Of a stretch of 64,000 nucleotides of DNA, positions 1-64,000 are shown piece by piece. This stretch comes from Chloranthus sessilifolius. Lineage: Eukaryota > Streptophyta > Magnoliopsida > Chloranthales > Chloranthaceae. Within the stretch, counting starts at the first letter, position 1, and each line of letters opens with the position of its first letter. A program made the translations under genes and the position numbers. The notes under the pieces are model-generated. The model was given only the letters and a program-made list of their open reading frames with translations. It had not been told where the DNA came from and did not search any database. Location: the NCBI GenBank assembly GCA_021018995.1, contig CM037588.1:38375000-38438999 (forward strand). The letters run 5' to 3'.

Positions 1-737
1 GGAGCCTTAAAAAGTGTGAAGAGTTGCTCCAATGGTGGATGACAGGGTGGGGCTTTAAACCACTTAAGGGGTTGCACATAGATAGCAAATGGGTGCAACA
101 TAACTAGTAAAATATACCCTAAAGGTCAAGATGGTCAACAAGTCAAACCCCATTCTCGAAATTCGAGGTAAAAACTTAGGTTCACTGTTCATATGCCTGG
201 CGCAACTATGAGTTGCGCCATGCATATGTATAGTAATACAGTGGTGCCACAGTGCTGGAAGTTGGCTGCCCACGGGGGGACCCACCTTAATGCTCGCGCA
301 ACTATTAGTTGTGCCAAATCCCCAGGGGGTTCAATTGATTTTACCATTCTGCCCCTACACTTCAAAATGCGAGATCTTCTTGTGTACAGCTCCGATTGGG
401 GTGATTCTTAACCTGTTGGAAAGCTGAGGACATTTACTTTTCAATAGTATGAGATTCGATCATAGTATAAGGTCACAGCTAGTCTCAGTACACCACTCTT
501 CATCCATTGCTCAGGAAAGCTAGGTTTAGGTTTGGAATGGGTTCTAAGGGTCAGGATGGGTTTCTAAGGGTTCAGGAAGGTTCCTAAGGGATTTAGAATG
601 ATTTCTAAGGGTTTGGAATGATTCCTAAAGTTTTGAAAAGGTTCCTAAGGGTTTTATACATGCCATCAAAAGCTCGGAGATGCACCTCTCTCGAAATTTG
701 TTTCGATCGAGCCTTGGGCCAATTTTGTGTATCTACA
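1..737 (-). mobile_element. LTR of Tat-like element C, minus strand, cut by window start
   Basis: Read on the minus strand this matches the 5' two thirds of the LTRs of elements A and B. It starts TGTAGATACAC at 737, followed by the shared block about the CCAAGGCCCGATCG sequence, the block with the GGAAAG/CTTTCC motif near 415-425, and the block ending in a GTTTGACTTGTTGACC-like sequence near 130-150. The TATA box and U5 lie outside the window. It differs from A and B in carrying a different palindrome (190-228, 296-314) at the homologous place. Whether it is a solo LTR or part of a longer element cannot be seen. Confidence 0.8.
190..314. repeat. C-type palindromes in LTR-C (two copies)
   Basis: Copy 1 (190-228) has perfect inner arms GGCGCAACT / AGTTGCGCC around ATG, extended by CATATGC / GCATATG outer arms. 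Copy 2 (296-314) is GCGCAACTA, T, TAGTTGTGC with one mismatch. They lie where LTR-A and LTR-B carry their own palindromes, but the sequence is unrelated to either. Confidence 0.85.
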
Positions 738-3144
738 CTCATGCTTTTATCAAGCCTTTCCTTCCTACAAGGAGAAGGCTTTGATGGAGGAAATGAGGCC
801 TGTTGTATAGTTAATGTCCTTGTTGAATGAAATGGGTTGAGGAGGGTAAAATTATGAACTTTTGACTGAGGAGGCACCCACCCATGTGTTCCCTCACCCT
901 TCTTTTGATTGCCCACCTACTACGGAGCTGTAGCTGCTCCCTGAATATCTCATGCAACTGTCAACTATTGAATGGAAGAATTCAGGTTTGATGCAAATGC
1001 AAAGGTATGACCTTTCATTTTTTTTATTATAGTTCCTTCCATTTCAGGTGAGATCTAGATGGGGTAACCAAAATTTCTGTCATTCATGCACCCCCATCCA
1101 AACTGTTGTGTAAATATTTTTTTTGGGTGATCTGATTTTGTATGAATCTTGCTTTTGAATGTGTGCCATTAATGCTGATAATTCCTTACCATCATTTAGA
1201 TTCGTACTCAGATCATGTGTAGGTAGTTGTGTTTATGATTTTTCTGTTTTAGGTGTTTAGTTTAGTTAATGTTTCTATATACTTGCTTTTTTTAGTGTAA
1301 TTTCTGCTGTAGATAGTTGTTGTTTTAGGAATTTGCTTAATTGCTTTGTTTTCTTACTTGTCATTGTCTATATATTACATTTTTCTCCTTCTTTGTATAA
1401 AATTCTGCAATTTTTCAGCTTAGTTTTATGTTGTAATTTACTTAGTTTTGCTGTTATAAACACTGCTGCCCCTATACATGTCTGTTGGAAATAGTGAGGA
1501 CACTATTTACCTTAGGTTTGGGGGTATGGAAGGGTAGACTAGCCAATAGAATAGTTAATTCTAGCGCAGCAGTGTGAGGAAAATTGAGATGAATAAAGTC
1601 AATTCCCACCTAACCAAGTGAAAATGAGGAAATTTAAAAATTTTGCAGACTTTTTAAAACTGAAAATTTTAAAAATTTAGTACCACCATGAAGCTAATAT
1701 CAAGAAATTTTTTTTAATTGATACTTAGTGAACTAGAGAGGGGAGAAAAAGGTAGAAATACACTCCATGGGTTAATTTGAGGACCATACCCAATGAGATT
1801 TGGGTCTATCAAATTTCTTTTGAAGAGTATTTTTGGCATTTTTTCTGCTCTAAGGTTTGATTGACTCAACACTTTTCACTAGAAGCTAGGCACCTCCAAA
1901 TTGAAGTTGATTGACAGCACTCATGACACTAAGGAGATGATCTAAGGCTTTCATTTGGACAGTTTAAGTTTAAAATTTCTATCCATTAAACTGCCCTTGT
2001 GCATACACTCTTTGAGCCTTAAAAATCCATCTTTCTTTAACAAACACTAGAGTACTTGAACCCAAACCTCATGACCTGATTCAACCTTACCCTCACTCTG
2101 AGATTTCAGAAGGTAAAGGAGAAGATGTTAAAGATAGTTGAGAGGAGTTCAACATTTGGTGGAAGGAGAAGAAAAGCAACCTATAAAGAACAGTGTTCAG
2201 TGGTATATTTGTGGCAACTCATCACAAAAAATATATATATATATATATATAATAAATAAAAAGAGAAAAAAAAAGAGAAGTCAAGAGAAGCATTTCATCT
2301 GCAAATTGAAAAGAAGAGAAAAAGTTGGCCACTTTGAATATGAAAAATATTCAGGAAGATGAAGTTGTGATGAAATGACGATAGGTGAAGTCATGAATCA
2401 CCTCCTTATCTTGCTAATTTCTCAAAAATTTTGAATCCATTTTACCCCTCTTATTCTTTATAAACCTCACCCATAAGCCACATTACAACTCGTAGAAAAG
2501 ACCTTATTGATCCAAAGTGAAATGAGCTATCATGTGGAAGTGAGGAATTGTCTAATCTATGGTAAAAATATAAGAGGATGTCAGAACTTAGATGCAATGC
2601 CTATGCTCATGCTTGCAGGCCCATATGGGGGTCTATGACTGATCTTGAGCTTATGAGAATACGAACACCCTTGGATTTTCATTGTTGAGAGATAGCCCCG
2701 ATAAGGATTGGATCTGAAATTTAATCTCATTGGGGTTGTATCCACACCTGATTTTTGAATTGATAGTGAACTTAGTGCTGATTTGTGCACATGGAATTTC
2801 TGATGTTGATTGAATGGTGGTGATGCATACACATGCTGATTTGAGTTTTAATTTGCTGCATTACTGCTGTAATTTCCTTTAATTTTAAAGAATGGGAGTG
2901 GAATGATGCTTTATCCCTTGAAATATGTTGTCATTGACTGCACTATACTTAACTATTTTAATGATGAAGTTTGTGGGTATCTTCACTGAAAACCCTCAGA
3001 AGACTTCACTCCTCCACTAGGGATCACCTAGGGGTTTAAAAGGCTTGATGCATATGCTAAATGCATCCGTGCTCCCTACGAAAGTGACAATTACTATTTT
3101 AATAACTGTTTTAATTTTTCCTTTGCTCGAGGACTAGCAAAGAT
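738..3144 (+). mobile_element. Athila-like 3' internal (non-coding) region
   Basis: No coding domain is recognisable. The stretch 2960-3158 is closely similar to 49710-49908: both have a block beginning near GTAACTTCACT/GTATCTTCACT, then a CTAGGGGTTTAAA-type block, then GGACTAGCAAAG, and end in a T/G-rich tract directly before an LTR. That is the usual 3' end of Athila-type elements. 1490-2500 also resembles 49100-49270. An (AT)n microsatellite lies at 2229-2250. 738-1490 is AT-rich and I recognise nothing in it. Confidence 0.6.
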
Positions 3145-3158
3145 TAGGTTTGGGGGTA
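3145..3158 (+). other. Polypurine tract of Athila-like element
   Basis: The sequence TTAGGTTTGGGGGTA directly precedes an LTR start (TGTTAATC) and corresponds to the T/G-rich tract at 49894-49908. It is the expected plus-strand primer site. Confidence 0.65.
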
Positions 3159-3429
3159 TGTTAATCTCTGAAAAGTACCACTTTTCACCCCTTAACTTGG
3201 CCCTTGATGGACCTTTGAGCTTGCTAATAATGAATTTTAAGTGTGTTTGTGTAAGTAATAGGATAATATAGCTTAATGCTGCAAGCCATCATTTTCAAGC
3301 CAAGAAGAAAGAGTTTTGAGCTAAGTTGTGGAGCTGATGGATTGTTAAAAGATGCACCATGGTGGTTCACACCATTGGGACAACTGTAGCATGCTTTGAG
3401 ACCTTTGGAGGCCTATTGAGAGAAAGAGG

Positions 3430-4080
3430 TTCAGCCAGAGTTAACGGACTGCTGCTGCAGTGGAGTTAATTTCCAATCTGTATTACTACTGCAATCAATC
3501 ATTCAAGTATTTTATGGATGCATCCTACTCTCAACCAGCAACTGCAGCACTAAGCACATGTGTTTTTTCTCAAGAGCAGTTGCATTTAATATATGGGAGT
3601 AGCATGGCTGGGGACCCCAACCTGTTGAGCTGCTGGTCAAGGCTCTAAAGTCAAACATGAAGACCTGTTGCAGTAGTAAAGCCATGTTCAGCTACACATC
3701 TGATGCACTCCACTTCATGAGCTGCTGCTACCATCACTCACACTTGCTACTGCATTGTGGAAGAACAAGGTGCTGATGCAGCAGTGAGACCAACCTCATG
3801 TTGTTGCTGCACTACACTATGTGAGAAGATTCAAGACTGCAGTTTCCACACACAAACCAGCAGCTACTGCTGCTACAACACAATCCAATGGAGCTGCTAT
3901 CATATCTCACACACCAAACCACAGCTGCACTTGCTGATATGGCAATTAAAGCATGTACCTCAAGGCTGCAGCAAAGCCATCAATATGAGTTGCAAACCCA
4001 TCATCCCAAGTTGCAGCCATCAACTGCTGCATCAAGCCTTCAAGCATCTCCATGCTGTAGCACTCTCCTCAGCACCATGT
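3430..4080. repeat. CTG/CAG-rich stretch in LTR L1
   Basis: Repeated TGCTGC, CAGCAG and GCAGC words run through the U3 part of L1. This makes cysteine-, serine- and histidine-rich pseudo-ORFs in several frames, with no domain signal. Confidence 0.6.
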
Positions 4081-4361
4081 TGCTGAAACACATCAGCTGC
4101 AGCCCTGATGATGCAAGCCTCTCAAGTTGTTCAGTCATACTTGTGAGCTCTAAACACATTTTTGAACCTAGCGAGTAGCTTGCAAGAGAGCCTAGAGAGA
4201 AGCTGCATTTGAACCTCAGCACCATGATGCTGAAACACATTAGCTGCAGCCCTGATGATGCAAGCCTCTCAAGTAGTTCAATCATCCTCATGAGCTCTGC
4301 ACACATTTTTTAACCTGGCGAGTAGCTTGCAAGAGAACCTAGTGAGAAGCTGCATTTGAAC
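4068..4361. repeat. 147-bp tandem duplication in LTR L1
   Basis: Two head-to-tail copies (4068-4214, 4215-4361) both start CTCAGCACCATG and contain CAGCCCTGATGATGC and GCGAGTAGCTTGCAAGAG blocks, with few differences. Confidence 0.85.
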
Positions 4362-4760
4362 CTCGCAAACTGGAACCTGTCAAGCAACCTCGAGGGCTTA
4401 CACTTAGAACTTAGCGAGATGTTCACCATCCTCGCAGCCTTAAAGCTGCACACATAGATTCTTGTGAGGTTCAAACATTCCATACATTATCTGCTCGTGT
4501 AGTTCTCGCATAGACATAGATTCAGAAAACTAGCTCGCGCAGTTCTCGCGCACTTCAAAGACTTTGCAATTCATCTGTGCGAGCTGCATTTCAGCCTAGC
4601 GAGATCCTCATGAGACTTAAAGACTGCATGCAATTAAGCTTAACGAGTAGCTTAAAAGTTGCACACATTTCATCCTCGTGAGCTAGAAAAGGCCACATTA
4701 AACCTCATGAGATCTTAGTGAGATGCAACTTCTAAAGAATCATCCTCGCGAGGCACAGTT
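4295..4760. repeat. Cluster of CTCGCGAG-like words in LTR L1
   Basis: Many copies of the word CCT(C/A)GCGAG or its halves occur, including perfect palindromes CCTCGAGG (4388-4395) and CCTCGCGAGG (4744-4753). They end about 190 bp upstream of the TATA box. The same word family recurs on the minus strand in LTR L3. Confidence 0.6.
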
Positions 4761-4946
4761 CCAACAGTTGTATTCAAACTTCCAAGGACTTTTTAGGTAT
4801 TTCACACCTTAGGGCACACATCCCAATATGCTTAGCTATCCCACACATCCCAATGCAACTACTTGGCCACAAATGAGCTGCGACAACAGCTCCAAACATT
4901 CTTATTTCTGATTGGTTGCAAGCATGAAATGAAGTTATGGATTATC

Positions 4947-4957
4947 TATATATAATA
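4947..4957 (+). promoter_or_regulatory. TATA box of LTR L1
   Basis: TATATATAATA, about 1.8 kb after the LTR start and about 190 bp after the last CTCGCGAG-type palindrome. Confidence 0.5.
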
Positions 4958-5294
4958 ATTTTCTGTTGTGTAAAAATATCCAGAGTAGCTAGATCAAAAA
5001 GTCTAGTTTAGAATTAGGGTTAGGGTTTAGTTTCCCTTATCCATTTTTTTTTTCTTCTTTCCTTAGCATAGTAGAAATGCAGGGTTAAGTTCTTTATAGC
5101 AGCTATAGGTTTTGTTTCAATTTTGTAATCGGTTTTGTATAAGCATTGAGAGTAGTTTTGGGGATTTGCACAGACTGCTGCCAAGAGGGAAACCATTGAA
5201 AGTTCCTTTGATTCAATCAATGCTAGTTTTAAAGCTGCATTAACTCTATGTTTTGCCTGTGATTTTCACATTTATTTACATAGACTAACTACTC

Positions 5295-5905
5295 TCATGG
5301 TTGCTTGAGCTTGTAGCCCTGCAACCATGGTGTCAGCAATAGTTTTCATGTTCTATATCCTTCATCTGTGGTTAGGATAACCTCTGGGATAGCCTGTGGC
5401 CATTCAAGTGGACAGGGTATAGCCCTACGACTAGTCAAGATCACAGGGCTGAGATGGATTCTTTTTCTCTGCACTTGAGCTTGTAGCCAAGTGAGAGATT
5501 GTTGTAGAGCCAAACTCTCTGCTATTTTGCATCATTTTCATCAGTGTTTAGATCTGAGATTTTTGCACAGATTACAGACTTGAGAGCTTAGTCATTGCAA
5601 GCCTTTTCGTAGCAATGACCAGCTAATTCTAAGTCTCCAATCAGCCTGAGATTTCTTATGGTTTCCACCTTATTTCCAAGGATTGTTTGTTCCTATGGTT
5701 GTCTGAGCTTGTAGCCTTACAAGCACAATGTCTACAATAGTTTTCATGTTCTAACTTTAGCACCTGTGATTGGATCACCTCCCTAGGATAGTCTGTGACC
5801 ATTTAAGTGGACAAATTATAGCCTTAAGAGCAGTCCAAATTATAGGGTTGAGTCAAATTCTTCTACCTTACGCTTGTGCTTGTAGTCAAGTGAAGGAATG
5901 TTGCA
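5295..5905. repeat. About 400-bp direct duplication in LTR L1 (R/U5)
   Basis: 5295-5520 and 5700-5905 share ordered blocks: GAGCTTGTAGCC, AATAGTTTTCATGTTCTA, GTGGCCATTCAAGTGGACA (second copy GTGACCATTTAAGTGGACA) and CTTGTAGCCAAGTGA. The same unit occurs on the minus strand in L4 near 58250-58330, which supports a common LTR family. Confidence 0.75.
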
Positions 5906-6440
5906 GATTCATTTCAAACACTGAGTTGCAATGCTGATTTATCTATAGCTATCTAGTTCTCCCTATTTATCCTTTATTTTCTCACACCATCGTTATCCTT
6001 CTTCTACCCCTTTCTTTAGCTGTAGTTTTATTCTTGTTTTTAGTTTTAGGTTAGCTTGTGACACCTAAATACTTTCTCTTTACCTTACTTTCTAGTGTAG
6101 GTTTAGAGTTGCCAGATCTGTAACCAGATCTAGAGTTTACTATACAACCCTTGAAGTTTCAGATCATCACTCTCCGTGGGACAAACTATTACTTCCAAAA
6201 CCTGCAACAACAGCCCTTGATTCTTGCAAGACTATGCGTGTTTTTAAATTACTATTTTTATCCATTTTACTCCACCTTTTGATTTATTTATTTTTGCCAC
6301 CATATTTTTATCACACAATTTCTTATAAAATAATCAACAACTCTAAGAATGTACCAACATGTGACTTTAAATCTCGCGCGTGTGACATGAGGTTGCTCCT
6401 GCGAGATATGCTTCAGAATAGGCATGAAATCAAGTGGAAA

Positions 6441-6623
6441 AAGTCACTCGCATGATTGGGAGTGTGCCAGGAGAAGTCGCTTGCGCGACTTGGAACTTGC
6501 ATGCGTGATTTGGAACTTGTGCGTGACTATCTCAGACTATTTTGGATAAGAAATAGGTGGAAGAGTTGCTCGAGCGAGGCCGCACGACTGGGGTGTGTCA
6601 GGGGAAGTCGCTCGTGCGCGACT
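6441..6623. repeat. AGTCGC...GCGACT palindrome cluster in LTR K0
   Basis: Three copies: 6441-6457 (AAGTCACTCGCATGATT, degenerate), 6474-6491 (AAGTCGC, TTGC, GCGACTT; perfect arms) and 6606-6623 (AGTCGC, TCGTGC, GCGACT; perfect arms). Partial copies lie between them. Confidence 0.7.
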
Positions 6624-7806
6624 GAGCTAGTTTTGGCTATTTTAGATATTTATGAAAAATTTCTCAGAAACTTCAATGTGTTTGTTTCTCTAGGCATTGA
6701 TTTGTGCCCTTTGGATGCATTGTAATGTAGGTTGTAAATTTGATGTGTGCATAAGGTTCTTCACCTCGTTTTGCATAATTTGCGTGGTTTCGTGAGCCAT
6801 GAGGTAGGGGAAATTTAATAATATTATATTTGATGAAATTTGTATAGATAGTGTGATGTGATAAGACAATTGTGATAATTTTGATATGAATTTAAATCTT
6901 TGAATTATGAATCTTTTAAAATGAGATTTGTACATGAATTCTACAATTCATGATTCAAAATGTGAACATGATATGCATATGTGTGTGTGACACTTCGAAT
7001 ATGAACTTCGTATTTGAGTCTTGAATTCTAAGTTTCGAAACTAGCTATAAAATAAGCACATTACGCGATGTTAAACTATATGTTAGAATTTGCACAATAA
7101 TTTAAAGTTCACGTGGTATAAATCCCCATCGTGTACCGGTACGACAGGATATCTATACATTTACACCGGCCAACGGTAAACTTTAGTCTCAGAAGTGCCC
7201 TCATAGCGTTGGGTCTTGCGCACTCTGAAAATGGTTCATTGAATGATGATGGTTCAGAGTTTCCTATCTATATATGTGTGGCTCTCAATTCTATATTTTG
7301 CTTAAGAGACTATTTAAGTTATTGTTTTAAGTCATGATGAAATATAAAAAGGAATTTAAAATCCAAAAACAAGTAAGAAATGAGAAACTAAGAAATCAAT
7401 TCCGAACATGTATTTGAATTATGTTTTGTTTCTATTAAAATATCTTGAAAATTCGGTTTATGTGCAATTTGTTTCCAAAATCAGTCATAAAATCTATGCT
7501 TTGAAATATGATATGAATGTTGTTAATTTTCCCCCTATTGAGCTTAGACTGTTAGCTCACCTCTTGACTATACGTCACAGGCACAGGTGTAGATAGGACA
7601 ACTAAGGATTCAGGACCTGAGGAAGACCTTGATTACATTCCTGAAGAAGATTCAGATCTTCCACCAGACGAGTACTTCCCTTAGGGGACGTCTGGTTGTT
7701 TTGAAATCTTGTGACTAGGGCTTGGTACGTCCCACCATTTATTTTTGTTATAGAACTTTGGATATATGAAATATAGTACGTATATTTTTATGTGAACTAC
7801 TGTTTA

Positions 7807-7826
7807 GGTGATGGTCGGCCATCACC
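7807..7826. repeat. Conserved LTR hairpin in K0
   Basis: GGTGATGG, TCGG, CCATCACC form a perfect 8-bp stem. The homologous site in K1 (about 60369-60388) keeps the layout with substitutions, so it is an ancestral part of this LTR family. Confidence 0.65.
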
Positions 7827-8052
7827 AATGGTTCATTTTGGTTCTATCAAGCTTATGAGTTGCATAAGGATAGAACCATTATTTTATCTTGATTCATGTG
7901 TATATACAAATTGAGGTTTCTACCGCTATATGTATGTCTATTTTGAATTTTGCTGTGTGTCTGTGGATGTGCCAAGTATTCCGTTCAGAGATCGTCGTTA
8001 TCGACGGTCCGACGATTCGGATTTCGGAGTTAGAAAATTCAGGTTGTCACAC

Positions 8053-8285
8053 ATTAAGATGATTTAGGGCCATCTTTTGTTTAAATTGAGCCAAAAGCAA
8101 AAATCCTAGAATGTATTTATCCCTTGAACCCATTTTAGAAGCCTAAATCGAATTTCTTTGTACCAAGATTTTATAAACCTTTAACCATATGTACTATCCA
8201 AAACTTTCAACCTTTAACCCTTATATTTCTAAGAGTTTAAAATGCAAGAAGGAAAGAAGAGGGAGTGAAAGGAATATGAGAAAAC
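8053..8285 (+). mobile_element. Left flank of element A, probably Athila-like 3' region
   Basis: AT-rich non-coding sequence between LTR K0 and LTR-A1. Its texture resembles the Athila 3' internal region around 1950-2100, and it may be continuous with 48861-49908 on the other side of element A. I found no clean 5-bp target duplication for A. Confidence 0.4.
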
Positions 8286-8621
8286 TATAGACACCCAAAT
8301 TTGGCCTAAGTCCCGATTAAAGCATACATCGAGAAAGGGGCACCCCCGAGCTTCGGATAGCACTTCCCGAACCCTTAAGAAACTAATCCCCAACCCTTAG
8401 GAATCAACCATAAAAACCCCTCCTGAACCTGTTTCAAACCCTCCTAAGAAATGGTTGAAGAGTGGTGTGCCAAACTTACTCGGTCCTCTGCTAGGACTAA
8501 ATCATGCACCATTGGAAAGAAGAGGTTCCCAACTTTCCAACAACCTAAGAATCACCCCGATCCGAGTCATACACCGAAAGTTATGGTGATCTAAAGTTTC
8601 GGGTTAAGGTGAGGGCATTTT

Positions 8622-8822
8622 GCCTAGTGTGTATAATATACACGCTAGGCCATTTATGAAGAAATTTATCCTAGCGTGTATAACATACACGCTAGGCCAT
8701 TTTCTAGAGGAATTTGGCCTTGCGTGTATAATACACATGTTGAGCCAAATGGGCCCACAACGGGCTCTGAACTTCTCACAGGCACTGTACATATGCCTAG
8801 CATGTATAATATACAGTTAGAC
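8622..8822. repeat. A-type palindrome cluster in LTR-A1 (four copies)
   Basis: Copies: 8622-8650 (arms GCCTAGYGTGTATA, central A, one mismatch), 8670-8696 (one mismatch), 8717-8745 (degenerate, core GTGTAT A ATACAC) and 8795-8822 (right arm decayed). The first two are separated by a spacer like CATTTATGAAGAAATTT, which recurs in the array upstream of antisense gene 1. The cluster ends about 260 bp before the TATA box. Confidence 0.92.
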
Positions 8823-9084
8823 TTAGCTATAGTAACTGTGAGATTTTGCCCGAATTTCACTTTGGGGGTTTGACTTGTTGACCATCCCCATACTTAGGGT
8901 GGGTTTTTTTAGGACTATTGCACCCCATTTACCCTATTTACAACCCACTAGTCATTTGAAACTCCAGCATTGAACCCATCCTCACACCTATCCATGACCT
9001 TGAAAAATACAAAATCCTTAGATTTAGGATTACCTAATTACTAATCCTATTGGCTCTTAAGTACCCCCTAATCTACTCATTTTT

Positions 9085-9092
9085 TATAAATA
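9085..9092 (+). promoter_or_regulatory. TATA box of LTR-A1
   Basis: TATAAATA, in the same context as in LTR-A2 (48169-48176) and the B LTRs (12035-12042, 30311-30318): a pyrimidine stretch before it and AGAGAGG or AGATAGG after it. Confidence 0.75.
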
Positions 9093-9789
9093 GATAGGTA
9101 CCCCCCTTACTAAAGGTTAGAAAATTTTCCAAGAGAGAGAAAGAGATTAAGGGATTCCCTTCTCCCCTTTAGGGCACCAAAATGCATATAAGTTCCAAAA
9201 CTTTAGTTCATCTTTTACATTCCATTACCTTCACAAACCTTTGAGATTTAGTTAGAACCATCCACTAGCCTTCTTCCTCTACCTCTTAGCTACCAAGCCT
9301 TAAAGGTTAGAACCCATCTTCGAACCCCTCAAGCCATCGGAAGCTCCTCAAGTACACCTACACAAAGGTCCACAGTCATGCTACAATGGCCTGAGAGCTC
9401 CGGCTCTCCCCTCTACTCCTCTACCTTCTTTTGTTTTCCTTTATCCAAGGATTCACGCCGTTATGCAGCCATTTTATTGGTATTTTCGGAGAACTTGATA
9501 GAGGAAGTGCTATTTTATTTTATGTTTTATTTTTACTTTTAGCCATAAGTAGAGACCGCTTCCAAGCGGGTTGATCGGGTGCCTAACACGTTCCTGATCG
9601 ATCACCGAAGCCCCTACCCAAGAGCCTTTGGCATTAGACCTATGAATCAGAGTCATATTTTTTGCACTTAAGTTCTTTTAATATTGATTTAGGCTTCCCG
9701 GGATACCAAAAGCTCCAGGTGGCGATTCTAAATTTATAAAAAAGAGTGCATCATCATGACAAACTCGCGAGAGCCCACAATCGCATAGA

Positions 9790-9807
9790 TGGCGACTCTG
9801 CTGGGGA
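9790..9807 (+). other. Primer-binding site of element A
   Basis: TGGCGACTCTGCTGGGGA, four bases after the LTR end. Ogre-type elements are known to use a tRNA-Arg primer. That this exact 18-mer matches a tRNA-Arg 3' end is from memory and unchecked. Confidence 0.8.
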
Positions 9808-9960
9808 ATAGGCAGTAGAGCTTCCCCTTGAAGTTTGGCCTTTTTGTCATTTTTATTTCATTTTCATTAACATTTATTTGTGGGTTTTTTTGCCTTTTTT
9901 CATACTCACCCCTACGATTCCGTCTATTTTTACTTATCCTTACTGTTCCGTCATTTACAC

Positions 9961-10095
9961 GCCTTAGCCGATTGGCGGGCCTATTTGAGCATTGTCTTTA
10001 CTTTCATTTATTTTTCGTCATCTACATGCCTTAGCCAATTGGCAAGCTTACTTGAGCATTTACATGCCTTAGCCATTTGGAGGGCCTACTTGAGC
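9961..10095. repeat. Three 30-bp repeats in the leader of A
   Basis: 9961-9990, 10028-10057 and 10066-10095 each read GCCTTAGCC...TTGAGC. The second contains a perfect GCCAATTGGC palindrome. Confidence 0.8.
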
Positions 10096-10613
10096 TCTTA
10101 CCTTTATTGCAATCATATACCATCAATGGACGCCAGCCTGTAGAGGCGGCACGGGATAATCACAGCCCATTTTTGAACCTAAGCAAACTCCCCTTTTAAA
10201 ACTGAATTTAAAATTGAACCTTAAAAGTGAACTAAGGGACTTAATTCAGTTTACGCTATGGTAGATTTTAAAAGGGTGAGAATTTAGGCAGCGATACAGA
10301 TGTCCCAGTTCTTAGTACGGCGGCAGCCCCTAGTGGTGATTATTTGGAAAAGTACCACCCCATCCAGTATCTGAGAAGGTGCTCGCGCTAGAGGTATATA
10401 GGGTGGGTGACCGATCCAGTTATGAAGCTTAAAACCCTTGGGGGAGAGCGTTAGTTGTCCCGAATAAACCTTGTATCCCTAGGTTCGGAGAGGAGGGACC
10501 CACTACAACAAAGAAAATTAGTCCCCGGAAGCACCGCTTCCCAAAATCCAAAAAATCAGACCAAATTCAGGCCTGCTGTTTGCCATCAAAATATATTATA
10601 TAAACTATTTTTA

Positions 10614-10736
10614 CCTAGCATGTATAATATACACACTAAGCCAAAAAACTTCAGAATTACCCTAGCGTGTATAATATACACGCTAAGCCAAAAATTCTCA
10701 GATTTTTCCTAGCGTGTATATAATACATACGCTAGG
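10614..10736. repeat. A-type palindrome cluster in the leader (three copies)
   Basis: 10614-10640 (CCTAGCATGTATA, A, right arm ending CACACTAAG), 10661-10687 (one mismatch) and 10708-10736 (two bases longer in the centre). The spacer ending CAGATTTTT before the third copy also precedes a copy at 42912, upstream of antisense gene 1. Element B would carry the equivalent region, but it is deleted there. Confidence 0.9.
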
Positions 10737-11151
10737 TATACTTCTGGCTGGGCAGCCCGAATCTGAGGCCTTTTTCACTTCCTCCGAGTTCCCTGCTAAG
10801 CGGTTTAGTGCCTCCAATAGATCCCACACATTCCGACACCCAATACACCCTCGCCAGTCAAAAGATGTCACCCTCTTATTGACTTTTTTCGAGGGATCGG
10901 GTTATCGCGTCGATCCTTGTGCTTGCACATAGAATAAAGGTTTTTCTTTGTTTCTTCTGAAGCACGTCGGGGTCCCGCCGTGGGAAATAGTTAGGGTGTG
11001 AACATCGCCTGAAATGAGAATTCCAAGCCCTCGGAACACAATGTAGAAAGGTTCATTTTCTTTATCCAAAAAACAAAATAAAAGAAAATTGGAAATTTGT
11101 TAAAAAATTCCAAATGAAAGATAGCTTGTGGTGTCGGCACAACGACATCGC

Positions 11152-11156
11152 CTTAC
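11152..11156. repeat. Target-site duplication of element B, left copy
   Basis: CTTAC lies directly before TGTTGACACCC, the start of LTR-B1. The identical pentamer is at 30998-31002 directly after LTR-B2. Confidence 0.9.
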
Positions 11157-11539
11157 TGTTGACACCCAAATTCGGCCTAAGGCCCGATCGGTCTGTACTC
11201 CGAAAGAAATGCATCCCTGTGCTTTTGATGGCACCCCTGAACCCTTGGGAATCTATCTAGACCTTTAGGAATCACCTAAAACCCATTAGATCCATTCCCC
11301 CAACCCTTAGAGATCACCCCTAAACCCTAGGATCCCTTCCCAGACTCAACTTAAACCCTTATAAGTATTTGATGGTAGGAGAGCTACAAATTTTTATACG
11401 GACCATTTCTAAGGATGAGCCACATACCTTTGGAAAGAGGACTTCTCCAGCTTTCCAACGAGCCGAAGATCACCCAATTTAGAGTTGTGGTTCAAAAGTT
11501 ATGGCCGTTTGAAGTTTCACATGAAATTATGACTTTTTG

Positions 11540-11762
11540 CTCAGGCGTATGTATTACATACGCCCAGCAAATTTGGCCCCAGTTTGGTCAGGTGTATGTA
11601 TTATATACGCTTGGCATTTTTGGGCCAAATTTGGCCGAGCGTATATAATACATACGCCCAGCATAGGAAGGCCCCACCATGGGCACCCATCTTCTCAGAT
11701 TCCCCCTGGTTTTCATGAATTTCACTGTGCATAAACTGGGTGTATGTAATATATACACCCAG
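11540..11762. repeat. B-type palindrome cluster in LTR-B1 (four copies)
   Basis: 11544-11564 is a perfect 21-bp palindrome (GGCGTATGTA, T, TACATACGCC). Others are 11589-11614, 11637-11662 and 11736-11762 (CTGGGTGTATGTA, A, reverse complement with one mismatch). The last ends 272 bp before the TATA box. Confidence 0.92.
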
Positions 11763-12034
11763 CTACAGTGTCTGTCATTAAATACACGAATTTCCTCCAT
11801 CTGGTTTGACACTTTGACAATCCCCTTGGTTGAGGTGGGTGTCTTAAGGTTGGTGGCACCCCCTTTGAGCTTATTGGCAACCCTTAAGTCACCCATGGTC
11901 TCACCCCATCATCTACCATTGAAATCAATTTCCCAAACCTCTAGGACCCTAAAAACGTAGAAAATCTTAGCTGGAGGATTACCTAATTGCTAAACCAATT
12001 AGCTCTTAAGTAACCCTCTAACCCACCTCTTCTC

Positions 12035-12042
12035 TATAAATA
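12035..12042 (+). promoter_or_regulatory. TATA box of LTR-B1
   Basis: TATAAATA followed by GAGAGG, identical in context to LTR-B2 at 30311-30318. Confidence 0.75.
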
Positions 12043-12545
12043 GAGAGGCCCCCCCCTTCCCCAAGGGGTTGAAAAATTAAAGGTTGATAGTTAAGCTTAA
12101 GAGAGAGAGCCCTAGTGAGAGAAAAATATGTGTTATTTTGCATTCTTCAACCAGAATTCCAGCATACTTAGTTTATCCTTTTTAACCCTTTTCAATCATT
12201 AGATCACCCCTTATTAGTCAAGCTTAGTCCCTAGCTTCATCCCACACTTCCTATCTACCGAATCCTAGCATTAGAACCTATTCCTCTACCGTTTAAGCCA
12301 TTTAAAGCCATCGGAAGCACACCGAAGTGAAGGTCTTCTACAGTGCAACAAGGGCCCGTGAGCTCCGGCTCACCCCCATCTTCCTCTACCTTAGTGTTTC
12401 CTCCGTCCAAGGATTCAAGCCATTACGTCGCCGAAATTTCGGCTTGGCTCAAAGCTTGATAGGACCGTATTGCCTTCGGGGAAAGGGGAAGCTCCGCCCA
12501 TTTATTTTTATTTTTGGCCATAGATAGAGACCGCTACATGCGGGT

Positions 12546-13054
12546 GAAAGGGAACCCTACTCATCAAAGCCCGTTCACAAATCCCTTACCCCCTCACCAG
12601 TACCCTTCATTCACCTATACCCCTTATGCCCCCATCCCGCCTCCAACGGAAAATTTAATCCACCCCATTCCTCAAAACCACGCCTACAACATCCTGCCAC
12701 ATAAACCACACCCCACCACCCCCAAAATGTGGACCCAACTCAGCACATCACTCATCCACAAACCACTCATCCATTCACTCCTCCCCATCCCTTACAAGCT
12801 TTGTGGCCCCACCAGGTCATCCAACCCATCACCCCCCAGGTTCAAATAGCAAACCTCGCCCCTCACCAGTATAATGACCAATAGTACGAGGACGACGAGA
12901 TCCGCAATATTGGAGGAGCTGCCAGTTTCGGCCCACCCAGGCCCATCATCGTCACACCCGGGGCCGAACAAAATCGAGGGAGGCCATTCTGACCTCAAAA
13001 GAATCAGAGCAGCTGAAAGAACAGATAAACAGAATACAAAAGTAGCTGACGAAG
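12546..13054 (+). pseudogene. gag: Remnant of proline-rich N-terminal gag region, element B
   Basis: Translation is rich in Pro, His, Thr and Tyr, with no fold I recognise, and precedes the gag core. It corresponds to the proline-rich region of A at 31156-32565 but lacks the 24-bp minisatellite found there. The left edge is the deletion junction with LTR-B1. Frames are broken, with a stop at about 12848 and a shift before 13055. Confidence 0.55.
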
Positions 13055-14060
13055 ATGGGAGGAGTAGAACTGCATTCGACAGACTTTTCAGACTTATGTC
13101 TATTCTTGGATGTCCCCCTGCCACCAAAATTTAAGATGCCATCATTCGATAAATATAATGGCACTGGCAACCCCATCGCCCACTTAAAATCTTACTGTGG
13201 GGATATCTGCCAGTACGGCGGAGATGAACGACTCCTTATCAAAGTGCTCCAAAAGAGTCTGACGAGCCTGACACTGAGATGGTTCACATCCCTAGAACCG
13301 TCCATGACCAAAACTTGAAAAGATCTGACACACTTATTCCAAGAACAATATGTCTATAACATGGACATAGAGCCAAGGAAGTCGAATCTGGTCCGTTTGA
13401 AGCTAAGACATGATGAAACTTTCAGTGCCTACTTAAGGAGGTGGAGGGCATTGGCCGCCCAGGTGACCCACCGGATTTTGGATGATGAGCAGATTAAAGT
13501 GATAACCAAGGGAGCGCTCCCAGTCATTGCAGAATTTTTGGTATATCAGCAACAGTCTAGTTTTGCTGATTTGGTCCGAAATGCCAACCGTTGCGAAGAC
13601 GCCGTTAGAGAGGGCAGGTTGGGAAAGAGCATGGCCAACGGGGCAGCTGGGGTTCGGAAAGCTGCTGAACATCATTTATCCCCAAGCCAATACCACCCCG
13701 ATACAGCTCCAGGCCGTACACCCACCCCGGCCCGTTTCGAACAAGCGCCAAGGCCGAACAATGGACCTAGGGCCCCGTTCACCCAGGAACAGATGAAAGC
13801 ACGATTCGAATGGGTCTTCACGCCATTAGGGCAATCATTAAATATCTTATTGCCAGTGTTGCTATAAAAGGGTCTAGTCAATTTACTCTAGCCTCGCCCA
13901 CCCCCCAATCCGATACCAAGAAACTATGACCCCAACCTGCATTATAACTTCCACCAAGGGCCAGGTCACCCTACAGACCGGTGCTTCCCACTAAAGTACG
14001 CAATCCAAGATTTAATAGAGGTGGGAAAAATTATTCCCCCGTCGCTTTCTCAAGGGCAGA
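13055..14060 (+). pseudogene. gag: gag core and knuckle-like region, element B
   Basis: The frame starting at GGVELHSTDFSDLC contains the retrotransposon gag core (FDKYNGTGNPIAHLKSY, then LTLRWFTSLEP, LTHLFQEQY, RNANRCEDAVREGRL). It continues to FTPLGQSLN and a PGHPTDRC...IQDLIEVGKIIPP segment, the usual Tat-type knuckle-like motif; its first cysteine is replaced here (A has HCNFYQGSSHPIDRC). The capsid would coat element RNA. In-frame stops include TGA at 13316-13318, where A still reads TGG, and stops near 13865 and 13890. All parts lie in one frame. Confidence 0.85.
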
Positions 14061-15170
14061 ACTAGAACATCCATCAGGCCCCTTTGCCACCGCATCCAGA
14101 AGGCCTCAGGCCTAACATCCATTGCGTAGAAGAGGAAGAGTTTGACCCCTCGGATTACATCAGTAATCAAGAAGAGTTTTCATTTCCTAGGTTGAACAAG
14201 GGTGAACCAATTGTGGGGGTAATCGAGCCGTTGTATTTAGCCGATTACTTCCCCACCTCGGCTTACCAAGAAGAGCCCCTAGATTTAGGGCAGCATTTTT
14301 CCACTCCCGCTCCTGCCTATCAAATCCAAACGGGCACAGCTCCACTGCAATCATACGCATTTCAGCCCCACTCCCAATTTACCCCACAGTACACACCGCC
14401 TCCCAATCACCCCATCCCATACACTATCCCACCGCCAGCCACCCCATATACCTCTCCGTCACGCCCAAATCACCCCACTCCATACATAAATCCACCCTCC
14501 CCATACTACCCCACCCCATACACACCCCCAAATCTCTCCACCCAATACACCACTCTGCCATCCCCAAATTATCCTATCCCATACACACCCCTAAATCCCA
14601 CCATCCAGCATACTACCCCGCCATCCCCAAATCATCTCGTTCAATACACAACTCAACCATCCCCAAATCACTCCTCCCCGTGCACAACTCCATCATCCCT
14701 GATTTACCTCATTTCATCCACGAACCCATCATCACCCCACCATGCCGCCCCAGTTACCAACCCTTCATATCAGTACCCCCCCTGCTCCATCCGCTACCCT
14801 GTCATACCCCTATCACTACACTCCACCCGCACCTCCGACGTTTCCTAGTCACCCCGTCCCAGTCACACCCCCACCATCCCTTCGCCATTTCGCCCCCAAT
14901 CCAACTCCACCCCCACCCAAACAAACAAACCCTCACCCACTCCCCTTATCACCCGCTCCTAATCACCACTGGTCTTACCACGCCCTGATAATGCCTGCAC
15001 AAACCCACTCTGCACCCTCAAATCCAATCCTGCTAATTCCCGCCAATACCACTTAGCCCCCTATTGGAGTCAACCTGGTTGGGCCCAAGAATCTGACATA
15101 CCCAACCCAATCCGCCCTAGAATCACCATGCACTCCCTTCCTCATCCCGAAACCCGCCTATGACCCGCAT
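14061..15170 (+). pseudogene. Proline-rich gag-protease linker with repeats, element B
   Basis: An acidic start (EEEEFDPSDYI) shared with A is followed by a YFPTSAYQEEPLDLG block and then a long Pro/Tyr/Thr-rich stretch (about 14390-14800) of degenerate PSPNHPxPYTTP units. The repeats form a minisatellite of about 36-45 bp that A lacks. The frame shifts near 14800-14850. This is probably a flexible spacer of the polyprotein. Confidence 0.6.
14390..14800. repeat. Minisatellite coding Pro/Tyr/Thr repeats in element B
   Basis: Degenerate tandem units based on CCATCCCCAAATCACCCC and CCATACACCACC-like words occur about ten times. The coding frame is mostly open, so length change was tolerated while the element was active. 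Confidence 0.65.
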
Positions 15171-16669
15171 CAAGTGCCGTTAAGTTACGAGCAGACGGAC
15201 ATGAATGCTGGTCACAACCAAGAAGAAACGGTCAAATTTATCACCCAGTCAGGCAGGATTTCCAGACAGCCAGAAGCATCGGGGGTCGTAAGAGGAGAAG
15301 AGAAGAAGAAAGAGCACGCCACTGGGAACCCCTTTGAAAAAATGGCTAGAGAGCATGTGTTGGAGACACAGCTCAAGAGGACACTCGCACATATTACTGT
15401 CTGGGATTTGTTAATCACGTCCCCGCTCCACACTTTCAAGCCTTAATGGGAGCACTCAAAGATGCGCATGTTTCCGCCCACATAACCCCAGACGAGGTGG
15501 GAGAGATAATTGGGCAAGTATTGGCCCCAAATGCCATCTCATTCACTGATGCGGATCTGTCGTTCGAGGGGAACAACCACTCTAAGCCACTGAATATCAC
15601 AGTGGAAGTAGGGAACCTGGTGGTGTCGTTGGTCTTAATAGACAGCCGGTCGGCATTAAACGTATGCCCTCTAAGGACGGCAATCAAAATCGGTGCGAAC
15701 TCCAACACCTTTTGGTCATTAATAACAAGTGCCAGGGGATTCGACAACACCCAGAGAGAGATCATAAGAGAAGTAGACCTCGACCAGATCATCGGGTCGC
15801 AAACCTTCACTGTCCCCTTCCAGGTGATGGACATCAAGTCTACATTTAATCTACTATTGGGCCGGCCATGGTTGCATGAGATTTGGGCAATACCATCAAC
15901 TCTACACCAAAAGCTCTGATTCATCTCAAGCGAAAGAATCGTCACCATCGTAGGTGAGAGCAGAGAAGACAGGGAGCAGGGCGCTCTGCATATTGAGAAT
16001 CTAAAAGTACTTGGCATGCCGCACACAGCAGATGACACTGACCTCCATCGATTTGAGTATGACTTTCCAGCTGCTACCCTTGAGTCGCCTGAAAAAACCC
16101 CTACCAAAACTGGGGTAGGAATGGATGTAGCAGTGTTCATGCTCCACCAAAAAGGGAAAGGGTTGGGCCCACGCCTTCAAGGAAGAAGAGACCCTGTCAA
16201 GGCTAAGGGGTAGCAAACCAGATTTAGCCTGGGCTATAGGCCCCTTGAAGAAGAAGTCAGAGAGGCCAAGGAAAAGATAAGGGCCACAGCAGCCGCCAGG
16301 GCCAAAGGAATCAACCTGGAAGAAGAAACTCCTGCTCGACCCCACATCTATCAAACCTTTGTGAGCGCCGGGGTGGTAAAGATTGATCTGAATGGGGAGA
16401 CAAGGGTAACCCCACACAAGCCTGTTTCCGCTCGTCCTACCAACCCTTACATCACCCCCCTAGACCTTAAGGTGGACTTAGCCGCCCTCTCCTTATTTGG
16501 GGAAGAAGTCCCCCGGTCCACCTGTCACTCTAGTACTGGCCACTTTGGGCCCATCCTAACCATAGAGGACAGGGTCCCAGAGGATCCCTCCATAAACATG
16601 CTGAGGGGGGAACTACAAGAGCCCACCGATGCCGTTTCTAGCCAAAAGGGTAAAGGCCAAGCTTCGCAG
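15171..16669 (+). pseudogene. Protease and G-patch region, element B
   Basis: The segment NPFEKMAREHVLETQLKR..ITVWDLL leads into the aspartic protease (NAISFTDADLSFEGNNHSKP, GNLVVSLVLIDSRSALNV, FNLLLGRPWLHE). The active-site motif, DNGSALN in this lineage, reads DSRS at 15641 onward, so the glycine is lost. A G-patch-like segment (GKGLGPRLQGR) follows at about 16153-16185, as is typical of Tat/Ogre. One frameshift lies near 15435 and stops at about 15917 and 16211. The region ends at CAG (16667-16669), directly before a consensus splice donor. Confidence 0.82.
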
Positions 16670-16817
16670 GTAAGTAATTGGTAATCTTTGCCCCAACTCC
16701 TGGGAGCCGCCAAATGCTGTGAATACGGCACCGGCTCCCTAAAAAAAACAACCTATAAGAAGTGAGGTTAGCCTCTGGGACACTCTGCCCTATATATATA
16801 GAGATCCATCGCGTCAG
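16670..16817 (+). other. Candidate intron between protease and reverse transcriptase, element B
   Basis: The donor is CAG|GTAAGT (16667-16675) and a possible acceptor is GCGTCAG|GGG at 16815-16820. Removing these 148 bases joins the protease frame to the RT frame in phase 0 with no stop at the junction, whereas unspliced the two are in different frames. Ogre elements are known to have an intron here. Element A keeps the donor (CAG|GTAAGG at 35701-35709). The acceptor choice is inference. Confidence 0.6.
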
Positions 16818-19800
16818 GGGCTAACCTCCGAAAAATTGCGAAAAACCATAAAAATAGAAAAAATACCAATTCCAAAAATATTGTCCTTTAAAATTCCTAA
16901 TAAAATTGAAAATGATGTCGTGATACTCGTCCCACGCGAAGCCGACCCCTTCCCTGTAGAAATACGAGAAGAGGTAGGGGTCACGAGTCTGGACAAGGAA
17001 GGTCAAGTCGATGAGCTCCCCAATGAGCTCCTCAAGCAATTTGCCGATTTTCAGCATGGCCCTACCCCAATCGTCGAAGAGACAGAGGACGTCAATTTGG
17101 GCACCGAAGAGGCCCCTAGAATCACCAAAATTGGAACATCACTGTCCCCTGCAAAGAGAAAGGGTATGATAGACTTCCTCCGATCATACCAAGACATCTT
17201 CGCATGGTCGTACGATGGCATGCCTGGTCTGGATACCGATCTGGTTGAGCATGAGTTGTCACTCTACCCTGATTGCAAGCCGATTAAACAGAAGCTGAGA
17301 CGCCTCTTACCTGAGTGGATGTTGAAGGTCAAGGACGAGGTCATTAAGCAGTATGACGGGGGTTTTCTCATGGTATCCAAGTACCCGCAATGGCTGCCCA
17401 ATATCGTCCCCGTGCCAAAGAAGGTTGGAAAGTTGTGAATGTGCATTGATTTTTGAAATCTCAATAAGGCAAGCCCTAAGGATGACTTTCCATTACCCCA
17501 CATCGATATCTTTATCGATAATATTGCAAAGCATGGGATGCTTTCTTTCATGGACGGGTTCTCGGGCTACAATCAGATTAAGATGGCAAAGGCCAACCGA
17601 GAGAAGACCGCGTTCATCACTCCTTGGGGAACCTTCTGCTACAAGGTGATGCCATTCGGGCTCAAGAATGTTGGGGTAACTTACCAGAGAGCAATGACGG
17701 CCCTATTCCACGACATGATGCACTGAGAGATCGAAGTGTATGTCGATGATGTGATTGCCAAATTGTCGGAAAGGGACGACCACTTGGTAAGCCTTCAGAA
17801 GCTGTTCGAGAGGTTGAGAAAGTACAGGTTGCGGTTGAATCCCCAGAAGTGCGCCTTCGACGCCATGTCAGGAACACTATTAGGTTTTATTATCAGTAGG
17901 AGAGGCATCGACGTCGATCAAACAAAGATCAAGGCCATCACTGAAATGCCACCATCGTCAACAGAGAAAGAGGTCAGAGGCTTTTTAGGTAGAATCTAGT
18001 ACATCAGTCAGTTCATCGCACAGTTAACTTTGATATGCGCACCATTCTTCAAACTACGAAGAAAGGATTCACCAGTTGAGTGGAATGATGACTGCCAAGC
18101 TGCATTTGACAAGATCAAGAGTTACCTCCTAAATCCTCCAGTATTGGTACCACCTATACCTGGTAGACCCCTGATAATGTACCTGTCCACGATAGAGTTT
18201 TCCATGGGCTGTGTGTTAGGGCAACACGATGAGACAGGAAGAATAGTGCAAGCCAAGTTCACTGATTATGAGACGCGCTACTCTCATCTGGAGAAGGCGT
18301 GCCTAGCGCTGGTATGGGCTACTCAAAGGCTTCGACATTACCTGCTATCCCAAGCCGTCCTACTTCTAGCGCGGATGGATCCGTTGAAGCACCTATTCGA
18401 GAAACCTGCTCTCACTAGCCAAACTGCATGATGGCAGCTTTTGTTATCTGAATTCGACATCACGTACATCACTCAGAAATTGATCAAGGGGCAGGCGCTC
18501 GCCGATCATCTTGCTAAGAACCCTCTGCTTGACTACGAGCCTCTAAGGACTGAATTCCTCGATGAGGGCATCCTGTTCGTGACAAAAGATGATACAGAAG
18601 AACCATGGGTAATGTACTTTGATGGAGCATCGCATGTCGAAGGCCAAGGAGTTGGTGCCATCCTAATTTCACCAAAAGGATCCCATGTACCAATCTCTAT
18701 CAAGCTCAACTTCCCCTGCACTAAAAATATGGTTGAGTATGAAGCTTGCGTCGTCGGTCTACAGGCAGCTCTCGATCTGAATGTAACTCACCTTCGAGTT
18801 TTTGGCGATTCGTAGTTAATCATATGCCAGACAAATGGCGACTGGAAGACGAAAGACGAGAAATTGATCCCCAATCATGAACACCTCGAGGATCTAATAT
18901 CTTGCTTCTAAGATGTGACTTTCTCCTACGTCCCCCGGATAAGGAATCACTTTATCGACGCATTAGCAACTTTGGCGTCAATGATTGAAATCCCCTATGG
19001 TGTTGAGATGAAGCAGATCATGATCGAGCAGAGGAATGAGCCGGCCTTCTGCTTCCAGATTGAGGAACCTACAAAGCCTGATGATGATCCACCTTGGTTC
19101 TTAGATATCAAGAATTTCCTCAAGACCCTAACTTTCCCTGAGGGTACATCAAAGACGGACCGACGAACTATTCAACGTTTAGCACCAGGTTACGTCATTT
19201 ACGGGGAATGCCTCTACAAGTGATCATACAATAACATCTTACTAAGGTGCCTCACTAAAACTGAAGCAGTCAATATTATGAAGGAAATCCATGAGGGAGT
19301 ATGCAGAGCCCACGTCAGCGGTCACATGCTCGCTAAGAAAATCCTACAGCAGGGATACTTTTGGACCACCATGGAATTAGATTGTTGTAAACATGTTCAA
19401 AAATGCTACTAGTGTCAAGAACACTTTAGTCTGATACACGCTCCCACCATTGATCTTCACTGCATGACCACTCCTTGGCCATTTGCTACCTGGGGTCTTG
19501 ACGTTGTTGGAATGATTAATCCGAAAGCATCAAACGGACATCGGTTCATCCTCATCGTCATTAAATACTTCACCAAGTGGGTAGAAGCGGCGTCATATGC
19601 CAACATCATGGCCAGTCACGTTGAGAAGTTTCTCAAGAACAATATCGTGTGCCGATTTGGAATACCCAAAGATATCATCACTGATAATGGCACTAATTTC
19701 GCGAATAAGTGCATCCGAGACTTCTGCGACCAGTACAAGATTAAGCACCATCGCTCATCCCCTTATAGGTCTTAAACTAATGGAGCCGTGGAGGCGGCCA

Positions 19801-20345
19801 ACAAAACTCTAGTCTGCATTCTGGAGAAAATGGTCATCACTTATCGAGATTGGAGTGAGCAGTTATCCTTCGCACTTTGGGCCTACAGAACGTCGATCCG
19901 TTCCGCTACAGGGGCAACATCATTCTCTCTTGTGTATGGAACCGAGGTTGTCCTCCCGGTGGGGGTTGAAGTACCCTCGCTCCGAATCCTCATGGAATCA
20001 GGCTTACCCGAAGCAGAGAGAGAGAGATCCTGCTTTGAACAATTAAACTTATTGGACGAGAAGAGACTCCTAGCCTTATGTCACACTTAAGTTTAACAGG
20101 GGAGAATCACACGCGCTTATAATAAATGTGTCTGCAGTCGAGATCTAAAGGTAGGGGACACTGTGCTAAAAAAGATCTTCCCTTCCCTCCATGCCGATTC
20201 GAGAGGAAAGTTTAGGCCGAACTGGGAAGGACCATACGTCATTCGAGAGCTGCTGCCGGGATACACCATCCGCCTCGCCACCATGGATGGAGATCATCTT
20301 CCTGAGCCCATCAACGCTGGATACGTCCGACAGTTCTACTCATAG
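16818..20345 (+). pseudogene. pol: pol: RT, two RNase H domains, integrase, element B
   Basis: One frame runs throughout. The N-terminal part (PRITKIGTSLSPAKRKGM, FAWSYDGMPGLDTDLVEH) precedes RT with FSGYNQIKMA, AFITPWGTFCYKVMPFGLKN and YVDD (17739-17750). Then comes RNase H, in which about 18 bases are missing against A, removing the YYLSKK strand. A second archaeal-like RNase H follows (MYFDGAS, EYEACVVGLQAAL, VFGDS), then integrase with a zinc-binding segment and catalytic Asp (19500-19502), Asp (19683-19685) and Glu (19791-19793). It ends PEPINAGYVRQFYS. About a dozen nonsense codons interrupt it, several looking like CGA-to-TGA; no frameshift was seen. Confidence 0.93.
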
Positions 20346-21017
20346 TCTATCATGATAAGGTATGTATTAATGAAACAGATACGTGACTGCTTAAGAATCA
20401 TCCAAAAGAGGCCATCATTCCAAGCACAGTAGCCTAAAAGCATCCCTAAAAATGATGATATCCATTGCTACCCCATTTGAGCCTGGGCCTTTCTTTCAAT
20501 AAACCCTTTCCCCAAAAAAAATATATATACGTGTACATATACCAAAAAAGAGGGAGAGAGGAAAAATACATGAGTATAGAGTAACTATCAAATCCAAAAA
20601 AAATTGAGAAAAGCAAAACCTCAAAAAAAAATTGTCTCAAATGGAGGAAAAAGAATAGCAAAAAATGTGTATGTAGAAGAATCACGGGGCATGTACAGTA
20701 GAAACCCCCAAGGAAGAAAGTATTTCGAAAAAACTGAAGCCATAGCAAGGAAACCCTTTTAACCCAACATACCTTCAAATCCTAACCCTACCCATGGCCA
20801 AGCTACACCCTGAAGGAAGCCCTCTTTGTAGGTTTGCAAGCAGTCATATTATCTGTTAAGTCAACATGAGCCGAGTCGTGAGACCACACCAGAACCCCAT
20901 CCATCCGATTATGACGGAATCTTTGTCCATGTCATGGCTTTCTGGTTCTAAAAAAAAAAAGGAGGAGAAAAGAAAGAAAAGAAAAGAGAGAAAATCAATT
21001 TGAGTTCAAAGCAAAAT

Positions 21018-21212
21018 GGACGTGGTGGAAACCCGCAAGGGCATCGCGGGTAAAAACAGCGAACTCATGCGGACCAGGTGAAAACCTGAAAAGGCACTTG
21101 GGGAAAGAGAGAGGACCCATGGACGTAGTGAAAACCCGAAAGGGCGCTACAGGTAAAAACAGGGATGACAGGCATGGCGAAAACCCGTCTTGGGCGCTGT
21201 GAGCAAAAATGT
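21018..21212. repeat. Four repeats of about 50 bp (GTGAAAACCCGAAAGGGCGC family), element B
   Basis: Copies begin at 21018, 21071, 21121 and 21171. Each reads roughly GACGTGGTGAAAACCCGAA, AGGGCGCTACAGGTAAAAA. The same four copies in the same order occur in A at 39960-40153. Confidence 0.85.
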
Positions 21213-21517
21213 CAAGAAAAGAGAGATTAGGAGAGGATCTGTTCCGGCCCGCCTTTTAGTCTGGACCCCTTGAGCCCCTTCCCCCTTCTTTTGTTGGGCC
21301 GCTCATGTTAAAATTTGATCGGATCCTAATCAAGTATGTCGTCTCTACCGCATCATCTGACACATGACCAAAGGTAAGGCCAGAAGACCAATCAATCTCG
21401 GGGAAGCTGACCTATCCATGTTTAAAAAGAAGCACCGAAAACTCCTAAACGGGGTTCGACCATGCTCAAAAAGAGGACCCACCAATTGGCCTTGAAAATA
21501 CCGACATCACAAAAAGG

Positions 21518-21720
21518 AGAAAATTTCAAAAATGATAATGGATTTTCCTTTTCCATAAAAAGCCTCACACTGTGAGAGAGAAAATTTCAAAAAAGATAAT
21601 GGATTTTTCTTTCCCATAAAAAGCCTCACCCTGTGTAGGAGAAAAATTTGAAAAGAAAAAAATAATAATAGATTTTCCTTTTCCATAAAAAAATAAAAAA
21701 AACCTTACATTGAAAGACTT
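21518..21720. repeat. Three 60-bp repeats in element B
   Basis: Copies start at about 21518, 21578 and 21639 with GAGAAAATTTC, then GATAATGGATTTTCC and CATAAAAAGCCTCAC. They correspond to the 96-bp repeat array of A at 40455-40945. Confidence 0.8.
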
Positions 21721-21965
21721 TGGAAGAAAATTCGAATACCAAAAAAAATATATATGTGTATATGGCAGATTTCATTTCTTTTCTTACAAGCATCATGTAT
21801 GAAGTGTCCCGTCCCAAAAAGATAACATGACACATTTTTTACTTTCTGCCTTCTGTACAAGTATAAATCAAGCAAAAAAGAAACAACACAAAAAAAGGAA
21901 GGAGATCTCTATTAAGGGGCATCAGCACCCCCTCTGTGTATATGATCTATGGTATGTGCAGGAAC

Positions 21966-23412
21966 AGGTCAGGGGCAAGAACCACTCTTCAAGGCACTGA
22001 TCTCTGCAAGAAGAGAGTCCTCACGGGCATTTTGATCGGTCAACCACCTACCATGAAGACTCTTTTGCCGCCTCCGTGAAGCGTCAGCTACACTGCGAGG
22101 CTCAGTCAAAAGCCCAGTCAACCAAAGAACCTCACTCTCGGCCGTAGCGGCTCTCACCTCTGCCATCTCGACTCTGGCCCTCTCCATCCCTAAAGCCTCA
22201 GTCAAAGCCAACTTCTCTATAGAAAGAGACTCAATTCTAGTCCGGAGCATCGTTTCCTTGTATGGCCAGGGTCCCGTCTCTATCACATCTACCGAAACCG
22301 GGTTAGGGGCCGGTAAGCTCTCAGATGCCAGACAAACCTCGTAATCAGAAGAGAGGACACCCCCCTGAACCAAGCTACACATGTGCACCGATTGGCGGGT
22401 CTCCCAGAGGGCTGTTATGCGATGTAAGTCACTGAGAGAACCCTAAGGGAATATTAGGGAACACAAGGGCGGCCTCACAATGCATGGCACGTGTTGGGTA
22501 TATCCGAATTGACGAAGCACCCGAGATGGGAAATAATAGGTACTACCAGTCAACCCCAAAAGTGTGATACCCTCACAATCCCGAGAGCGGACAATCGGAA
22601 AGGTGCCATCCAACCAAGGAAGTTGCTAGATCAACTTCGCATCAGATAGCCATAGGCTCAGTTCCTCGATGCTCCCATGGGACAGCCTTGAGCAGTGGGT
22701 CAGAAAGCCCCGAGCCACGTCCCTCTTGCCAAGCAGAATCTTAGCACAAGCCCCATGATAGCCAAATGCTCTCCTAGCCAAATCTGAATGAGGAGTGGAC
22801 TCCCGCGAAGAATCTCAACCCGGCCCAAGGCCGAGGCATCCAGACTAGGTGTACCAGTGAATGGCCTCCCTCCAATTCGGTCAACACATCGCATAACCCG
22901 AGGGAAAATGTCTCGCCCCCAGTAAAGAAGAGAACTTCCGATAACAAATAAAGGGTAAAGGCCTTCACATTGAAAGGATCCTGGACAGGCAACTTTCGGA
23001 GACTCGAGTCACCAAAAAGTTCTCTCAGGAATTTCACCGAGCACCTAGTGGGCCCGCCGGCGAAGCCCTTCTCATACCCACCCTTGTTTAAACCAAGAAC
23101 CGCGTAGACCGCCTTTGGATACCCCAGTTTAGGCACCACTTTGGCAAGCCCCCGATGCATCCTCAAGCCGGTAATAGAGGCTAGCTCCTCGAAGGTTGGG
23201 GTGAGCTCCCTGGACCCGAATATAAAGACATGGGCCCTATGGTCCCATGATGCCAAGGCCGCCTGTATGAGGTCGGGAAACAAAGGGACAGCAAGGAGAG
23301 AGGAAAGGCGGGATAACCCGAGGCGATCTAGAACAACGAGCTCGCCCTCAGCCAAGCTACCACCCCACTTTTGCAAAAAACTGGGCCCCGAGTCCAAACA
23401 GGGACGACCCAT
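21966..23412 (-). pseudogene. Antisense gene 1: PMD-like (DUF7745-like) protein with helical tail, element B
   Basis: Read right to left, the first part has GPSFLQKWGG, HVFIFGSRELTPTFEELA, GGPTRCSVKFLRELFGD and FNVKAFTLYLL, then GSTYYFPSRVLRQFGYTQH. This is the order seen in plant mobile-domain/DUF7745 proteins. The last part (LRTRIESLSIEKLALTEALG, ERARVEMAEVRAATAESEV) looks like a coiled coil. Element A carries the homologue at 41192-42717. The coding start is uncertain and may lie further right. There are two frameshifts (about 22850 and 22710), a stop before the tail, and a stop at 21966-21968. Its function in the element is unknown. Confidence 0.78.
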
Positions 23413-24200
23413 CCCCCGTATGAGAATTTGGGCTGAGAAGCAGGTCCATAGACCTACAAAGATGTTCTATGTAAAGCTCAATCAATGTAGGGCGATGGAC
23501 TCACTTATCAAAGAAAAAAGGGAAGAGAGAGAAAAGAAAGAAAAATGAGGGGTAAAAAGGCAAAGCCCGGGTGAATAGTAAGGCAAAGAGGGCTGGGCGC
23601 GGATTATAAGGAACCCGTCGAGCCCAGTTATACGGGGCGTGTATACTATATACACCAGAGCAAAAATTGAACAAACTATGGCTGGCATAAATATTATATA
23701 CGCCCAGGTAAAAGCTGAGCATTTTCAGCTTGGCGTATATATTATATACGCCCAGGCAAATTTTCAAAAAAAATTTCCTGGCGTATGTAATATATACGCC
23801 CACTTGAAAAAGCAAGGAAGTGTGGCTTCCCTCACATCGGGTCATGCATTTTTTTCCTTCCCCAAGGGAGGGATGGGTTTCGCTTAGCCTACTTTTTCTC
23901 CCGGGGCAGCCCGCAGTCGGGCATGCTCACACACCCATGGGAAACCCTCGGATGACGCGGTATCCATGGATCATATGAGGGTAATCATGCGCGAGCTCAA
24001 CCCCATCATTGGAGGGGCTCTGGCCCGCTTCGCCAAGAAAAAAAAACCATAAAGGCAGAGAGATAAACAAGCAGAGCGTTCATATAAACCATAAAAGTCA
24101 TAAAACCATCCAAAAAAATCAATTAAAAGAAAATTATTACATATCCCCCAATATTTCAAAATCTAAACTGTTTCACTGTTTCAAATTTTTAGAAAATGAA
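23413..24200. other. Region between the two antisense genes of element B
   Basis: It holds the presumed upstream region of antisense gene 1, including the palindrome cluster 23635-23802, and the 3' flank of antisense gene 2. No coding sequence was recognised. On the minus strand a TTATAAT stretch lies near 23605-23612, just downstream of the cluster, as a weak TATA candidate. Confidence 0.5.
23635..23802. repeat. B-type palindrome cluster upstream of antisense gene 1, element B (four copies)
   Basis: 23635-23657 (GGCGTGTATA core, intermediate between A and B types), 23682-23707, 23729-23755 (CTTGGCGTATATA, T, reverse complement; one mismatch) and 23778-23802 (one mismatch). The nearest copy is about 220 bp upstream of the ATG at 23412 on the minus strand. 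Confidence 0.92.
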
Positions 24201-26559
24201 CTAATCCTGGGCAGCCCCCTTTGACTTCTTCCGGCGTCGGGTCACACTTTGAAAGGTACGGGTCTCCACCCGAGTCCATGCCTGAGAGATGCGGCCAAGC
24301 AGAGAGCGCGACTCCTTTTCACGAGCACGCTGCATAAGCACATGAAGGGCCATCAGTTAGAAAAAGAAGCAGAAAGTAAATATGAAGATAACTAGATACA
24401 GCCAATATTCACTCACCACCTCAACCTCCCTAAGACCGACAATATTGCAGTAATATTCGGCTTAGTTTACGGCCGACTCATAATCCTGCAGCAAAAAGAT
24501 AAAGAGAGGTATCAGTCACACAGGCCATCGACATGATCTAAGAAAACGGAAGAGCAAAGTAATGAGGGAGAGATTACCCCAGGGATCAGCACATGGGGTG
24601 GAACCCGAATAGCTTTAGTGGATATGCATGCCTTCTCAGCCACATCGGCGCACATACGTGATAGAAAGGCATCATCCAAGCGCTTAAAAGTCCCTTGGAA
24701 CTCAGTTGGCGAACTGCCAGAAGTGCCAGCATCGAAAGGGTCAGAAGGTCCAGCACCGATAGCCTCATCACGAACAGCTGCCTCACCCCCCTCATCTGAA
24801 TCATCATCCTGCCCAAACTACAGAGAGAAACAGTCTTTCTTCAAATAGCAGGGCAATTACGGTAATCATATGGAAGGCTGCTAATAGAAAGAGGAAAGAA
24901 CATTACTTGAGATCGTGGACCGCCAAAAGCCAAAAAGTTGGCGCCAGGCATGAATCGGGGCAGCAGAGAATGATAGGGCAGAGACTCATACCACATCTGA
25001 TATCCCTCAGGAAAGAGAAGGTCATCAATGGGGACCCAGTGGTGGAGAAAGTGAGTAGTGAGCATTTCGGTAGAACCTTCGGGAGCCAATACATCAGCCT
25101 GAGGAGCTTGAGGCAGAGCAAAAAGAGGTTGATATTGATGAATCACCCTCTCTCCTAGGTAATAGGCCCTACCCCAGGACCGATATAAGAAAATAATGCG
25201 TCGATCTAACAAAAGGTGAGAAGGGCCCACTGCAGCCAGGTTTCAGAAGGGGGATCCGATGTAGGGATCAAGGATGACCTGCTCAACAAAGGGAGGAGGG
25301 ATTTATACATTTGGTCAGAACCCGCAACATAAAAGAGCTATCAAATTTGCGAAGAGAGAAATTGTTATACCTGCTCAAGGATCAGCACTTCAAACTGAGA
25401 GCTCAGCCCTAACTCCAAGTGCTTTATACCTACGTCTCAGCGGCAGTTTGCATGCCAATTGCTCATAAGGGGGAACGTTGGAATCTCCGAGAGAAGCAGA
25501 GGGCGACCAGGTTGGAAGTGCAGATACCCCCATACTTGAGAAAGCAAGCAGATAAAAATAGATATGCCAAAAAAGAGGGGGGAACAAATTGAGACCAAAG
25601 GATAAATTACCTCAACTGCGGGCCAGAAGCCCACAACGGAGCTGGAGTCCCTAAGAACGGCTCGCACCAAGCTAGACATGAGCATCGCGTAGCTAGCACC
25701 TCCCCAATCAAACTGATGTACAGTGTCCCAGTTCACCATAAGACTGAGAAGAGACAATGAGACCCGCCCTCTGCTGGTATTTGAAAGGAGAGTCTTGCCA
25801 AGGAGGAACAACAGAGAAATACGGCCCAGCATCAGTGCACGCTCTGGCTCGAGATAGATGGCCGCATCAGGCTGGCCCAGATCCACTAACTCATGGGGCT
25901 CAAACAAACCAACCAGCCAAGATAACTTGACTTCGGAACCATGAACGTTCCCGGAGGTTGGGTAGCCCCCTATCAGCCGAGTCACCTCCTCCATATCAGG
26001 CGTGCGGGCAGGTATCACTGGCACCCCTCCAATATGAACCCCAGTAATCATGGACCAGTTCGCGGGTGTGAGGGTCATCTCAGCCATGGCCATGTGAAAC
26101 GTCATGGTCTCAGGGCGGAAGCACTCTATTAGGGCCTTCAGATAGGCCGTGTCAGCCGTCATAGCGGGGCAGGAGATGAAATCCCCAAAACTAGCTTGGG
26201 CAAGCAAGTCCTTCACCACCTGGGGGAGATAAAGTATGAGGCGTTGGAGGTCAAACCAGCCACCCTGGAATATAATGTGTGGCAAAGGCTGCAGACAAAA
26301 GGCATCGGTCAAATAGGAGGAAAGTGGTATAATGAAGGCATCAAAGGAAAAGAAAAAGGGGTCATCTGTTTACCCGGCCAGCGATCCCAAAGTTGGAAAT
26401 ATGGGTATGCTGACATTAAAGGAGGCCAGTACGAGCGGCTTCACCTTGCATTTCATACCAAGGTTGGGAGGAGTGCTGTGAAACAATGAATTACTCCCCA
26501 TGAGGACCATAGGCCATCTCAGGCCCCTCCTGTGGATCCTGCCCTTCGTCGCCAGACAT
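24201..26559 (-). pseudogene. Antisense gene 2: plant mobile domain (PMD) protein, seven exons, element B
   Basis: Exons on the minus strand: 26374-26559, 25611-26264, 25371-25534, 24907-25278, 24578-24817, 24417-24485, 24201-24329. Each junction fits GT-AG, and lengths are 186, 654, 164 (one base lost), 372, 240, 69 and 129, so all introns are phase 0. The product would be about 604 residues. Exon 2 carries the PMD: LAQASFGDFISCPAM, ETMTFHMAMAEMTLTP, SMITGVHIGG, ISLLFLLGKTLLSNTSRGRV, then VWGYLHFQPGRPLLL in exon 3. Exon 7 ends with a basic RRRKKSKGAAQD that could be a nuclear signal. Five in-frame stops show decay. PMD proteins are known both as host silencing factors (MAIL1/MAIN) and as retroelement cargo. 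Confidence 0.88.
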
Positions 26560-26576
26560 CTGAAAATATGGAACAC

Positions 26577-27350
26577 ATCGGTATAAGAAAGGGTTGCTAA
26601 AAAAAAAATATTAGGGAGAATAACAAAAAAAAATGTACTAATCCATCAAAAAAAATATGAATGAAGAATGAATGGTGACGAATAATGAGGAAAATGAAAA
26701 AGGAGGGGAGCATAGGCCTAAGGAATCACATATACCTAAAAAAAAAAAGGAAGAACATCAAGCATTTCAAACCAAAAAAAAAAAGAGAGAGAAAGAGAAA
26801 AGTAACAAAAAAATGCAAAAAAAAAAATAATAATATATGTGCACTAATCCATCATAAAAAAAAAAACAACAAAACAAACAAAAACAACAAACAAATAAGA
26901 ATGAAGATGTTGAACGGTGATGATATATAATAATAATATGATGAATGATGAATGACGGTATAATAGAAAAGGGGAAAAAGGATGATGACGAATGAAAAAA
27001 TGAAGAAAGGAAAGAGAAGGGAATGAGCACAAGGAATCACATATACTTGAGAAAAAATGCATCAATTTGTCACCACAAAAGGAGGAACATCAAGCATTAC
27101 CAAAATTCAAAAAGGAGATGAAAGAGGGGTTGATGATTACCTTCAAAGGGAGAAGAAATAGATTCAAAAACCGGCAGAGGATGAACGTTTTTGATCCACA
27201 CACTAACCCTGGTGATAGAACTCAAGCAAAACTAAATGCCAAAAACCTAATGGGCTGTCCCGGACTTGAGAAAGAAGGAAGGAAGAAGATAGAGTTTGAA
27301 AGAGGGGGTCCCTTTTGTGCTCGAGCTCGGGTAGTTTTAAAACAACCAAA
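26577..27350. other. A-rich low-complexity stretch upstream of antisense gene 2, element B
   Basis: Poly(A), GAA and AAC-rich DNA. The apparent Phe/Ser/Tyr-rich ORFs on the minus strand are products of this composition. On the minus strand this is the 5' side of antisense gene 2. Confidence 0.6.
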
Positions 27351-27353
27351 TTT

Positions 27354-27432
27354 GGTCAGGCATATATAATATATACGCCCGACCATTTTTTGCTACCGAT
27401 TTGCCGGGCGTATATATTATATACGCTTGACC
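27354..27432. repeat. B-type palindrome pair upstream of antisense gene 2, element B
   Basis: 27354-27384: 31 bp, arms GGTCAGGCATATATA and TATATACGCCCGACC around A, two mismatches. 27403-27432: arms based on CCGGGCGTATATA around T. They lie about 800 bp upstream of the ATG at 26559, the same spacing as in element A. Confidence 0.9.
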
Positions 27433-29415
27433 AAAATTGGCAGTTTTAAAACTGCCCGGCCATTTTTTTTTGGCTTTGAGGCCCGATGAACCCCCCTATT
27501 TGCTATGGACCAAGGCCCGGTCCCTCTTAGAAGCCCACGTACCATCAAGATGGTGTGCACGTCCCCAAATGGCTCCTCAAGCTCCCTTCAATTAGCCTAA
27601 AGGGATTGTGCTACAATAAGCAGATCTAGATCTGTAGGCACCCACCAAGTGCTCCCATAAAGTCATAAAATCATGGAAAAAAAATTTTGCACAAAAAAAG
27701 AAAAAAAAAGATTCACATAAAATGACGAAAAAGCAAAAAATGGGAAAAATGTTGAAAGACAACACTAGTTCTCAAAAGAGTGTCGCAATAACTGTTTATG
27801 CCACTCTGAGAACTGTGTTAAATCAATTCAGAATGATCGGGTTCACCCGAAAACTCTCGAACCCTGTTTTACACAGGGACACCCCGTACCTGATCTGGCA
27901 GGCAGATAATTTCACCCATCCCTCATCCCTGTTCCGTAAACATACCTCAGGAGGCAACCCCGCGAGCACACCGAGGACTTATCACCGGAATGCACACGTC
28001 CTCAAGGCGTGTCAACATGACAAGTTGATTAGCCTAAAGATATGTGCAAAAATAAAAGTAGTTTGAGCATGTTCAAAGTCTTGAACTGACATGTAAGAAG
28101 AAAAAAAGAAAAAGAAAAAGGAAAAAAGAGAGAAAATAACAAGCTTTTGTTATGAAGTAAAAATCCTAAGTAGGTTGACCCCACCTTCCATATTTTGACT
28201 CCGATCATCCACCTTCTGATCTATGATTGACCATGAATGCACCCGACTTCAGACCATTCAAAAAATCTATTGTCAGTCGAAACTGACCCATCAAAAATGA
28301 AATTACAACCAACCAAACTATGTGCAAACATACAGACCAACGGGCTCATTCCCTTTTATTTCCTTTTATACAGGCTTAAAACCAGTATAGGCACGGTGTC
28401 CCTGTTGAATGTATGCACTTGCATCTGGGTATCCGCAGGATGGTCGTTTATCCTCATAAATTGTACCTTAGGGTCGAGGCTTCCATTCGCGCCTATTTGC
28501 TGCTTATCGCCCCTGATGGGTGTCTGTCTGTGCATAGTTAGTAAGATGTGATTTCATTAGGGACGGAGGCTAGAATTGACCATCTCTTTCGATGGATGTT
28601 TGGTTCTAGCCCGATCCTTTTAGCTTTGTCTCAAGTTAAGGCACTCTGGTTCATGTGAATCACGAGCACCTCACCACCGAAACGAGCACATCCCCAAGGT
28701 GCACCCATCCCCGGCGGAGCGCACACATTCTTAAAGCGTATCAACTGACATTTGATCCACTTAAAGAGTTGTGCAAGAATAAAATTGCTAGAGGTCCTTG
28801 ACCTTTGCTTAGAGGCCTCGAAACGAAAGAAAGTTCAAAAAAACACACAAAAATTACTCTGAAAATGGGCATGCATTCCCAAGAAGTGTTGCGATATCAA
28901 TATTCACTCCACTTGAGTAAATCATGCTAAAACAACCTCAAGGTTGATGGGTCCACCCAGAAACTCTAAGCCTTACCTAGGTAAGGGCACCCGTGGCCAA
29001 TCCAATGGAGCTGTCAATACCCCATAGGATTGGACACATTGTTTAGGCCTTCGCTTTGTGTACCTCGCATTGATCCTGAAGCATAGATCGATCACCCTGT
29101 TTCATGGAGCTGTCTAGTTTAGATTAATACTCAACATCACAAATCTATAATTTCCCTCAGGAAGTGGACGATATCCTGGTTAGTGGGCTTACACTTTTTG
29201 TGATCGTCATAGTTATGCCCAGTAATGTCGCAATGCGCTTGGGGACTGTTAGCTTTGAGGTACGAACGATATCCCGAAATGAGAGGGCTTACATACACTC
29301 ACCATCACCTTGAATGTTTGAGAATTGAGTTAAACCTGGTGAATCCATCAAACGTGCCTTGGACCTCCTCGGATGTCTCTTGTCTTTGGCATCCGATCAT
29401 TAGTGATCGAATACT
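27433..29415 (+). other. 3' non-coding region of element B before the PPT
   Basis: No coding domain. Blocks around 27770-27930 and 28870-29030, and around 27950-28060 and 28690-28790, resemble each other and A at 46905-47060 (ACCCGAAAACTCTCGAACCC-like and GGGCACCCGTGGCCAAT-like words), so part of the region looks duplicated and rearranged. A hairpin (29395-29408) precedes the PPT. Confidence 0.55.
29395..29408. repeat. Conserved stem-loop just before the PPT, element B
   Basis: GATCA, TTAG, TGATC. The same 14-mer occurs at 47434-47447 in element A, at nearly the same distance from the LTR. Confidence 0.75.
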
Positions 29416-29428
29416 AAAGAGGGGCATC
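29416..29428 (+). other. Polypurine tract of element B
   Basis: AAAGAGGGGCATC directly before TGTAGACACCC. Element A has the identical tract before LTR-A2 (47455-47467). Confidence 0.85.
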
Positions 29429-29813
29429 TGTAGACACCCAAATTCGGCCCAAGGCCCGATCGGTCTGTACTCCGGGAGAAATGCACCCCTGTGCTTCCGA
29501 TGGCACCCCTGAATCGTTGGGAATCTATCCAAACCTTTAGGAATCACCTAAAACCCATTAGAGCCATTCCCCCAACCCTTAGAGATCACCCCTAAACCCT
29601 AGGATCCCTTCCCAGACACGACTTAAACCCTTCTGAGCATTTGATGGGAGGAGAGCTACAAATATTTATACAAACCATTGCTGAGGATGAGTTACATACC
29701 GTTGAAAAGAGGACTTCTCCATCATTCCAAGGAGCCAACGATCACCCAATTTGGAGTTGTGGTTCAAAAGTTATGGCCATTTGACGTTTGACATGAAATC
29801 ATGACTTTTTGCT

Positions 29814-30033
29814 CAGGCGTATGTATTACATACTCCCAGCAAATTTGGCCCCAATTTGGTCAGGCGTATGTATTATATACGCCTGGCATTTTTGGGCCAA
29901 ATTTGGCCAGGCATATATAATACATACGCCCAGCATAGGAAGGCCCCACCATGGGCACCCATCTTCTCAGATTCCCCTGGTGTTCATGAATTTCACTGTG
30001 CATAAACTGGGCGTATGTAATATATACGCCCAG
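29814..30033. repeat. B-type palindrome cluster in LTR-B2 (four copies)
   Basis: 29814-29839, 29861-29885 (25 bp, one mismatch), 29907-29933 and 30007-30033 (CTGGGCGTATGTA, A, reverse complement; one mismatch). They are orthologous one-for-one with the LTR-B1 copies. Several sites that differ do so inside the palindromes. Confidence 0.92.
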
Positions 30034-30310
30034 CTTAGCTACCATGTCTGTCATTAAATGATCGAATTTCCTTCATCTAGTTTGACCCTTTGACCATCCC
30101 CTTGGTTGAGGTGGGTATCTTAAGGTTGGTTGCACCCCCTTTGAGCTTATTGGCAACCCTTAAGTCACCCATGGTCTCACCTCATCATCTACCATTGAAA
30201 TCAGTTTCCCAAACCTCTAGGACCCTAAAAACCTAGAAAACCTTAGATGGAGGATTACCTAATTGCTAAATCAATTAGCACTTAAGTAACCCTCTAACCC
30301 ACCTCTTCTC

Positions 30311-30318
30311 TATAAATA
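30311..30318 (+). promoter_or_regulatory. TATA box of LTR-B2
   Basis: TATAAATA, 278 bp after the last palindrome of the cluster. Confidence 0.75.
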
Positions 30319-30997
30319 GAGAGGTCCCCCTCTTCCCCAAGGGGTTGAAAAATTAAGGTTGAGAGTTAAGCTTAAGAGAGAGAGCCCTAGTGAGAGAAAA
30401 ATATGTGTTACTTTGCATTCTTCAGCCAGAATTCCAGCATGCTTAGTTCATCCTTTTCAACCCTTTTCAACCATTAGATCACCCCTTATTAGTCATGATT
30501 AGTCCCTAGCTTCATCCCACACTTCCTATCTACCGAATCCTAGCATTAGAACCTATTCCTCTGCCGTTTAAGCCATTTAAAGCCATCGGAAGCACGTCGA
30601 AGCGAAGGTCTTCTATGGTGCAACAAGGGCCCGTGAGCTCCGGCTCACCCCTCTCTTCCTCTACCTTCTTGGTGTTTCCCCTTTGCCCGAATGCAATACG
30701 GTCCTATCAAGCTTTGAGCCAAATTTCTCCACCCATTTATTTTTATTTTGGCCATAGATAGAGATCGCTACATGCGGGTTGATCAGGTGCCAAAACCCTT
30801 CTCGATCGATAACCGAAGCCCCTACCCTAGATCCTTTGGCAAAGACCGGTAAATCAGAGTCATATTTAGCACTTCGGTGCTCAAAGTATTGATTTAAAGG
30901 TTTCCTGGGTTACCAAAAGCTCCGGGTGGCGACTCTACATTTTATTCCACCGCGTGCGCATCGCCGCGGCGGGTCCGAGAGGATGCATGCTCACACA

Positions 30998-31002
30998 CTT
31001 AC
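30998..31002. repeat. Target-site duplication of element B, right copy
   Basis: CTTAC, identical to 11152-11156. Leader sequence of element A resumes immediately after it. Confidence 0.9.
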
Positions 31003-32565
31003 CCTCCGTCATCCCGTAGGGGGAGGAGAAGACAGGTTTTTGGTCCTCACCCGAGGAACCCATACCCAACCCACTAACAAACCATGTCGTGGGCGGTCGA
31101 TCCGGCTTATGCCAATCCTGATTCATAACCTCCACGCTCCCTGACACATTCTCATTTGGAGGAAATTTTCACATCCATTCCACGCACCCAACCCCCATTT
31201 ACCATCACTAGACCCTTCTGTGCGCCCATATTTTCGACCACATCCTATACATTTCCTCAAAGTCCATCCCATTCTTCCCCCATAACTGCTCTGAGCCCCC
31301 CTCGACATCTAACATACCTAATTTCCCCACATTTTCCCAAAGTCCAACACCTCATTCCCCGCTCTCTTTCCAAACCATACCCCATTTATCCATACCTTCC
31401 CAAAATCCAAATTTCACCTAAGCCATACCCTATTTTCCTACACCCACACATACCATTTTTTCAAATCCACCACATATTCTACCCTCTACCTAGGTCATGC
31501 CTGTTTTTACCCGAGTCATGCCCAATTTTTCCCATACGCCCACCCAATCCATGGCCCATATTCCCCCTCCAGCGAATGCACAGTTTACATCCACCCCCTC
31601 ACCAAATCCAATGGCCATGATCGATGAGATGGTCAGGGTCTATATAATATGAAGGCCTCTCAAAATAGTATCCCTCATCCACACCACACATATCCCAACC
31701 CACCCTATACACTCCCAAGTCTCCATGCTTCTTTTCCCCAAGACTCTAATCAACCCCCCATTATTCATACCACCAATGACCCCCATCAGCCATGGGGTCA
31801 TTGGAGTGGGCCTTAGGGCTCCATACCCCAAGCCAGTCAAGGCCCAATGGCCCAAGCCCACCAAGGCCCAACGACCCCAGTCCATCATGGCCCAACACCC
31901 TATATCCAAGCCCATCATGGCCCCATACCCCAAACCCACCAAGGCCTAATGGCCCAAGCCCACCAAAGCTCAATGGCCCAAACCCAAGCCCACCAAGGCC
32001 CAATACCCCATGCCCATCAAGGTCTAATGGCCCAAACCCAAGCCCACTAGGATCCAATACCCCAAGCCTACCAATGCCCAGTAACCCATACCCAAATCCA
32101 TCAAGGCCCACACCCAGAAGCCCCACTCCCCATCCTCCCTCATTCCCCCAATATCCCATATACCCCCAACGGGCCCCCATTCCACCCCAAATGATGCACC
32201 CATATCAGCTAGCCTCTCAAACTAGCATGGGCCCTACCTTTCCACAAATCTCACACCCAATCCAATATGGGAATCCATCCCATACAATCAACCACGCTCA
32301 GTTCGCCCATCCCCATACCTCTCATACCCATCCCCAAGGATTCCCCCATATACAGTGGGCTGACAAAGCACCCATCTGGCCTACTCATAACTAATAGGAC
32401 AATATCACCCCTCCACCATATATAGACCCACAGTATGAGGAGGATGATATCTGGAATAATGGAGCCTATGCAGGGGCATTCACTAGCTTCAATCCCCCAC
32501 CACCCGTATTCACTAACCCACCAGTAGCCCAAAGCGAATGGAGGCCGCCTATTAAGTGATCGATC
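31003..32565 (+). pseudogene. gag: Leader and proline-rich N-terminal gag region, element A
   Basis: After the B insertion the A leader continues and gives way to a Pro/His/Ser-rich coding-like stretch (from about 31156) with a 24-bp minisatellite (31826-32110). The end (PPYIDPQYEEDDIW, SFNPPPPVF) matches the much shorter B version. No fold is recognised; stops and frame changes are present. The Gly/Leu-rich ORF on the other strand is a shadow of the repeats. Confidence 0.55.
31826..32110. repeat. 24-bp minisatellite in gag of element A
   Basis: About a dozen degenerate units of the type CCCAAGCCCACCAAGGCCCA, coding PSPPRPNG-like repeats. Absent from B. Confidence 0.8.
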
Positions 32566-33640
32566 TTGTCATCCAAAGAGTCCAAGTTGTTGAAAGATCA
32601 AATGGACAAGATCCAACAACAACTGATGAAGATGGGTGGAGTGGAAATACATGCCACAGATTTCTCTGACCTATGCCTATTTACAGAGGTCCCCTTACCC
32701 CTTAAATTCAAAGTGCCCGTCTTCGACAAATACAATGGCATGGGCAACCCCATTGCACACCTCAAGTCCTACTGCGGGGACATAAACCAATATGGAGGGG
32801 TTGATCATCTACTCATAAAAGTTTTCTAGAAGTGTTTTACTGGCCCAACTTTGAGGTGGTTCACTTCATTGGAACCTTTCATGATCAAAACATGGAAAGA
32901 TCTGACCCATCTATTTCAAGAATGATATATCTACAACATAGACATTGAATCTCGTAAGTCGGATCTAGCCCGATTAAAGTAGAAGTTCTATGAAGCATTC
33001 AACGACTATCTGGGGTGATGGAGGGTATTGGCAGCTTAGGTTAGGAATGGGACACCCGATGATGAGAAAATTGAGATGATCTAAAAAAAACATTCTGTCG
33101 GTCATCTCGGATTTTTTGGTATACAAACAGCAGTCCAGTTTCACTTATTTGGTAAGAAATGCTAATCGATGCAAACATGCCATAAGAGAAGGACGGTTAA
33201 ATAAAATCGTAAATAGTGGGGTTCAGAGGTTCACTAGAAAGAAGAATGATAGAAGAATCAAGACAAATATAGAAACGGTCATAAATACACGACCTAACAC
33301 CAGCATAACTCAATTTTAGCTCAAGGCAGCACAGTCAGCCCCAACCAGAAGTGAGCCAATACAGAGGACCGAAAAAGGACAAGGCGCACAAATGACCACA
33401 AAATAGAGAAGGGCACATTTTGATCGAGTCTTAACACCATTGAGGCAATCCTTTGATGTCATATTGCCTTTACTGATCGAAAAAGGTTTGGCACTACACT
33501 CCAACCACAACCTTCAATACCCATTGTAATTTCTATCAAGGATCGAGCCACCCTATTGATCGCTGCTTCGCTTTGAAGCACACGATACAAGACTTAATAG
33601 AGGCCGGGAAGATCATTCCCCCAGCATTTTCCCAAGCCAA
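32566..33640 (+). pseudogene. gag: gag core, element A
   Basis: It has the same core as B: KMGGVEIHATDFSDLC, FDKYNGMGNPIAHLKSY, PTLRWFTSLEP and LTHLFQE, then after frame loss FLVYKQQSSFTYLVRNANRC. The knuckle-like HCNFYQGSSHPIDRC...IQDLIEAGKIIPP lies at about 33515-33625. Numerous stops (for example after LLIKVF and FQE) and shifts near 33060-33115 show heavier decay than in B. Confidence 0.82.
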
Positions 33641-35703
33641 CCAGCATGCCAATATACATCAAGTGCCGTTACCACCACATCCATCAAGTGGAGCGAGCCC
33701 AAGGCGGACCGTCGACAAGATAGAGGAGGATGATGGGGAGTTTAACCCGTCAGAATATATCCGCACCCGAGAAGATTTTGTAACACCGGGGTAGAGATAT
33801 CAAGAGGATAGAGGCATCAGAGTAATTGCGCCCCTGAGTTTGGCTGATTACTTTCCTAATCCTGCACCACCAATAGAACCCTTAGATTTGAGGGTGTATT
33901 TTCCATCACCAGCTCCTGTCAGCTATGTCCAAACCAGTTCATATCAACCATACGCGGCAACCGCCCCCACCAATTACCTGATGGCTTATTTTGTCCCATG
34001 TCCCCTTCGGCATCGATTAATTATCAATGGCCTACCCCTATCACACCACCCCTAATACAGCCATTCATAATCCCCATTAATCCCATGTGGCCTATTTTAC
34101 CACCCTCCTGATTCATACAATAGAGGTTAACCAAGTGTTGACCACCCATTCCAATCCCCTAGTTCATGCTCCTTCGAGGCCTACGTCCACTCCATTTCAA
34201 ATCCCTGGACTAAGCTACGATCCCCATCAGGTCCCACTCAATTACAATCAAACAGATATCAATACAGGCAGTAGTAGAGAAGGGGATTTTGTCACTCAAT
34301 CGAGAAAAATCTCAAGGCAATCAGAAGTACCATCATCGACCCAGCCAGAAGAGAAGAAAGAACCTACAACTGTAAACCCCTTTGAGAAAATAAACCAAGA
34401 GCACATACTTGAAACACAATTAAAAAGGATGCCCTCTCACCTCACGGTCTGGGACCTATTAATGACATCACCGCTTCATTTCCACTCTTTGATGGGGGCA
34501 TTAAAGGATGCACATATATCTATCTAACTAACCTCAGATGAGGTGGGACAGATCCTCGAGCAGGTGTTGGCTCCCAATGCCATTTCCTTTTCATATGCTG
34601 ATTTATCGGATGAGGGAAATAATCACTCTAAACTACTCAACATCACTGTAGAAATTGGGAACCTGGTGATTCCATTGGTATTAATAGACAACGAGTCTGC
34701 TTTGAATGTGTTCCCTCTTAGAATCTTGATCAAGATCGTGTAACTAAGGATTTGATAACATAAGAAGAGAGATAACTAGAGAAGTTGACCTTGATCTCAT
34801 CATCGGGCCAATTACCTTTTCCATACCCTTCCAAGTTATGGACATCAAATCTACTTTCAATCTACTATTACGATGCCCTTGGTTACACGAGGTCGGGGCA
34901 ATACCTTCCATCTTGCACCAAAAACTAAGATTTGTATCATAATAGAAGATTATCACCATTCTGGGTGAAGGGCAAGAGGAAAGATACAAAGCTACCCACA
35001 ACATCAAGAACCCCTAAGTATTTGATGTGCCGCACATGACCGAAGACACAGACCTCCATAGCTTTTAGTATGATGTATCAACGGTAATTTTGAAATCCCT
35101 CGAGAGAATCACTTTGAAAAGCGATGGTGAAATGGTCGCAGCCGTAGTCATGCTCCAGAAATGGGGCTATTAGAAAGGTAAAGGATTGGGACCTCAATTG
35201 TAGAGACGGAAGGACCGAGTTAGAGCTAGAGGCAGATAGTGGGTCAGATTCAGCCTAGGCTACAGGCCTACTGAAGAAGAGGTCTAGGAGGTAAAGGAAA
35301 AGGCCTGAACCATTGTTGCTATAAAAGCATGGGGAATAGACCTGAAAGACGAACCCCGTCCACGGCCTCACATCCAGAGTTCATTCGTGAGCGTCGGGGT
35401 CATAAAAAATGATCAAAATGGGGCAACATAGCTAACCCCGCACAAGCTGACAACCCCAATCCACCCAACCAATCCCTAAACAATCCCTCCCAAATTTGAA
35501 ATAGACTTAGCCTCCCTGTTCCTTTTTGGGTAGGAGTTTCCCATACCTGTATAGTCCCCCCTATGGTAAACCACGACAGAGCTATGTTGACATTTGCGGA
35601 TAGGGTCCCGAACGAGCCTAGGATAAACATGATGGATGCTGACTCTTAAAAGCCATATCAATCAGCCTCCACCACCCAAGCAGGTAAAGGGACAGTACCA
35701 CAG
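33641..35703 (+). pseudogene. Linker, protease and G-patch region, element A
   Basis: The linker has EEDDGEFNPSEYI and a YFPNPAPPIEPLDLR block. The protease part runs from NPFEKINQEHILETQLKR through NAISFSYADLSDEGNNHSK to VLIDNESALNV, where the catalytic glycine of DNGS has become Glu. A short deletion follows at about 34740. A G-patch-like segment (GKGLGPQL) lies at about 35177-35200, with a stop inside. The region ends at the splice-donor-like CAG (35701-35703). Confidence 0.78.
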
Positions 35704-35709
35704 GTAAGG
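35701..35709 (+). promoter_or_regulatory. Conserved splice-donor-like site between protease and RT, element A
   Basis: CAG|GTAAGG at the position orthologous to CAG|GTAAGT of B (16667-16675). The acceptor in A is unclear. Confidence 0.5.
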
Positions 35710-35859
35710 AATTGGGCGTCAATGCTCCTAACTCTAGAAGCTTCGAGGGGCTTGAAATTCGGCATCGGCTTCCCAAAAAAAAACAACCTGTAAAAAGTGA
35801 GGTGAGCCCTTAACAGGCAATACCATGTGTACATAAAAGAAATATAAAATAATCTATAA

Positions 35860-38800
35860 AAATTATCTTTCAAAATTTTCAAGAAAATCAAAGAAATTGA
35901 TGCCTTAATAGAAAAGCTCGTACCACGTGAAATTGACCCCTTTCCTGTAAAAATACAAGAAGAGGTAAAAATCATGAGTTTGGATGAGGAAATCCCTGTC
36001 GAGGAGCTCCCCAATGAGCTCCTTAACTGGTTTACCAATTTTGAGCATGGCCCTACGCTGATTGTTGAAGAAACAAAGGATGTCAATCTGAGCACCGATG
36101 AGATTCCTAGAATCACCAAGATCGAAACGTCACTATCTCCTGGGAAAAGAAAAAACATGATTGGTTTCCTTCGGTCATACCAAGATGTCTTTGCATGGTC
36201 ATATGAGGACATGCCTGGTTTGGATACCAATTTGGTTGAGCATGAGATGTCGCCATATCTAGATGTTAGGCCGGTCAAGCAGAAGTTGAGACGTCTCTGA
36301 CCCGAGTGGATGTTGAAAGTAAAGGACAAAGTCATCAAACAGTACGATGCGAGGTTTCTCATAGTCTTTAACTACCTGTAGTGGCTAGCCAATATCATCT
36401 CGGTACCAAATAAAGATGGAAACGTTCACATGTGCATCAACTTCAGAAACCTGAACAAGGTGAACCCGAAAGATGAGTTCCCATTGCCACACATCGACAT
36501 CTTGGTTGATAACGTTGGAGGACATGGGATTCTCACTTTCATGGACACATTCCCCGAGTATAATTAGATCAAGATGGCTAAAGCAGACTGAGAGAAGACA
36601 ACGTTCATCACTCCATGGAGAACTTTTTGTTACTGAGTCATGCTATTTGGGTTAAAGAATGTTGGGGCAATATATCAGAGAGCGATGACTGCACTCTTCC
36701 ATGATATGATGCACCAAGAAATTGAGGTGTACGTTGATGACATGATTTCCAAGTCACTAGAGAGAAGTGACCATCTGATAAACCTCCAAGAGTTATTTGA
36801 GAGACTGAGGAAATATAGGCTCTGCCTGAACTCTCAAAAGTGCACATTTGGTGTCATGTCAGGAAAACTCCTAGGTTTCATCATCAACAGAAAAGGCATC
36901 AAGGTTGACCCAATGAAAGTGAAAGCCATTGTCGAAATGCCACTGCCATCCACAGAAAAAAAGGTTAGAGGATTCATGGGTAGGATACAGTACATCAGTC
37001 ATTTCATCGCACAACTCACTCCTATCTGCATGCCGATCTTCAAACTACTGCGAAAAGATTCGCCCGTTGAATGGAACGATGACTGTCAAGGAACATTTGA
37101 TAAAATCAAGGGGTTACCTCATCAATCCTCTAGTTTTGGTTCCACCTGAGCCCAAGAGACCACTCTTAATGTATCTCTCCACAATGGAAATTTCGATGGG
37201 ATGTGTCCTAGGGCAGCACGATGAGATAGGAAGAAGAGAGTAGGCCATCTACTATCTCAGTAAGAAGTTTATTAACTATGAGACACACTATTCTCATCTG
37301 GAGAAAGCATGCCTAGCTCTCGTTTGGGCTACACTGAGGCTCTACCACTACTTGCTATCCCAGGCCGTTCTCCTACCAGGACCAATGGATCCATTGAAGT
37401 ACTTGTTTGAAAAGCTGGATCTCACTGGTCGAACTGCACACTGACAACTTCTCCTGTCTGAATTTGACATCACGTATGTCACTTAAAAGTAGATCAAAGG
37501 GCAAGCACTTACTGATTATCTCGTCGAGAATCCTTTACCTGATTACGAGCCTTTGAGAACCAAATTTCCTGATGATGACATCTTGTTCATGACAAAAAAT
37601 AATACAGAAGAGACAGAGGAATCCTGGGTAATGCACTTCGATGGGGCAGTAAATGCTGAAGGATAGGAGTTGGCTCTATTCTGATCTCACCAAAAGGATC
37701 TCACATACCAGTGTCCACCAAACTCAATTTCCCCTGTACTAACAACATGGCCGAATATGAAGCCTGCGCGGCAGGCCTACAGGTAGCCTTGGACCTGAAA
37801 GTACTCATCTTAGGGTGTTTGGCGACTCACAATTAATCATATGCCAGACTAATAGAGATTGGAAGATGAAAGATGAGAAGCTGGTCCCATACCCCGAGCA
37901 CCTCGAAGATATGATCGCGTGCTTCAATGATGTTATGATCTCTTATGTTTCGCGAGTGAGAAATCGCTTTGCCGATGCACTAGCAACATTGGCATCGATG
38001 GTCAAAATTTCATATGGTGTTGAGATAAAGTCAATCATGATTGAGTAGAGGAATGACCTGCCTTTTGTCTTCCGATTGAGGAACCCCCAAGGTTGGATTA
38101 TGACCCTCCATGGTTCTCAGATATCAAGAATTTCCTCAAAACTCGAGCTTTCCCTGATAAGACATCCAAGATGGATTGGCGGACCATCCAACATTTAGCT
38201 GCGAACTATGTCATCTGTGGCGAGTACCTCTATAGGTGGTCATATAACAATATCATGCTCCGATGTCTAACTGAGAGCGAAGCTAAGAACATCATGAAAG
38301 AGATCCATGAGAGAGTATGCGGGGCCCACATCAATGGACACATGCTCTCCAAGAAGATCCTACGACAAGGGTATTTCTTGACCACCATGAAAGCTAATTG
38401 TTGTAAGAACATTTAGAAGTGCTACAAATGCCAAAAGCACTCCAGTCTGATACATGCTCCGACCATAGATCAACACAACATGACCACTCCTTGGACATTT
38501 GTTACATGGGCTCTCAACGTCGTCGAAAAGATCAACCCAAAAGCATCTAATGGGCATCAATTCATCCTCGTCGCCATTAATACTTCACCAAATGGGTAGA
38601 AGTAGCATCTTACACAAACATTAGGACCAGCCATGTCAAGAAATTCATCTAGAATAATGTTGTGTGTCGATTTGGTGTACCTAAAGACATCATCACGGGC
38701 AACGACACTGACTTTGCGAACAAGCGCATAAGAGCCTTCTGTGAGCAGTACAAAATAAATCATCATCGGTCATCACCATATCGACCAATAACCAATAGTG

Positions 38801-39345
38801 TCAGAGAGGCTGCTAGCAAGACAGTCATCTACATCCTTGAGAACATGGTCGTCACCTACCGAGATTGGAGTGAGATGTTACCTTTCGCACTATGGGCCTA
38901 TTGAATTTCGATCCGTACCGCTACGAGGGTGACATAATTTTCCCTTCTGTATGGAACCAAGGCAGTGCTGTCGGTCGAAGTTAAAGTACCCTCACTCTGC
39001 ATCCTCATCAAATCTTATCTATCGAAAGCCAAAAGAGAGAGGTCCCATTTTGAGCAACTAAACCTGCAAGATGAGAAAAGGCTCCTAACATTATGTCACA
39101 CCCAAGCCTATCAGAGAAAGATTGCACGTGCTTACAACAAACATGTTCGCATCCAAGATTTAAAAGTTGGTGGCACGGTGCTCAAGAAGATCTTCCCATC
39201 TCTCCACACTAATCTAAGAGGGAAATTCAAGCCCAACTGGGAAGGACCCTTCGACATCCGAGAAATGCACCCTGGATGCGCGCTCCGCCTCGCCACCATG
39301 GACGGAGATCACTTTCCTGAGCCCATCAATACTGGATACATCTGA
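35860..39345 (+). pseudogene. pol: pol: RT, two RNase H domains, integrase, element A
   Basis: Domain order is as in B. RT has LTFMDTF, ALFHDMMHQEIE and an intact YVDD (36730-36741). RNase H keeps AIYYLSKKF (lost in B), and the second RNase H follows (MHFDGA, AEYEACAAGLQVAL). In the integrase the first catalytic Asp is Asn (38516-38518) and the second is Gly (38698-38700), so the enzyme is dead even apart from stops. There are at least four frame changes (about 37120, 37670-37810, 38050, 38580) and many stops. It ends PEPINTGYI. Confidence 0.92.
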
Positions 39346-39959
39346 CGATTCTACTCCTACTCTCCCATAATATGTAACTGCTTGAGGAGCCCATAAAAGA
39401 GGCCATCATTTCAAAGCCAAGTGGCCAAAAAGTGTCCCTGAACATTCATACCCTTTGCTACACCTATTGAGCCATGATCCTTTCTTTTATAAACCCCTCC
39501 CTAGAAAAGAAGACGAAAAAGTGTATATACCAAACAAAAACAAAAGAAGAAAAAGAGTTACCATCAAATCCAAAAAAAATTGAAAAAGCAAAATCCCAAA
39601 AAGAGGATGTCTGAAAAAAGCAAAAAGAACAAAAAAATATAGAAAAGAAAAAGTGAGGCATGTACAGTCAAAATTCCCTAAGGAAGAAGTGTATTATGGC
39701 AACTAGAACCCTATTGAGGAAACCTTCTTAACCTAAGAATACCTTTAAAATTCCTAACCTATCCCATGGCCAAGATATATCCCAAGAAAAAGCCCTCTTT
39801 ATGGTCTACAAGTAGTCACAGTATCCATTGAGTCAGCTCGAGCCAAGCTAAGAGACGACAAAGGAGCTCTAGCTGGAAATGACGGAGTCGACGTCCATGT
39901 CATGGCCTTTGAGAAAATAAAGAAGAAAAGAAAAAGAAAAAATACAAGCAAAGTAAAAA

Positions 39960-40153
39960 GGATGTGGTGAAAACCCGAAAGGGCGCCATGGGTAAAAACA
40001 ACAAGCTTGTGTGGACCAGGTGAAAACCTAAAAGGGCACATGGGGTAAAAATGCAAACCCATGAACGTAGTGAAAACCTGAAAGGGCGCTACAGGTAAAA
40101 AGAAGGCAACAACAGACGTGGCAAAAACCCGTCTTAGGTACTATGAGTAAAAT
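39960..40153. repeat. Four repeats of about 50 bp (GTGAAAACCCGAAAGGGCGC family), element A
   Basis: The four copies match B at 21018-21212 in order and spacing. This is unusual conservation for non-coding DNA between two elements whose LTR palindromes differ. Confidence 0.85.
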
Positions 40154-40454
40154 GTTCAAATGAAAGAGAGGAAATTAATTACTCTGTGGGTTTTGATTCC
40201 GAGCTCTAGTCTTCATTTGGGCCGCTCATTTTAGTTCAAATCGGATCTTGATCAAAGATATTTTTTAAACTGCACCGTCAAATGTATGACCCGAGGTAAG
40301 GATAAAAGGGTCGACTCAATCCAAGGGGATGGATGTTCCGACCTTGGTGAAAGTTGGTGAACCTCACTGACCGCATGAACGGGTTCGGCTATGCTCAGAA
40401 TGGGACCCGTGACTTTGTCTTGTTGTTGAGGCATCAAACAAAGGAAAGGGGAGA

Positions 40455-40945
40455 GGACCACATTTGTAAAAGATAATAAATTTTCCTTTTCCATTTTCAG
40501 GCTGGCACTATGCGCACCCCACCTCGTGATGATCGGTTTAAAGACCAGTGTTTTCCTTTACGGAGAAAGGAGAGGACCACGTTTATAAAAGATAATAAAT
40601 TTCCCTTTCCCATTTTTAGGCCGACACTATGCACACCCCACCTCAAGATGATCGGTTTGATGACCGGAAGGACCACATTTGAAAAAGATAATAAATTTTC
40701 CTTTCCCATTTTCAAGCCGGCACTATGCACACCACACCTCGAGATGATCAATTTGATGACCGGAAGGACTATATTTGTAAAAGATAATAAATTCCCTTTC
40801 CCATTTTCAGGCCGACACTGTGCACACCACACCTCGAGATGATCAGTTTGATGACTGGAAGGACCACATTTGTAAAAGATAATAAATTTTCCTTTCCCAT
40901 TTTTATCCTCGTACTGTGTGCACCACATCCCAAAAGGATGATCAG
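40455..40945. repeat. Five-copy tandem repeat of about 96 bp, element A
   Basis: Starts at 40455, 40574, 40671, 40767 and 40862 with GACCACATTTGTAAAAGATA, then TTTCCATTTTCAGGC and CTATGC..CACCTCGAGATGATC. The apparent ORFs on both strands are repeat artefacts. Confidence 0.9.
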
Positions 40946-41191
40946 CGTAATGCCCAGTTTCTCCCACTTACAAAAGCAAAGAAAGATAGAATTTGTGTAA
41001 GGTAATAGATTTCCCTTTTTCCCATTTACACATCTGTACCATGCTTACACCACATCTAAAAAAAAAAATAATCGGTGTGATGCCTTGCGTACCCCTTTAC
41101 AAAATTGAAAGGCCAAAAAAAAAAAAACATGAAGAAAATATATATACCCAAAAAATCTAACAGGGGGTCCCCCTCCCTATGGTGATTTGAT

Positions 41192-42717
41192 CTATGCCAA
41201 AGGTATGTGCAGGCCTAGGTCAATGACACAACGCTTCAAATCATGAATCTCAGCTCGTAAGGCATCCTCATGAACATCTCGATCCGTCATCTAGCGGCCA
41301 TGAAGCCTCCTATACCACTTCCGAGAAGCATCAGTAGCACCAAGTGCATCATTCAGGGATCCTTCCAGACGAAGGACCTCACACACTGCAAAACCAGCTC
41401 TTGCTTCTGCGACATCTGTTCTAACCTTGTGTTTCTCTAAATATTCGTGCAAGGCCCGTTTATCATCTACCAGCAGCTTAATCTGAGCCAAAAGTGCCAA
41501 CTCCATCCTCGGCCCAGGCCCCTCTGCACAACTGCTCCCTGCCTGATCCAAGCAACAGACAGAAGGATTCTTAGATAACAGTAATGACTCATACCCTGGA
41601 GAACTTGCTCCAAGCCGCACATATGCGTCGACTGACGCTTCTCCCAAAGAGCGGCTATCCTATCCAAGTCCCTAGAGGACCCCGAGGAAAGATCAATCCG
41701 CACAGGGGAGGTCTCTTCGGCCAGGGCACCTGCTGAGTATAACCAAACTGGTGCAACACCCGAGAGGGAAAAAAATGGTGCTACCAGCCAAGCCAAGAAG
41801 GGTGATGCCCTCATGATCTCTAGATTGAACTACTGGGAAGGTCCTGTCCAACCATGGAAGCCTCCACACTAGCTCAACCTTAGCTAGCCAACGTTTCAAC
41901 TCGCACATATTCCCTCGTGGCAACTCATGGCATCGGCCTAAAAAGTAGCGAGCCGCCTCTCCACGAACCACATAAAATCTAGGCACAAGCCCCAAAATGG
42001 CAAGATGCTCCCTAAGCCAAAGCTGGAGTAGAACGGGGAATTCTCAAAGGCACTCAACCTTTCCCAAAGAAAAGGCATCGAGACAGCGGTAAAGCTCCAC
42101 CAATACCATATGCACCATAGAGCTACCCTCCTCAAGTTCCGTCTGCATATCGCAAAGTGCAAGAGAGAAGCTCTCCCCCCTGTGTAGAAAAGGACCTCTA
42201 AGAGAAGGCAAAGAGTGAAAGCTTTTACATTATGGATATTTCTAAATGATAGTTTTTGCAAGCTTTCGTCACCAAAAACCTCTCTGAAGAATTTCATCGA
42301 ACACCTAGTGGGGCCACTAACAAAGGTTTTCTCATAATCAGCTTTCTCCAAACCCAAAGTCGTGTGGATGGCTTTAGCATAACCTGGCTTCAGCACTGTC
42401 CTGAGAAGACCTCTATGCAGCTTCAAACACGATAGGTTGGAGAGTTCTTCAAGAGTGGGAGTTAGCTCACGGTTCCTAAAGTAGAAGACATGGGTATCCA
42501 CGTCCCAATGAGCAGCCGCCGTATAAAGGAAATCCCAAAGCAAAGGAATATCCAGGAAAGATGAGAGATGGGCCATCTCGAGTGTATCCAAACCCGCAAG
42601 CTCACTTTCGTTCAGATTGTCGAGCCATTTCTTTTAAAAACTGGGCCCTGTGCCTAAGGAAGTATAAAGGTCCTGGACCTCCCAAAAGAGGCAGGGTCGG
42701 AAAGTGGGTCCATGGTC
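41192..42717 (-). pseudogene. Antisense gene 1: PMD-like (DUF7745-like) protein with helical tail, element A
   Basis: Homologue of 21966-23412. Minus-strand translation shows AHLSSFLDIPLLWDFL, HVFYFRNRELTPTLEELS, GGPTRCSMKFFREVFGD (first Gly read as Ser here) and FNVKAFTLCLL-like blocks, then GITLLGLAGSTIFFPSRVLH and a helix-rich tail (ALLAQIKLLVDDKRALHEYL). It ends HIPLA at 41192, longer than the B copy, which stops early. Several frame changes occur. The start is uncertain; a palindrome cluster (42868-43029) lies about 150 bp upstream of the first plausible ATG. Confidence 0.76.
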
Positions 42718-42867
42718 ATACAAAGATCTTTTGAGAAATCATAATTCATTGTAGGATGATGGATCCTCCCTCGAGAAAGAGAAAAGAAAAAAATGACAGC
42801 AAAAATCCAAAATCCAACTAGAAATGATGAAAAAGGGGACACACTCCACACTACTCAAAAAATACAT

Positions 42868-43029
42868 AGCGTGTGTAATACACACGCTTGTTTAAAATCT
42901 CCCAGATTTTTCCTAGCGTGTATATTATACACGCTAAGCCAAATAGTCCCTAGAAAAAGCGTGTATAATATACACGCTAGGCCATTTCTGAAGAAATTTT
43001 GCCTAGCGTGTATATTACACACGCTAGGC
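42868..43029. repeat. A-type palindrome cluster upstream of antisense gene 1, element A (four copies)
   Basis: 42868-42888 (perfect 21 bp: AGCGTGTGTA, A, TACACACGCT), 42912-42938 (one mismatch), 42959-42977 (perfect 19 bp) and 43001-43029 (29 bp, one mismatch). The spacer CATTTCTGAAGAAATTTT (42983-43000) is also found between palindromes of LTR-A1. Confidence 0.93.
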
Positions 43030-43469
43030 TAGAAAACCCCAATAAAAATAGAGAGGGGGAATTTGGGAGTTTATTTTGTTACCGGTCCTTTAACCAACCC
43101 ACATACACTTTCTTCTTCTCATACAAAGCACCCCAGGTTACGTGCTGGGATATCAAAATTCACCATCAAACCTATCTGCATGGTTTTCTTTCAGGTGCCA
43201 CCCGCATAAACATATCGGGTTTGGCCATTTTTAAACCAAATACACAACCTAAGGGCCATTTTCCCAATTCTGAGCCCATCCCATCCTGTAGGTAATCAAG
43301 CATGTCACATCCAGAAGAAAGAGACATAACAAATAGAAGGGGAAAGCAATAACATTCATTCCAAATCATCCAAAATGTGATCAATCATCCATTACAATTA
43401 ATTCCCAAAAATAAAAGAAGAATGTTCAAAAGTCTTAACTATTTATAAAAGCAAGAAATAAAAAGCGAG

Positions 43470-45771
43470 TCACTCCAAATCAGCGCCCTTTGTCCTCTTT
43501 CGCCGGTGCGAGGTACTCTGATAGGTCCGCACATTCCCCATCCGTGACCACACCTAGGACAATCTACTGAGCAATGAATGCGACTCCTTTTCACGAGCAC
43601 GCTGCAAGCATCACACTAAAAGGTCAGTTAAGGTCGATTAAAAAATAGGGCAGCAAAGCAACAGGCAGAACCAACTAGTGTTATACTTACCACTTCCAAT
43701 TCCTGAAGGCCAACAATATTGCGGTAGTATTCCACCTGATTGACAGCCGACTCATAATCCTGCAAGGGGAAGATAGATAGAGAGGTCAGTTGCATGGGAA
43801 ATGATACAAAGACAGGCATATCTTCAAAATAATAGGCATAAAAGAAAACTCACCCCCGGAACCAACTCGGGAGGAGGGACCCTAATTTCCCCAACTGATA
43901 TACGAGCCCGCTCTGCCACATCAGCAGACAGGCCCCAGAGGAGCGCATCGTCAAAATTCCTAAAGGTCCCTTGGGTCTCCACAGTCGAAGCCCCTGAGGC
44001 CCCTGCACTAGAAGGGTCTGAAGGACCAACACCTCACACCTCTGCAAGACCCGCCTCTGCCAAGTCCTCATCAGACTCCTCCTCTCCCTCAAGCTAAAAA
44101 CAGAGAGCAGAAACCCAGTTAGTATGGAAAAAGCAAGATAAACAGTATTGCATATATGGGAGAAAGAAAATAGGAAGAATACTTGAGATTGTGGGCCTCC
44201 GAATGCCAAAAAGTTGGCACCTAGCACAAAGCGTGGGAAGAGTGATTGGTACGGGAGAGACTCATACCACATATGATACCCACCATGCTCAAAGAGACCA
44301 TCAACTAGGAGCTCATGGCGATGGAGTCCATCTGCAAGCTCCTCAATCATACCCTCCGGTGACATAACATCCCCGGGAGGACCCTGCGGCACCGCGACGT
44401 AGTCCCAATACTGATGCACCACCCTCTCCCCCAAGAAATACTCTCTGACCTAGGATCCATAAAAGAAGATGATGTGATGATCGATAAACAGTCGGGACTG
44501 GCCCACGGTAGCACGAACCCAAAGGGGAGTCGACATAGGGATCAAAAGTCACCTGCTATGAAAAGAAGGGCCCTATTAGTCAAAGCAACGAGAGATAGAG
44601 AGAGAGAAGGACAGGGGATGCCTGCTTTGGTATCATCAGGTCAAACTAGGACCTCAGACCCAGCTCCAGATGTGTCATCCCTAGGTCCCTGCAATGATTC
44701 TTATGTCATCTGCTCATGAGGGGGTATGTGAACTCATTTAAGAAGAGGAGGGGGGCGGCCCAACTGGAAATGTAAATATCCCCAAATCTGAAAGGACGAA
44801 TAAATAGGAAAATGAAAGAAGGTCACCTCGATCACAGGCTAGAAGCCGAGAACAAAGGCCACATCCCCAACTGAGGCCCTGACCAAACTGGCCATCAACA
44901 CGACATATCTTGCTCCCCCCAGTCGAAACGATGCATGTTCTCCCAGTTTCCCATCAGACTGAGGAGGGATAGTGAGATCTGACCACCATTAGTATTGGTA
45001 AGAATGGTCTTAACCAACAGGAAGAGGAGCGAGATATGGGAGAGCATCAGTGCATGCTCGATCTCAATGACGATATCCATATCCGGCTGGTCCGGATCCA
45101 CCAACTTGTCAATATCAAATTGATCGACTAGCTAGGAAGCTTGACCTCGGAGTTGGTCATATCTCAGGAGGTGGGGTAATCCTCGATCAACTCGATCACC
45201 TCCACATGGTCCAGTATGTGAGGAGGAACAACAGGTATCCCTCCTATCCTGATCTCGGTAATCATAGACCATTCCACTTGGGTGATGGTCATCTCGGCCA
45301 TGGACATATGGAAGGTCATCGTCTCAGGCCGGAACCACTCCACCAGGGCCTTCACGTATGCCATATCCTCCATCATGGTCGGGCATGACAAGAAGTCCCC
45401 AAAGCTGGCTTGGGCCAGAAAGAACCTAACAACCTGGGGAAGATAGCTGTAGAGGTGCTGGAGGTCGAACCAACCTCTGCGAAACATGAGTGGGTGCAAG
45501 GGCTGCATCAAAAGAATAAGGAATGTCATATTCAAAAGCAAAGATGCTCAAGTAGAAAATAATAGCCAAACGATACATCTTTTGCCTTACTGGCTATACC
45601 AAAGTTGTAGATATTGGTGTACTGCTGATGTAGTAACCCACAGTGTGCGACTTCACCCTGCATTTCCCACCAGTCGTGAGAGGAGCACTGCACCTGAATA
45701 AGGCGCTCCCCTCTGGAACCATAAGTCACATCGGGACCATCCTCATGACCAAGGTCCTCTTCACTCGACAT
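43470..45771 (-). pseudogene. Antisense gene 2: plant mobile domain (PMD) protein, element A
   Basis: Homologue of 24201-26559 with the same exon plan. Exon 1 is 45591-45771 (MSSEEDLGHEDG..NFGIA, donor GTAAGG). The PMD exon is about 44827-45476 (ETMTFHMSMAEMTITQ, ISLLFLLVKTILTNT). Next comes WGYLHFQ..PPL from 44787. A following exon reads GERVVHQYWDYVAVPQ..FVLGANFLAFGG (44190-44434), then TQGTFRNFDDALLWGLSADV (43855-44095), DYESAVNQVEYYRNIVGLQ (about 43690-43765), and a basic end RRKRTKGADLE with stop at 43470. The third donor reads GC instead of GT. Several stops and frame changes are present. Confidence 0.84.
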
Positions 45772-46563
45772 CCTAAAAGGGGGAACATGCAGTAAGTATA
45801 TAAAAATCATTATCATCAATCAAAATCAGAATCAAATCTTCAAGGGCATTGTTAAAAATATTAGATCAAAGGAAGGTGAGTATGCCTCTCTCATGCTAGA
45901 ATTTTTTTCCAAAAAAGGCACATCCAAAAAATCATCAAGTTATACACCCTTCCAAAAAAAAAAAAATCTTTATAAAAATCCTCTCAAATTTTTTATTAAA
46001 AAACCCCACAATGCGTACACACTGAAATTATGGTTGGGGAGACTTTCAAACATTCAAAATCAAATCACTTTTTTCCATCATTTATTTTAAAAAATTAAGA
46101 TCACACTTGTGTAAAAAGGAAAATCAAAATTTTCGAACAAAAACCCATCCATTTTCCAACAAATTCCATAAAAAAAAATCAAAATACATTTCAAACCAAA
46201 ATTAATACGAATGAATGCAACTGTCATGAAATAGATCACATATGTAGAGAAAATCATTTAGATAGATATACATACAAAGATTATCATCTCTATCCCAAAA
46301 AAAACCTAACCACATTGGAAATAAATCAAGATAAACCAAAGAAAATAGGGTTTAAAATGATTACCTTGAACGAGAAATGAACCCTAGAACCTACGGGAGA
46401 AAGCGTGATTAGTCGGCGTGATGAACAATGGCACGATGTCGAGCTTCAAATCGAATCAATGGAGCACAGGAGAGCCTTCCGGTTTGGTTTAGGAGAGAGG
46501 GGGAAAGAAATATTTGAAAAACACCCTCTCTGCTAGGGCCCAACCGATTTAAGGCAGCTTTTT
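45772..46563. other. A/T-rich upstream region of antisense gene 2, element A
   Basis: Low-complexity A-rich sequence without domain signal, equivalent to 26577-27350 of B. It separates the gene from its palindrome pair. Confidence 0.6.
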
Positions 46564-46639
46564 GCCTAGCGTGTATAATATACACGCTAGGCTTAAATTC
46601 GCCAGATTTGGCCTAGCGTGTATAATATACATGCTAGGC
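46564..46639. repeat. A-type palindrome pair upstream of antisense gene 2, element A
   Basis: 46564-46592 is a perfect 29-bp palindrome: arm GCCTAGCGTGTATA, central A, exact reverse complement. It is the best copy in the window. 46611-46639 has one mismatch. Confidence 0.95.
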
Positions 46640-47454
46640 TTAAAATCTTCCCTTACACATGTGTGTGTTCCTTTCAAGTACATATGTATGTGCAACCCTA
46701 AAAATATAAAAAAATAGAAAAAAGGGAGACAGTAGAACATGTCCCATTAAGTGTGCCGATTTCCATTCGATCCGCTTGGGGATTGTGCTAAAATAAAATA
46801 TTTAAGGACAATGAGCCCGCTCAAAGTCTCGAACAAACATGAAAAACATAAACAATATATATATATATGCACAAAATAACAAAAATATGTAGCTCATCGA
46901 ACCAGTAACACTCTCCCAAAAAGCGTTGTGACATCAATTCACTCAGCTCAAGTAGTTGTGATAAATTATTGTCGAGATTGATGAGTTCACTCAGACACCT
47001 TGAACCCTACCTCACGTAGGGGCACCCGTGACCAATCAAATGGGGCAATCAATGTCTCATGTAATTGGGCACAAACTGTGGATCATGCGTCTTTGTATCA
47101 TGCCTGTTTTTATGTATGGGTCGATCACCCTCCTGCTCGTGGGGATATTTTATTCAGAATGGAACTCAAGCATCACACCTCAGCAAATCATATCGAGGAG
47201 CAAACGTGTTTCCTAGCATATTGGGCTTTCGCAACTTGCATCATCTTGGTCATGCTCATTAATGTCGCTAAGTGCTTGGGGACCGATAGCCTTGAGGAAC
47301 GAACATTTTTTCTGACATGTAGGGCTTCTGTATACTCACTATGTTACCATCTTGATGTTTGAGGTTCACTTTGAATACGGTAGACCCGTTAGCATGCCTT
47401 GGGCCTCTTCGGATGTCTTTTTCTTTGGCATTCGATCATTAGTGATCAGATACC
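46640..47454 (+). other. 3' non-coding region of element A before the PPT
   Basis: Similar to 28860-29415 of B (GGGGCACCCGTGACCAAT block, TGTTTGAG...CCTTGGGCCTC block). Contains the conserved stem-loop 47434-47447 (GATCA, TTAG, TGATC). Confidence 0.65.
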
Positions 47455-47467
47455 AAAGAGGGGCATC
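47455..47467 (+). other. Polypurine tract of element A
   Basis: AAAGAGGGGCATC directly before the LTR start TGTAGACACCC, identical to that of B. Confidence 0.85.
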
Positions 47468-47802
47468 TGTAGACACCCAAATTTGGCCTAAGGCCCGATC
47501 GAAACATACTTTGATAAAGGCGCACCCCCAAGCTTCCAATGGCACTTCCTGACCGTTTAAGAAACCGATCCCCAACCCTTAAGAATCAACCATAAAACCC
47601 CTCCTAAACCTGTTTCAAACCCTCCCGGGAAATGGTTGAAGAGAGGTGTGACAAAGATTAATGGGACCGGTGCTGGGACTACATCATGCACCATTGGAAA
47701 GAAGAGGTTCCTAGCTTTCCAACAAGCCAAGAATTTCCCCATTTGAGTCATACACCGAAAGTTATGGCGATCCAAAGTTTCGAGCTGAGGTGAGGGCATT
47801 TT

Positions 47803-47958
47803 GCCTAGCGTGTATAATATACACAATAGGCCATTTTCTGGAGGAATTTTGCCTAGCGTGTGTAATACACATGCTAAGCCAAATGGGCCCCACAGCGGGC
47901 TCTAAACTTCTCACAGGCACTATACATATGCCTAGCATGTATAATATACACGCTAGGC
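47803..47958. repeat. A-type palindrome cluster in LTR-A2 (three copies)
   Basis: 47803-47831, 47851-47879 and 47930-47958 (29 bp, one mismatch). The unit corresponding to 8670-8696 of LTR-A1 is absent, with one flanking spacer. Confidence 0.92.
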
Positions 47959-48168
47959 TTAGCTACAGTAACTATGAGATTTTGCCCGAATTTCACTTTG
48001 GGGGTTTGACTTGTTAACCATCCCCATATTTAGGGTGGGTTTCTTTAGGACTGTTGCATCCCCATTTATCCTATTTGATACCCTTTAGTCATTTGAAACT
48101 CATTGAACCCATCTTCACACCAATCCATGATCTTAAATAGAGAGGCACCCCTTAATCTACTCCTTTTC

Positions 48169-48176
48169 TATAAATA
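48169..48176 (+). promoter_or_regulatory. TATA box of LTR-A2
   Basis: TATAAATA followed by GAGAGG. A partial duplicate of this segment (TTAAATAGAGAGGCACCCC) lies just upstream near 48133-48151. Confidence 0.72.
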
Positions 48177-48860
48177 GAGAGGCACCCCTCCTTACTAAAG
48201 GCGAGAAAATTTTCCAACAGACTAGAAAAAGATTAAGAGATCCCCTTCTCCCCTTTGGTGCACCAAAACCCATACAAATTCCATAACTTTAGTTCATCTT
48301 TTACACTCCATTACCCATCACAAACCTTTGAGATTTAGCTAGAACCATCCACTAGCCTTCTTCCTCTACCTCTTAGCTACCAAGCCTTAGAGGTTATAAC
48401 TTATCTTCCAGCCCCTCAAGCCATCGGAAGCTCCTCAAGTGCACCTACGCAATGGTCCACAGCCGTACTACAAGGGCCTGAGAGCTCCGGCTCTCCCCTC
48501 TACTCTTGTACCTTCTTTCTGTTTCCTTTATCCAAGGATTCAAGCCGTTACGCCACCAAATTTTTGGTATTTTCAGAGAACATGATAGAGGAAGTGCTGT
48601 TTTATTTTTATTTTCGGCCATAAGTAGAGACTGCTTCCCAGCGGGTTCATCGGGTGCCTAATACCTTCCCGATTGCTAATCGAAGCCCCTACCCAAGAGC
48701 CTTTGACGTTAGACCAGTGAATCAGAGTTATATTTTTTGAACTTAGGTGATTTTAATATTGATTTAGGTTTCCTGGGACACCAAAAGCTCTGTGTGGCAA
48801 CTCTAAATTTGTAGAAAAGAGCACATCATCACGACGGATTCGCGAGAGCCCACGGTTGTA

Positions 48861-49908
48861 CGAAAATAGATAAGGGATATGCCGATAAAGGGTACAACTG
48901 AGAAGAAATGAAATGAAGAAAATATAAAAAGGAATCAAGAAATCATAATTACGATTCTGAAAAAAGATAGAGAAGCAAAAAGCTTCAAAGCTGAAAAATT
49001 CAAAAGGATATCTGAAGAAAAAAATCAATTGAAGAAAAAGGATTTACACAAGAAATAGAAAAAAAAAAGAATAATGGGAAAAAGTACCTAACTTTTTGGA
49101 TACTTACTGAAGAAGAAAAGAAAAGAAGAAGAAGACAGGTGAAAGAAGAACTAAATCCTCAGAAATCCTTGAATCCTTTCTACCATTCTTTGGAACCTTT
49201 TAACCCAAAGCTCCATTACAAGTGCAATATAGACCTTTTTGATTTGTGATTTACAACAGCATGAGCCTAGTAGAGATGTTCATAATAAATACTATAAAAA
49301 AATAAGGAAGCATATGAATAGAATTGATCGTCCATTCTATGAGATTTATCTTTTTAGTCAATTGTCCTTTGAAATAATTCTGATATGTCATATACAGAGA
49401 TAACCCAGAAAATTTTGATATCCTTTTGAGAGAGTCAATAGTGAGAGTTGGGATGAAAATATTTTCTCAATCTGCAGTTTAGAAAAATCTATGATAAATA
49501 AACTTTTTACTGATATGCGCACACTCCACGGTTTACTGAGTTTAAATTGTCGAGTTCTGATTAAGGATAATTATTATGATGGAAATTTAAGGATAAAAGA
49601 TTTGTACTTTTTGAAAATCATAACAACCATGTAATGATTAAAATTAGTTAGTGTACAAAAATAGTCTAGATTTTTAATTTTTTTTTTTTTTCTAAATTTG
49701 AAAAATCCAAAAATATTGAAGTTTGTAGGTAACTTCACTAAAAACCATTAGGAGACTATAACTTCTCCACTAGGGGTCACCTAGGGGTTTAAAGGCTTGT
49801 TGCATCTACAAAATGCAATCATGCTCCCTACAGAAGTGGCATTTAAAGTTTTAAATTAGTTTATTTTCCTTATTTGCTAGGGACTAGCAAAGTGTAAGTT
49901 TGTGGGTG
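48861..49908 (+). mobile_element. Athila-like 3' internal region right of element A
   Basis: Non-coding, A-rich. It matches 2400-3158 in ordered blocks and ends in the T/G-rich tract AAGTTTGTGGGTG before LTR L2. A 16-bp palindrome-like word (AATCATAATTACGATT, 48941-48956) resembles words inside L2. Confidence 0.6.
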
Positions 49909-50158
49909 TGATCAGTCACAAAATATACCATTTTATCACCCTTAATTTAGTGATGCTAGACCCCAGTTTGCTACTAACAAGTTGATGATGTGCAAATATT
50001 AAGGTTAAATAGGAAAAAAGAGCCAAAGTGTTAATCTTTTTAAAATGAACTAAAAAAAAAGCAGTAAGAAAGACGATCAAGCGTAAAAGACGATTTGACA
50101 CATGTTTAAAGCCAAAAATCGTACTTTGCGATGGAAAGTAGTGAAAGAGAAAATGAGA

Positions 50159-50277
50159 AATCGTAATTGATGATTCTTCAAAAGACACTTCAAGCAGAGT
50201 GTGATACAAAAGAGAAATGCGACTGTTCGTTCTTGGAGAGTTATGAGCTGAACAAAGAAAATCATAACTATGATTTT
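50159..50277. repeat. AAATCATA...TATGATTT palindromes in LTR L2
   Basis: 50258-50277 is AAAATCATA, AC, TATGATTTT (perfect 9-bp arms). 50159-50175 (AATCGTAATTGATGATT) is degenerate. A related copy sits at 48941-48956. They lie about 290 bp upstream of the TATA box. Confidence 0.6.
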
Positions 50278-50566
50278 ACAAAAATAGAAGACTCTTGTTG
50301 CTGCTGAATGTGAGATCTATACCGCCATACATATAATTAGAAGACCTCTTGAATTAGAAGTCAGGTAGATCACGGATTCAAGAATATTGATGAAGAGAGA
50401 TTCCTAACGGACTCTACTGCTGAAATTAAGGAGTAATTCCTAAGCGCATCAACTATCCAAAGCAAGGAAAAACTAGGATTAGAATTTAGAATTATATTAG
50501 GAACCTTTTATTCATAGTAGTTTCTTTTATTAGGATTAGAATAATGTAAACCAACTCCTAATGATC

Positions 50567-50574
50567 TATAAATA
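50567..50574 (+). promoter_or_regulatory. TATA box of LTR L2
   Basis: TATAAATA followed by AGAGAGCTTGG, mid-LTR. Confidence 0.6.
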
Positions 50575-51340
50575 AGAGAGCTTGGCATACAAGAAGAATT
50601 ATCGAAAGAATTCTCAGCATCAATTGACGACGGAAGTTGGGATTTCTTCCTATCAACTTTAGCTTAGTTTAGTTTAGATATCCAAGGTTTCTCGAGAGCA
50701 ATTGACGACTGCAATTGGGAGCTGGATGATTAGAGTAGAGTATTCGTAATTTCTTAGGAGCAATTGAGCCTGTAACTAAGGGATGAAAGATCATTTTATT
50801 GCTTTCTAGTTTAGATTTATTTTTATGCACTTTTACTGCTTTGTAAACATCTAAAAGTTTTTTATTTGAATTGATGACTCAGATTGAAAATTTGCAGATT
50901 AGTGTAACGATTTTACTTTTCCATCTTTAATTTTTTTGAGTTTGATTGACGAGCAAATTTTAAGAGAATTATTGATTAGATTAAATTTTTGGTAAGCAAT
51001 TCTAGTTTTTGATTCATGCTCAAATTCTAGAGGACTGAAATACGGTGTAATAGTACTTTAACTTTGTAAACATTCGAGAACTGAAGGATTGGGATAGACG
51101 ACCATAATCTGGAAGGAGGAGGATTTAGTTTTATTTTTGCAATTAGTTTTAAACAAACCATTCTTTATTCATATTTCTCCAGTAATTTCAGATCTTAAAA
51201 GACAAATACATTCATATAGACTAAACAAGACTATAAAAGAGAAAATCACTTCCTCGTGGGAATGATCCTATACTAGTGTTGCAATTTCCATTATGCGTTT
51301 GCAGTAGGTTAAGACTTTAGTACAATTTTTTAGCACATCA

Positions 51341-52060
51341 TGTCCCAATCGCTACAACAAGTGAGTTAAAAGGAACCTAATTGCAGCGAGGTTGCAAGGT
51401 CGTTGCAGCGAGTTCATCAGAGCTCGTGCTTTCTTCTAAATCCAAAAACTCAATTTCTTTACATAACTCCTATTCTAGACACTTAATCTAATCTAGTTTC
51501 ATGTGATAATATAAAATCGTGAATTTTTACCTTGAGTCTTGTGCATGCAACATTCGAAATCGGAGAAGATCAGCCTCTATGCTTCTCACGCGTCCAATCA
51601 TCAAAAATTCCTTCCCGAAATAACATAATTAGGTTCTAAATTTCATAAATCTAGTTTTATAAGATTGTGTTAAGACATTTACCTCCTTAGATATTTTGCA
51701 TATAAAGTCTTCGATCATCGGTGTTGAGATCTCTTAATCCGATGGTTCGATCTCCCTCCTCTTCGATCGTGAAGGTATGGAAATCGAAGTTCTAATATGA
51801 TTGAAGCGAATAGATCTTCGAGTCAAAGGAGGAGAAGGATTAGAAACTAATTTAATATTTGAGATCTCACAAGGATTTGAGGGAGGAGATGGTTTTCTCT
51901 CCTTCCTTCAGTTTCTTCATTCTTTCTTTCAACAAGAGCAATTTCTCAATCTCTTGCATGGCTTATGCATGAGAATGGGATTTTGTACACAAGGCATTTA
52001 TTCGGTGTGTATCCGATACATTAAGTACGGTGTATTGTCTAAATAAATTAAAATAGAAAT
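51341..52060 (-). mobile_element. Reversed fragment of a chromovirus-type LTR
   Basis: Read on the minus strand it matches the K1 LTR between about 56180 and 57080 in ordered blocks: TATGCATGAGA, the TTCGATxT blocks, GTTGCATGCACAAGA and GCGAG-rich words. It has no terminal repeats of its own here, so it is a truncated piece. Confidence 0.6.
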
Positions 52061-52371
52061 AAGGAATAAAAGCTAGAGTCTAATGTGCTTGATAGGCTTT
52101 GATACCAAGACCTTGTGTCTACATCCTTAGCTCTTTACCAGTGGTGCTCTCAAGGAGCCTGTGTCATTACTTATGCAGTTTACTATATATACCTTATTAC
52201 CAGGGCACACTTTGCATTTTAATATCATGATCAATTTCAATCAAAGGCACTGATCGCTCTTAGTCATTAGACACGTGTGTATACCCGACGCAATAATTGA
52301 GATCAAATTTTCTACGGTGTTATAGTGCGATTTCAATAGGTTAAGACAAAACGTAGTTTATAGAGTTGTCA
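52061..52371 (+). mobile_element. 3' end of an Athila-type 5' LTR
   Basis: The end GCGATTTCAATAGGTTAAG..GAGTTGTCA resembles the end of L2 (GCGTTTGCAGTAGGTTAAG) and is followed after seven bases by a PBS. The left border is unclear. Confidence 0.5.
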
Positions 52372-52378
52372 AAGTTTT

Positions 52379-52396
52379 TGGCGCCGCTGTCGGGGA
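52379..52396 (+). other. Primer-binding site of Athila-like element
   Basis: TGGCGCCGCTGTCGGGGA, differing at two positions from the TGGCGCCGTTGCCGGGGA site I recall as typical of Athila elements. Confidence 0.85.
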
Positions 52397-52740
52397 AGCG
52401 AAAAAATTGAAAACCAATATTTGTCTTTCAAACCTTTTTTCTTTTCTATTTTTCTTTTTCTTTGGTCGCTTCTTTATCTTTTACAGGTTTATTCTGAGTG
52501 GCTGATCAAAGGTTTCAACACTTCTTCTGACAATAGAAGCTAGAGGCTCATATTTGTTTTCTCTCCCTCCTTTTTAAAATAAAAATTAAATAAAATTAAA
52601 AGCTCAAATATACAAATCTCTGATGTATGCATGACACTCGATCTTGAAATTTAGAACTTTCTGAGTGTGATTCAGAAATCGAAAGGACTCTCTTGCTTAA
52701 CTTAGCATCTTGCCGATTTTCCGAAAGAGAATCCAGAACA

Positions 52741-53372
52741 ATGGCTGATGATCGGCTTATTCAGGCACATTTTAGCCTAGTTACTTTGATCGCACCGTCT
52801 TTTATAATCATACCGGAGGTAGTATCTGGTCAAACTATGAGATCAAACTTAATACACTTTAAACTTTACCCGCTTTTAATGGGCTTGATCGAGAGGATCT
52901 CTAGCAACACTTAAGAAATTTTATAAAACTTTGCAATATGTTACAATTGTCCGCAACTAATGATGAGGCCGTTAAATTACAGTTGTTTCCCTTCTCTCTC
53001 AAGGATAGAGTGAAAGCGTGGCTAATCTCGTTGCCTGCTAGAAGTATTACAACTTTGGAAGAACTTCAGTCCAAGTTTTTGGGCAAGTATTTTCCGATTG
53101 GTAAGACTAATCAAATTTGCCAGGCTATTCAAGACTTCAGGCAATTTCCTAGAGAACTATTTCATGAGAGTAGGGGGCGCATGAATGATTTATGGAGAAA
53201 ATGTCTCCATCATGACTTGCCAAACTGGTCTATTGTGTAGAGTTTCTATCAAGGGTTGACCGAGGCCAACTAGTCTACAGTTGATGTCGTAAGTGGAGGA
53301 GCCTCCATGGCTCAAAATGGTCAACAGTCCTGAAACTTGTTTGAGAAACTGGCTGAGAAAGAATATGAAAAC
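52741..53372 (+). pseudogene. gag: Athila-like gag, 5' part
   Basis: Starts MADDRLIQAHFSLVTL. After a frame change at about 52915 it contains NDEAVKLQLFPFSLKDRVKA, SLPARSITTLEELQSKFLGK, PRELFHESRGRMNDLWRKC and HHDLPNW, the Athila gag core. Stops at about 53237 and 53270. It runs into LTR L3 after the AEKEYEN segment; the C-terminal part resumes at 54951. Confidence 0.85.
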
Positions 53373-53861
53373 TGCTGTAACCACCATGGTCCACAGGCCT
53401 CCGAGCTCCCTGGATCTCACTACAGATCCAGCATTGCTATCCATGTGTCTATCAAACCAAAGGAAATCAGATGGTAAACCATAGATCTACTAGAAACTGA
53501 ATGGACTAGTCCCAAATATATGGATCCTATAGACATCTAAAGACACCATAAGATCTATAAATTTGATTAAGCATTAAAATAGCAGTTCATTACAAAAAAA
53601 AAAAAAAACTTACAATGAACTGTCTCCTGGCTGCAGCCTATACACAACTGCTCATCCACAATGCCAATGTATACAAAAATCTATTACAAAACTGAAACAA
53701 AACTAAACCTAGCTAATTACAGGGGGATTAGCTAGCAAGTGCTGAGCTAAGAGAGAAGAGAAATAGGAAAAAGAGGTGATCAAATGCTAGCCCTAGCCTG
53801 CTAGAGCTCTCAGCCGATAGAGGATGAAGGGAAGATACTAAAAATAAGCTCTAAGTACAGC

Positions 53862-53870
53862 TTATATATA
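53862..53870 (-). promoter_or_regulatory. TATA box of LTR L3
   Basis: TATATATAA on the minus strand, downstream of the GCGAG-word cluster. Confidence 0.45.
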
Positions 53871-54239
53871 TTGTCAAAATGGCCTTGGCTCTAAAGAGAA
53901 TAACCCTAATTTTTCTAGCAAACGTGGCACTGTTATAACCCTTGAATGCCTCGAGATGTGCACTTTGAAATCCACACATAGAGAAGTGTGCCCTAGCCTT
54001 GGGAAATTCCCAAAAGGTCCCTGAGTTAAAACTAAGAAGTGGAGAGCCTGCGCTTTGCGGGGCTGGCAGCTATTTTAGTTTACTCACACAGTTGCTTTAC
54101 CTTTTCAGAGATGCCTTTGGCTGATGGGAAGGGCTCATTTGCACAGTAAGCCATTAGTGAATCGATCAGTTTCTTCGCATCGCAGTGCTGTCGCGGAGAT
54201 GATTTGGAGAGCCAAGGTGTTTCGGACAGAAGAGCTTCA

Positions 54240-54610
54240 GGGCCTCTCTCTCTCGCTAAGTACTCGTGCAGGTGGTCTCCTGTGCTCGCATAGTAACTTG
54301 TAAGGCTCCAGAGTGCGCGAGATCTATGCGAAGGGGAATTTTGGGCGTCTCTCTTCCAAGCCCACACGAGAACTCTGCGAGATGACCTTTTGTTCTCAAT
54401 GCATATGGGCTCGCTGTGTTCCTCACACGACTGCTTTGAGGCTTGATCTCCGCGAGAGCTTCGCGACCACGAATTCTGAAGGTTTTACACCACGAGATCT
54501 TCGCAATGTCTTTACATCTCTCCTCTTCACTGCACAACCTATCTACACAAGAACTTCTTCCACTGCATCTTTAGCTTTGCGAGGTGGCTTCTCAACTCTA
54601 CAAGGTTTAT
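54240..54610. repeat. GCGAG/CTCGC word cluster in LTR L3
   Basis: Repeated CGCGAG, GCGAGA and TCGCGA words, including CGCGA, GAGCT, TCGCG (54451-54465). This is the same word family as in L1 (4295-4760), upstream of the TATA box in LTR orientation. Confidence 0.55.
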
Positions 54611-54950
54611 TTCTTGACACTCTGCTGCACCACACTTGATGTTGTTGCAGCATCCTTCCTTCTCAGCTGACTTCAATCATCTGCTAGACTTTAGGTCAAT
54701 GATGATCAGCAACAGTGAGTCACCATGGTGAGCACTACCAAGGTGTTCCATCAGGCTTTGTCTCAGCTGTCATCTTTGAGTGCATTCTCTCTCTCTTTTG
54801 GGCTAAAAAGCAAGGAGTTTGTATTAAGCTGCACACTTTATTACTAATTGCAAAACATACTTAACAAATGACTATTAGTGGGCTCCAAGGTCCATCAAAG
54901 GCTAGGTTAAGAGGTGAAAAGTGGTACTTTTCAGTGCATAATAGTCGACA

Positions 54951-55600
54951 TTTCAAAGCAAAAATAGGCCCTTCTTAGGTCTGACCCTGATGTGATCCGC
55001 CACACCACTCTAGCTAGGGGTGGTATATATGATATCAATAAGGACAAAGTAAAGAGGGAGGATGATATTGATGCTAAAGTTACAGTTCTGGAGCCAAAAA
55101 TAACAACATTAATGACTGCTAAACCTAGCACCTCGAAAAGACCAACGATAGCATGTTTAATTTGCTAGAGCCTAACACATGCTATGGCCGTGTGCCCAGC
55201 TATGCCATTATACTCGGATGGGGTGGGAAAAGAACAAGCAATGGCATTCCAAAGGGGAGATTATGGGAATTCATACAACCCGCCATGGAAGAACCCCTAG
55301 ATTTAATTATGGTTCTATGAGTGGGGCACAACTAGCACCACCTATTGTGCATCCACTATATCCCCCAATACAAACTTTTCACCAAAGACCCTAAGTGCCT
55401 ACTCTGCAGCCATAGTTTGGACCACAGACCAATGTACTTGATGCCATGGTTGTCCAGATCCTTCGGGACCTGTAACAACAGTCACATCAGCACTCTAGAG
55501 ACTTATCTCAACTTCCTCAGTTTTCTCAAGTACTACAGTCACATACCCAGTCCATCACGAAGTTGGAGGGATAGATTGGTCAATTAGCTTCATAGATGGC
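54951..55600 (+). pseudogene. gag: Athila-like gag, 3' part
   Basis: Continues the interrupted gag. It includes DINKDKVKREDDIDAKVTVL, a knuckle region with C..THAMAVCP, then EQAMAFQRGDYGNSYNPPWK and NPRFNYGS, as in Athila gag C-termini, and a QHSRDLSQLPQFSQ segment. Stops are frequent. Confidence 0.78.
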
Positions 55601-55897
55601 AAAAAGAGAAAGTGGCCAATTACCAGCATCGCTAGTAAGTAATTTGAGAGGACAATCGTTCCTGGGGGAGACATTCACCCCTACTAATCAAAATTGAAAT
55701 CCTCAAGGACCTGCCGAGCTACCGAGTCACCCATAGCACCCCCTGTAATTTATGTAAACTATTTTTCTTGTTTTTAAAATTTTGTAAGGAACTACTTTAC
55801 GATTCAACTTGTTGATAAACACGATCGATCGTAATGTATGTCCCACTATATACTATTATATTACGAACGAATGTATGGATTTATGAGCGCTCATAGT
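55601..55897 (+). other. Remnant between Athila gag and LTR K1
   Basis: It continues the gag-like reading for a few codons (QLPASLVSNLRGQ), then becomes unrecognisable AT-rich sequence up to the chromovirus LTR start. Confidence 0.5.
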
Positions 55898-56853
55898 TGT
55901 AACACCCTACAAATTCCCAAACCTGAATACGTCGGATGTATGCCAGTGTTTGAGACTGGTAACAATTTGTGCCATGTGTTTAAACCTAGTCATGTCTCTA
56001 ACTCAATAGGCACCTTAAATAAAGGTTAAAGAATTAATTGGATAATCTAAGGCCCGTACACCCTATTAAATGTGTCGGCTGCATACTGGAATTGGGTCTT
56101 AAGTTTAAAACTCAACTCACATGCATAATGCGCACACTGCTGGAAAGAGAGAGTGGGCCAAGTGAAGAGGCATTGGGCCTTCTAATGTTCCTCTATTTTG
56201 GGGCACATACACGGTGCTGGGTGTACAGGCTACACAGCAGAACATTTCTCCCACTTAAAAGAAATCTCTCATGCATAGGAAATGCATACGACTATTGAGA
56301 GAGTGGTTGTTTGGGGAGAGAGAAGAGCCACACCTTCAGCCCCTTGAAGAAGAAGAACAAAAGAAAAAAAAAGAGAAGAGCAACCGTGAGGTTTTCCTCC
56401 AACCAGTCTTCTGCCACTAGAAAACCTCCGCTATTCCTACCCTCACAAACACTACTCAATCTCTGAACTCCTACGATTGAGAAATCGAACGGTGCTTGAA
56501 CAACAAATTTTGACATCGAAGACCGGAGACCTTCCATGCGGAGAATCTACGAAGGTATAGGTCTTAACCCAATCTTGTAAACATCGATTTCCTAAATCTA
56601 GAGTTAGATTATTCGACTCAAAAGTATGTGCAAGAAAAATCCAAGGATCGGTGACGTGCGAGTCACAGTCGCCAATTCTCTCAGATTCTGATGTTTTCGG
56701 ATGTTGCATGCACAAGAATTGGAGGTAGAAATCCCCATTTTAACTTTATCACATGAGACTAGGTCAAATTGAATGCTTAGAATGAAAGTTTTATAAAAAA
56801 ATGTAGACTTCAGGGTTAGAAGAATGAGTCAAAGAACTTCAAGCTCTGTCTGG

Positions 56854-57077
56854 CTCACTGTAGCGAGGTTTAGAGCTCGCTGTAGCGTGCTCAATTCTAA
56901 ACCCATCGCTGTAGCGAGTGATACCTGGAAATTCAAGCTAAATCGGCTCTATGAAATCTCATTGTAGTGAGCTGAGGAGTACCTCAGGGGCAAGCTATAG
57001 CGACTTGGGAAGCTTGTTGTATCAAGCTGAAATCTGAAGGGCTCACTGTAGCAACCTTGTGAGCTCGCTGTAGCGAG
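56854..57077. repeat. CTCGCTGTAGCGAG palindrome cluster in LTR K1 (about eight copies)
   Basis: Arms CTCGCT / AGCGAG around GT. Copies at 56854-56867, 56875-56890, 56906-56917, 56958-56971, about 56990-57007, 57011-57028, about 57041-57056 and 57064-57077 (perfect). Variants such as AGCTTGTTGTATCAAGCT keep partial self-complementarity. Confidence 0.85.
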
Positions 57078-57537
57078 GTCCCCTGTTCTTGAAGCGATAG
57101 ATTTTGATTTGTTTAAGCTGAGAGGACCCTATTTGATGCAAGCTTTTGTCACTAACACATAGTATATGGGTATTTTGATCTAGGATAAATGTGGCAGGCC
57201 GCAGATAAGATCACCTTGATTTACATTATTAATTCCGCACTACTCCGATATTAAGGTAGGGAGAAAAATCTCAATGTCGATTATATTTTCTGCAAATCAT
57301 GATTTCTGATATGGACATTAAATGAACTCATGTTTCTACACTGTATTGTACTTGCATGTTTGAAACTTAGAATGACTAAGAATTTGATCTCTTGCACATG
57401 ATCATAACACCTTATTTTTTTGCATAATGCTACATAGAGTATTTAAAATCCGAATTCCAACTCTGACTTGTTTTATGTTCTATGATATCTATGATCAGTC
57501 TGACTTCAAGATCATGTGCAAAGAGGAGTGGAGTCTC

Positions 57538-57726
57538 CAAGAGAGGGGTGGAGTCCTAGGGGTTGAAACCCTGTGTCCATTACAGACTGCTCATTTCCTG
57601 CTACGAGATGCTTTGACATGATATATGTATGGGAAATTTGATTCCACATTAGCATTGAGGAGAGTGGAGTCTCCAAGAGAGGGGTGGAGTCCTCGGGGTT
57701 GAAACCCTGTGTCCACTATGAACTAC
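57538..57726. repeat. 126-bp tandem duplication in LTR K1
   Basis: 57538-57663 and 57664 onward both start GTGGAGTCTCCAAGAGAGGG and continue GTTGAAACCCTGTGTCCA. The second copy is interrupted by L4 at 57727 and resumes at 59787 (CTATTCCTTCTACGGGATA). Confidence 0.85.
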
Positions 57727-58701
57727 TGTTGGGGAAATCGAGTGTGCTGATTTAGTGTGTAATGGTAAAAGCAAAATAAAATCAAATTAAAACAAAGGGT
57801 GGATTCAGCACAACTACAATCTCCTAGACCTGCAAGATACAGGGATGTTGTAGCAAGTTTTGATAGGTAAGTAAGGGTATGTCCATAAGGAAATGTGAAT
57901 AAACTATGATAAATCTCCATATTTGTAATAGATCTGGCACTCTATCCTAATTTAAGCTACACTAAAACAGGAAAGAGGAGAGGTTTTGGGTTTTTGTCAC
58001 TACAAACTACATAAATTAAATACAGTTGATCCAGATTTTAAGAAAACAGAAAAGTGAAGGAAAATGGTTTAAAAATAAAGGATGGAGAGCAATAGCTAGG
58101 GGTTTGGTCTTTCACTGGGAATTAAATGAATCAAAGGCAATGCTTAGATTAGATCTGCAATAATCTCTCATCTGGCTATAAGCTCCCCAGGTTTGATCTT
58201 GGTAGATGCATAGTATAAGGATCTGATCTTAACCATGACCTTTCCACTTGAATGGTCCCAGATTATCCTAGAGATTGTCTCTAGCCAATGGTCTTGATTA
58301 GAATAGGTTAACCATTGTAGATGTTGTGAATGCCATACTACAAGCTCCCCATTTGTGGCTGGCCCACAGGAGTATCTAAACTAGACAAATCAAATACAAA
58401 TAAATGAAGTATAGCTTAGAGTTAACCCTAAATCCCACAATTCCATTGCAATGTCACTACTTACAATGTTGTGCTCAGATCTACAATCTTTGCAGCATCC
58501 AATCCCTTACAAAGCCTCTGAAACTCTTAATTACAGCTCATAACCTCACCCTAGCTACTGGAGAAGTTTTAGCCAGCCATAATTGGCTAAAAGCGAGAAA
58601 GAATAAGAGGGAAAAGAGAGGGAAAAATTAGAGGAAAAATAAATTAGAACTTGGCTCTGGCTCTCTCAATTTCTGGATCATTTTCAATGTGATTGCTCCT
58701 C

Positions 58702-58709
58702 TATTTATA
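58702..58709 (-). promoter_or_regulatory. TATA box of LTR L4
   Basis: TATAAATA on the minus strand, followed by GAGGAGCAATC, downstream of the CCTGTCGACAGG cluster. Confidence 0.65.
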
Positions 58710-58974
58710 CCTTTTTCTCAGATCTGTTTCAGCCAATCAAAACTCAAAAGAATAATGCAATTATGCTGATGTGGTTGATCCCTCTTCCAGAAGCTTTACT
58801 CCTATTAGTTCACAACTGACAAGTACATGTGAGGTAGTTAGAGTTCCCGCTCGTGCTCAGTTGAATACCAAAAATACCCCCCAGGGGTCGCTGTCATGCC
58901 CTAGATCGTGTGCACAAAATCTGGAAGTTGTAGCTGCTGAAGAAGGGCCATGAGAAGTTCCTAAAATGAATGTT

Positions 58975-59410
58975 GAGAGGTTTAGGGGACTTCTTGATAG
59001 GTTATTAGTCTGCTTGCTCTGTATTTTGATAGGTTCTGGAAAACCTCTCACTGAGTTGAAGTGCACAAGTCGATAGGATTGGCATATCTCAACAAGATTG
59101 AAGTTCCTCTCGATACCTTCTGTTCAGTTCTTCGTTCATCCTGTTGACAGGTTACAATCAACCTGTCGACTTGGTGAAGTGTTTGACAGGTTGGGGATCA
59201 TCTCGACAAGTTTTGGAAGGCCCTGTCAAAAGCTTCTCTCAATCTGCGCGATAGGTTCAGTTGAACCTCGCAACTTCCTCTGCACCTTTAGATAAGGTGT
59301 CGACAGGATTCTTTTACTGCAAGCACAACCTATCGACAGGCAACTGGAACCTTTTGATAGCTTAATGGATGGCCGATTGGCATTTGAGCTTCAGAACTTC
59401 TCGATAGCTT
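58975..59410. repeat. CCTGTCGACAGG-type palindrome cluster in LTR L4
   Basis: Best copies: CCTGTTGACAGG (59140-59151) and AGGTTCA, GT, TGAACCT (59253-59268, perfect). Many half sites (CCTGTCGAC, TCTCGACAAG, TATCGACAGG, TTGATAG) lie across the interval. It lies upstream of the TATA box in LTR orientation. Confidence 0.7.
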
Positions 59411-60748
59411 TTTCCTTTAGTTTCTTCCGCTGACATCTATCTTTGGTGTGTTGTCTTCCATCCGTTAGCACTCGACAACCTCTTGGTGGGTTCAATCTAT
59501 CTTCTTTGCAACTATTCTTGGTCTCAAGCATGCCTTGTTGATCCCATGACCTTCTCATGAATGTATAAAGCTCTGGTTGTGTGACTGACAGGCCTTTGGG
59601 CTGTTGTGAATATATGATGAGGAGCAGATTGCTTCTTTGGCCTTTTTAGGTGGATATCCGCACTGAGGCTGGATTTTATTGCTTATCTACAAAATATACT
59701 TAAAACACCTTATTAGTCAGCTCAAGGGTCCAACAGAGGTCTGGTTAGGAGGTGAAAACTAGTATTTTTTACTGCTTAATAGCTGCTCTATTCCTTCTAC
59801 GGGATACTCATACTAATGCCCTGAACTCTGGTGAAAATATGTACTTGTGTGCCTTGCCATGATATATTTGTTCCCTGATGTACTGTTGCCTTGACATTTT
59901 GTTCTATCACACTTCTTTGATCCACTATGCATCTGTTCCATGTTCCATTTGGATCATGATAAGGCATGTTTTAGATTTCTTTTTTTTTTTTAGTCAAATC
60001 CTTGCCTATATATAATTGTCATGAATCAAAATTTCCAATCATTTTCAAATCCATGCATCAGTTTTATGAGACAGTGTGATAAAAATATAATTTACCATTA
60101 CTTTCTCTCCCTACTGTGCTTGGACTGTAACTCATCCTTCTACTATATGTCACAGCTGTAGGTGCCAAGCCAGAAGTGGATCCAGAATTGGAAGAGGATC
60201 CAGACTATAATCCAGCAGAGGAAGAACAACCCAAGGAGTTCTTCCCTTAAGCAACTCCTTGAAAATTTTGTTAGACTTTTGTCAAAGTGCGAACAACTGT
60301 GTTTTAATACTTGGTAAAATTTTTGGACTAAATCATTGGTGATTTTGTATGGGCGTAAACCAGTATTTAGGTGGCGGTCGGCAGTCACCGGTGGTCTTTA
60401 TAGTTTTGCTTTACATTAGAAGGATGGGAGAATCTTTTATTTACTGCAATTTGTTTACCACAATGCTTCCGCACTTATGTAAACTTATCAAATACCGGAT
60501 GGCCCGATCTTTCCAGTTATCCTTGAGGGGAGGATCGAGCTGTCACCATGGTATTGACGCACCTTGATGCCTATAATTCAGATTGTGCCTACGATTTGAT
60601 GGCATGGATTTTGGGTAAGGAAATCTGGGTTGTCACGGGTAGTATCAAAGAATTCAGCGTTCTGTGTAATCATTGAGCATTGGATTCGACGATGAATGAC
60701 TTTTCCCAGATATCAAAGAAGGGGTGGGGGAAGTCGGGCTGTCATAGG

Positions 60749-60760
60749 TGGTACAGAGCC
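60749..60760 (+). other. Primer-binding site of chromovirus K1
   Basis: TGGTACAGAGCC, the initiator-Met tRNA site TGGTATCAGAGC with two bases lost. Confidence 0.7.
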
Positions 60761-60892
60761 TAGGCAGTATGTCTCATGGGAATCCAAAGATATGGCTTAG
60801 GTTCTGAACAATGGCATTAGTTTCCATCGTACCTTAGACTAGATTTTTACAATCACCTGGATTAAGCTTTTGCTTGATCATAACTGGTGAGC

Positions 60893-61671
60893 ATGCCTCC
60901 GAGAAGAGGAAGGCTGAGGACCGTACACACCGAAGGTGTTACGAGTGGTGAAGGGGTAGCCACCGGTCCGAACGTGACCCCGATAGGCAACAACAACCAT
61001 GCCCCTGGAGTCGAAAACAACATGGGCAATACCTCAGGAGGAGACCTCCCGCTGGAGTTGGAAACCTGCTGGGAACAACCAAACGTTATTGGAAACCATG
61101 TAAATACCATGGCAATACTTGCCAAAAGATGTCCACCATTGAGTTTCCAAGAATTTAGGAGGATGAGACCTTCCACTTCTATGCACAAACTGATCCGCTT
61201 GAAGCAGAGAAGTGGCTGAATCAGATTGAAAAGATCCTCCAGAGAGTCAGATACATCGAGGCAGAGAAAGTGAGTTGCGCTTCTTTCCAACTCGAAGGGG
61301 AGGCGGACCCATGGTAGATGGCCGTTGAGAGAACCAGAGTGCAGACGACTCCAAATTCCCCATGGATGTGGGTAGAGTTTGTTGAGGTGTTTAATGAGCA
61401 GTATTTCCCTCGACAAGTCAGATACCAAATGGAGGTGATGGTTACGACATTAGAGCAAGGTCAAATGACGGTGTGTAAGTATGAGGCTGAATTTACCACG
61501 CTCTCTTGCTTTGCTCCATTGCATATAGCCACGGAACTAATGAAGGCTCAGAAGTTCGAGAGGGGTTTCAAGCCCATTATTAAAGATAAGATCTCCTTGT
61601 TCAGGGTCACAGCTTATGCGGTCATCGAAAATATGTATAAAAGAAAAGAAGAATATAAAAATCGTAAATAG
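60893..61671 (+). pseudogene. gag: Chromovirus gag core, element K1
   Basis: Starts MPPRRGRLRTVHTEGV. After a frame change at about 61160-61320 it reads ADPLEAEKWLNQIEKILQRV, WVEFVEVFNEQYFPRQVRYQ, FTTLSCFAPLHIATELMKAQ and KFERGFKPIIKDKI, the standard Del/Tekay gag. A stop (TAG) lies just before MAVERTR at 61318. The knuckle is at 61936-61977. Confidence 0.88.
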
Positions 61672-61935
61672 AGTTGAACACGGTCCTATGCCTTTGCGCA
61701 GGCTAACAAAAGATCGAAGATGTTGATGCCACCAACACCGCAACCAGATCAAGGCGTATCGTCAAAGTTTCTTAATCCTGAAATCACGAGGCCTTTTTGC
61801 CCTACAATTCCTATAACAATGGGGGTGTCTAGAGCCCAACCAATTTCTCGAGCAGCATCCTGAGCACTGGCAGAATCATGTACTAAATTTGGGAAGTCGC
61901 ACAAGACCGAGGAATGTAGGAGAACTACGGGAGCA

Positions 61936-61977
61936 TGTTTCCGTTGTGGGAAAATGGGACATAGAATCAGGGAATGT
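61936..61977 (+). pseudogene. gag: CCHC zinc knuckle of chromovirus gag, element K1
   Basis: CFRCGKMGHRIREC fits C-X2-C-X4-H-X4-C and is intact. It lies in the same frame as the gag core 3' part and the protease, though stops lie between. Confidence 0.9.
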
Positions 61978-62238
61978 CCTGAAGTGAAGAAGGAAACCAC
62001 TGTAGCCACGACTTGTATGAGACCTTCATGGCCTACAGTGCAAGGCCGAGCTTATGCGGTATTGGCACAAGATGCCCAAACCAGCAACGACGTGATCCAA
62101 GGTATGGTTTTTCTTATGGACTGTCAATCTAAATTCTTGTATTTTAGATGAAGAAGCTACATAAAATAAGATAGTCTTTGAACTTACTACCTATGAATGC
62201 CATGACATTTGGCATTTTCATCTAATTAAGTAATATCC

Positions 62239-62850
62239 TTGAAATTAGGTACCATTCACATGCATCAGAAGAGTGACATCTGTTCTCACAAAGCACGAGT
62301 GTTGATAGACCCGGGGTCTACCCACTCTTTCATCACACTTCAATTCGTAGTGGAATTAAGTGTCACTCCCAAGCCTCTAGAGTTAATTCTAATAGTATTC
62401 ATTCCAAGCGAGATCTCTGTTAGTACAAATATAGTGTGTCGATCAGTCGCCATTGATATCGGAGGTCACAAGACAATGGCTGAATTGATTCTCTTAGATA
62501 TGTAAGGATTCAATGTAATCATTGGCATGGATTGATTATCCACCTAGCAGGCCAATGTTGATTGCCATAGGAAGATAGTTACTCTCTGGACCAGGAAGGG
62601 CGAATCATTCAAGTTCTACCGTACCCAACCAGCCATCACACCCTTGATATCTGATATTCAAGCTGAAAGATTATTAAACAAGGGATGTAGTGGATACTTG
62701 GCATTCTTATAAGACCAGAAGGAAGATAAGATTCACATTACTGACATCCCTATCACGTGCTAGTTTTTTAATGTCTTTCCTGAAGAACTATCGGGTTTTC
62801 CACTAGAGCAGGAAGTAGAGTTCGTTGTAGACTTAGCTCCAGGCATGGAA
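62239..62850 (+). pseudogene. pol: Protease and pre-RT region of chromovirus K1
   Basis: KARVLIDPGSTHSFITLQFV carries the DPGS active site of Del-type proteases. IIGMD*LST..ANVDCH follows with a Trp-to-stop change. The domain is otherwise complete. Stops at about 62503 and 62535, then sequence up to [12 protein letters not shown] before RT. Confidence 0.85.
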
Positions 62851-63212
62851 CCGATGTTGAAAGCTCCATACCATATGGCACCATCCAAATTGAAAGAACT
62901 TAAGGAGCAGTTGTAAGAACTTCTCGATAAGGGATTTATTCAGCAAAGTGTTTCACCATGGGGAGCATCCGTGCCATTTGTCAAGAAGGATGGATCCATC
63001 CAGCTATGCATTGATTATCATCAATTGAATAAGCTGACGATAAAGCACCGCTATTCGGCTCCCATGAGTTGATGATCTCTTCGACCAGCTGCAAGGGGCA
63101 AGATTCTTCTCTAAAATAGACTTGAGGTCGAGTTACCACCAATTAAGGTGAAAGCTGAAGACATTTCGAAAATAACCTTCCGCCCGAGATATGGCCACTA
63201 TGAGTTCCTAGT
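62851..63212 (+). pseudogene. pol: Reverse transcriptase N-terminal part, chromovirus K1
   Basis: [56 protein letters not shown] and, after a frame change near 63060, DISKITFRPRYGHYEFLV. It ends abruptly at LTR-B3 before the catalytic YxDD motif; the rest is not in the window. Confidence 0.88.
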
Positions 63213-63798
63213 TGTGCGACCAGGGATCCTCTCGAACCCGTCGCGGCGATGCGCTCGCTATGAATGAAAATGTAGAGTCGCCACCCGGAACTTTTGGTGA
63301 CCCGGGAAACCTTCAAATCGATATTTTGAGCACCGAAGTGCTAAATATGACTCTGATTTACCAGTCTTTGCCAAAGGCTCTAGGGTAGGGGCTTCGGTTA
63401 TCGATCGGGAAGGGTTTAGGCACCCGATCAACCCGCATGTAGCGGTCTCTATCTATGGCCAAAAATAAAAATAAAAGGGCGGAGTTTCCCCTTGCCCGAA
63501 GGCAATACGGTCCTATCAAGCTTTGAGCCAAACCAAAATTTTGGCGGCGTAACGGCTTGAATCCTTGGACAGGGGAAACACCAAGAAGGTAGAGGAAGAG
63601 AGGGGTGAGCCGGAGCTCACGGGCCCTTGTTGCACCGTGGAAGTCCTTCACTTTGGCGTGCTTTCGATGGCTTAAATGGTATGGAAATGGGTTCTAATGC
63701 TAGGATTCAATAAAATAGGAAGTGTAGGGTGAGGCCAAAGGCTAGACTTTAGCTAAAGGGAGTGATCTAACGGTGGAAATGGATTGAAAAAGGTGAAC
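63213..63798 (-). mobile_element. B-type LTR fragment (LTR-B3), minus strand
   Basis: Read on the minus strand it matches LTR-B2 from about 30430 to its end: the AGCTCCGGCTCACCCC block, GCTACATGCGGGTTGATCGG, and the end GGGTCCGAGAGGATG-like sequence. It begins TGTGCGACCAGGG inside the RT reading frame. Its 5' part, with palindromes and TATA, is cut off by the LTR starting at 63799. A solo LTR or the end of a longer copy are both possible. Confidence 0.85.
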
Positions 63799-64000
63799 TG
63801 TTGAGAACTGAAAATACCATTTTTCACCCCTTAATATGGGCCTTGATAGACCCTTGAGAGACCTAAATAAGTGTTTTAAGTGTTTGTTTTACAGCTAACA
63901 ATAAAGGCAGGCTTAACCTTGAAAGTAGCTTAAAAGTGCCAAAAAAATGATGACCCATCTTGATCTGGAGGAAGAAGGAGAAAGGACAACCTCACTAGCT
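63799..64000 (+). mobile_element. Athila-type LTR (L5), start only
   Basis: Starts TGTTGAGAACTGAAAATACC and continues TTTTTCACCCCTTAA and GGGCCTTGATAGACCCTTGAG, as in L1. It interrupts LTR-B3, so it is among the youngest insertions here. It continues beyond the window. Confidence 0.78.

Follow-up and report, generated by a model that had tools for sequence, protein, structure and literature searches.

Phased palindrome arrays as putative family-specific dyad binding sites in giant Ty3/gypsy elements of Chloranthus sessilifolius

The palindromes of the window (the whole 64-kb stretch of Chloranthus sessilifolius DNA that was analysed) are probably phased arrays of putative dyad DNA-binding sites, which would make up one family-specific cis module for all promoters of an element. 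Each giant Ty3/gypsy family would use one site type, repeated in the U3 of the LTR, in the 5′ leader and upstream of two antisense genes. With a single type at all these places, a DNA-binding dimer could act on all promoters of an element and its close relatives while leaving those of other families alone. Between families, the site differs symmetrically in its two arms and at every array, with the scaffold retained. We infer from the sequence that a protein dimer binds the sites and that the sites act on transcription or silencing. An earlier note on this DNA had proposed dimer sites or hairpins forming a cis-regulatory code; family specificity and symmetric changes agree with this proposal, whereas its hairpin part lacks a clear sign of RNA pairing.

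Elements and arrays in the window

The window contains two nested elements, A and B, and part of a third LTR.

Element A:
8284..9780 (end approximate), plus strand: 5′ LTR, 81% identity to 47466-48853 over ~1.5 kb
8622..8823, unstranded: A-type array in U3 of the 5′ LTR, centres 8636, 8683, 8731, 8809, intervals 47, 48, 78; TATAAA 261 bp downstream
10613..10737, unstranded: A-type array in the 5′ leader, centres 10627, 10674, 10722 (the last an A/B-like hybrid)
41938..42633, minus strand: antisense gene 1, PMD-like/DUF7745, below the Pfam cut-off; ATG near 42713 by eye
42864..43029, unstranded: A-type array beside gene 1, centres 42878, 42925, 42968, 43015, ~151 bp upstream of the by-eye ATG
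44882..45514, minus strand: antisense gene 2, PMD exon region, broken, 69% DNA identity to 25666-26301
46564..46639, unstranded: A-type array preceding gene 2 (centres 46578, 46625); a putative 5′ splice site at 46364 (by eye) follows after ~200 bp
47466..48853, plus strand: 3′ LTR, from the LTR-pair alignment
47803..47958, unstranded: A-type array in U3 of the 3′ LTR, centres 47817, 47865, 47944; TATAAA 210 bp downstream

Element B, nested in A:
11155..12546, plus strand: 5′ LTR, 92% identity to 29428-30679
11540..11763, unstranded: B-type array in U3 of the 5′ LTR, centres 11554, 11601, 11648, 11749
22774..23466, minus strand: antisense gene 1, PMD-like (PF10536 E 0.0017, 18.1 bits against a cut-off of 34.9); ATG near 23449 by eye
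23632..23804, unstranded: B-type array beside gene 1, centres 23646, 23694, 23742, 23790 (48 bp steps), ~183 bp upstream of the by-eye ATG
25437..26369, minus strand: antisense gene 2, exon with plant mobile domain (PF10536 E 1.1e-21, 77.8 bits against a cut-off of 34.9)
27355..27431, unstranded: B-type array preceding gene 2 (centres 27369, 27417); a putative 5′ splice site at 27140, of a noncoding first exon (by eye), follows after ~215 bp
29428..30997 (end approximate), plus strand: 3′ LTR, from the LTR-pair alignment and reading
29812..30034, unstranded: B-type array in U3 of the 3′ LTR, centres 29826, 29873, 29920, 30020; TATAAA 276 bp downstream

Third LTR (starts near 737, leaves the window):
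195..315, minus strand: C-type sites, centres 209, 305

The domain order is that of Ty3/gypsy elements (reverse transcriptase, RNase H, integrase). RT_RNaseH_2 (18000-18431) and an integrase core (19413-19775) were found in element B, RVT_1 (36637-37149) and RT_RNaseH (37244-37444) in element A. Besides RT_RNaseH, a second RNase H, RVT_3, is present at 18432-18815 (1.2e-6) and 37761-38048 (4.8e-9); such a second domain is a Tat trait according to the available part of PMC9289625. The 5′ LTR end, PBS and leader of element B appear to be missing when the sequence is read by eye. A PBS-like stretch was seen by eye near 9790. Insertion targeting of palindromes, as treated in the accessible portion of PMC6911290, was set aside because element B sits outside any A-type palindrome.

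All 16 A-type and 14 B-type palindromes that had been reported previously were recovered at their positions, giving 30 sites in nine arrays. The view that random sequence would not produce them also held: 17 odd-centred dyads with at least 12 of 14 arm pairs were seen, whereas 50 Markov simulations gave 0.22 on average and never more than 1. Sixteen of these strong dyads are A or B sites and the other is the C site at 209. The A half-site has 34 matches in the window at up to three mismatches (2.07 expected), some of them B arms, and the B 21-mer has 14 (0.00 expected). A half-site weight matrix typed 29 of the 30 sites cleanly, which is a consistency check only, because the matrices were derived from those same sites. 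The exception, centred at 10722, is a hybrid with an A-like left arm and a B-like right core.

The arrays lie in the U3 of the LTRs, in the 5′ leader and upstream of antisense genes 1 and 2. Within the arrays, 16 of the 21 intervals are 47 or 48 bp and the rest are 43, 78, 79, 100 and 101. Only 6 to 8 of the 14 arm pairs are intact at sites 8731, 8809, 23646 and 23694, which are still array members as judged by sequence and spacing. In all four LTRs of elements A and B, TATAAA follows 210-276 bp 3′ of the last site. The leader array of element A is located ~0.85-0.94 kb inward of the LTR, and a C-type array occupies a comparable position in another locus of the genome (L037).

Site types in the genome

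The C type, which belongs to an LTR other than those of A and B, had been overlooked in the earlier note. On the minus strand its palindrome at 209 reads GGCGCAACT-CAT-AGTTGCGCC, with a poorer copy at 305. A fourth type, D, was found elsewhere in the genome and has no reference in the window. In the 2.17 Gb source genome, exact copies number 8,531 for the B 21-mer, 9,336 for the C 21-mer and 342 for the A 29-mer, with reversed-pattern controls at zero. Speaking against strictly separate types, a B/D hybrid 21-mer occurs 213 times (absolute count). Among the first 50 exact sites listed for each type, another listed site lies within 25 kb for 47 (B) and 41 (C), and the intervals below 200 bp equal 47 or 48 in 12 of 19 cases for B and 4 of 9 for C. 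The A-type 21-mer is absent from GTDB genome contigs and the B-type from IMG/VR; since both collections are plant-free by design, these zeros serve as a specificity control only.

The predicted family specificity was supported in the part of the genome sampled. Comparison of 16 search-cut loci (L001-L012, L033-L036) with the three window LTRs, in which the similarity margins for C are small, gave the LTR that the palindrome type predicts in all 15 loci with a window reference; the sixteenth is of type D and closest to A. LTR array and gene-side array are of one type in all six elements in which both were seen, namely window A, window B, L002 (A), L019 and L026 (D) and L038 (C), a sample in which two are the window's own elements, L038 was chosen for its clustered C sites, and A and D blend. 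PMD genes were present in two (L019, L026) of 20 stretches upstream of LTRs picked by their flanks (14 D, 4 A, 2 B); the other 18 are uninformative on type matching. The partition by element, which had been described as exact, stands as a clean split of the sites, but the hybrid at 10722 and the mixing of A-like and D-like sites within single LTRs depart from it. This mixing makes a difference in specificity between A and D doubtful. Four site types in thousands of copies in one genome are a natural set for tests of binding and coevolution.

Symmetric arm differences and decay of copies

A check for symmetric base changes across the arms had been suggested, and the family differences are indeed symmetric in both arms. 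At half-site position 5, 15 of the 16 A sites carry G in both arms and 13 of the 14 B sites carry A in both; at position 10 the A sites are mostly A/A (13 of 16) and the B sites mostly G/G (11 of 14). Across the 30 sites arm covariation is 0.278, compared with 0.190 after shuffling (0 of 500 shuffles as high), and 41 cells are altered on both sides versus 20.4 in shuffles. Two further covariation measures are within the shuffle range (8 pairs versus 6.5, 94/500; 20 types versus 18.4, 109/500). The distal U3 site, selected by its flanks only, was compared in 96 of 100 listed places (520 in total), four of different length being left out. Both arms are of the same type in 84 of these 96 copies (59 B, 16 A, 9 D), where ~47 are expected from the margins by hand arithmetic; few independent switches underlie the symmetric family differences, and common descent and homogenisation inflate such copy counts and the shuffle test. 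Position 3 of B-type distal sites breaks the symmetry, with G on the left and A on the right in 63 of the 96 copies. The families share a scaffold that consists of a GC core at half-site positions 7-9, TA beside the central W and the 47-48 bp phasing.

It is unlikely that the palindromes work as RNA hairpins, either as foldable RNA serving the element transcript or as a source of small RNAs for host silencing, as proposed for Sireviruses. All nine array stretches fold far better than shuffles (z −5.5 to −12.2), but such folding is expected of any palindrome array. Maize Sirevirus LTRs with palindrome clusters do draw small RNAs, according to the part of PMC10760457 available. The arm mismatches have no clear wobble bias, either at the window sites (19 G:T versus 31 A:C) or, with position 3 left out, at the distal U3 sites (53 versus 42); the exception is the fixed position 3 of the B distal sites, with which the latter counts become 116 and 54. 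Moreover, the stems are short (13 bp with 3-base loops), the gene-side arrays are probably upstream of the transcription starts, and a constant 47-bp spacing is unexpected for hairpins.

Purifying selection on the sites after insertion was not found in the LTR pairs: differences amount to 9/81 in sites and 162/1300 outside for element A, and to 8/108 and 77/1136 for element B, which is neutral-rate decay of the arms. The earlier note would have counted neutral decay of the arms against its reading, and for inserted copies, as represented by the A and B LTR pairs, such decay is what we see. Because the copies compared are dead, it is no argument against function in active ancestors. The same decay is compatible with a functionless by-product, in which a palindromic 47-bp unit was spread by slippage and gene conversion and homogenised within families. 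Tandem units are gained and lost, the 3′ LTR of element A having one array unit fewer than the 5′ LTR, and Retand elements often carry family-specific tandem repeats whose function is unknown (PMC11963269). We nevertheless regard a neutral origin as very improbable, as slippage would neither preserve dyad symmetry through sequence change nor put matching arrays upstream of separate genes. The dyads were retained while spacers and flanking DNA diverged: outside the palindromes, the flanks of the A and B gene-side arrays gave no blastn match to each other at 1e-5, and thus the arrays outlast their surroundings.

Antisense genes and candidate readers

To our knowledge, no function is known for the antisense genes (PMD and TRP28) that plant Ty3/gypsy elements carry, or for the adjoining tandem repeats. 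A dyad code common to the LTR and the antisense genes would give these genes and repeats a testable role. In a Pfam scan of five antisense ORFs, the cut-off of the PMD family (PF10536, 34.9 bits) was passed by gene 2 of element B (77.8 bits), and gene 1 of A and B remained below it (~18 bits). The gene 1 proteins of B and A are 56% identical over 153 aa; for those of gene 2 the figure is 64%, within an open stretch of 112 aa. The gene 2 PMD protein had no homologues in the protein collection at E<=0.001, as a single sequence or a two-row alignment, and no match among solved structures at E<=1. TRP28 (PF04195) was not detected in the five antisense ORFs at E<=0.1, although broken copies may hide the domain.

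The reader of the sites might be encoded by the element itself, and the PMD gene product would then be the best candidate, acting as activator or anti-silencing factor; this is a weaker proposition than binding by a dimer as such. More specifically, and tentatively, the antisense PMD proteins may dimerise on the palindrome of their own family and activate the LTR and their own promoters, or protect them from silencing, with coevolving specificity. This private address would be an LTR-retrotransposon counterpart of VANDAL/VANC with an independent origin, and with a self-encoded reader the most abundant class of plant transposons would join VANDALs in selfish self-recognition.

That the sites serve a host transcription or silencing factor, with family differences following host paralogues rather than an element protein, is a serious possibility, if somewhat short of an even chance. 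Host-factor enhancer repeats in LTRs are the usual finding in plant retrotransposons (PMC2829016, available part). In the accessible text of PMC7156037 and PMC9899485, the host PMD proteins MAIN and MAIL1 are linked to genes with a short promoter motif, 'DOWN', direct recognition being one proposed option. This motif (CATGCAGTTT in MORC1) is unlike the palindromes described here, and in the same text PMD binding to it is unproven. At least four related symmetric site types at the same four places would, however, require a matching set of host factors, and a reader travelling with the element therefore fits better. A host reader would show how families partition host control.

The earlier note knew of no such arrays in Tat/Ogre elements, and none were found in the literature searched; palindromic arrays have been described for Sireviruses, though (PMC2829016, in the part consulted). 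These Ty1/copia elements carry many dyad-symmetric repeated motifs in the LTR upstream of the TATA box and more copies 5′ of the internal ENV gene. The motifs differ between elements around a common core and are thought to be regulatory. The palindromic repeats here likewise lie in the LTR upstream of TATA and near internal genes. The core is CGG-CCG in Sireviruses and GCG..TA-W-TA..CGC in the Ty3/gypsy elements here, which in comparison with that text also show the 47-48 bp phasing, carry arrays in the 5′ leader and beside two antisense genes, have matching types across these places and differ symmetrically from family to family.

VANDAL elements have tandem target motifs in noncoding DNA that differ among related families and are read by VANC, an element-encoded anti-silencing protein (PMC5735166, PMC10398659, both in part). 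The elements here share with them the family-specific arrays in noncoding DNA. VANDALs, in contrast, are DNA transposons, and in the available part of PMC5735166 the VANC21 motif is nine bases long (YAGTATTAY), arrayed in a single orientation and not palindromic, whereas the candidate reader here is PMD. Retand elements carry antisense TRP28 ORFs in 97% of clusters (Vicient 2025, PMC11963269, available part), in place of which PMD is found here, and that text describes no promoter palindrome arrays. They resemble the elements here in the long region between pol and the 3′ LTR, in antisense ORFs proposed to be regulatory and in family-specific tandem repeats.

Palindromes in the two nested elements

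The two nested Ty3/gypsy retrotransposons of the window, A and B, are bounded by the following long terminal repeats (LTRs).

8284-9780 and 47466-48853: LTRs of element A, 81% identical to each other
11155-12546 (truncated) and 29428-30997: LTRs of element B, which is nested in A, 92% identical

In both, the domains follow the gypsy order and include two of RNase H type, as would fit a Tat element, and both carry antisense genes (gene 1 and gene 2) between pol and the 3′ LTR. Gene 2 of B encodes a clear plant mobile domain (PMD; PF10536, 1.1e-21), and gene 1 is PMD-like with a score under the cut-off. Between A and B, the gene 1 proteins are 56% identical over 153 aa and the gene 2 proteins 64% over 112 aa. 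A search of the genome with the gene 2 protein gave 13,034 first-look candidates, 150 of which were scored.

The 30 palindromes of the earlier note are genuine and beyond chance: odd-centred dyads in which 12 or more of the 14 arm pairs match numbered 17, each of them an A, B or C site, where 50 simulations gave a mean of 0.22 and at most 1. Type C, with two sites in a minus-strand LTR of the window (centres 209 and 305), had been overlooked. The A and B sites are grouped in nine arrays, in which 16 of the 21 intervals measure 47 or 48 bp (the others 43, 78, 79, 100 and 101). The clean partition into A and B claimed earlier stood for 29 of the 30 sites, as separated by a half-site (single-arm) matrix built from those same sites, but not for the site centred at 10722. 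This hybrid (10708-10736) lies within an A array and combines an A-type left arm with a right core resembling a B half-site. The 3′ LTR of A is without one 47-bp unit present in the 5′ LTR (8622-8697 vs 47803-47831).

In the 2.17-Gb source genome, exact copies numbered 342 for the A 29-mer, 8,531 for the B 21-mer, 9,336 for the C 21-mer and 213 for a hybrid of B and a newly found type, D; the reversed-pattern control gave 0 matches in every count. Among the first 50 matches listed for each, 47 (B) and 41 (C) have another site at most 25 kb away, and of the intervals below 200 bp among the matches listed, 12 out of 19 for B and 4 out of 9 for C measure 47 or 48 bp.

Array placement and type matching

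The arrays keep to recurrent locations along the elements.

U3 array: TATAAA 210-276 bp downstream of the last site in all four LTRs of A and B
Leader array of A: 0.85-0.94 kb inside the LTR
Gene 1 array, A and B: about 150-180 bp upstream of the ATG (placed by eye)
Gene 2 array, A and B: about 200-215 bp upstream of a putative splice donor (splice sites by eye)

At 12546 the 5′ LTR of B stops and gag-leader-like DNA follows; LTR end, PBS and leader are absent from this copy. Exact B sites lie 1,864-1,954 bp from LTR sites in other copies, which, judged by coordinates only, suggests a leader array there. At L037, a locus outside the window, a leader array lies about 0.8-0.9 kb inside the LTR, and both are of type C. 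The gene 2 array of B (27328-27458) is self-complementary across 131 bp and is flanked on either side by inverted repeats resembling GTTTTAAAAC; it might act in both directions.

The LTR array and the gene-side array were of the same type in all six elements where an LTR array was seen along with a match to gene 1 or gene 2, namely A and B of the window and four loci elsewhere in the genome.

L002: A sites, LTR 346/458, gene side 1515/1562
L019: D sites, LTR 8327/8374, gene 1 side 1453-1594 and gene 2 side 6986-7080, both in steps of 47
L026: D sites plus A/D-ambiguous sites, at LTR and gene side alike
L038: C sites, LTR 252-434, gene 2 side 2572-2668, further array 6481-6575 (the expected gene 1 start falls past the fetched end)

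L019 and L026 were picked by LTR type alone and L002 by its gene-side match; L038 carries less weight because it was selected for clustered C sites. Types A and D intergrade, both being present within single LTRs. Further half-site variants, GGCGCATGTA and GGCACAAGTA, occur in steps of about 47 bp away from the anchored LTR at L020:2498-4425 and perhaps represent more element families.

Symmetric change and the nature of the dyad

In an alignment of five U3 copies, the distal U3 site of A, B and C occupies the same position between conserved flanks. At position 5 of the half-site, 15 of 16 A sites carry G/G and 13 of 14 B sites A/A; at position 10, 13 of 16 A sites carry A/A and 11 of 14 B sites G/G. 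Symmetric change, for which the earlier note suggested a test, was examined by shuffling, a kind of test that shared descent of the sites inflates: arm covariation was higher than in any of 500 shuffles by three of the five measures, but not for pairs altered on both sides (8 vs 6.5) or pair types (20 vs 18.4). Both arms of the distal U3 site were of one type (A, B or D) in 84 of 96 copies, chosen by flanks only from 100 listed of 520 (4 of the 100 dropped). Throughout the B family the two arms of the distal site disagree at half-site position 3, with G on the left and A on the right: at 11735-11763, at 30006-30034 and in 63 of the 96 copies.

RNA folding was good for all nine arrays, as it necessarily is for palindromes. 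Arm mismatches in the window comprise 19 G:T and 31 A:C; at the 96 distal sites, summed by hand with position 3 omitted, they comprise 53 and 42. Counting position 3, G:T in 63 copies, the tally is 116 vs 54, and this G:T is one inherited state. The balance of these sequence features favours a DNA dyad, with an RNA hairpin as the less likely alternative.

The arms were not found to be spared from neutral decay. Sites differ between the LTRs of one copy as much as the rest (A, 9/81 in sites vs 162/1300 elsewhere; B, 8/108 vs 77/1136); the window copies of A and B are dead and decaying.

A candidate reader and comparable systems

Across families the half-sites keep GC(G), and TA at the centre, and vary in the middle and outer portion (A, AGCGTGTATA; D, GGCGTGTATA; B, GGCGTATATA; C, GGCGCAACTA). 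Dyads of fixed spacing at all promoters within a family suggest a dimer as the reader of the palindromes; it would recognise the sites at every promoter of that family. The site type would switch together at all places within a family, which is easiest with a reader carried by the element itself and makes the PMD protein the candidate. Two reports link host PMD proteins to a promoter motif, with direct recognition possible (PMC7156037, PMC9899485).

In the literature covered, which included few subscription papers, we found palindrome arrays described for neither Tat/Ogre nor PMD-bearing elements. Comparable systems are described in several reports: in Sireviruses, palindromic repeats occupy U3 and the vicinity of ENV (PMC2829016), and small RNAs are drawn to the palindrome clusters of these elements (PMC10760457); VANC proteins read family-specific arrays (PMC5735166, PMC10398659); Retand combines antisense TRP28 genes with family-specific tandem repeats whose role is obscure (PMC11963269).

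Tandem repeats of other kinds also occur in the window: proline-rich-looking CCCAAGCCC and C-rich repeats close to gag in both elements (A and B; 31817-32123 and 14399-14700), 96-bp repeats directly downstream of pol in A (40383-40945), a 61-bp array in B (21515-21654) and a tandem duplicate of a 147-bp unit (4067-4364, copies 91% alike). A minus-strand LTR fragment at 63213-63799, which shares 84% identity with a portion of the B LTR, ends next to other pol-like DNA.
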